Shown: positions 1 to 26,682 of the stretch, one piece after another | How positions within the stretch are numbered: the first letter of the stretch is position 1 | Layout: every line of letters begins with the position of its first letter | Virus record (IMG/VR): IMGVR_UViG_3300044998_000750 | Span: 1 to 26,682 of that record | Direction: 5' to 3' (one strand) | From: a virus | DNA: 26,682 nucleotides | Translations under genes and position numbers: made by a program | Notes under the pieces: model-generated | The model's database searches: none | Seen by the model: only the letters and a program-made list of their open reading frames with translations | What the model was told of the DNA's origin: nothing

Positions 1-542
1 AGCCCCGGCTCATAATGCCGGTCAATCATCATGGCCTGCCGCATTTCTTCATAAACGAAACCCCATGTCTTTTCATCTTCGGGAGCCTCATTCATCTTTT
101 CCAAGCAATTGTGAAAAGCCACCTTAATAGCTTGGACTTTGGCAAAATAAGTCATTTTGTCAAGCAGATATTCTCTGGTGTCCAAACCAGGAACGTAATA
201 CTCGTAAAGAGTATGAAGTTCACCCGTGTAATAAATCTGGATCGCTTTTTCTCTATCTTTTAGTTTGTCTTGAAGCTCTTGGTGTAAAATAAACCGTTCT
301 GGAATCGTGTGATGTTTTGCAAAGTATTCAAAAAGCAGACCACAAATCGTAACGTGGGCTTCACTCGAAAAATAGATTGGCTTGATCTTATCCACGCTCT
401 GAACGAGCATGAAATGATCTGTCAACAACATGCCCAGCAATTTCTTTTGAAAAGTCTCGTCCCAAGCAAACTTAGTTTTGCTAACGTCTGGGTCCGTCAG
501 CAACTCAAGTTTTGCCTGTTCTTCGGGAGTTAACTCACGCAT
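1..542 (-). CDS. Replicative DNA helicase, N-terminal part (gp41/DnaB-type), runs off the window
   Basis: The gene reads leftwards from an ATG at 542 and is open to the window edge, giving 180 residues. What is seen is an all-helical N-terminal segment with a core beginning FQKKLLGMLL, then a block about PERFILHQEL, and a late block with MRQAM followed by MIDRHYE. This order matches the N-terminal domain of DnaB-like helicases, and the MRQA block resembles the same place in T4 gp41. The RecA-like ATPase domain would lie outside the window. It starts 3 bases after the Nudix stop and is probably co-transcribed with it. The expected role is a hexameric replicative helicase at the phage fork. The family call rests on pattern only, because no Walker motif is inside the window. 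Confidence 0.6.
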   Translation of the reverse strand, partial: MRELTPEEQAKLELLTDPDVSKTKFAWDETFQKKLLGMLLTDHFMLVQSVDKIKPIYFSSEAHVTICGLLFEYFAKHHTIPERFILHQELQDKLKDREKAIQIYYTGELHTLYEYYVPGLDTREYLLDKMTYFAKVQAIKVAFHNCLEKMNEAPEDEKTWGFVYEEMRQAMMIDRHYEPG

Positions 543-545
543 TTT

Positions 546-1028
546 TCACCCATTTATGAAGGGCACATCAATTGGCAACTCGACCGAAATCTTGTGGCAA
601 TCAACGCCTACACTCGATTCCTGATCGACAATCCGCCAGCCCTTTGTTTCTGTATGTAGTAATGGGATAATTATACGCAAATTCGGCATCAAGCGATAGT
701 CTGTTTTTATTTCATTCCAAGAATACCAAGCAACATGCTCATCTTCTTCTTCTCTTGGCGTCAATTCGCCAAAAATTACGTTGGCAACGAAACAATGAAC
801 AACGCAATCAACGCCAATAATTTCTCCGCACTTAGAAATCTTGGATGTACCTAAGCCAGATTCTTCTTGAAGTTCTCTGATCGCCGCCGCTTCTGGTTGT
901 TCGCCCGGCTCGACCTTTCCACCCACAAGATTCAAACGTCCTTTCTGCCATGCGGGACGCTCTTTAAGAATCAACAAAACCCTATCAGAGCCATAAAACT
1001 TTGGGTGGATCAGAACATACTCTTTCAT
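546..1028 (-). CDS. Nudix hydrolase
   Basis: A 160-residue protein with a complete Nudix box at residues 37-59: G37, five residues, E43, seven residues, then R51-E52 and E55-E56 before G58. All metal-binding glutamates are present. Nudix enzymes cleave nucleoside diphosphates linked to another moiety, such as oxidised dNTPs, NAD-like compounds or sugar nucleotides; the substrate cannot be read from the sequence. The C-terminal 50 residues lie outside the Nudix fold core and are not recognised. The start codon overlaps the stop of the upstream glycosyltransferase gene as ATGA (1025-1028), so translation is probably coupled. A sugar-nucleotide or nucleotide-sanitation role would suit the context, but that is inference. 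Confidence 0.85.
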   Translation of the reverse strand: MKEYVLIHPKFYGSDRVLLILKERPAWQKGRLNLVGGKVEPGEQPEAAAIRELQEESGLGTSKISKCGEIIGVDCVVHCFVANVIFGELTPREEEDEHVAWYSWNEIKTDYRLMPNLRIIIPLLHTETKGWRIVDQESSVGVDCHKISVELPIDVPFING

Positions 1029-1885
1029 TGTCTTTTTCTCTGGATAAGTTTACTCGGCAAAAACAACTTTCGCTCTTGTTGAACAGGGGTTGGGAACTCT
1101 ACGACCTTGGGCACATTCATTTTGAGATATTGATTGTAAAAGAACGTCAACCAGTTTTGAGAGAGTGTATGGAATATTTTGGTCGGGCCACGGTAAAACT
1201 CCTTCTCAACATGCGCAGAATCAAAATACACATAATTCAGTTCGTGATCCAGTGCAAATAACGTAAAAGCCAATTCTTCTCGGCCTGTCGCATTTTGGCT
1301 AACCTGATAAATCCACTCACCCATAGGGTGAGTCTTCTTCTTTAGGCTCAGACAGTAATCGTAAACTACCTCACCGTACTTGCGTAACAGGTGGTTGTTA
1401 AATAAAACAACCCCAGAGTTGAAAGAACGCACTGATTTGTTCTTCCAATTCGTGGGGTAGTGATCGCCAAACGTGTTTGTCGTGGCAGCGAAATCGCAAT
1501 CTTTGTAAATATCAAACAGACAGGTTATGTCATCGAAGATGAACGTGTCTGAATCTATCAGAATGACCCTTTCAAAAGGGCACTCTGCAAAGACGATCCG
1601 TTGTGCCGAAAAATATCCCTTCTCTTCTTTCAAATCCAAATCGTTGTAAACTTTGAGTTCAATATTCAACTCTTTACAAATTTGGAATAACTCTTCTTTG
1701 TTGACAAGTTTTATCTGACGAGAAAGAGTTTCTTTGTTGGTAATGCCACGACTATCACGGCACTTATCTTCAACAAAATAAACTAAGACTGGAAGGGTTG
1801 GATTGTGTTGTCTAAGAGTTCGGAAGCTGTAAGAAGCCATCGTCATGTAGAATGGCTCTTCGTTCAAGACGTAGACTGCTTGCAT
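1025..1885 (-). CDS. GT8-like glycosyltransferase (GT-A fold)
   Basis: A protein of about 286 residues from the ATG at 1885. An in-frame GTG at 1927 would add 14 residues; the ATG is preferred because the conserved strand AVYVLNE follows directly, as in GT8-type enzymes. The DxD metal-site motif is seen as LIDSD (D111 and D113), followed by FDD. A later FNSGVVLFNN block is the usual GT8 region after the metal site. It would move a sugar from a nucleotide donor onto a phage or host acceptor, possibly modified DNA, a virion protein or the cell surface. It is the first gene of a minus-strand operon with the Nudix and helicase genes. No signal peptide or membrane segment is seen. The acceptor is unknown. 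Confidence 0.7.
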   Translation of the reverse strand: MQAVYVLNEEPFYMTMASYSFRTLRQHNPTLPVLVYFVEDKCRDSRGITNKETLSRQIKLVNKEELFQICKELNIELKVYNDLDLKEEKGYFSAQRIVFAECPFERVILIDSDTFIFDDITCLFDIYKDCDFAATTNTFGDHYPTNWKNKSVRSFNSGVVLFNNHLLRKYGEVVYDYCLSLKKKTHPMGEWIYQVSQNATGREELAFTLFALDHELNYVYFDSAHVEKEFYRGPTKIFHTLSQNWLTFFYNQYLKMNVPKVVEFPTPVQQERKLFLPSKLIQRKRQ

Positions 1886-2088
1886 ATTTCTGTTCCCATA
1901 AGCCAAGAGAATGTGAGACTGCAACACTAGGGATTTCTTTTATAACCAATATAAAATACATCTTTAAACTAACTTTTCAATAACATATAAATCTAAAAAA
2001 AGTAAAGTATCCCCGGCAATCAACTACCCCATTCCCAGCTATTATAGCGTCAATGAAAGACGCATTTCTAGCATATTATAGAAACAAA

Positions 2089-2670
2089 TTACAAAGAACA
2101 AACCACGGCCTGAGATGGCCCAAGGTAGTCATATTCCGACAAGGAAACTTGCCCTGCTCGGATGACCTTTTCCTTTGTAATTTTCTTACCCATATTCTTC
2201 TGGCCATTCCACACGATAGCTTTGCAGTATCTAGCGAACTTGCCGTCTATTTTGAGCGGTGCCTGTGGGTTTGGTCTGGCATCCTTGGGAACCACCTTCT
2301 TTATAATCCTTTCCAAAATGGCTTCTTGGTGAGGACCGAATTTCTGGCGGTTGGCCCCATGTCGTGTACGATTAGTCCAAAGTTCGTCCAAATTAGCTAC
2401 GATTTTGGAAAGGAACTTATCCTTGGACGCATACTTTTTGGCAAGCTCCAAACAATTTTCAATATAAACCTGACGCTTGAAATACGAGCCAGCACGGATC
2501 ATCGACAGATGAAGTTCTTGGCTTATATCATCAAAGTCGTCGGTGTAGTTGTTGCGGGAATTCTTTCTTTGAAGTTCGTGGGCGGCATGATAACAAAGTT
2601 TTGTAAAGCTGTCGCTCAATTCCTGAAATTCCTCGTTGGTAATCGGAAAATTAACGCATATATCCTTCAT
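2089..2670 (-). CDS. Unknown phage protein, possibly sigma-factor-like
   Basis: A 193-residue soluble protein with ATG at 2670 and a good AAGGA site supplied by the tandem repeat just upstream. Residues about 42-75 contain YTDDFDDISQELHLSMIRAG and then an aromatic, basic stretch. This acidic-helix pattern resembles sigma-70 region 2 (D-D-x-x-Q-E...R-A). The C-terminal half is basic, with FGPHQEAIL and KKITKEKVIR, and could bind DNA or RNA. If it is a sigma factor, it would be a divergent phage late-type one. The resemblance is short and I cannot exclude coincidence. It lies 20 bases downstream of the DNA polymerase gene, probably in the same transcript. Confidence 0.4.
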   Translation of the reverse strand: MKDICVNFPITNEEFQELSDSFTKLCYHAAHELQRKNSRNNYTDDFDDISQELHLSMIRAGSYFKRQVYIENCLELAKKYASKDKFLSKIVANLDELWTNRTRHGANRQKFGPHQEAILERIIKKVVPKDARPNPQAPLKIDGKFARYCKAIVWNGQKNMGKKITKEKVIRAGQVSLSEYDYLGPSQAVVCSL

Positions 2671-2671
2671 A

Positions 2672-2709
2672 TTATTCCTTTTTGATTACGTTATTCCTTT
2701 TTGATTACG
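2672..2709. repeat. Perfect 19-bp tandem duplication at a gene junction
   Basis: Positions 2672-2690 and 2691-2709 are identical, and the identity runs 2 bases further. On the minus strand the unit carries the last codons of the DNA polymerase (VIKKE), its stop and an AAGGAATAA ribosome-binding sequence. The promoter-proximal copy ends the polymerase; the other copy forms the leader of the 2089-2670 gene. Deleting one unit would leave both genes intact, so this copy is benign. Confidence 0.9.
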
Positions 2710-4004
2710 TTCTTTAATTCATTGAGATTTTTGCCTGCCTTAGCAGACACCCTCAGCTTTAAGCCGGGACACAATTGGCTCTCGGACGAGAGGGCAGCTA
2801 TAGCTCGTTTGTAAACTTCCTTCCACTTATCTTTCGACGTGTACACCATATACCCGTCATGGACGTGGTAGGCCAATTTAGTAAAAGGAACTAGAGCTTG
2901 ATAAAGTTGGATTAGTTTTTCTAAGCAAACTATTGAGGCGGGAGATTGGACGCAAAAATTGCGTACTCTATATTCTTTTCCGTCGAAATAACGGCGTTTG
3001 CCAAATATATCATCGGCATAGCCTCTTTCTTTTACCTGATCTTGATAAGCCTGTACCCAAGCCAGAGCAGTTGGAAAAAGTTCGTGCATACGGTTTACAA
3101 TTGTTTCGGCGTTGACCTCTGCAATTTTGAGCCTGTCAGCCAGAGTATGAGCCGACATTCCGTATATAACCGGCAAGAAGAATTTTTTACATTTATCTCT
3201 TGCCTCTTTTAAATTAGTCTGCTCTCCAATTATTTTTTCGTAAAGTGAAAAATATACGTCGTCTTTTTGACAAAGTTCGGTTAATAGTGGGTCTTTGGAT
3301 AGCCAAGCCAGCATGAAAACTTCCATGCTGTTGAAATCGAAATACATGAAAAATTGATCGGGAAGGGGCTTCAACTTGGCCCGCTTTTCTTCGGTCAAAT
3401 TATGCGGGATATAGCCCTTGCTATAAGCCTTATGACAAAGCAGCCGACCATTTTCTTGGCCGTCAATTTCGTAATAAGCGTAGGATTGACCCTCAAAATC
3501 CGGGTCGATTATTCCGACCGTTTCGAGATGCGGCAAAACAGCGGTCATAAGCGGCAATTGAATATTTCGATAAATCACCGAGGATTTTTTGTAATTTGGC
3601 TCTGCCATTACTTTTTTCATCCGACCTAACGCTTCACCCAAAGTCTTTGGCGCAGCCAATTTCATGCCCAAATATGATTCGATTATTTTCAAATCAATAA
3701 TTGCACATTCGCACACAAGCGGCTTTTTGGTCTTGCCAAGCACATAGCTTGCGAAATTCTTCCAGTTCCAAGTGATTACCCTCGATCCCTTGGCAAACAG
3801 GGAGTAAGTCAACAACTGTGCTACTCTCTCTAAGTCATCTACCTTCTCAATCTCAAAAGAATATGACTGACCACCAGTTGCATGAATATGCAACTTGATT
3901 TCTTCTTTCTTTTCGGTGAAATCCAAGATTTCTGGCTCGAAAAGAAAAAGGCAATTGTTTGTCTCCAAACTTCCGAGAAATTCGGAAAACTTTACAAGGT
4001 CCAT
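2691..4004 (-). CDS. Family A DNA polymerase, polymerase domain with degenerate exonuclease region
   Basis: A 437-residue protein with the three polymerase A motifs in order. Motif A is YFDFNSMEVFMLAWLS with catalytic D223. Motif B (O-helix) begins RDKCKKFF and ends YG at 281-282. Motif C is HVHDGYMVY with catalytic D383. Motif C normally reads HDE; here the second acidic residue is G384. The N-terminal 170 residues have a spacing reminiscent of the 3'-5' exonuclease fold (WNWKNFASYVL, then IIDLKIIESYLG), but the Asp/Glu catalytic set is not evident, so proofreading is doubtful. There is no 5'-nuclease domain. It is much shorter than a Klenow-type enzyme of about 600 residues. It heads a minus-strand replication block ending with the helicase gene. 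The assignment is firm; its fidelity is inferred. Confidence 0.9.
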   Translation of the reverse strand: MDLVKFSEFLGSLETNNCLFLFEPEILDFTEKKEEIKLHIHATGGQSYSFEIEKVDDLERVAQLLTYSLFAKGSRVITWNWKNFASYVLGKTKKPLVCECAIIDLKIIESYLGMKLAAPKTLGEALGRMKKVMAEPNYKKSSVIYRNIQLPLMTAVLPHLETVGIIDPDFEGQSYAYYEIDGQENGRLLCHKAYSKGYIPHNLTEEKRAKLKPLPDQFFMYFDFNSMEVFMLAWLSKDPLLTELCQKDDVYFSLYEKIIGEQTNLKEARDKCKKFFLPVIYGMSAHTLADRLKIAEVNAETIVNRMHELFPTALAWVQAYQDQVKERGYADDIFGKRRYFDGKEYRVRNFCVQSPASIVCLEKLIQLYQALVPFTKLAYHVHDGYMVYTSKDKWKEVYKRAIAALSSESQLCPGLKLRVSAKAGKNLNELKNVIKKE

Positions 4005-4134
4005 TTTGCGCCATCTTCATTTAGCCACTGAGATAAACCTAGCTAAGTATAGCCTTCATTGGGAATTAAAACAAGAGAAGTTACTGAATTATAGCTCTTT
4101 ATTGTGATATGCGCATACCAAGAGCCGTGTTAAA

Positions 4135-4555
4135 GTTATAGTGATTTATAAAGAAAGAATACTATAGAGTAATATTCTTTCTTCTTGTTTTAGTAGAGAG
4201 ATTTCTCAACTCTACCAAACTATCACTATGCTTAACTTAATGTTCCGTACTGAGACGGAGAATCAGTGTACCCAATGAAAAATGCAGCAACCAAACCATA
4301 GATTAGTTCACTTGCTCGTCTGCTAAGTGAAATACGGCATTTTGGCTAATCTTGGCACACCTACGCTGCTGACCCGGATGGTTCTTGTCGGCCATCCTGA
4401 TACCTGTCAAGGCGGTCGGTTTTTTCACTTGAATTTCTTCGAGGGGGTACTCTCAAATATTTCAAGTGGGAAGAAGCGGTAACTAGCCGCTTATACATTT
4501 CTGTACTTAGAGCTTCCTTCTCAGTCACTTTGAAGTCCAACGACGAGACTTTTCG
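4135..4555. ncRNA. Candidate large structured RNA in a 630-bp gene-free gap
   Basis: Between divergent genes (4005-4635) no convincing ORF is seen, but stems are dense. 4138-4145 pairs with 4222-4229 and encloses 4151-4164/4170-4183 (13 of 14 pairs) and 4193-4198/4210-4215. Downstream are 4301-4306/4346-4351 enclosing 4307-4313/4325-4331; 4376-4381/4392-4397; 4426-4433/4461-4468; 4474-4479/4487-4492; and 4533-4537/4547-4551. At 4244-4267 two exclusive hairpins compete (TCCGT/ACGGA or ACTGA/TCAGT). The density and nesting suggest a folded RNA of several hundred bases. The strand is not determined; a TATAAT at 4557-4562 faces the downstream plus-strand gene. It matches no RNA family I recognise. 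Confidence 0.4.
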
Positions 4556-4635
4556 ATATAATAGCAACAAACTTCCGATGTTCAAGAGCGAAAAGCGTAA
4601 ATATTCCTGTTGATCTTCCCTGCGCATGAGGTACA

Positions 4636-5367
4636 ATGGCCAAAAAGAAAAGTTCGTCAAATTCCGAGGATGATTTTATGCCACTTCTCGATGCAATTGC
4701 CTATTATGGCATGGATAAACTCGAATCTGCTGCCTACAAATTGTGCATTATCTGGATCGAAAAAAGCAGGAAATTTTTCCCCGATTACGATCATACAAAA
4801 TTGCGCCGAGGCGATCCACGTCAATCGCTGATGTTCAAGGTTTGTTACAAATTCGTGCGAGAAACCCAAGGAATTCTGGACGAGGAAGATTATCCCTTGT
4901 ACGTCCGTGCCCAACTCGATATATTGAAAAATATAAGTCTTGGGAGCGATGAACATCCCCTTATCGAACCCAATATCCTCGTCGGGGAGAAGGCATGGAA
5001 GCGTTGGAAACTGTGGAAGAAAAAATATGATTCTGTCGTCTCCGAAAAGGGTTTCACCACTAAAATTACGGCTTCGTCCCAAAAAGTCTTGGATGCGTTT
5101 GAAAAAACCAAAGAGTTTATTTTCAAAACTCTCGGTCCCGAACCATCCCTCGAAAAATATCGAGAAGCCGTTATCAACAAAAATTTGTTCCGATGGATCA
5201 GTCTTGGGAAAATCTCGCCGTATTACTTGTGCTTGTCTCCGTATTTTAAGAAACTTGTCTCCGAAGAAGATTTGAAAAAGATTACTTTTGATCTTGAAAT
5301 CTATCGTGCTTGTCTTAATGATGAACTGATCGCCCTATTTGAAGAGAAATTCAAATATGAGTTCTAA
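4636..5367 (+). CDS. Hypothetical protein, 243 aa
   Basis: ATG at 4636 is preceded by GAGG at a good distance. The protein is soluble, mainly helical and rich in Lys, Trp and Tyr, starting with a basic MAKKKSS tail and an acidic EDDFMPLLDAI helix. No catalytic motif, Cys pair, signal or membrane segment is seen. It begins a plus-strand block after the structured gap, with a TATAAT-like sequence at 4557-4562 that could be its -10 element. The next gene follows 11 bases after its stop, suggesting an operon. I do not recognise the family. Confidence 0.75.
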   Translation: MAKKKSSSNSEDDFMPLLDAIAYYGMDKLESAAYKLCIIWIEKSRKFFPDYDHTKLRRGDPRQSLMFKVCYKFVRETQGILDEEDYPLYVRAQLDILKNISLGSDEHPLIEPNILVGEKAWKRWKLWKKKYDSVVSEKGFTTKITASSQKVLDAFEKTKEFIFKTLGPEPSLEKYREAVINKNLFRWISLGKISPYYLCLSPYFKKLVSEEDLKKITFDLEIYRACLNDELIALFEEKFKYEF

Positions 5368-5378
5368 GAGATTTCATC

Positions 5379-5738
5379 ATGGCAGTCAAAACACGATCTG
5401 TTGTTTGTGAATGTGGAGAACAATTTGAGGAAAATGACAAAGGGGAGCTTACCGGCAACCTGATCTACTCCCCTTGTCGCTGCCGTCACAGCAAAGTGCG
5501 CCAAACGAAAACCACGCAACAATCTGACATTCTTCTATGTGTGTTTGAAAGAGCAGTCGGATGTGGCAAATGTAAACAAGAAGTTTTCCGTGATAAACGG
5601 CAATATGAAATAACACCACCGATTGGCAAAGAATCGGTTCCAGTCACTTCGTATGCTTCTAAAGACTTTGTATTTTCCAATAAAGAGCCATTTATAGACC
5701 CAGAAGCGACTATAGAAGGAGTTAAACTCAATGAGTGA
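5379..5738 (+). CDS. Small Cys-rich, zinc-ribbon-like hypothetical protein
   Basis: A 119-residue protein. The N-terminal half has VCECGEQF, then PCRCRHSK, and later GCGKCKQEVF, giving three Cys pairs (C-x-C, C-x-C and C-x2-C) consistent with one or two structural zinc sites. The C-terminal 45 residues are acidic and lack motifs. It could be a small nucleic-acid-binding or adaptor protein, but nothing fixes its role. It follows the 243-residue gene by 11 bases. The stop region overlaps a 9-codon ATG frame (5731-5760), too short to call. Confidence 0.7.
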   Translation: MAVKTRSVVCECGEQFEENDKGELTGNLIYSPCRCRHSKVRQTKTTQQSDILLCVFERAVGCGKCKQEVFRDKRQYEITPPIGKESVPVTSYASKDFVFSNKEPFIDPEATIEGVKLNE

Positions 5739-5767
5739 CAAAGAAAGATATGTTGAATAAATAATTC

Positions 5768-6534
5768 ATGCTCAAAAAACCTAATATCAACATCCTTATA
5801 AGAAGAACAGAAAATTGGGATAAGTTAAATTCAGAACAACATGCCGAGTCGATTAAAAATTCGACCAACGATAGGCGTCCTTATGGGAACCCGATCAAAT
5901 TTATAGACAATTTGGCATAGACAATTTGGCTAAGTGGGATTCTTTTTTCCCTATCTCATATTATCAATATCGTCAAAAATTGAAAAATCTTTCGATCCGA
6001 AGTTTTCGATCAACTGGCCTCAAAACGGAATTGCCACCGAATTTTGTTGATGGCACAAATTATATCAACAAGCCTTATTTGCCAACCGACGACGACGATT
6101 GGTATCACCCATCTATAGGCAATGAAGTAGCAATACACTTTAAGAACCCTAAGATTAAATTGGTATATTGGCAGGCATGGATTTTCCATCTATCAGAAAA
6201 TTCAACCTATGATGGTCGCATGTTCTGTCCTTTTACAGAACACACCGGCAAATGGATGGCAAGCAATGGATATGCTGTCCGATCCAACAATTGGAATTGT
6301 TATATAGGTCACTTAAACAATAGGTTGGCATATTACAAACCAGAAGAAGTTGTTTATGTTGATAAACCCTTGAGTGTTTGGGTTCAACATCCCGCATCTA
6401 TTTGGGAACTACAAAGTTTTGATAAGCCAAATACCAAGTTAACAAAAAAGCAGCCCATTCCAAATGAATTAGAATGGGCTGCTGGATATATTGAGACTTC
6501 TTATGAATTTACAAACGATGCATTACGCTGCTAG
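5768..6534 (+). pseudogene. Glycosyltransferase-like gene frameshifted by a 14-bp duplication
   Basis: From ATG 5768 the frame stops after 50 codons at 5918. The same protein resumes in another frame at 5926 and runs to 6534. The break lies exactly on a 14-bp tandem duplication (5903-5930). Removing one copy gives a single 753-nt frame (250 residues) joining FIDNLA to KWDSFFP without a gap. The rebuilt protein has PTDDDDWYHPSI at residues 101-112, an Asp-rich metal-site pattern of GT-A glycosyltransferases, followed by strands rich in aromatic residues. No signal or membrane segment is seen. As written it is inactive, unless the downstream part starts at TTG 5926, which lacks the N-terminal nucleotide-binding region. 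The glycosyltransferase call is tentative; the frameshift is clear. Confidence 0.6.
5903..5930. repeat. Perfect 14-bp tandem duplication inside a coding region
   Basis: Positions 5903-5916 and 5917-5930 are identical. Fourteen is not a multiple of three, so the second copy shifts the frame of the surrounding glycosyltransferase-like gene and creates a TAG at 5918-5920. Confidence 0.95.
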
Positions 6535-6765
6535 TTTGATGCCGAATACTTGACCGCCCTCAACGAGCTTCTTCAAGTAAGCTGCTTCCAAACCTTCTCT
6601 TGTGAACGTATCGCCGTGCTTGCCCGTTACAAATGGTGTACCACCGTGCTTGCCGACTGGCAAATACAGGGTTTTCTGTGTTTCGGTTACTTGCTCTTTT
6701 TCAGCAGCAGTTTGGAAATAATTTCCAGCGTGCAATAGGTCGATTTCAAAGGTTACTGTGTACAT
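6523..6765 (-). CDS. Small hypothetical protein, 80 aa
   Basis: It has a strong ribosome-binding site, AAAGGAGGAAT, right before ATG 6765. The protein contains an internal near-repeat, GKHGGTPF and GKHGDTFT, at residues 38-54, which suggests a small beta-rich fold. No known motif is present. It ends 12 bases inside the 3' end of the convergent glycosyltransferase-like gene and is the last gene of the pyrB-containing minus-strand block. Its function is unknown. Confidence 0.7.
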   Translation of the reverse strand: MYTVTFEIDLLHAGNYFQTAAEKEQVTETQKTLYLPVGKHGGTPFVTGKHGDTFTREGLEAAYLKKLVEGGQVFGIKLAA

Positions 6766-6786
6766 ATTCCTCCTTTAATGGCTTAT

Positions 6787-7278
6787 TTATATATGCTCCT
6801 CTTCCCTAAGTTGCTCAAGGCAATTTAGGACTTCGGTTAAATATTGCTTAACCGCCTCATAGGTGCCCGGAGCCGTTTCTTCGGAGTTCCCTGCGATATT
6901 TAGTGTTTCTATTTTATTTTCCAATATCCACTTGGCTACTTCCTTGGCATCCTGTGGTTTTGCCAAGTGTACGTCCAAATGAACCTTGCCATATTTGTTG
7001 ATGGCATTGAGCGTACAAATCTCACCGGCTGAGCCAAAGTTATATGCTAATCGAAGCGTACCGTCACTATCTTTGACGTTTTTGTGTGTTCTGGGAACGT
7101 AGCTCTGTGAACTGTGTTCCTCGATGCCGAATAAGACAGCGTAATCAGGCTGTGGGCCTCGTAGAGTTTTGAATCCTTTGGGCATTGTTCCGCCCGTGGG
7201 AATTCCCAATCTTTTTGCTACAACTAATCCGGCAATATCAGCACCAGTCTGACCGCCTGAGATTATTTTTTTGAGCAT
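6787..7278 (-). CDS. SLOG-family protein, putative molybdenum-carrier type
   Basis: A 163-residue protein from ATG 7278, chosen because a GGAAGA site precedes it, it begins one base after the thioredoxin stop, and the conserved strand MLKKIISGGQTGADIAG starts there. The GGQTGAD motif near the N-terminus, TGGTMPKGF and a later FGSAGE are hallmarks of the Rossmann-like SLOG superfamily branch annotated as putative molybdenum carrier. Members bind nucleotide-like ligands; those near phage genes are often of unknown function. The in-frame region upstream of 7278 overlaps the thioredoxin gene and is not needed. A role in nucleotide signalling or modification is possible but not shown. Confidence 0.75.
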   Translation of the reverse strand: MLKKIISGGQTGADIAGLVVAKRLGIPTGGTMPKGFKTLRGPQPDYAVLFGIEEHSSQSYVPRTHKNVKDSDGTLRLAYNFGSAGEICTLNAINKYGKVHLDVHLAKPQDAKEVAKWILENKIETLNIAGNSEETAPGTYEAVKQYLTEVLNCLEQLREEEHI

Positions 7279-7279
7279 G

Positions 7280-7831
7280 TTATCTTCCAAATAGCCAAGA
7301 CAAAAATCCTTGGTTTGTTCCCCAACGTCCCAACATCCAGTTGACAAAATTCGCTGGGTCTTTGAAACCTGATCCAGAACGAATCGTATTCTCGTCTTTG
7401 TCAATCAAAACATAGGCTGGAATTCCACGAACGCTGTACTTGCGAGCCAATTCTTTTCTCTTGTCTGTATCGACGTGAATATGAATGATATTGCCATCGG
7501 CAATAGCTTTCTTTACCTCTTGGCTCTTTATGGTGCCTTCGAGTTTCCGACACCAAGTACACCAGTCAGCCCCAAAGACAATTAACACCTTTCTATCAGA
7601 TCGCTTCGCCTCTGCCAAGGCTTCTTCGTAAGTTGTGATTGCCAACGGACCATTATCAGGAGGCGTTATAACAGGAGGATTAGGATTTACTGGTCTGTTA
7701 TCGACCTGCACGTTATCCCAAATGCTTTGTTGCGGGCCAGAATGATTGAATTGCTCTTTGCTGAAATAGATAGCAGCCACTAACAGCAACAATGCTGCAA
7801 CGACGAAATTCAAAATATTCTTCTTAAACAT
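7280..7831 (-). CDS. Membrane-anchored thioredoxin-like protein
   Basis: A 183-residue protein. Residues 5-23 form one hydrophobic segment (uncleaved signal anchor), then a Pro-rich linker (about 46-62), then a thioredoxin fold. The active site WCTWC is at 90-94 with C91 and C94, and the cis-proline is in RGIPAY at P138. This topology places the redox domain outside the cytoplasmic membrane, as in DsbD-gamma or thiol:disulfide interchange proteins. It would reduce or form disulfides in envelope proteins, perhaps the Cys-rich secreted protein at 18433-18642; that link is speculative. Its start overlaps the pyrB stop by 8 bases, and AAGGAA lies upstream. Confidence 0.85.
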   Translation of the reverse strand: MFKKNILNFVVAALLLLVAAIYFSKEQFNHSGPQQSIWDNVQVDNRPVNPNPPVITPPDNGPLAITTYEEALAEAKRSDRKVLIVFGADWCTWCRKLEGTIKSQEVKKAIADGNIIHIHVDTDKRKELARKYSVRGIPAYVLIDKDENTIRSGSGFKDPANFVNWMLGRWGTNQGFLSWLFGR

Positions 7832-8720
7832 GGTTTAGTAATTCCTTTAATATCGCTATCCTTATATACAGTCCATTTCTTATTTGTTGATCTTTATAAA
7901 CGGCCCTGTGATCCTCATCCACATCGGTATGTATTTCTGCACGCCTCGGAAGAGGATGTAAAATTATTGCGTTTTGACCTAAATTCTCTACTAATTTTCG
8001 TGTTAAAATGGGGAATTTCAAGGTCTGTGTGTCAATGCCCGGAAAGCGTTCGTCTTGGATTCGAGTCATATAAATTACGTCAGCATCAGCCACATCAGCG
8101 ACATGATCCACATATGATCCGTCATTTTCTTGATAGTTGAAGCTGTATTCTGGGTGTTTTGCAGGACAGAGCAAAAACTCATTTCCTTCGTAGAGTTTTA
8201 GAAGTTGGATAAGCGATCTTACTGTGCGGCTGTGACGTAAATCGCCGCAAAAAAGAAATTTGAGATTTGATGTGCGACCGAACTTCTTGTAAATTGTCAG
8301 CAAATCCAGCATTGCTTGAGTCGGATGTTCATCGCTTCCATTTCCAGCATTGATGACTGGTACTGAAGCCGCATCTGCTTCATTGATCCAAGTTTCGTCC
8401 GGGTGACGAAAGACAATTACATCTGAATATTGGGAAAGTGTATAAAGGGTGTCACGAATACTTTCACCCTTTCTTAGCGAAGATGATGCCGAAGCATCTG
8501 CTGCTGTAACTACTGAGCCACCGAGCCAATGCATGGCTCTTTCAAAAGAAATTCTTGTTCGAGTAGAGGCTTCGCCAAAAAAAGATGCCATCGTTTTGTT
8601 CGACCAAAATTCTCTCGGTCGAAATGGTGCATGGAACATCTTTTCGATTTCCATTGCCGAAATTAACAGTTTTTCAATCTTCTCACGGTCCAATTGCTTC
8701 ACCGACAAGAAGTTTTTCAT
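7824..8720 (-). CDS. pyrB: Aspartate carbamoyltransferase, catalytic chain
   Basis: This enzyme joins carbamoyl phosphate and L-aspartate to make N-carbamoyl-aspartate, the committed step of pyrimidine synthesis. With ATG 8720 (298 residues) the known catalytic residues fall at the E. coli positions: S52-T53-R54-T55 in the STRTR loop, K84 in LRKGES, and R105 in FRHP. HPTQ is at 132-135, HSRTVRS at about 163-169, TRIQDERF is the aspartate-binding loop and HPLPR lies near the C-terminus. All are intact, so it is probably active as a catalytic trimer; no pyrI is present. An upstream in-frame TTG at 8741 is less likely. In a phage it would be an auxiliary metabolic gene boosting pyrimidine supply. 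It overlaps the thioredoxin gene downstream. Confidence 0.95.
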   Translation of the reverse strand: MKNFLSVKQLDREKIEKLLISAMEIEKMFHAPFRPREFWSNKTMASFFGEASTRTRISFERAMHWLGGSVVTAADASASSSLRKGESIRDTLYTLSQYSDVIVFRHPDETWINEADAASVPVINAGNGSDEHPTQAMLDLLTIYKKFGRTSNLKFLFCGDLRHSRTVRSLIQLLKLYEGNEFLLCPAKHPEYSFNYQENDGSYVDHVADVADADVIYMTRIQDERFPGIDTQTLKFPILTRKLVENLGQNAIILHPLPRRAEIHTDVDEDHRAVYKDQQIRNGLYIRIAILKELLNHV

Positions 8721-8765
8721 TTCATGGGTTCTCCCGTACAAAAACTGTTAATTTATAGCAAATTT

Positions 8766-9584
8766 TCAGTACGTCATCAAGATTGTTTTTATGGCCCGAA
8801 CTGTTTTTTTTATATCTTGAGTAGGTGCAAACCATTCTTCAAAATCCGATGGTTGGACTGTCCATGTGTGCTGTCGGACCTTAGAATCTATGTTATATCC
8901 CCAACACTTAATTAGCCCTTTGTTTTTGTCCCAAAATAGATCAATATTGAATTGTTCTGCTCTTCCACTGCCCGGTGTCTCTACGCCGTGGCCACGGAAT
9001 TCGTAAATAATCTTGTAATATCCTTCGTCCATTTTCTTCATGCCAACGGGGAACATGCAATAAGCTGGATAATGGTGTCTAACTTCGTTGAAAAGAGCAT
9101 GGGCCAGCTTGTCAAAATCTTTATATTCGGCTTTCGGAGAGTCAAACTCTTCTTTGTGAAGCTCGTTGAGACAGTCATATATCTGGTGTGCCAGCGGAAC
9201 TTCATTGTCGTTGTGTTCATTTTCATTGAAGTCGATTACGTCTTTGCAAACCCAAGTTTCTTCGCCTTGCAAGTCTCTTGTTTTTCTGCGAATGATCGTT
9301 TTGTAAGAACCAATTGGGCTGATAAAAACTTGCAAAGCACCTACGTCATATCCCCATTCCAACAAATTTGACATTTTAGAGCGGCAAGAAAAATAACCCA
9401 AAGGAGGTAGCCGACGTAGCTCATCTGTGATAAGCTCGGAATCAATAGGATCAATTGGGCCAGAACCTTCATGTGGCACGGTTCCACCTAATTCATGTGC
9501 TTTGAAATCGGCCAATCTCTTCTCAAATCCAAAATCGGCCCACTCTTTCAAAATCGTCCAGCGTCTAAAACTTAATTTGCTCAT
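8766..9584 (-). CDS. Hypothetical protein, 272 aa
   Basis: ATG 9584 (AGGTG just upstream) is favoured over the longer frame starting at 9656, whose extra residues would overlap the divergent gene's leader. The protein is soluble and rich in Trp, Tyr, Glu and Asp. Notable stretches are ELRRLPPLGYFSCRSKMSN (residues about 55-75) and AYCMFPVGMKKMDEGYYK. It has no recognised catalytic or nucleotide-binding motif. It is the first gene of the minus-strand block leading to pyrB, 45 bases upstream of it. Function unknown. Confidence 0.7.
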   Translation of the reverse strand: MSKLSFRRWTILKEWADFGFEKRLADFKAHELGGTVPHEGSGPIDPIDSELITDELRRLPPLGYFSCRSKMSNLLEWGYDVGALQVFISPIGSYKTIIRRKTRDLQGEETWVCKDVIDFNENEHNDNEVPLAHQIYDCLNELHKEEFDSPKAEYKDFDKLAHALFNEVRHHYPAYCMFPVGMKKMDEGYYKIIYEFRGHGVETPGSGRAEQFNIDLFWDKNKGLIKCWGYNIDSKVRQHTWTVQPSDFEEWFAPTQDIKKTVRAIKTILMTY

Positions 9585-9627
9585 ACACCTATATATCAGC
9601 AGAGTCCAGTTGTTTGAGGTACACAAA

Positions 9628-9756
9628 ATGAAACAAGAAGGAATTTTGGCGATCATCCTCGGTATTATTATCGGGTTTGCTATTGGGTATTATGTCGGTC
9701 ATGAACAGGCAATTAAAGAAAATAATACTTTTAGATTTGAGTTATTTAGCAAATGA
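9628..9756 (+). CDS. Single-pass small membrane protein, 42 aa
   Basis: ATG 9628 follows TTGAGG by about 9 bases. Residues 6-24 form one hydrophobic helix with a glycine zipper (ILGIIIGFAIGYYVG). The C-terminal tail is short and charged. Its stop overlaps the next start as ATGA at 9753-9756, so the pair is translationally coupled. Small one-pass proteins of this kind are common in phages (spanin-, holin- or superinfection-related), but no specific role can be assigned. Confidence 0.6.
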   Translation: MKQEGILAIILGIIIGFAIGYYVGHEQAIKENNTFRFELFSK

Positions 9757-10025
9757 AATTTAGACAGTGGCTAGAATCTGAAGAAAAAAACTTTGACTTT
9801 TATCGCAATGTGATCTTAAATTACTTAGGGTTAGATGGCGAAAAAGGTATGTCTCAGGGTCTGGATACCTTCAACAAGGATAATCTAAAGCAAAAGTTGC
9901 AATCTCTGGGAGAATTCTCTGCACTGCCCAATGACGTGCAGACGAATGTTTTGGCTCGTATAGACAGTTCCCAAGGCGGAACTGTCGGTGATCTTTTGAG
10001 GTTAATGGCCTATAGAAGAGAGTAG
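9753..10025 (+). CDS. Small hypothetical protein, 90 aa
   Basis: It begins MKFRQWLES, a frequent opening of phage proteins, and is helical, ending GGTVGDLLRLMAYRRE. It has no known motif. It is coupled by an ATGA overlap to the small membrane protein upstream, and the amidinotransferase start follows one base after its stop, so the three probably formed one operon before the element at 10221 inserted. Confidence 0.65.
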   Translation: MKFRQWLESEEKNFDFYRNVILNYLGLDGEKGMSQGLDTFNKDNLKQKLQSLGEFSALPNDVQTNVLARIDSSQGGTVGDLLRLMAYRRE

Positions 10026-10220
10026 TATGAAGTTCTTAATGTGCGATCCCCATTTTTACCGAGTTAGTTATGAAATTAACCCGTGGATGAAGGTCGAAAA
10101 TCAACCTTCAAATTCTTTAGCTATTGAACAATGGAATCGTCTTGTTGAATTATTGAGAAGTCTTGGAGCCACTGTCGAAGTTATGCAGGGTAAAGCCCTC
10201 GTGCCCGATATTGTTTTTAC

Positions 10221-10318
10221 GGCTCTTCGGAGCCGAAAGCCCCTACATCATAGATGCTGGTAGGCAAAGCGACCGAGCGGAGCGAGGGAGACTGCCTACC
10301 AGCCCTTTAGGGTAGGGG
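10221..10318. other. Left-end structure of TnpB element 1
   Basis: Hairpin GGCTC-TTCG-GAGCC (10221-10234) is followed by a long-range stem 10240-10246/10312-10318. That stem encloses a short hairpin (about 10246-10249/10253-10256) and a 9-bp stem 10257-10265/10294-10302. Element 2 has the same architecture with different base pairs, so the fold rather than the sequence is conserved. Confidence 0.7.
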
Positions 10319-10498
10319 ATGAAGGCGATGGACTAAAGATCGCCTCAGAAATTTCTCCCTCTTGAAGCAAGATGAAGTATGGTCAAACAGGACACAGATG
10401 GGACAACAATCACACGACTGAAAGTTGTCCAAAGATTGCCTCAAGAGTTTTTCTCGTTCCCGTCGTAAAAATTACGATGACAACACTATATAAGGTTG

Positions 10499-11746
10499 AT
10501 GAATAAAAGGCTAGCCAAAAAGAACGAAACCAAAGAGAAGCGGAAGTCGCAGACCTGTAAGGTGTACGAAGTCAAAATTGACCACTCGCACCTGTCGGTC
10601 GCTGCTCTCGGACATCTCAACGGTTTGTTCAAGGAAGCCAAATGGTTCTACAACTACTGCCTGTCCCACGACAACGTGGATGATGCCGACACGACTACAA
10701 AGAAAGTACCTGTCAAGGTCGGAGACAAATACGAAACTCGATACTTTGATGTCCTGACTTCGCAAATGAAGCAAGGTATCAAGACACGACTGTTTGGTTC
10801 GCTTATGTCGCTCTCGGCGTTGAAGGAACAAGGATACAAAGTGGGAAGGTTGAAGTTCAAGGGAATGGTGAACTCCATCCCGCTCAAGCAGTTCAATAAC
10901 TCCTACTACATCAGAGAAGGTAAAGTACGGTTGCAAGGCATGAGGCAATGGTTGAGAGTACGAGGGCTTGAGCAAATACCGAAAGAAGCCGAGATTGCTT
11001 GTGCGACCTTGATACGGAGGAACGGCGACTACTACATCAACATTACGACCTACGCCAACAAACAGAAGAAGCACATCCCCGAAGCAGTGATAGGCATTGA
11101 CTTTGGGTGCGAGACACAACTGACATTTTCTAATGGTGTCAAGGTTCGGTTTCAAGTTCCTGTGTCCAAGAGGTTGAGGAAGTTGGACAGGAAGATAATG
11201 AAGAAGAGACGGAAGGATAGCAACAACAAGGAGAAGGATAAGGAGAAGAGAAGGATTGAGTACGAGAAATTGACCAATCGTAGGAAGGACATTCGGCATA
11301 AGTTGGTCAATGCTGTTGTGAGCAACTATCGGTATGTTGTTTTTCAGGACGAGAGCATTGCTGGGTGGAAAGCAAGCGGTCATGGAAAGAAAGTTCAATT
11401 TTCAGGCATTGGGTCTATATTGGCTGACTTGAAGCACAAGGCAGTCGCTCCGCTTGAAGTGGACAAGTTCTATCCCTCTACCAAGCTCTGCCCTAAGTGT
11501 GGGAAGAAGAACGCACCGACACTTGCCGATAGGGTGTATGAGTGTGGTTGTGGTTTTGTGATGGACAGGGATGTTAAGTCGGCAATATGTATCAGGGATG
11601 AGGGAATGAGACAAATACCTGTGGAACGCAGGGAATATACGCTTGGGGAGATTTCAACCTCTACTTTTCTTGGGGCTTTGAGTAAAATCAAAGGCATTCA
11701 AGTGAGCAAGTTGGAGTCGTTGAGCCAAGAAGCCGCTACCCTTTAG
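10499..11746 (+). CDS. tnpB: TnpB RNA-guided nuclease, element 1
   Basis: TnpB proteins are RuvC-type nucleases guided by an RNA made from the element's right end. With ATG 10499 (AAGG upstream; a TTG lies one codon before) it has 415 residues. RuvC-I is VIGIDFG (D201). RuvC-II is VVFQDESIAGW (about E285), the FQDE type rather than the common I-E-D. RuvC-III is MDRDVKSAI (D358). The zinc ribbon has C331-x2-C334 and, unusually, C349-x-C351. The N-terminal domain is basic with a long charged helix (about 225-265). The stop codon lies inside the right-end hairpin, so coding sequence and guide-RNA scaffold overlap. It appears complete and differs in sequence from the other two TnpBs here. Confidence 0.9.
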   Translation: MNKRLAKKNETKEKRKSQTCKVYEVKIDHSHLSVAALGHLNGLFKEAKWFYNYCLSHDNVDDADTTTKKVPVKVGDKYETRYFDVLTSQMKQGIKTRLFGSLMSLSALKEQGYKVGRLKFKGMVNSIPLKQFNNSYYIREGKVRLQGMRQWLRVRGLEQIPKEAEIACATLIRRNGDYYINITTYANKQKKHIPEAVIGIDFGCETQLTFSNGVKVRFQVPVSKRLRKLDRKIMKKRRKDSNNKEKDKEKRRIEYEKLTNRRKDIRHKLVNAVVSNYRYVVFQDESIAGWKASGHGKKVQFSGIGSILADLKHKAVAPLEVDKFYPSTKLCPKCGKKNAPTLADRVYECGCGFVMDRDVKSAICIRDEGMRQIPVERREYTLGEISTSTFLGALSKIKGIQVSKLESLSQEAATL

Positions 11747-11762
11747 GGTAGCGGTAGTTCAC
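11733..11762 (+). other. Right end and probable guide-RNA 3' boundary, element 1
   Basis: A 9-bp hairpin with loop TTTA (11733-11741/11746-11754) is followed by TAGTTCAC. In the TnpB family the guide RNA scaffold ends here, and the adjoining host bases from about 11762 serve as guide. The tnpB stop lies in the loop. Element 2 has the same hairpin with a compensating pair change. Confidence 0.65.
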
Positions 11763-12364
11763 AAAAACACAGCTTATCTATCTAAATTTTTTCATCCTGA
11801 AAGACGACCAGAAACTCAACTTTACAAAATTTGGTTTGAACAAAATGGGTTCAAAACAGTTGAGGTAAAGAATTTCTTCGAGGGGGCAGGCGATGCCCTT
11901 TTTGCTTATAATCATTATCGAGACTCATCAGATCAGCTTTATGCTGGCTGGGGTTTTCGGTCTAGTCAAATGGCTCTTTATGAAGATGATGAAGTCAGAC
12001 TAAATCTCGGAAAAATGACAATCCATTCCATGCATCTGGTCGATCCTTATTTTTATCATCTTGACACTTGTTTTTGCCCTCTTAAAGATGGGTTTGCACT
12101 GGTGTATTTGCCAGCTTTTTCTCAAGATAGTGCGGACAAGATTAAAAATTCTATGGATTACATTTCTGTTTGCGAAGAAGATGCAAAAAAATTTGCGTGC
12201 AATGCTGTTTGTTTAGGCAACAAAATCGTAATGCCAAGTGGTTGCGAGAACACCTACAGACAGCTTGAAAATCTAGGCTACGAAGTGTATCATACCGATG
12301 TATCAGAATTCATAAAAGCAGGCGGTGCCTGCAAATGCCTCACTTTGAGATTGGATGAATTTGA

Positions 12365-12934
12365 ATGAGAGATTATCTTTTTATTCGGCATGGAGAAAGC
12401 CACTATAACGTCAAACTTACAACAAATCTGGACAGCGAGTTGACTCCACGGGGCGTGGAACAAGCCGTCAAGACCGGCATATATCTTCGGGATCACATTC
12501 CAGATATAAAACAATTTGTCGGTATTACTTCCCCTTACCATCGCTGTTTGCAGACTTCCGACATTATTCACAGCTTGACGGGGATTGATTTCCAAGTGAA
12601 ATCCGGTCCCAGAGAAATCATGATGAGTTATGAAGAATGTAAAGTTGTAAACCGCAAAGAAGATTACAGCCATTTCCACTGGCATCACGAAGATGATTTT
12701 CATTTCTTTATGGAAGATGAAGGCGAATTTGTTGGTCGGATGCGAAATTATATTCTTGGCGAAGACCACCCCAAATTACTTGTAGTTTCCCACGGATCGG
12801 TCATCAAGGCAATGTACGATGTTGTTGCGGGGCAAGAGGTTGTGCCCGATCTTCACAACTACCCAGACAATTGCAGCGTTGCTTATATCCAGAACCAGAA
12901 AACGGTTCACTGGAATCATCGACCTTGGGCATAG
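12365..12934 (+). CDS. Histidine phosphatase superfamily (PGM-like) protein
   Basis: A 189-residue protein. The catalytic RHG is at residues 8-10 in LFIRHGESHYN, the second phosphate-binding Arg is R60 in SPYHRCLQTS, and the second His is H143 in VVSHGS. These are the full signature of the branch-1 histidine phosphatases (phosphoglycerate mutase, PhoE, SixA-like). The middle insert is unusually rich in His and Asp (SHFHWHHEDDFHFF, about 102-115). The substrate cannot be named; phosphosugars, nucleotides or phosphoproteins are all possible. It starts with an ATGA overlap on the amidinotransferase stop and so belonged to the same operon. Element 2 lies just after its stop. Confidence 0.85.
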   Translation: MRDYLFIRHGESHYNVKLTTNLDSELTPRGVEQAVKTGIYLRDHIPDIKQFVGITSPYHRCLQTSDIIHSLTGIDFQVKSGPREIMMSYEECKVVNRKEDYSHFHWHHEDDFHFFMEDEGEFVGRMRNYILGEDHPKLLVVSHGSVIKAMYDVVAGQEVVPDLHNYPDNCSVAYIQNQKTVHWNHRPWA

Positions 12935-12942
12935 TGCTTTAC

Positions 12943-13045
12943 CGTTCTTCGGAGCCGAAAGCCCCTACCTCTGGTACTCCAGAGGCTACCTGCCAAGTGA
13001 GGGAGCGTAGCGACCGAGACGGCAGGTAGCCCTTTAGGGTAGGGG
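12943..13045. other. Left-end structure of TnpB element 2
   Basis: The outer stem is 12962-12968/13039-13045 (same sequence as in element 1). Hairpin 12968-12974/12979-12985 has 7 bp with loop TACT, and stem 12985-12994/13021-13030 has 10 bp. The inner stems differ in sequence from element 1 but keep pairing, which is covariation between the two copies. The gap to the RHH gene at 13198 holds more shared blocks (ATGAAGTATGGT, ATGGGACAA). Confidence 0.7.
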
Positions 13046-13197
13046 ATGAAGGCGATGCCGTGAAGATGCCATCAAAATCATCTAACCCATGAAGTATGGT
13101 GACGCTTGGCTGAATGGGACAAAAATCGCACCCCTAAAAATCGGCTCAAAATCAGATTTCTTTGCAAGAAATTGTCCTACAATACTACATAAAGTGC

Positions 13198-13356
13198 ATG
13201 ACAAAGAAAAAGAACATAGCCGACAAGGTACTATCTGTCCGAGTCCCAAGCGAACTGTTCGATAAGTTCAAGAAACTCTGCGATGAGAACTACAAAACCA
13301 TGTCGGACACGTTGCGTGACTTCATCAGAGAATATACCAAACAAGGAAACAAGTGA
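13198..13356 (+). CDS. Ribbon-helix-helix (CopG/Arc-type) small DNA-binding protein
   Basis: A 52-residue protein from ATG 13198. A basic N-tail is followed by VLSVRVPSELFDKFKKL (beta strand and first helix), then YKTMSDTLRDFIREY (second helix), the usual RHH layout. RHH dimers bind operators through the strand. Its stop overlaps the tnpB GTG start (GTGA, 13353-13356), so it is coupled to tnpB and probably represses the element or aids its maintenance. The longer frame from 13162 has no better start. The presence of an RHH gene in front of a transposase-less tnpB is noteworthy. Confidence 0.8.
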   Translation: MTKKKNIADKVLSVRVPSELFDKFKKLCDENYKTMSDTLRDFIREYTKQGNK

Positions 13357-14582
13357 AGCATCTGTACTCCTATAAGTTTCGATTGTCACCAACACCACAA
13401 CAGGAAGTATTGCTTGCCAAGCACTTCGGCTGCGTTAGGTGGGTGTACAACCACTTCCTCGACAAGAGGATTGAGGAGTACAAGACCAACAAGAAGTCGT
13501 TGAAGCGGAGCGACAACGAGAAAGAACTACCAGAACTCAAGACGACCTACACTTGGCTCAATGAAGTAGGTAGCCAATCCTTGCAGTATGCGGTCGAGTG
13601 CTTGCAGAACGCTTACAACCATTTCTTCCGCAGGTGCAAGGAAAAGAAGAAAGGGAAGAAGGGCTTCCCACGCTTCAAGAAAAAGTACCAGCAACAGTCC
13701 TTCCGAGTCAAGCAGAACATCTACTTGATAGACGGCAGACTGGTAATGCCTAAGTTCCTTGAAGGCATACCAGTCATCCAACATCGTGATGTTGAAGGCG
13801 AGATACAGTTTGCGACCATCAACAAAAACAAGGCAGGGCAGTATCATGTTAGCATCACGGTCGAGCGTGAGATACAACCGCTACCAGAGACGGCAGAAGT
13901 CATTGCTTATGACCTGAACGTGCGTGGCATGGTAGATAGCAACGGTAATGTGGAGAACAACCCACGACCGATGAAGCAGTATGCCAAGCGATTGAAACTT
14001 CTGCATCAGGCGGTTAGTCGTGCGGAGAAAGGAAAGAATGGACGAAGGAAAGCATGTACCAAGTTAGCGAAGTTGTACCTCAAGGTACACAACAAGCGTG
14101 AAGACTTCCTGCACAAGTTGTCGAGACGTATCATCAACGAAAACCAAGTTGTATGCGTCGAGGACTTGAGCGTTGAGTCCATGCTTGCAAAGGTAGCACC
14201 CGAAGAACGAGATGAGCCGAGATGGAAGGAACGCCGCAGGCACAAAGACATTGCCGATTGTGGTTTCTACTCGTTCATCCAGAAGTTGTGCTACAAAGCC
14301 GTCTGGTATGGCAGGCAAGTCGTGAAGGTGAGTCGCTGGTTTCCGTCATCGCAGTTATGTCATCACTGCGGCTGGAGGAACAAGGACTTGAAACCACACG
14401 AACGAGAGTGGTGTTGTTGGAACTGTTGGGAGACAAACCAACGTGACCACAATTCGGCTTGCAACATACTGGACGAAGGGCTTAGAATAAGAACCTCTGG
14501 AACAGAGGGGATAGCCGCTTGCTCTGATGTAAGACCCGCTAAAAGTGGGCTGTTGGTTAGAGCGGAAGCCGCTCCCCTTTAG
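13353..14582 (+). CDS. tnpB: TnpB RNA-guided nuclease, element 2
   Basis: Starts at GTG 13353, overlapping the RHH stop; 409 residues. The N-terminus YSYKFRLSPTPQQE is typical of IS605 TnpB. RuvC-I is IAYDLNV (D187, with N in place of the usual G). RuvC-II is CVEDLSV (E270). RuvC-III is NQRDHNSACNIL (D365, preceded by R rather than DR). The zinc ribbon is C336-x2-C339 with C355-x2-C358. All metal ligands are present, so activity is plausible. The C-terminal 35 residues are rich in Ala and Gly and overlap the guide-RNA scaffold; the stop lies in the loop of the right-end hairpin, exactly as in element 1. Confidence 0.9.
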   Translation: MKHLYSYKFRLSPTPQQEVLLAKHFGCVRWVYNHFLDKRIEEYKTNKKSLKRSDNEKELPELKTTYTWLNEVGSQSLQYAVECLQNAYNHFFRRCKEKKKGKKGFPRFKKKYQQQSFRVKQNIYLIDGRLVMPKFLEGIPVIQHRDVEGEIQFATINKNKAGQYHVSITVEREIQPLPETAEVIAYDLNVRGMVDSNGNVENNPRPMKQYAKRLKLLHQAVSRAEKGKNGRRKACTKLAKLYLKVHNKREDFLHKLSRRIINENQVVCVEDLSVESMLAKVAPEERDEPRWKERRRHKDIADCGFYSFIQKLCYKAVWYGRQVVKVSRWFPSSQLCHHCGWRNKDLKPHEREWCCWNCWETNQRDHNSACNILDEGLRIRTSGTEGIAACSDVRPAKSGLLVRAEAAPL

Positions 14583-14598
14583 GGGAGCGGTAGTTCAC
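14569..14598 (+). other. Right end and probable guide-RNA 3' boundary, element 2
   Basis: Hairpin 14569-14577/14582-14590 has loop TTTA and is followed by TAGTTCAC. Compared with element 1 one A-T pair is replaced by C-G, a compensating change. The guide would be read from the host sequence starting near 14598. Confidence 0.65.
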
Positions 14599-14629
14599 AC
14601 CCTGCTTTTTCTGTGGTAGAATATACCAC
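14594..14629 (+). promoter_or_regulatory. Promoter with overlapping inverted repeat for the RNA ligase gene
   Basis: TTCACA (14594-14599), 17-base spacer, TAGAAT (14617-14622). The -10 is inside an inverted repeat GTGGTA/TACCAC (14613-14618, 14624-14629), a possible operator. The expected start of transcription falls on or next to the ATG at 14630, so the mRNA may be leaderless. Part of the -35 is the end of element 2. Confidence 0.5.
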
Positions 14630-15361
14630 ATGAAACCTTTCGCAGACCAGAAACGAATCCTCCCTGAATTCCCGAAGACTCGCCATCTTCCGTGGAAGCC
14701 GAATACGGTACGGGGTGATCTAGTCGTTTCTGAGGACGAAGCCAAGGTAATTTTTGAAAATCCCCGGACTTTCGTTCAAGAGGACTTTCGTTCAAGAGAA
14801 AGTTGACGGAGCCAATTCTGGTATGGCCTTGGTGAATGGCGAGCCGATTATCCGTAATCGGGAACACATTCTCCGCAAAGGCTTTATGAAGGACACCCCG
14901 GCGAAAAAACAATTCGCCTCGATTTGGGGGTGGTTCTATGACCATCGTGAGAATTTCGAGACTTTGAATGATTTGCTTGGCCCGGTATCCGTTTACGGCG
15001 AGTGGATGATTCAAATTCATGGCATGGTCTATGACTCGCTGCCGGATTGGTTCTTGGCCTACGACGTATACGACTACGAGGCCGAAAAGTTCTTGGACCC
15101 ACAACTGGCGATGGATGCCCTTCAAAAATCTGGGTTTTCTGTCGTTCCGACTCTAAAGATTGGCGTCTCGTCCTACGAAGAACTTGAGACGCTGGCGAAC
15201 GATAATTCGCCTTTTGCCGCTATTCCACGAGAAGGCGTATATGTCAAAGTATCTGACGGCAAATGGCAAGTAGACCGCTTCAAGATGGTCCGACAAGGAG
15301 ATTCGTCCAAGGCGGCTTGTTTGACAATAAAACGCTTCGCAAAAATCGTTTGGCGAAGTGA
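14630..15361 (+). pseudogene. RNA ligase (nucleotidyltransferase superfamily) with two frameshifts
   Basis: The 5' part (14630 to about 14797) reads PEFPKTRHLPW and then NPRTFVQE before a 16-bp tandem duplication shifts the frame to a stop. Removing one copy joins VQE directly to KVDGANSG, the ligase motif I with the AMP-accepting lysine (K52). Then follow NREHILRKG (motif Ia), VYGEWM (motif III), REGVYVKV (motif IV) and DRFKMVRQGD (motif V). A second shift lies near 15300: one added T restores DFVQGGLFDNK to the TGA at 15359-15361. The repaired frame is 717 nt, 238 residues, like the small Deinococcus-type RNA ligases. It would seal nicked RNA. The kinase gene at 15725 is its natural partner. 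As given it is inactive. Confidence 0.75.
14766..14797. repeat. Perfect 16-bp tandem duplication in the RNA ligase gene
   Basis: Positions 14766-14781 and 14782-14797 are identical. The extra 16 bases put a frameshift just before the catalytic KVDG motif and lead to a stop (TGA) soon after. Confidence 0.95.
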
Positions 15362-15399
15362 GAGTAAAATCCCTGTCTCCGTATGTCCTTGGAGGAATC

Positions 15400-15735
15400 A
15401 TGTTTCGCAATGGCTTTACGTTGATCGAACTTCTCGTTGTGTTGGTGATTGTGGCAGTCGTGGTCTTACTGGTTGTAAGTGCCACTGGCTTTGGCGCTTC
15501 GGAGTACGACGCCAAACTGGTACAAAAATGGACTGACGTTGATTACGAGGGGCATCCGGTTTATCGGGCGCAATTCGTGAAGTCCGACGATGAAGTGGTC
15601 ACGGTTGATTCCTTCTGGTATCACAACGATTTGCACAAGGATTCTTACTACAAAATTCGGGTTTTTGGTGGGCGTTTGACCGGCATCACGCCACAACCAC
15701 AGCCCGTTCTAGTTGAGGCGAAAGATGGACATTAG
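15400..15735 (+). CDS. Prepilin-like protein with type IV pilin N-terminus
   Basis: ATG 15400 has GGAGG five bases upstream. The 111-residue protein starts MFRNGFTLIELLVV: a short positive leader, G5/F6 cleavage site, and Glu at mature position 5, followed by about 20 hydrophobic residues. This is the exact signature for prepilin peptidase processing and N-methylation. The rest is a short beta-rich domain (YDAKLVQKWTDVDYEG, then VFGGRLTGITPQ) without paired cysteines. It would depend on host prepilin peptidase and could be assembled into, or interfere with, a host pseudopilus. The end overlaps the kinase start. A pilin-like protein in a phage block is unusual. Confidence 0.75.
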   Translation: MFRNGFTLIELLVVLVIVAVVVLLVVSATGFGASEYDAKLVQKWTDVDYEGHPVYRAQFVKSDDEVVTVDSFWYHNDLHKDSYYKIRVFGGRLTGITPQPQPVLVEAKDGH

Positions 15736-16273
15736 TTGGCTGAAAAGCCCTGAAAATAACAAGGTGTTGATCTTGATGCGGGGCGTTCCCGCATCAGGCA
15801 AGAGCTATCGTGCCAAGGAATTGGCTGGCGATACTCCTGAAATCATTTTCTCGGCGGACCACTTCTTCGGCTCGACGCCGGAAGAGTACGTCAAGAATTG
15901 GTGTATTGAGCAATTGGGCAATGCTCACAAGCAGTGCCAGAAGAACACCCGCATGGTTATGCAGCGGCAGGGTCCGCTCGTAATCGTGGACAATACGAAT
16001 ACGCAGATTCGTGAAATGATGCCGTACTTCGATATGGCGGTTCAGTACGGTTATCGTTTGGAAATCCGTGAACCGACCTCGCCGTGGTGGGTCAACGACA
16101 TTGCACCTTATCTGACCGATAAGGAAGGCAACCGGAAGCAATTGGAAAAGATGGCTGAGTTCCTGTGGAAGAAGAATCAGGAAACTCACTGTGTTCCTTT
16201 GGAATCCATCAAGAAAATGCTTTTCCGGTATCAGCCGAACGTCACTGTCGATGATCTTGCCCGGTGTTCGTGA
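15725..16273 (+). CDS. P-loop kinase, polynucleotide-kinase-like (AAA_33 type)
   Basis: A 182-residue protein from ATG 15725 (GAGG upstream; the start overlaps the previous stop). Walker A is GVPASGKS at 20-27. VIVDNTNTQ at 87-94 is the hallmark strand of the N4BP2/T4-Pnkp kinase group, and a lid-like region follows. No phosphatase (HAD) domain is present, so it would only add 5' phosphates, or act on small substrates. Three hundred and sixty bases upstream lies the RNA ligase gene, so the pair probably formed an RNA-repair module that heals tRNAs cut by host anticodon nucleases. The pairing with a ligase is the main support for the substrate. Confidence 0.75.
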   Translation: MDISWLKSPENNKVLILMRGVPASGKSYRAKELAGDTPEIIFSADHFFGSTPEEYVKNWCIEQLGNAHKQCQKNTRMVMQRQGPLVIVDNTNTQIREMMPYFDMAVQYGYRLEIREPTSPWWVNDIAPYLTDKEGNRKQLEKMAEFLWKKNQETHCVPLESIKKMLFRYQPNVTVDDLARCS

Positions 16274-16280
16274 GGGCAAA

Positions 16281-16451
16281 ATGATTCGCTGGCGTCAAGC
16301 ACTGTTGCTCGGCTTCGTGGGCGGCACCCTATTATGGGCGTTGGGATTCCCAACCCTGTCATGGGGTAGCCGCTCTATTGATTATGTCTGGTGTGTGGGA
16401 TGTATGGGGTTAGCCTCTGTACTCGTTGATGCACTCAAAGGGCGAGGCTGA
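16281..16451 (+). CDS. Small membrane protein, 56 aa
   Basis: ATG 16281 follows GAGGG by four bases. A basic start (MIRWRQ) is followed by two hydrophobic segments, about 8-24 and 34-50, giving a probable two-pass inner-membrane protein. It overlaps the next gene as TGATG (16449-16453). It could be holin-like in size and topology, but no lysis gene lies beside it, so the role is open. Confidence 0.6.
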   Translation: MIRWRQALLLGFVGGTLLWALGFPTLSWGSRSIDYVWCVGCMGLASVLVDALKGRG

Positions 16452-16828
16452 TGAGTAATCTCAAAAAAGTATACGATGACGTTCTGATCTACGGGGCTTC
16501 CTCAAACAAAGGAACTTGTCGTATACAAATTTTTCATCGCAATCCTTTTTATCTGGTTTTCTTTACTGAATTAGATTTGAACACCGGGCCGAGTGTAACT
16601 AACTCGATTGAGAAATTGATTGAGATTGCACAAGGACTATTTTTGCAATGGGGCATACAAAAAGAACATATAGACGATTTGGTGATCTTGTACGCTGAAA
16701 GGTACGAAGAACATCCAGAGTATTTTGATTGGGTACAATTAGGAAGCAACAAACAACCAATTTGGACGAGAGCATCGGCAGAAGAGATTCGTGTGCTTTT
16801 GCCCTTATTGGACAAGGATGAAAAATGA
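16451..16828 (+). CDS. Hypothetical protein, 125 aa
   Basis: A soluble protein with a mixed alpha/beta pattern: DDVLIYGASS, then FHRNPFYLVFFTELDL, and an acidic C-terminus. No known motif. It is tied by TGATG to the small membrane protein before it and by ATGA to the M50 protease after it, so all three are translated together and may be functionally linked. I do not recognise the family. Confidence 0.65.
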   Translation: MSNLKKVYDDVLIYGASSNKGTCRIQIFHRNPFYLVFFTELDLNTGPSVTNSIEKLIEIAQGLFLQWGIQKEHIDDLVILYAERYEEHPEYFDWVQLGSNKQPIWTRASAEEIRVLLPLLDKDEK

Positions 16829-17892
16829 AATATTTAAGAACCTTTACGCTCTTTTCCTTCGAGGGAATCGAGCTAAAAGTTAGTTGGTCATTCCAGCTAT
16901 TTGTTTTGATTTTATTTTCCATGCTCTTTTTGACGGGGCTGGGCGAAGGCTTTTTGCACGGTCTGGTTCTTGCAACCACAGTCGTGTTTTGTGTGTTTTT
17001 CGCCTATTCCTTTGTCGTTGTTCATGAATATGGGCACGCCTTAGCCGCCAAACATCTAGGATATAAAACGAGAGATATTTCGTTGTATCCGATGGCCGGA
17101 CTTGCCTCTATCTCCGGTGAGTGGCATAAAAATCCTTGGCATGAATTTATCATTACTATTTGGGGACCAATTACCAATTTGGTAATGGGTGCCCTTGCCT
17201 TTGGGTTTTTGCAATTCTGCGAGGCAGAAACGCTAGAACATGCAATTGTTAATTTTGCATTCAAAGTGAATTTCTCGCTTCTTCTTTTCAATTTGATTCC
17301 TGCCTACCCGATGGATGGCGGTCGCATTCTTTGTTCAGCAATCGGTGCAATTTCCAAAGATTGGTGGACAGGTACAGTTTGGGCAACTCGTTGTTCATTT
17401 GTTTGTGGTTTGGTCGCCATCCCGTTGGGTTTTTATTTTCAGAATCCTATAGCGGGCCTTATGATCGGGTTTATGGGTCTATTTGCGGCTCAAGCAGAAA
17501 TGGCTCACTTGAAGAATTTGAGAGAAATTGAGCAATTAGAAGAAGAGCGATTAGCTTTATTTTCTAACCTGATGCGGAGCGAATCTCTACAGTTGTATCC
17601 CGACGACCCCGTGCGTCGTGAGGAATTTGTGGAAATTATGATGAATTTCCATAAGTTTCTAATGAGGTTTATCAATTGGGCAGTGAGGGAAAAAATCCCT
17701 ATTGAAGACTTTGAGAAGATGATTGCTTATCTTTTCACTCAAATGAAAGACGCAGAACGCAATCGTGAAATGAACGCAAAAGCAGCGTTTGATGAAAACG
17801 GTTTGTTTGAAGAAATCCGTGAGGCCGCAAATGAATATCGACCAGTTGTGGGTGACGCACAACTATCTGAGACACAAAGAGAATCTGCATGA
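16825..17892 (+). CDS. M50 (site-2-type) intramembrane zinc metalloprotease
   Basis: A 355-residue protein. HEYGH at 67-71 supplies the two zinc His and the catalytic Glu inside a membrane helix; the third ligand is D164 in NLIPAYPMDGGR (156-167). About six membrane segments lie between 20 and 225. The soluble C-terminus (about 230-355) is helical and charged, with no PDZ or CBS domain. Site-2 proteases cut transmembrane substrates such as anti-sigma factors or signal peptides. In a phage it may cleave a host or phage membrane protein, perhaps the prepilin-like protein or a small membrane protein nearby. It overlaps the genes before and after it (62 nt with the latter). Confidence 0.9.
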   Translation: MKYLRTFTLFSFEGIELKVSWSFQLFVLILFSMLFLTGLGEGFLHGLVLATTVVFCVFFAYSFVVVHEYGHALAAKHLGYKTRDISLYPMAGLASISGEWHKNPWHEFIITIWGPITNLVMGALAFGFLQFCEAETLEHAIVNFAFKVNFSLLLFNLIPAYPMDGGRILCSAIGAISKDWWTGTVWATRCSFVCGLVAIPLGFYFQNPIAGLMIGFMGLFAAQAEMAHLKNLREIEQLEEERLALFSNLMRSESLQLYPDDPVRREEFVEIMMNFHKFLMRFINWAVREKIPIEDFEKMIAYLFTQMKDAERNREMNAKAAFDENGLFEEIREAANEYRPVVGDAQLSETQRESA

Positions 17893-18346
17893 AATGGTTC
17901 TCTATGTTGTCAATGGTGGAGTGTGGACAAAAGAATATCTTGAAGAATATAGCCGGTCGCAGGGGTTAAACCGGGTTTCGCCCCTTATTCAGCTTTCTCG
18001 TTTCGATGACGGGAAGATTTTCCTGCATGACGGGCATCATCGAGTTGTTTCAACTTACATTGCTGGGCGGCATGTTCTTCTTCCCGGCGAGTATGAGATT
18101 ACTGACTGGACCTATCCAGATTATCTCGAAATAAACCACGGTAATGGCTGGTATACCCCATTCGATCCACGGGTTCATACGAGAACACCAGACTTTGCTA
18201 AATTCAAAAAGCTGGCGAGGGAACGATTCGTGATTGATCCAGTTGAGGCCGAGAAGTGGATTGTGGAAAATGCCAATCTTTTCCGTGAACCCAGACGTTT
18301 CAAATCTGTAGTTGAGTTAGCTAACTCGGTCCCTTTACGGGGTTGA
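17831..18346 (+). CDS. ParB/sulfiredoxin-like domain protein
   Basis: A 171-residue protein from ATG 17831, which has GAGG upstream and begins inside the M50 gene. The strand IFLHDGHHRVVSTYIAG (residues 64-80) is the box II signature of ParB-like nucleotide-binding domains, D-G-x-H-R. No helix-turn-helix follows, so it is a standalone catalytic or nucleotide-binding domain rather than a partition protein. Phage versions include nucleases and CTPase-like modifiers. Whether it cuts DNA cannot be seen. A canonical promoter starts right at its 3' end (18343). Confidence 0.7.
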   Translation: MNIDQLWVTHNYLRHKENLHEMVLYVVNGGVWTKEYLEEYSRSQGLNRVSPLIQLSRFDDGKIFLHDGHHRVVSTYIAGRHVLLPGEYEITDWTYPDYLEINHGNGWYTPFDPRVHTRTPDFAKFKKLARERFVIDPVEAEKWIVENANLFREPRRFKSVVELANSVPLRG

Positions 18347-18371
18347 CAAGTATTGAACGATTGATTATACT
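18343..18371 (+). promoter_or_regulatory. Near-consensus sigma-70 promoter for the Cys-rich protein gene
   Basis: TTGACA (18343-18348), exactly 17 bases, TATACT (18366-18371). It is the best housekeeping-type promoter in the window. The expected start near 18378 falls on the first base of a terminator-like hairpin (18380-18406), so the transcript either begins with that hairpin or is mostly terminated. Confidence 0.75.
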
Positions 18372-18379
18372 TGCTTCCT

Positions 18380-18406
18380 GACGCCGAAAGGTTTGGCGTC
18401 TTTTTT
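18380..18406 (+). terminator. Terminator-like hairpin between promoter and gene
   Basis: Stem GACGCC/GGCGTC (18380-18385, 18395-18400), with further A-T pairing in the loop, is followed by six T. It may end transcription coming from the ParB-like gene, act as an attenuator, or be a 5' stabilising hairpin of the Cys-rich protein mRNA. Confidence 0.7.
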
Positions 18407-18432
18407 GTTTCCTCTCAAGGAGGCTTTTGAAA

Positions 18433-18642
18433 ATGAAGACTTTAGTTGCTGCTGCTTGCTTGTTTGCGGTGATGGCTTTCTCTGGTACGGCTGAGGCCGG
18501 TTGGAGAAAGCGTTGTTGCCAGCCAGTTTGCACCCCTTGTGTACAAAAAACTGCTTGCAATACTTGTTGCAATCAGCCCGTTCGCAAGGTTATCAAGGCG
18601 GTTCTTCCGCCCTATGGATGCCGGAAGTGTTGCTGCAAGTAA
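18433..18642 (+). CDS. Secreted Cys-rich miniprotein, 69 aa
   Basis: ATG 18433 has AAGGAGG ten bases upstream. Residues 1-22 form a clear Sec signal peptide with cleavage after AEA. The mature part of about 47 residues starts GWRKRCCQPVC and holds eleven Cys, including CC pairs and a final CRKCCCK, with many Lys and Arg. It is probably disulfide-bonded or metal-binding outside the cytoplasm. Similar CC-x-PV-rich secreted peptides are common in Planctomycetota, which hints at the host or the gene's origin (inference). It is transcribed on its own between a strong promoter and the hairpin at 18689-18726. Overall role unknown. Confidence 0.75.
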   Translation: MKTLVAAACLFAVMAFSGTAEAGWRKRCCQPVCTPCVQKTACNTCCNQPVRKVIKAVLPPYGCRKCCCK

Positions 18643-18644
18643 CA

Positions 18645-18923
18645 CTATTCCCACTTCTCTACACTATCAATCCAGTAGTGTAGAATCCATCGACCGGAAG
18701 TAGACATATACTTCCGGTCGATTTTTATTTGTCCACTGTGAATTTTTCGGTGGCAATTAGAGCAGGCAACGATTGTATTGAAATCGGTGTATTTGCCACC
18801 TTCTTCGCCGGGCACAATGCGATGACAGTCCAAGACTGAGTAATCTTCTTCGCCGCAGAAATAACATTTCTTTTCGTATTTCTTTTTGGCAACTTTGTTA
18901 ATTAGTGTCTTGCGGCGTCCCAT
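18645..18923 (-). CDS. HNH endonuclease
   Basis: A 92-residue protein with all HNH parts. The zinc Cys pairs are C20-x2-C23 and C54-x2-C57; DCHRIVPGEEGG has the catalytic His (H34); then N49 and CHRKIHSG (H58, H62). The C-terminal STSGRWILHYW is typical of small phage and host HNH proteins. It would nick or cut double-stranded DNA; free-standing copies may be homing-type or packaging-related. The start overlaps the methyltransferase-like gene by 26 bases. Codons for residues about 68-78 form the stem of the terminator serving the opposite strand. Confidence 0.85.
   Translation of the reverse strand: MGRRKTLINKVAKKKYEKKCYFCGEEDYSVLDCHRIVPGEEGGKYTDFNTIVACSNCHRKIHSGQIKIDRKYMSTSGRWILHYWIDSVEKWE
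18689..18726 (+). terminator. Rho-independent terminator for the Cys-rich protein gene
   Basis: A 14-bp perfect stem (18689-18702/18709-18722, 6-base loop) is followed by a T-rich tract. It lies inside the antisense HNH coding region. A promoter-like TCTACA, 17 bases, TAGAAT (18658-18686) sits just before it on the same strand and is probably incidental. Confidence 0.8.
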
Positions 18924-19536
18924 TGTAGGTGGCTATTCCAACTCCGTATTTCTCCTCAAATATTCTATAATTGTAATTGGGATTATTCAAAAAATACTTA
19001 TCGAATACAGGCCGCTCGGCACAGATATAGCCGTACTTTGTTTCCACATCCGGCTTCCACATTCCTTCCGCACAATCGTGGCACATTTGCGTAATTTTTG
19101 GATCGTGATCCAGAATAGTTTTGACACAAAACTCGACGTGATCCCAAGTGTGGGCACAGTCGTGGAAGACTAATTCGATGGGATATTGTCTAAGTAATTC
19201 AGGCAATTTCTTTTCGGCATTCCCCCAGACCTTGATAATTGAAGGATCATCGTCGGGAAGAAATTCTAAAGTTCCACAACTTTCAGGCGGATAGTTGTTT
19301 TCTGGACATGCTCCCAATTCAACGGTGATAAATTTACCGCCTACTTGCTTCATGGCGTCGGAGAAGATAAGCCCGGAATGCCCATGTTGACCACCAAGTT
19401 CCAGCATTGCCTTGGGTTTTAGTTCCAAAATTAAATCCCAAATGAGACGAGCCTCATTCTGCGTCATTGTGCGGATCGCTCTTTTGGTTAGAGCTTTTTG
19501 GAATTTTTCCCAAGCCTTTTCAAATGTGTAATTCAT
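18898..19536 (-). CDS. Class I SAM-dependent methyltransferase-like protein
   Basis: A 212-residue protein. KAMLELGGQHGHSGLIFSDAM (split here as LELGGQHGHSG, about residues 45-55) is motif I of Rossmann methyltransferases with the glycine-rich turn. KFITVELG is motif II with the ribose-binding Glu, and ELVFHDCAHTWDHV is the motif IV region. This pattern matches the Methyltransf_24 group, whose members act on small molecules or sugars. No NPPY motif is seen, so an adenine-N6 DNA methylase is unlikely. It overlaps the HNH and the PD-(D/E)XK-like genes at both ends, forming a compact nuclease/methyltransferase cluster. A restriction-type pairing is conceivable but not shown. Confidence 0.7.
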   Translation of the reverse strand: MNYTFEKAWEKFQKALTKRAIRTMTQNEARLIWDLILELKPKAMLELGGQHGHSGLIFSDAMKQVGGKFITVELGACPENNYPPESCGTLEFLPDDDPSIIKVWGNAEKKLPELLRQYPIELVFHDCAHTWDHVEFCVKTILDHDPKITQMCHDCAEGMWKPDVETKYGYICAERPVFDKYFLNNPNYNYRIFEEKYGVGIATYNGTPQDTN

Positions 19537-20041
19537 TTTTTTCTAAATTTGGTATTTCTTCCATTTTATTCAATTCGGAATACTTGAGGTTGTAACAATC
19601 TTCTTTTGCTGGCCAAGGTGTGCCGGGGTCTTTTTGACCCTTTTTAAGATAAAATGCTTTATCAAAGAATTTCTTTTTCTCTATCCAGCCCATCACATAG
19701 GCTTTTGTTGGATTTTCAATAGGGCACAAACTTACAAACAAATAGTTATCGCAATCTTGTTTGGTATTTTTTGCACAAACAGTTGCATTATAATTCAATC
19801 TTGGCGGAACGCTTCGAGCTTTTGTTTTTATTTCGTATGTCTTCCCGTCTTTGATTATGTCATAGTCATAAGACGTGCCGCTCACTATTCTTCCTTTCAA
19901 TATTTTGTTAGCGGCCATTTCTCCAAGAAATCCCGTTTCATTTCCTTCTCCTTTTCTTATTGAATTCTTTAGCTGGCCCATCGCATCAGCTTTTCTTTTT
20001 GCAATTTTTTTCATTGCTTCGGTAACAGGAACTTCGTGCAT
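19520..20041 (-). CDS. PD-(D/E)XK-like nuclease, putative
   Basis: A 173-residue protein. GFLGEMAANKIL gives the conserved helix Glu (E41), followed by YDYDIIKDGKTYEIKTKAR with D61, E70 and K72, the D...E-x-K arrangement of restriction-type nucleases. A basic stretch (KTKARSVPP) follows. It could be a small restriction-like or recombination nuclease, and its overlap with a methyltransferase-like gene invites that idea. Known restriction-enzyme families are not recognisable, and the length allows only one catalytic domain. The gene ends 17 bases inside the methyltransferase-like gene. Confidence 0.6.
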   Translation of the reverse strand: MHEVPVTEAMKKIAKRKADAMGQLKNSIRKGEGNETGFLGEMAANKILKGRIVSGTSYDYDIIKDGKTYEIKTKARSVPPRLNYNATVCAKNTKQDCDNYLFVSLCPIENPTKAYVMGWIEKKKFFDKAFYLKKGQKDPGTPWPAKEDCYNLKYSELNKMEEIPNLEKNELHI

Positions 20042-20048
20042 TTCTTCC

Positions 20049-20357
20049 TCACATATTCTTTAGATAAAGTTCGAGGTCGTTTTTGCCCCGAATTGTGTAG
20101 AGGCGTTTTTCAGTCACTTTCATGACGTGCTTTTTTGCGCCCTTTTTACTTAACAGACGCATATCCATCGCCTCTTTGAAGGTTTCTTCTACTCCACATA
20201 GAAAAACCCATATCTTATAATCGTCATATTTTAGAAAAACTTTAGCGTCTTCAAAATACGACTCCCAGATAATGCCTAGCTTTTTGGCTGTTTTAGCATA
20301 TCTTTCGACCATAAGTGCGCTGTGATTTTTGTAGAATTCAATTGGCAAGTCTTGCAT
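20049..20357 (-). CDS. Hypothetical protein, 102 aa
   Basis: A short, soluble, mostly helical protein with a basic C-terminal half (KKGAKKHVMKVTEKRLYTIRGKN in part). No motif is recognised. It lies 9 bases after the UvsW-like helicase gene and 7 before the PD-(D/E)XK-like gene, so it belongs to the same operon. Confidence 0.65.
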   Translation of the reverse strand: MQDLPIEFYKNHSALMVERYAKTAKKLGIIWESYFEDAKVFLKYDDYKIWVFLCGVEETFKEAMDMRLLSKKGAKKHVMKVTEKRLYTIRGKNDLELYLKNM

Positions 20358-20366
20358 ACAGTTCCT

Positions 20367-21806
20367 TTAAAAGTCAATTTTATCTTTAATTGTAACGGTA
20401 TGTCCTTGCTCTTTCAATATTCTGATACGCTTCTGGCTGTGTTCCAAGAGATAGGGGTTTATATTAAACAAGAAGTCGTAGTAATTCAAACCTTCTTTAT
20501 CTTCTGCTGTACGAAGTCCACGACCCATTCTCTGAATGATTTGGTGATCGGCCTGCCCACCAGCAGCGTTAATGAGATTGTGGATAAAGACGTTGATACC
20601 CGTGTTGAAAATCTGCTGGGTAGCAATCGCAATTACGTTCTTTTTTGATTTTTGAAGAGTCTCGATAACGCCCTTGCGGGTTTTTGAGTCGTCTTTTCCT
20701 TGTACCCATAAAGACCCCGGCAAGAGATTATGGAGGGCATCGCCGTGGGCAATACGATCCACCAGAATAAGTGTTCTGCCTTTTTGTTGTTTGGCGAGCT
20801 TAGTGACAATTTTGTGGAAGTGGAAACTTTCCGCAATACCACGAGTGACAGCATCCAGATAAATATCGTAAGGAATTGCAGGTTCGTCTATTGGGTAGAA
20901 CGTACAGTCGGAAGCAGAAAGAATGCCACGATTTTGTAGCTCTTTGGTTGTGAGTACGCCACCCTCAGCCGATTTAATTTCCAGAACCGGCCCGAAGAAT
21001 CCTTTGACGTAATATTTTTGAACTTTGTCTTTCTCGCCAAATTTAAACGGTGTAGCACTGAGGGCTACCCGTATATCGCAACTTTTGAGTCTACGATATA
21101 CAGCTTTAGGCAAAGCGCTCATCATGTCGTGGATTTCATCCACGATTACCACTTTGATTTTTGATAGCACTTTTTCCATTTTGGCTACGGACTGGACCGA
21201 TGCCACGGTAATTATGTTTGGTTTTACATTACCACCCCATAACGTACCGACATTCTGAACTCCCCATTTACTGATTTCAGAATAGTTTTGTTCAGCCAAG
21301 CCGACTCTATTTTGTAAAACAAGGGTCGGCGTGTTTGGCGGAATTGCACGCAGAATGCCGAGCATGATGAAGGTTTTGCCCGCACTTGTGGGGGCATATA
21401 TAACGCCTCGTCTATGCTTGATTACTTTGTTAACTAACTCAACTTGGTAATCATGAAGCGTAACCGGGTTGTATCCCGGTGGCAGGGCATTGTTGAAAAA
21501 ATCTTCTTTTATTTCAGAATATAGGAACGGTGTTTTTGTTCTTTCGTCCTGAATTTCATATGATACATTGAAGTGCTTTAATGCTGAAAGCACTTCAGGT
21601 AGCAGCCCCGTGAGGAATTTGCCTGTTTCGAGTTTGAAGAATTCGGTATAGCCGTCCCACATGCCCATTTTGTAGCGGCGATTGTGGAAATAGTTCCTTT
21701 CACGGAATCTGAGGCAATCCCAAATCTTGTGTTTTATTCCAGTCTGATCTGTCATCAGAAAGGAATAGTCATTGCTGATTTTGAGTATTGCTTTGCTGTT
21801 GCTCAT
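20367..21806 (-). CDS. UvsW-like superfamily 2 helicase
   Basis: A 479-residue protein. An N-terminal domain (about 1-110) with MGMWDGYTEFF and FLTGLLPEVL resembles the DNA-binding part of T4 UvsW. Then follow Walker A APTSAGKT (138-145), DEIH (223-226), SAT (250-252) and motif VI QRMGRGLR (425-432). UvsW-type helicases unwind branched DNA, drive fork regression, and switch T4 from origin- to recombination-dependent replication. All motifs are intact. ATG 21806 has AAAAGGT upstream. It heads the minus-strand block of nuclease genes. The superfamily assignment is firm; the UvsW label rests on the N-terminal resemblance and phage context. Confidence 0.85.
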   Translation of the reverse strand: MSNSKAILKISNDYSFLMTDQTGIKHKIWDCLRFRERNYFHNRRYKMGMWDGYTEFFKLETGKFLTGLLPEVLSALKHFNVSYEIQDERTKTPFLYSEIKEDFFNNALPPGYNPVTLHDYQVELVNKVIKHRRGVIYAPTSAGKTFIMLGILRAIPPNTPTLVLQNRVGLAEQNYSEISKWGVQNVGTLWGGNVKPNIITVASVQSVAKMEKVLSKIKVVIVDEIHDMMSALPKAVYRRLKSCDIRVALSATPFKFGEKDKVQKYYVKGFFGPVLEIKSAEGGVLTTKELQNRGILSASDCTFYPIDEPAIPYDIYLDAVTRGIAESFHFHKIVTKLAKQQKGRTLILVDRIAHGDALHNLLPGSLWVQGKDDSKTRKGVIETLQKSKKNVIAIATQQIFNTGINVFIHNLINAAGGQADHQIIQRMGRGLRTAEDKEGLNYYDFLFNINPYLLEHSQKRIRILKEQGHTVTIKDKIDF

Positions 21807-21910
21807 TTGTTACCTTTTTGGGACGCTTGTTTTTGTCAAGCGAACTCCGATTTATTTTACCCGATACACCCTTGGTCCGTCTAGGCTTTTTTCTACCGCA
21901 GCAAGCCATG
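21767..21910 (-). pseudogene. Small basic protein frame broken by a 4-bp repeat
   Basis: ATG 21910 has one of the best ribosome-binding sites in the window (AAGGAGG, four bases spacing), yet its frame stops after five codons. The sequence right after the start has TTGC twice in tandem. Dropping one copy opens a 45-codon frame, MACGRKKPRRTKG and onward, highly basic and then Gln-rich, ending inside the helicase gene at about 21767. Either a real small gene was lost by slippage, or the site belongs to a 5-codon leader peptide for the helicase. The evidence is the strong site and the sensible restored frame. Confidence 0.35.
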
Positions 21911-21924
21911 TATCCTCCTTATTT

Positions 21925-22218
21925 ATGTGCGAATACCCTCTTACTATAGATAGTCAACAGATTGTCGCAACTCCACGAAAACTTAAAGCCGTTTGGTCTT
22001 ATGAGGCCGCTCAAGACTTACGGCAATTTCACAATATAGACGCCGAAGCGGAGTTGACCAAGGTTCTTGCCAAAGAATTACAAGCGGAAATCGACCGAGA
22101 AATTCTTGAGGATTTGAAAAGTGCCGCTCAAAAGGGTCAAGAAACAGAACAAAAAGTCATCAGTGGCAAAATTAAGAGAAAGAAAGTCAAAGTCACTTGG
22201 AATTCTTTATTTGATTAG
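21925..22218 (+). CDS. gp23-type major capsid protein fragment, 97 aa
   Basis: From ATG 21925 the protein reads PLTIDSQQIVATPRKLKAVW, then AAQDLRQFHNIDAEAELTKV and ELQAEIDREILEDL. This matches the conserved segment of T4 gp23-family major capsid proteins (in T4: TRALKAEFTIELAQDLKAVHG, DADAELSNIL, LEINREV). Only this segment is present; a capsid protein has 450-520 residues. There is no good ribosome-binding site for this strand. It may be a relic of a duplicated or displaced capsid gene, or a small decoy or assembly factor. It is convergent with the next gene and overlaps its end by 4 bases. Confidence 0.6.
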   Translation: MCEYPLTIDSQQIVATPRKLKAVWSYEAAQDLRQFHNIDAEAELTKVLAKELQAEIDREILEDLKSAAQKGQETEQKVISGKIKRKKVKVTWNSLFD

Positions 22219-22550
22219 CAACGTCTCAGAGCTTCGTTTGCAAGTATTTTTAGATTTTCGTAATAAGCTGTTGCTAAATCAACAGCTTCTTGGTGAGTGC
22301 ATAATTCCTCTTCGTTATAATAAGAGTTTAGAGTATCCTGATAAAGAGGAACTATCAGCCCACCAGTTTGGTAGCCGGATTGCAAAATCACTTTTTTGAT
22401 TGCAATTTTTTCCAAAACACCACGGACGGCTTTATACCGTAGAAAAACGATGGAATTCTCACCGAATTTATAGGTGTAATAAGCTGAAAATTTGACACGG
22501 GCACATCCGTAAAGACTGATCCCGCCTGTTGCTGTGTATTGGATTGCCAT
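22215..22550 (-). CDS. Hypothetical protein, 111 aa
   Basis: From ATG 22550, which gives the compact product MAIQYTATGGISLYG onward; the longer frame to 22646 would run into the opposite promoter. The sequence alternates strands and helices (FLRYKAVRGVLEKIAIKKV, then PLYQDTLNSYYNEEELC, then AVDLATAYYENL). It is not recognised. It could be a small virion or neck-type protein, but nothing decides that. It is a lone minus-strand gene between two plus-strand genes. Confidence 0.6.
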   Translation of the reverse strand: MAIQYTATGGISLYGCARVKFSAYYTYKFGENSIVFLRYKAVRGVLEKIAIKKVILQSGYQTGGLIVPLYQDTLNSYYNEEELCTHQEAVDLATAYYENLKILANEALRRC

Positions 22551-22583
22551 ACTTCTATTTAGTTCCTTCCTGAAGGTTTCCTC

Positions 22584-22612
22584 TTTACAGACATTTCTTT
22601 TCGTGGTAACAT
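22584..22612 (+). promoter_or_regulatory. Promoter for the 285-aa gene
   Basis: TTTACA (22584-22589), 17 bases, TAACAT (22607-22612), with GTGG immediately before the -10. The same GTGG-(-10) layout occurs at 14613 and 23603, which suggests a shared phage-used promoter class. Confidence 0.6.
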
Positions 22613-22657
22613 TCGGCTGGATTGACAATTCCCCCGGCTTGCACAAGGAGTCATTGC

Positions 22658-23515
22658 TTGAATACCTATCTGAAACTCGACTCGATTACCGTCTCTTTCC
22701 GTGATGAAAGTGGTAGATTGTGTTCTTTGCGAAAAGCGAAGAACTACAAGAGGGAACGGCCAAAGTCTTGGAACGATCAAGACTTTTATCTGGTTGTTCA
22801 TGCTGATGGCGAAGCCTATGTGAATATTGAGGGCGATGGGGCCGTCATCTTGAATGAAGAGTCCGCTGGCAACCTTCCTTTGAAGGATGTGCCACTCAAG
22901 AAGGCCACAAATAAGTTCGTCGTTACCTCGAATGGGAAAATTTATACTTTCACCGTTCATTTGGTGACGGTCAAGGCATCCCAAAATGCCGACGAACCGG
23001 AATCTGGAACTAGAGCAATTTCTTACAATAATGAAGATGATTGCTGGGTCTTTGACGACTTGGGCTTCTTCCAATCCATGTTCTGGCTCTTCTCGGACGC
23101 ATATCAAGAGGAAGATTATCGAGAAGAATTCTCGATTGAGGGCGTGAGAGAAGATCAATTCGAGCAGCCCCCTTTTGAGCAAGAGGGAGTCGAACAAGAC
23201 CAAGGGCAGGGTCAGGTCGAACAGGATCAAGATTTGAGTTTGGCCGGGGAATCCGAAAAATCTGGCGAACCTTCCGTGGCCGAAACCGTCTATAACAGCA
23301 ATCCTGAGCCGACGCATCATTCGACTCCCGAACCGACGCACTATTCGGCACCGGAACCAACCCATTACAGTCCACCGGCTTACGAACCGAGCCATCACAG
23401 TTACAGCGATCATTCCAGCCATTCTTACGACAGCGGAAGCAGTGGCGGTTATGACAGTGGAAGTTCCTGTGACAGTGGCGGCGGGTGTGATGGGGGCGGT
23501 GGCGGCGGCGACTGA
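22658..23515 (+). CDS. Unknown protein with acidic middle and Pro/Ser/Gly-rich tail
   Basis: Start TTG 22658 is preceded by AAGGAG at 7 bases; no ATG fits. The 285 residues fall in three parts. Residues 1-115 form a beta-rich domain (LKLDSITVSF, then DFYLVVHADGEAYVNIEGDG). Residues 116-200 are acidic with Glu/Gln runs. The tail has four PEPTH/YEPSH-type repeats, then Ser-His-Tyr-rich and finally Gly-rich sequence with two separated Cys. There is no signal peptide. The tail resembles low-complexity secreted or surface tails seen in many bacteria. Function unknown. The long frame on the opposite strand here is a shadow of the repeats. Confidence 0.7.
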   Translation: MNTYLKLDSITVSFRDESGRLCSLRKAKNYKRERPKSWNDQDFYLVVHADGEAYVNIEGDGAVILNEESAGNLPLKDVPLKKATNKFVVTSNGKIYTFTVHLVTVKASQNADEPESGTRAISYNNEDDCWVFDDLGFFQSMFWLFSDAYQEEDYREEFSIEGVREDQFEQPPFEQEGVEQDQGQGQVEQDQDLSLAGESEKSGEPSVAETVYNSNPEPTHHSTPEPTHYSAPEPTHYSPPAYEPSHHSYSDHSSHSYDSGSSGGYDSGSSCDSGGGCDGGGGGGD

Positions 23516-23555
23516 AAAAAGCTGGGAGTAGATTTTCGGCAACCGTATTGTGGGT

Positions 23556-23587
23556 GTCCCCGCCGAAAAAAAGTTGGCGGGGACTTT
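23556..23587 (+). terminator. Terminator-like hairpin after the 285-aa gene
   Basis: A 9-bp GC-rich stem GTCCCCGCC/GGCGGGGAC (23556-23564, 23576-23584) is followed by only three T. It ends at the -35 box of the next promoter, so the two units are insulated from each other. Confidence 0.6.
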
Positions 23588-23612
23588 ACAACGCCGAAAA
23601 TTGTGGTAGAAT
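23585..23612 (+). promoter_or_regulatory. Promoter driving the structured RNA
   Basis: TTTACA (23585-23590), 16 bases, TAGAAT (23607-23612), with GTGG before the -10. The first good ATG in a gene frame is at 23871, leaving a leader of about 250 bases that contains the hairpins and terminator described next. Confidence 0.6.
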
Positions 23613-23742
23613 GCTAAGCAGACACGGGAAAAGAAAAATTTCCTTGAAAAAAATTCGTGAGAACACTACTATAGTGTTACACAAGAATAAAAGGTGCAAA
23701 CGTGGACAAGTTCTTCTATCAGCTTAGCAGTTTATCATCCTC

Positions 23743-23819
23743 GTTGCTATTTAGCAACGTCTGGGGAGGCTGCGTCCGCTGATAAGGGACGAAGACGGGT
23801 TCAAACCCCGGTAGCCACC
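23743..23819 (+). tRNA. tRNA-Ile(GAU)-like sequence, divergent or decayed
   Basis: A cloverleaf can be drawn. The acceptor stem is 23743-23749/23812-23818 (6 of 7 pairs). The D stem has four pairs with a long 13-base loop containing GG. The anticodon arm has loop CTGATAA (anticodon GAT at 23781-23783; top pair G-G). The T arm has loop TTCAAAC and 4 of 5 pairs. Three mismatched pairs and the large D loop make a working tRNA doubtful. The 3' half also pairs perfectly with the terminator arm downstream, so the two folds exclude each other. Confidence 0.3.
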
Positions 23820-23858
23820 CAGAAGCTAAACAGCTAGGGTTGCTACCGGGGTTTTTTT
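23804..23858 (+). terminator. Strong rho-independent terminator
   Basis: A 12-bp perfect stem (23804-23815/23842-23853) is extended by ACCC/GGGT and AGCT/AGCT inside, then seven T (23852-23858). It is the strongest terminator signal in the window and stands 12 bases before the ATG of the S24-like gene, so it could act as a switch for that gene. Confidence 0.85.
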
Positions 23859-24046
23859 ATTGGAATAAACATGGCTTGGGCCACACAATATATCGAAAAA
23901 CTCCGCAAAGGCGAAACAGTGAGTTTTCGTCCGAGGGGAAGTTCGATGAAGGGTTGAAAACAGTTGCCAGAAAATCTCACAAAATCTGACTTTTTCTAAA
24001 TGAAAATTGTAGTTATGATACTACATATAAAGAGAGGAAACACATT

Positions 24047-24241
24047 ATGTTGAGCCGAAAGATCGTCAAAGTAACCAAAACCGAGTTTGAAACAGCAGAT
24101 GGAACTGTCCATCCTATGATGTTTGAACTCGATGAAATCCCCACAGTTGAGGAGTTTCAGAAACAATACGATGAATGGCTTCATGTGTTCCGTGAAAAGG
24201 AACTATTGGAGAATGAACCAGAAATTGTTAAGCATCGGTAA
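24047..24241 (+). CDS. Small accessory protein of the IS607-type element, 64 aa
   Basis: It has GAGAGGAAAC before ATG 24047. The protein is acidic: a beta-strand start (KIVKVTKTEFETADGTV), then DEIPTVEEFQKQYDEWLHV, a helical second half. There is no DNA-binding motif. It overlaps the tnpA start by 29 bases and so is translated just ahead of it. Most IS607 elements have only tnpA and tnpB, so this may be an added regulator or a coupling leader. Function unknown. Confidence 0.6.
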   Translation: MLSRKIVKVTKTEFETADGTVHPMMFELDEIPTVEEFQKQYDEWLHVFREKELLENEPEIVKHR

Positions 24242-24863
24242 AGCCGCAGACCTACTCGGAGTCCATATAAACACTCTGAGAACTTGGGATGATGAAGGTA
24301 AACTGGAAGCAGTCAAGACTTGTGGGAATCACCGCAGGTATCGCCTAACCGACATCCAGAAACTCTGTGGCGAACACCAAGAACAGAAAAAGAAAGATAC
24401 TGTTCGAGTTGGAACTTACTGTAGAGTAAGTTCACATGAACAGAAGCAAAAAGGCGACCTTGAACGACAGAACGGGCGTGTCTTGGCTTATTGTGTCAAG
24501 CAAGGCTACCATGTCGTCAAGTCGTTTGAGGAAGTCGGGTCGGGCATGTGTGACACCCGATCCAAACTACAACAACTGTTCAAGCTGGTTTCTAACAAAG
24601 AGATTGACAAGGTTGTAGTCGAACACAAAGATCGCTTGACTCGCTTCAACTTTGAGTTTTTGAACCAGTTTTTTGCCAGCCATGATGTTGAAGTTGAATG
24701 GATTGGTGAAGTTCTTGGAAAGACTTATGAGGCAGAGCTTGTCGAAGACATGCTTTCACTCATGTCTTCATTTAGTAATCGAATCTATGGTCGCAGAAGT
24801 GCCGAGATAAAGAAGCAAAGGAAGTTATTGGAACAACAGAAGCAGGAGGCAACTGCATGTTGA
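24213..24863 (+). CDS. tnpA: IS607-type serine recombinase transposase
   Basis: A 216-residue protein from ATG 24213. The longer frame upstream duplicates the accessory gene's region and is not expected. Residues 4-55 form a MerR-like winged HTH (LLSIGKAADLLGVHINTLRTW, shown only in part). The serine recombinase domain follows with YCRVSSHEQ (S73 catalytic) and KVVVEHKDRLTRF with the active-site arginines. This N-terminal HTH order is diagnostic of IS607 against large serine integrases. It cuts at GG/GG dinucleotides and rejoins through a covalent Ser-DNA link. The start lies very close to GGAGA, so coupling with the upstream gene is likely. The stop overlaps tnpB. Confidence 0.9.
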   Translation: MNQKLLSIGKAADLLGVHINTLRTWDDEGKLEAVKTCGNHRRYRLTDIQKLCGEHQEQKKKDTVRVGTYCRVSSHEQKQKGDLERQNGRVLAYCVKQGYHVVKSFEEVGSGMCDTRSKLQQLFKLVSNKEIDKVVVEHKDRLTRFNFEFLNQFFASHDVEVEWIGEVLGKTYEAELVEDMLSLMSSFSNRIYGRRSAEIKKQRKLLEQQKQEATAC

Positions 24864-26071
24864 TCCAACGAGGATACAAAACAGAACTCGACCCAAACAA
24901 TAAGCAAAGAACCTTGTTGTTGAAGAACGCTGGTGCAGCAAGATACGCCTATAATTGGGGTCTGAAAATCAAGCAGCAGGCGATGCAGAACAAGACCAAG
25001 TTGCCGACCGCTGTGGATTTGCACAGAGAGATCAACAAACTCAAAAAGACTGATATTCCGTGGGCGTATGAATGCAGCAAGTGCAGTTTTCAAGAGGCAT
25101 TACGGAATCTGGACAGTGCCTTCAAGCACTTCTTTCGCAAGTGCAAATTGAAGAAAGAAGGCAAGTTCAATGGCAAAGTTGGCTTCCCCAAGAAAAAGGT
25201 CAAAAAGAAAAGCATCGGTAGTTTTCGCTTGACTGGATCAATCAAAGTCTTTGAGTCTCATGTTCAACTACCAAAAATTGGCAAGATCAGACTCAAGGAA
25301 CATGGCTACATCCCAACTAACGCCAAGATACTCAGTGCTGTTGTGAGCGAACATACAGGACGATGGTTTGTTTCGGTCCAAGTTGAAGAACAACTGCCTG
25401 AAGCAACAGTCAAAGAGAAATGTTCAGTAGGCGTTGATCTTGGAATCAAAACATTGGCTATGCCGAGTAGAGGCGAGCCATTTGAAAATCCCAAAGCACT
25501 CAAGAAGAACTTAAAGAAAATCAAGCGATTGGGAAGATGGGTTAGCCGAAAAGAAAAAGGCAAGAAGAACAGAAAGAAAGCAGCAAGACGATTGGGTAAG
25601 CTCCATTACAGGATTGCTTGCATCAGGAAAGATACATTACATAAGATCACAAGTGAATTGACGAAAACCAAGTCGAGGATCGTGATTGAGGATTTGAATG
25701 TGTCTGGAATGTTGAAAAACCATTGTCTTGCTCAAGCCATTCAGGATGTAGGTCTGTACGAGTTCAGACGGCAACTTGAATACAAAGGAAGTTGGTATGG
25801 GTGTGAGATCGTCAAAGCTGATCGTTTCTTCCCATCTAGCAAGAAGTGTTCCAAGTGCGGCAATATCAAGAACGGCTTGAAGTTGTCAGACAGAACATAC
25901 AGGTGTGATTGTTGTGGCTTGGTGATTGACCGAGACTTTAATGCAGCGATCAACCTTGAGAATTATAGTACCGATAGTTCGTCGGGAACTGGCAGTAATG
26001 CCAACGCCTTTGGAGAGGGAAGCTCTGGCTTTGCTCATGCGAGTAGAGTGAAACTACCTTCGTTGAATTAG
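24857..26071 (+). CDS. tnpB: TnpB RNA-guided nuclease of the IS607-type element
   Basis: 404 residues, close in length and motif positions to ISDra2 TnpB. RuvC-I is VGVDLGIKTL (D194), RuvC-II is VIEDLNVSGM (E278) and RuvC-III is IDRDFNAAIN (D360). The zinc ribbon is C331-x2-C334 and C350-x2-C353. The N-terminal bridge contains long Lys-rich helices, and the tail SSGTGSNANAFGEGSS is typical of TnpB ends that overlap the guide-RNA gene. All catalytic residues are intact. The start codon overlaps the tnpA stop (24857-24863). The guide would be the host bases after the right GG, starting TAAAGTTGAA. It differs from both other TnpBs in the window. Confidence 0.92.
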   Translation: MLIQRGYKTELDPNNKQRTLLLKNAGAARYAYNWGLKIKQQAMQNKTKLPTAVDLHREINKLKKTDIPWAYECSKCSFQEALRNLDSAFKHFFRKCKLKKEGKFNGKVGFPKKKVKKKSIGSFRLTGSIKVFESHVQLPKIGKIRLKEHGYIPTNAKILSAVVSEHTGRWFVSVQVEEQLPEATVKEKCSVGVDLGIKTLAMPSRGEPFENPKALKKNLKKIKRLGRWVSRKEKGKKNRKKAARRLGKLHYRIACIRKDTLHKITSELTKTKSRIVIEDLNVSGMLKNHCLAQAIQDVGLYEFRRQLEYKGSWYGCEIVKADRFFPSSKKCSKCGNIKNGLKLSDRTYRCDCCGLVIDRDFNAAINLENYSTDSSSGTGSNANAFGEGSSGFAHASRVKLPSLN

Positions 26072-26332
26072 GAATCAAATGCAAAATACTCATTGTGAGA
26101 TTTTGGTAGATTTTGAGGAACGGTAAAGTTGAATCCGGGCAGTTATGCACGGTTGCTCCTGTAAAGGGCGAACTTGCGGTTGGCGATATTGTCTTATGTA
26201 AAGTTGGCGGAAGCCAGTATTTACATTTGATTAAAGCTATCCAAGGAAAAAGATACCAAATCGGCAACAACCGGGGCGGTATCAATGGATGGATTGGACT
26301 GAATTCGATCTTTGGCAAATTGGTAGAAATAA

Positions 26333-26587
26333 ATGACTGAGAATACGGATAAAGGCGTATTGTCGGACGTTCTTCCTCTGGACTTGTTTAAGCCCAAGTC
26401 CATTCCGAGCCTATCTGAGCAAGAAATTTCTCAGTTGGCGAAGGATTTGGCGACTAATTTGGTCTTTACGGAAGCTAGGCAACTGTTGGTTTGTTGCACC
26501 GCTTTGCTAAAGCGGCCCGGTCTAAACCCCGGTGAGGGTTCGATTCCCTTGCTCTCCGCTTACACAGATGAAGGGCGTTCCCCTTAA
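26333..26587 (+). CDS. Hypothetical protein overlapping a tRNA gene
   Basis: It starts with an ATGACTGA overlap on the stop of the S24-like gene, so it belonged to that operon. The first 45 residues are acidic and helical (LSDVLPLDLF, SEQEISQLAKDLATNL). The last 38 codons (26470 on) coincide with tRNA-Ser and are probably not authentic coding: the Cys- and Pro-rich sequence there is what a tRNA gives when read through. The gene may have been truncated when the tRNA arrived, or may end by chance in it. Function unknown. Confidence 0.45.
   Translation: MTENTDKGVLSDVLPLDLFKPKSIPSLSEQEISQLAKDLATNLVFTEARQLLVCCTALLKRPGLNPGEGSIPLLSAYTDEGRSP
26470..26558 (+). tRNA. tRNA-Ser(GCU), acceptor stem one base short
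   Basis: The anticodon stem CCGCT/AGCGG has loop TTGCTAA (anticodon GCT at 26506-26508). The long variable arm CCGG...CCGG is typical of serine tRNAs. The D arm is GCAAC/GTTGC with TTGG in the loop; the T arm has loop TTCGATT. The 3' acceptor strand GCTCTCC expects GGAGAGC at the 5' end, but GGAAGC is present: one G is missing and a C bulges. CCA is not encoded. It would read AGC and AGU codons if functional. Confidence 0.7.
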
Positions 26588-26666
26588 ATGAGAAATTGGC
26601 ATCGAGGGCCAGTGAGTCGCAAGACGAAGGGCCGGGGTTATGTGGGTTCGAGTCCCATCGCCTTTC
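26571..26666 (+). tRNA. tRNA-like sequence, unusual core
   Basis: The acceptor AAGGGCG/CGCCTTT (one G-U pair, extended by one more pair) and a perfect T arm with loop TTCGAGT are clear. An anticodon-like arm TTGGC/GCCAG with loop ATCGAGG would give CGA (Ser). However, no D stem can be drawn, and 29 bases separate the anticodon arm from the T arm. CCCC/GGGG (26580-26583, 26634-26637) may form a stem instead. It may be a degenerate tRNA or a tRNA mimic; the identity is not secure. Confidence 0.35.
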
Positions 26667-26682
26667 CTCTGTGTATTTTACA

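Follow-up and report, generated by a model that had tools for sequence, protein, structure and literature searches.

Short exact tandem duplications in a viral contig and in its near-identical relative, and their likely origin

The window analysed here is an entire virus record of 26,682 bases without Ns, assembled from environmental DNA. It carries tandem duplications that are exact, short, recent and absent from relatives, and a nearly identical contig carries different ones. We infer that their cause is unmerged overlap, and we lean towards the view that they are products of sequence reconstruction, in which short overlapping ends were left unmerged, and not products of the phage.

Tandem duplications and the genes they affect

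Three exact tandem duplications reported in the first-pass annotation are present in the window: one with a 19-base unit at 2672–2711 (match run 21; no strand assigned), which lies between two intact minus-strand genes; one with a 14-base unit at 5903–5930 (run 14, plus strand), which breaks a gene at about 5768–6576; and one with a 16-base unit at 14766–14798 (run 17, plus strand), just 5′ of the KxDG motif of an RNA ligase gene. As a control for chance, 60 second-order Markov shuffles of the window were scanned for units of 4–25 bases. Units of at least 11 bases are absent from all 60 shuffles, and the 19-, 14- and 16-bp duplications are far above chance. Exact tandems with units of 8–13 bases were not found in the scan of the window; those with units of 5 bases (28 versus 25.2 in the shuffles) and 7 bases (2 versus 1.6) occur at chance, and those with units of 6 bases are mildly high (15 versus 7.0).

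The first-pass annotation had also listed a 4-bp repeat near 21897, which does not stand as an unusual or gene-breaking feature. Exact 4-bp tandems number 93 in the window and average 94.6 in the shuffles, so the repeat near 21897 is unremarkable, and no gene is broken there. The gene nearby begins downstream, at 21928, as a short frame, and in relatives it is a similarly short stand-alone frame of 104–202 codons from stop to stop (one further row, of 53 codons, is cut by the end of its locus).

Broken genes were sought by searching the proteins of a relative, L002 (contig 3300005825_000057, 101.5 kb; L002 and L004 are one contig), against the window. The window duplications of 19, 14, 16 and 2 bp give three frame breaks in two genes, and among the L002 proteins searched these two genes are the only ones that change frame without an insertion; two further genes of the window are split by large insertions. 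The first (5768–6576, plus strand; function not assigned) is matched in two frames by a 259-residue L002 protein encoded at 4150–4926, and the switch of frame coincides with the 14-bp repeat; part of this gene, at 5926–6534, has no Pfam or PHROG match in the domain scans, which covered selected proteins of the window. The second, the RNA ligase gene (14630–15358, plus strand; Pfam PF09414 on 14799–15422), is broken twice, occupying three frames relative to the L002 protein encoded at 9848–10558. Its frame changes at the 16-bp repeat and then again at 15298–15301, the site of a 2-bp tandem duplication (GAGA, that is, GA twice; plus strand) that was absent from the first-pass list. Both minus-strand neighbours of the 19-bp repeat, a DNA polymerase gene (2691–4004) and a gene at 2089–2670, have matches to L002 proteins that span virtually the whole gene. 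Because the 19-bp repeat is intergenic and the 4-bp repeat breaks nothing, the number of listed repeats that frameshift genes is two (those at 5903 and 14766) and not three, as had been proposed.

The window is mostly collinear with L002 and with L003/L032 (contig 3300020197_000128), and its identity with relatives over the longer aligned blocks is about 70–87%. The single-copy form was sought in these and other related genomes and was found for each of the three longer repeats. At 2672 it is present in all three aligned relative contigs (L003, L005 and L002/L004); at 5903 the gene is uninterrupted in the one comparable relative (L002, with protein identities of 40 and 53%); and at 14766 the RNA ligase frame is uninterrupted in five of five relatives (L002, L018, L128, L129 and L127). 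Close relatives with the duplications fixed, which the first-pass annotation had named as the contrary case, were not found; the comparable relatives are single-copy. In alignments of the window with L003, L032, L005 and L002, there is no tandem insertion of at least 5 bp on the side of the relative, and on the side of the window there are the 19-bp insertion and a 5-bp one at 2005 (relative to L005); the 14766 insertion is split into two gaps in these alignments, and the 5903 site is left unaligned. A search of viral contigs with a degenerate pattern meant to match single-copy relatives at 5903 found none, and a pattern for the RNA ligase matched 34 stretches of GTDB genome contigs, none of which is a relative.

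Among named phage records, the nearest match to the helicase of the window is in LR756511 (595 kb; 54.6%), and the nearest matches to its RNA ligase are in LR756511, LR745206 and LR756502 (595–642 kb; 44, 40 and 38%, respectively); a megablast search against named phages, covering 25 kb of the 26.7-kb window, gave no matches. Because its proteins match those of huge phages, we infer that the window is a fragment of a huge-phage genome. The source of L002, 3300005825, appears in the available text of a paper about sediment from the Columbia River estuary (PMC6848030), and the sources of L003/L032 and L033 (3300020197 and 3300020214, respectively) appear in that of a paper on Lake Tanganyika (PMC8245535).

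A near-identical contig with different duplications

Contig L031 (3300045921_000372; 9,442 bases) is a near-twin of the window, from which it differs over 3.8 kb (window positions 19625–23405) by four substitutions and two indels. Each indel is an exact tandem duplication that L031 has and the window lacks: one of 6 bp (site 21920–21926, plus strand), which lies 5′ of the start at 21928 and breaks no gene, and one of 11 bp (site 23019–23029, plus strand), which breaks the frame of the ORF at 22622–23515. The suggestion that such duplications recur is thus borne out by two more, different exact ones, and since a near-twin carries different duplications, the duplications are recent. Over the rest of L031, comparison with L034 shows a single tandem insertion of 4 bp in L031 and a single one of 2 bp in L034, the remaining tandem indels being of 1 bp.

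Each of the four L031 substitutions is nonsynonymous. At three of the sites (21112, 21982 and 23169) the window residue is also that of the nearest relatives (L032/L033 where aligned, and L002), and at the fourth (20004) L002 has valine, the window isoleucine and L031 asparagine; at 21112, which lies in the helicase, a distant relative (L096) has serine, as does L031. The substitutions at 21982 and 23169 are 62 and 150 bases, respectively, from the sites of the 6- and 11-bp duplications. Helicase codons that differ between the window and L032 are 162 synonymous to 20 nonsynonymous, and the corresponding values for polymerase codons are 87:25 versus L003 and 86:32 versus L005; by these codon shares, four nonsynonymous changes out of four have a probability of 0.0001–0.005. 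The L031 differences lack sifting by selection and are errors or very recent mutations, and the excess of nonsynonymous changes over the helicase ratio makes L031 look error-laden. An IMG number near that of L031, 3300045909, belongs to a hybrid Illumina and PacBio assembly, which says nothing certain about L031.

Near-identical sequences from 110 loci and the window were used as a control, giving 208 alignments that are at least 1 kb long and at least 97% identical. These comprise 2,173,312 columns with 11,688 substitutions and 1,286 indels and are heavily redundant, several loci coming from one contig or from near-identical contigs; L001, alignments shorter than 1,000 bases or below 97% identity, and loci retrieved later are left out of the count. 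The window–L031 pair has tandem indels of 6 and 11 bp, and the longest tandem indel in the other 207 alignments is 3 bp. A scan of 1,113,426 non-redundant bases of relatives (without L001, L021–L024, and stretches with 88% or more similarity to a longer locus) identified 76 exact tandems with units of 11–40 bases, 15 of them two-copy (a match run no more than 3 bases beyond the unit). In only one of these 15, the 11-bp duplication of L031, is the unit length not a multiple of 3, compared with three such duplications in the window. At a rate of one per 1.10 Mb, the Poisson probability of at least three in 26.7 kb is about 2e-6.

Possible origins of the duplications

The explanation that we favour is that of unmerged overlaps. 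Where coverage is thin, neighbouring reads or contig ends would truly overlap by only 2–19 bases, and if such ends were set side by side without merging, the overlap would stand twice; this could arise in assembly, in gap closing or in library making. Unmerged overlap would account for a bound on length near 20 bases, for a flat distribution of lengths, for indifference to reading frame and for the error-like substitutions of L031. The six events of the window and L031 are 2, 6, 11, 14, 16 and 19 bp, all under 20, and the log-likelihood of these lengths is −17.97 under a uniform distribution on 1–20 versus −20.29 under a geometric one, a weak preference for which the bound was chosen afterwards. 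Not one of the lengths 14, 16, 19, 11 and 2 is divisible by 3, and a reading-frame filter is therefore not evident. The match run extends beyond the unit by 2, 0, 1, 0, 0 and 1 bases in the six events (mean 0.67, versus 0.70 in random sequence), and this lack of microhomology beyond chance points away from slippage on repeats and towards a junction of ends with a stretch in common, made either in silico or in the library (unmerged overlap) or in the cell (filled-in staggered ends). Overlap error also predicts exact adjacent copies shorter than the minimum overlap, which is how the units of 2–19 bases appear at an assumed threshold of about 20, and one copy in relatives, which is their state at 2672, 5903 and 14766. 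In an overlap model that assumes reads of 150 bases and a minimum overlap of 21, 6x coverage yields an expected 3.2 undetected overlaps and 2.65 true gaps per 26.7 kb.

Comparable errors are described in the available text of two papers. In IDBA-UD and CLC assemblies, flanks that overlap can nevertheless be scaffolded, leaving behind Ns and duplicated sequence (PMC7111523), and there, as here, a stretch common to two neighbouring ends is present twice; in that error, however, Ns lie between the copies, whereas the window has none and the L031 units are directly adjacent, which counts against an artefact. Spurious pseudogenes result from low coverage, or from long reads combined with short reads at low short-read coverage (PMC11017572), and they resemble the frames broken here in genes that are intact in relatives; the available text of that work tallies frameshifts and internal stops for bacterial assemblies, without mention of tandem duplications.

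Several further points speak against an artefact. The 6x model that predicts undetected overlaps also predicts 2.65 true gaps. Moreover, k-mer assemblers require read support. The window is otherwise clean, with 50 window-unique residues, most of them conservative, in 2,915 sites of 13 genes (two of the 15 genes were left out, having only one relative group) and none in the gene next to the 19-bp repeat (193 sites); with so few unique residues, it is unlike raw-error sequence. Other contigs of the collection, short ones included, are without such duplications. Finally, the two contigs with duplications belong to a single lineage, a restriction that would follow directly from a process specific to that lineage.

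Such a process is the main rival and a substantial possibility, although we give it less than an even chance: in this lineage, short exact tandem duplications may arise in vivo with no need of microhomology, as when staggered breaks are filled in and their ends joined, in a population that selection has not yet purged of the damage. It would fit the restriction of the duplications to the window and L031, given that no tandem indel longer than 3 bp is seen in the 207 other near-identical alignments and that the single case in 1.11 Mb of non-redundant relatives is in L031 itself. It would fit also the cleanness of the window apart from the duplications, and the lineage has, in addition, genes split by mobile elements as well as deletion joints. 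Exact duplication without microhomology, as expected of fill-in and end joining, is what is observed. Homology-free small tandem duplications are real at breaks in eukaryotic cells (PMC8355091), where, according to the available text, small tandem copies form without the need for flanking repeats, as they appear to here; that system, however, is one of mammalian cells, involving Pol alpha-primase, CST, Shieldin and NHEJ. In a fungus, tandem duplications are also listed among the outcomes of the repair of Cas12a and Cas9 cuts, according to the available text of PMC9684475. A search of the available literature found no paper that links phage escape, Cas12a and tandem duplication together, and among the matches listed on assembly errors and break repair the phenomenon is not described in phage. 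Two observations weigh against an in vivo process: in the genes compared with L002 there are no single-base indels or deletions alongside the duplications, unlike ordinary decay, and no sequence common to the six sites was seen by eye. The more specific proposal, that a huge-phage lineage undergoes such duplication at a high rate through staggered breaks made by host or phage nucleases and then filled and joined, we regard as unlikely.

Replication slippage between short pre-existing repeats, raised in the first-pass annotation, would produce exact tandem copies as its usual outcome, and most short insertions in flies and primates are tandem duplications according to the available text of PMC2374710. 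It is nevertheless a very improbable source here, as the flanking repeat does not exceed chance (mean extension 0.67, against 0.70 in random sequence), the event lengths have no skew towards short ones, and pairs of near-identical relatives show no event longer than 3 bp. The least credible origin is staggered cutting by resident TnpB nucleases followed by fill-in and joining: three TnpB genes are present (10496–11746, 13353–14582 and 24857–26071; two of them in TTTAC-flanked elements, the third next to a gene for a serine recombinase), but in 18 comparisons of the 16 bases 3′ of the right end of each element with the six duplication sites, no guide-like match is clearly above background (at best, 11 bases of 16 agree; the lowest background fraction is 0.10), and the overhangs of TnpB-like nucleases are a few bases, not 14–19. 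Among the alternatives set out in the first-pass annotation, recurrence is supported, slippage on existing short repeats and the TnpB link are not, and assembly error is the best fit.

Consequences for annotation and for phage biology

If the duplications are artefacts, the RNA ligase gene and the gene at 5768–6576 would be wrongly called pseudogenes, and virus catalogues could be screened for such errors by a simple scan. A scan for exact two-copy tandems with a unit of at least 11 bases, not a multiple of 3, and a match run hardly beyond the unit returns one hit, in L031, across 1.11 Mb of relatives and three in the 26.7-kb window. If the duplications are real, they would reflect a homology-free, duplication-dominated mutation process in a phage; and if a huge-phage lineage does acquire them at a high rate from nuclease breaks, its mutation spectrum would be one dominated by duplication, inactivating genes in the time that a few substitutions take to accrue.

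Mobile elements carrying tnpB

Three mobile elements with tnpB are present in the window, at positions 10221-11762, 12943-14598 and 23955-26121. Two of the three are IS200/IS605-like and are bounded by TTTAC on the left and GTAGTTCAC on the right; the other is IS607-like and adjoins a serine recombinase gene. Comparison with L002, a largely collinear relative contig, shows that the first element (10221-11762) interrupts a gene whose L002 counterpart is intact (267 aa), with about 20 target bases absent at the insertion, and that the third (23955-26121) interrupts the counterpart of a 113-aa L002 gene.

A short frame and neighboring tRNA genes

The frame at 21928-22218 is short and stand-alone, as is the similarly short version in relatives; its resemblance to phrog_138 (major head protein) is confined to positions 187-256 of the 444-position profile. 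Dense tRNA clusters adjoin the corresponding region in the near-twin contig L031 (11 tRNA genes, 2508-5385) and the relative locus L034 (16 tRNA genes, 2625-6839). Ser and Leu tRNAs predominate, and several tRNAs share one anticodon. A single tRNA-Ser out of such a cluster is the last feature of the window.

Deletion joints at TTAC

Both of the deletion joints noted lie at TTAC. At window positions 26465-26469, GGTC-TTTAC is fused to a tRNA-Ser flank that in L031 comes after a different TTTAC; at the L031 joint (window 23401-23404), TTAC is fused to sequence that in L032, a locus of another relative contig, comes after the same GGTCTTTAC. The window contains 29 copies of TTTAC. Since both IS200/IS605-like TnpB elements are likewise flanked by TTTAC on the left, the two joints may represent transposase-related deletions.

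Follow-up and report, generated by a model that had tools for sequence, protein, structure and literature searches.

A conserved structured RNA upstream of the family-A DNA polymerase gene in a broad phage group and its putative role in replication

In the window, a linear IMG/VR virus record of 26,682 bases, a gap separates a family-A DNA polymerase gene on the minus strand from a divergent gene on the plus strand that encodes a 243-aa protein. The locus raises the question of whether this gap encodes an RNA and, if so, what such an RNA does beside a replication gene. A sequence-only reading had described stems there, in a gap without a credible ORF, and proposed a large ornate non-coding RNA, possibly new and not recognisable as GOLLD or ROOL, without naming its strand.

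Folding, homologs and covariation

The stems were present, and positions 4130-4560 folded better than every shuffle on both strands (plus, -124.1 kcal/mol, z -4.7; minus, -124.8 kcal/mol, z -5.5; 0/100 shuffles as good for each). No conserved reading frame was found in the gap, and coding was rejected, since the 99-aa minus-strand ORF is not kept in relatives, being broken in L002 and L003. Rfam covariance models, used at gathering and permissive thresholds, identified no family and gave only chance matches to AU-rich hairpins. Specifically, the GOLLD model was without a match at its gathering score and found nothing in the gap at E values up to 10, and the ROOL model matched at neither gathering nor permissive thresholds, in agreement with the proposal that neither is recognisable here. 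A Blastn search of 50,697 phage records, for which four versions of the RNA served as queries, produced scattered short matches only. The RNA was not described in the searchable papers, whose coverage leaves out most subscription papers. Since Rfam contains no relative of it, annotated phage genomes gave no match and searchable papers do not describe it, we rate it as a new class among large phage RNAs, in a replication context that had not been reported for such RNAs before.

Polymerase-guided scans of viral contigs returned 14, 42 and 70 loci, many of them on near-identical contigs; one homologous contig came from a Neisseriaceae MAG. In the closest relatives (L002, L003 and L004) the full gap aligned, with conserved blocks on the minus strand. 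At distant loci, whose polymerases are about 40-50% identical, the upstream sequence looks unrelated at first, yet several motifs are common to them (ACTGAGATGG, GTACCCC, AAAAAACYTG, ACRAG, GACRAG, AGTACAC and CTCGGT). A degenerate pattern scan gave 17 matches, 13 at the RNA locus and 4 by chance in coding or unrelated DNA. When 15 sequences were annotated by hand, the helices P3a, P3b, P3c, P4, P5 and P6 were present in all of them, with differing bases.

Covariation was assessed in alignment A3, made with MAFFT from 14 sequences without structure and without the window's group. Paired cells reached 78.7% in A3, compared with 36-48% when partners were slid; two-sided changes affected 34 of its 41 pairs, and two-sided changed cells numbered 94 against 34 +/- 5 in shuffles. 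Alignment A6 is model-fitted and leans to the structure, so that its values (90.2% paired cells; 270 two-sided cells against 79 +/- 9) are quoted only as a check. Within the window's own group, two-sided changes were seen in 16 of 122 pairs, the 3' domain among them. Model R1 was built from A3, that is, from other phages only, with a neighbouring polymerase <=54% identical and the window's group excluded. It matched the window at 4423-4281(-) with E = 1.8e-7, and it also recovered loci outside its training (L136, 1.6e-24; L094, 2.7e-24; L080, 1.2e-20; L119, 5.9e-17; L121, 1.8e-9); the Neisseriaceae MAG contig was likewise matched. Its matches always lay a few hundred bases upstream of the same family-A polymerase gene and in its direction, and searches of whole records gave one good match per record. 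Homologs and covariation, which the sequence-only reading had named as a check, were thus both found, and its large ornate non-coding RNA came through the folding, Rfam, homolog and covariation tests. Altogether, these comparisons show a conserved, structured, non-coding RNA, predicted to span about 450 nt on the minus strand (4551-4105).

Architecture and strand of the RNA

The RNA gene (~450 nt, 4105..4551, minus strand) is a homologous, structure-conserved region upstream of the polymerase gene. We placed its start by a sigma-70-like promoter at 4558..4585(-) (TTGAAC-16-TATTAT with an extended -10 TG, at the same place in L003 and in most relatives) and its 3' end, 4105, by the last conserved motif. 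Hairpin H1 (GGAAG/CTTCC, 4469..4517(-)) lies outside R1 and carries two extra loop hairpins in the window; all five of its pairs covary, in 18 of 23 relatives. Hairpin H2 (4426..4468(-)) has a conserved GAGTACCCC-type loop among the relatives compared. The conserved core P3a-P6 (4281..4423(-)) is the part that R1 matches, and its elements are supported by covariation: a three-way junction (4371..4417(-)) of P3a (GACC/GGTC, 4417-4414 with 4374-4371), P3b (4413-4402) and P3c (4397-4376, with an ACAAG apical motif), and P4 (GCAGC/GCTGC, 4284..4369(-)), which encloses P5 (AGATTAG/CTAATCT) and P6 (TCACTT/AAGTGA, with a GACGAG loop) at 4295-4356(-). ACRAG is a conserved unpaired motif in two hairpin loops. 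P5 and P6 correspond to a GATTAG/CTAATC stem around a 7-bp hairpin that had already been noticed from the window; similarly, the outer 8-bp stem that encloses a pair of hairpins corresponds to the 3' domain (4129..4236(-)), where a long stem, GTTAAG..ATAGTGAT/ATCACTAT..TTAAC, surrounds two hairpins in the relatives compared. Both show compensatory changes in relatives. The 3' motif CTTGGTATGCGCATATC (4106..4122(-); CTCGGT..TGCGCA in relatives) is conserved, and its CTTGGT could pair with ACTGAG at 4525-4520 as a candidate closing helix; ACTGAG/CTCGGT is paired in the window's group and several others and mismatched in others.

The minus strand is favoured because of the promoters and the co-orientation with the polymerase gene. 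Among 20 representatives, promoter scores exceeded those of shuffles upstream of the RNA (Fisher p about 1e-5) and between the RNA and the polymerase gene (5e-7), p values that are optimistic because the sequences are related. In the window, the promoter scan placed a separate sigma-70-like promoter of the polymerase gene at 4046..4074(-) (TTGTTT-17-TATACT). In addition, the pair at the base of P3b was G-U in 11 and G-C in 3 of 14 sequences and A-C in none; a pair that is always G-U or G-C fits an RNA of the minus strand. A wider comparison of G-U with A-C leans the same way, with wobble pairs exceeding A-C mismatches in part of the data only, and pairs common to both strands do not decide the strand. 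The consensus energy was -94.6 on the RNA strand and -80.8 on the other. These observations bear on a DNA-level origin element, whose palindromes would act as single-stranded DNA hairpins, such as primosome or initiator sites, and not as RNA. Such hairpins would likewise give two-sided changes, and both strands fold well. However, the long-range nesting of P4-P5-P6 together with the three-way junction, the P3b pair, the promoter upstream of the RNA in most records and the better consensus energy of the RNA strand argue for an RNA, and we consider the DNA element very improbable.

The position of the RNA, always directly upstream of the polymerase gene and co-directional with it, could also be that of a cis-acting leader of the polymerase operon, in which the fold would be read by the polymerase itself, by a metabolite or by a factor of the phage, and polymerase expression would be set by autoregulation, attenuation or antitermination. 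It suits this that the window has no intrinsic terminator-like site between the RNA and the polymerase gene; the same lack of a terminator-like site in the gap speaks against a leader or riboswitch whose structures control a terminator. Moreover, most records have a sigma-70-like promoter between the RNA and the polymerase gene, the conserved structure stops about 100 nt before the start codon, and neither a competing terminator nor an anti-RBS helix was seen. The one alternative hairpin that had been proposed also failed to hold. Positions 4244-4267 had been read as two exclusive hairpins, as in a switch; only TCCGT/ACGGA (4244..4259(-)) is conserved, with two pairs changed on both sides in four relatives, while ACTGA/TCAGT is lost in L002, L003 and L004. 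A leader function is therefore unlikely in our view.

The locus and its distribution

The truncated polymerase gene (437 aa, 2691..4004(-); Pfam PF00476, E 1.9e-26) lies directly 3' of the RNA at every locus. The gene for the 243-aa protein (4636..5367(+)) diverges from the RNA at almost all loci; its product is predicted to be all-helical (pLDDT 84) and had no family match and no reliable fold match in structure comparison. We considered a T4 gp59-like helicase loader and rejected it: sequence matches in Pfam, PHROG and PDB were not above chance, and structural matches were at the noise level for helical proteins, including a lambda P row with Z 5.3. The protein may be an origin protein, either an initiator or a loader. 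No iterons or direct repeats were found in the window's gap. No tRNA or tmRNA was detected in the RNA region; the single tRNA of the window, a tRNA-Ser, is 22 kb from the RNA, and tRNAs were absent from six relative loci.

Other genes of the window were also recorded. A ResIII/DEAD-type helicase (PHROG 16, possibly UvsW-like; 20367-21806(-)) and a DnaB-like helicase fragment (3-542(-)) are further replication genes near the RNA. An ORF at 7824-8741(-) resembles aspartate carbamoyltransferase (PHROG 37670, which has no listed function, at E 1.3e-31) and is possibly a pyrimidine-synthesis gene in a phage. This 27-kb phage fragment also carries three TnpB (OrfB_IS605/Cas12f-like) genes (10496-11746(+), 13353-14582(+) and 24857-26071(+)), the last preceded by a serine-recombinase-like ORF (24123-24863(+)) with the look of an IS607-type transposase.

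Taken together, the matches place the RNA in the replication locus of a broad and widespread set of phages, most of them uncultured and often very large. In the 595-kb phage LR756511 the polymerase is present and R1 did not match an RNA; there, the expected place of the RNA is taken by another polymerase-like gene (L016, 2771-3933(+)), which has an HDS motif and directly precedes the polymerase gene. Several other regions upstream of the polymerase gene (L068-L071, L086, L132, L127-L130, L133, L014, L027 and L043) look like more divergent versions of the RNA; such regions had no R1 match, and some of them have a TGCGC-type 3' motif.

Strand composition and a proposed role in replication

Across the RNA, raw GC skew rose in 13 of 13 tabulated records, starting near or below zero and reaching distinctly positive values. 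We modelled third-position G versus C (GC3) with gene orientation as a covariate, ORFs being called by a simple rule. In 12 related records, the orientation-corrected changepoint lay between -1 and 0 kb relative to the RNA core; its effect was 0.35, compared with a permutation sd of 0.04. Five hold-out records put the changepoint at -2 kb. The GC3 effect was positive, rising in the direction of the RNA, in all 21 records examined; with the nearest 4 kb excluded it was positive in 16 of 16, these records being related. The step is not unique within single genomes (rank 39/136 in the 381-kb relative G003 and 15/72 in the 225-kb relative G006), and promoter position and skew switch agree in the pooled records, not uniquely per genome. 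Near 267 kb, G003 has a GC3-skew step stronger than that at the RNA, which could mark an additional origin, an inverted segment or a join made during assembly. The raw skew of the window turns closer to 9 kb. In LR756511 the switch is present at the polymerase with the RNA undetected; the switch thus goes with the locus and not strictly with the RNA. It is fair to say that, over the group as a whole, the locus of the RNA and the polymerase gene has the behaviour of a replication origin, and that the RNA is read in the G-rich direction, that of the leading strand. An origin location is no proof of a role of the RNA in initiation; its place at the flip of strand composition suggests that it may help to start or control phage DNA replication.

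An RNA with its own promoter, next to a separate polymerase promoter, could also act in trans, as a scaffold, a cage or an RNA that binds proteins or ribosomes, like GOLLD, ROOL and OLE, and be merely encoded beside early replication genes with no part in initiation. Its compact multi-junction fold, its conserved unpaired motifs such as ACRAG and its single copy per record suit this possibility. GOLLD and ROOL are themselves cage-forming phage RNAs whose function is unknown; many GOLLD RNAs exceed 800 nt and the solved ROOL has 659 nt (PMC12286853). The RNA described here resembles them in being large, ornate, phage-borne, non-coding and covarying, and differs in being shorter (about 450 nt), in having no Rfam match to either, in not lying near tRNA islands and in its fixed place beside a family-A DNA polymerase gene and a strand-composition switch. 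A trans-acting function leaves unexplained why the RNA is strictly linked to one polymerase gene and the skew switch and not to tRNA islands; we hold it to be a serious, if less probable, possibility.

Our preferred reading, to which we give a probability of about 0.45, is that the RNA represents a new class of large RNAs in the replication module and is plausibly an origin pre-primer or R-loop RNA, its function being inferred. We infer that it acts in the initiation of replication or its control. The RNA would be transcribed through the origin and then fold, and its 3' part would stay as an RNA-DNA hybrid (R-loop). RNase H processing would leave an RNA 3' end, where either the Pol I-type polymerase encoded next to it or the replisome would start the leading strand, and the elaborate fold might control hybrid formation or recruit replication proteins.

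The transcript length, the Pol I-type neighbour and the leading-strand direction are what suggest a likeness to ColE1 RNA II or T4 oriF. ColE1 RNA II starts 555 bp upstream of the origin and is extended by DNA polymerase I (PMC11012335). The two have in common a similar length, an own promoter and a Pol I-family partner enzyme, and the present RNA would likewise be a folded transcript along leading-strand synthesis; in contrast, ColE1 is a plasmid and the present system is from phages, no sequence relation was shown, the promoter scan brought up no antisense RNA I, and the fold has another multi-junction core. The T4 polymerase belongs to family B. At T4 oriF, an R-loop origin, a transcript primes leading-strand synthesis (PMC3016281). 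Like T4 oriF and oriG, the present locus would be a phage origin at which transcription from a promoter provides the leading-strand primer; T4 R-loops are reportedly sequence-independent, whereas the fold of this RNA is strongly conserved.

A bolder form of the proposal, which we regard as doubtful, is that replication in a widespread large-phage lineage begins from a large, intricately folded RNA dedicated to the origin, which the adjacent Pol I-type polymerase extends or which loads this polymerase; the system would be RNA II-like, independently evolved and with the RNA fold under strong selection. If true, an RNA II-like system would have arisen on its own in phages. Very few big phage RNAs are on record, and the finding adds to them a large, strongly covarying class that Rfam does not contain. 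In contrast to GOLLD and ROOL, this class has a testable functional context: a single polymerase gene, a single conserved protein encoded divergently and a putative origin. Origin choice and firing in large phages are largely open questions, for which a defined RNA, promoter and locus can now be assayed.
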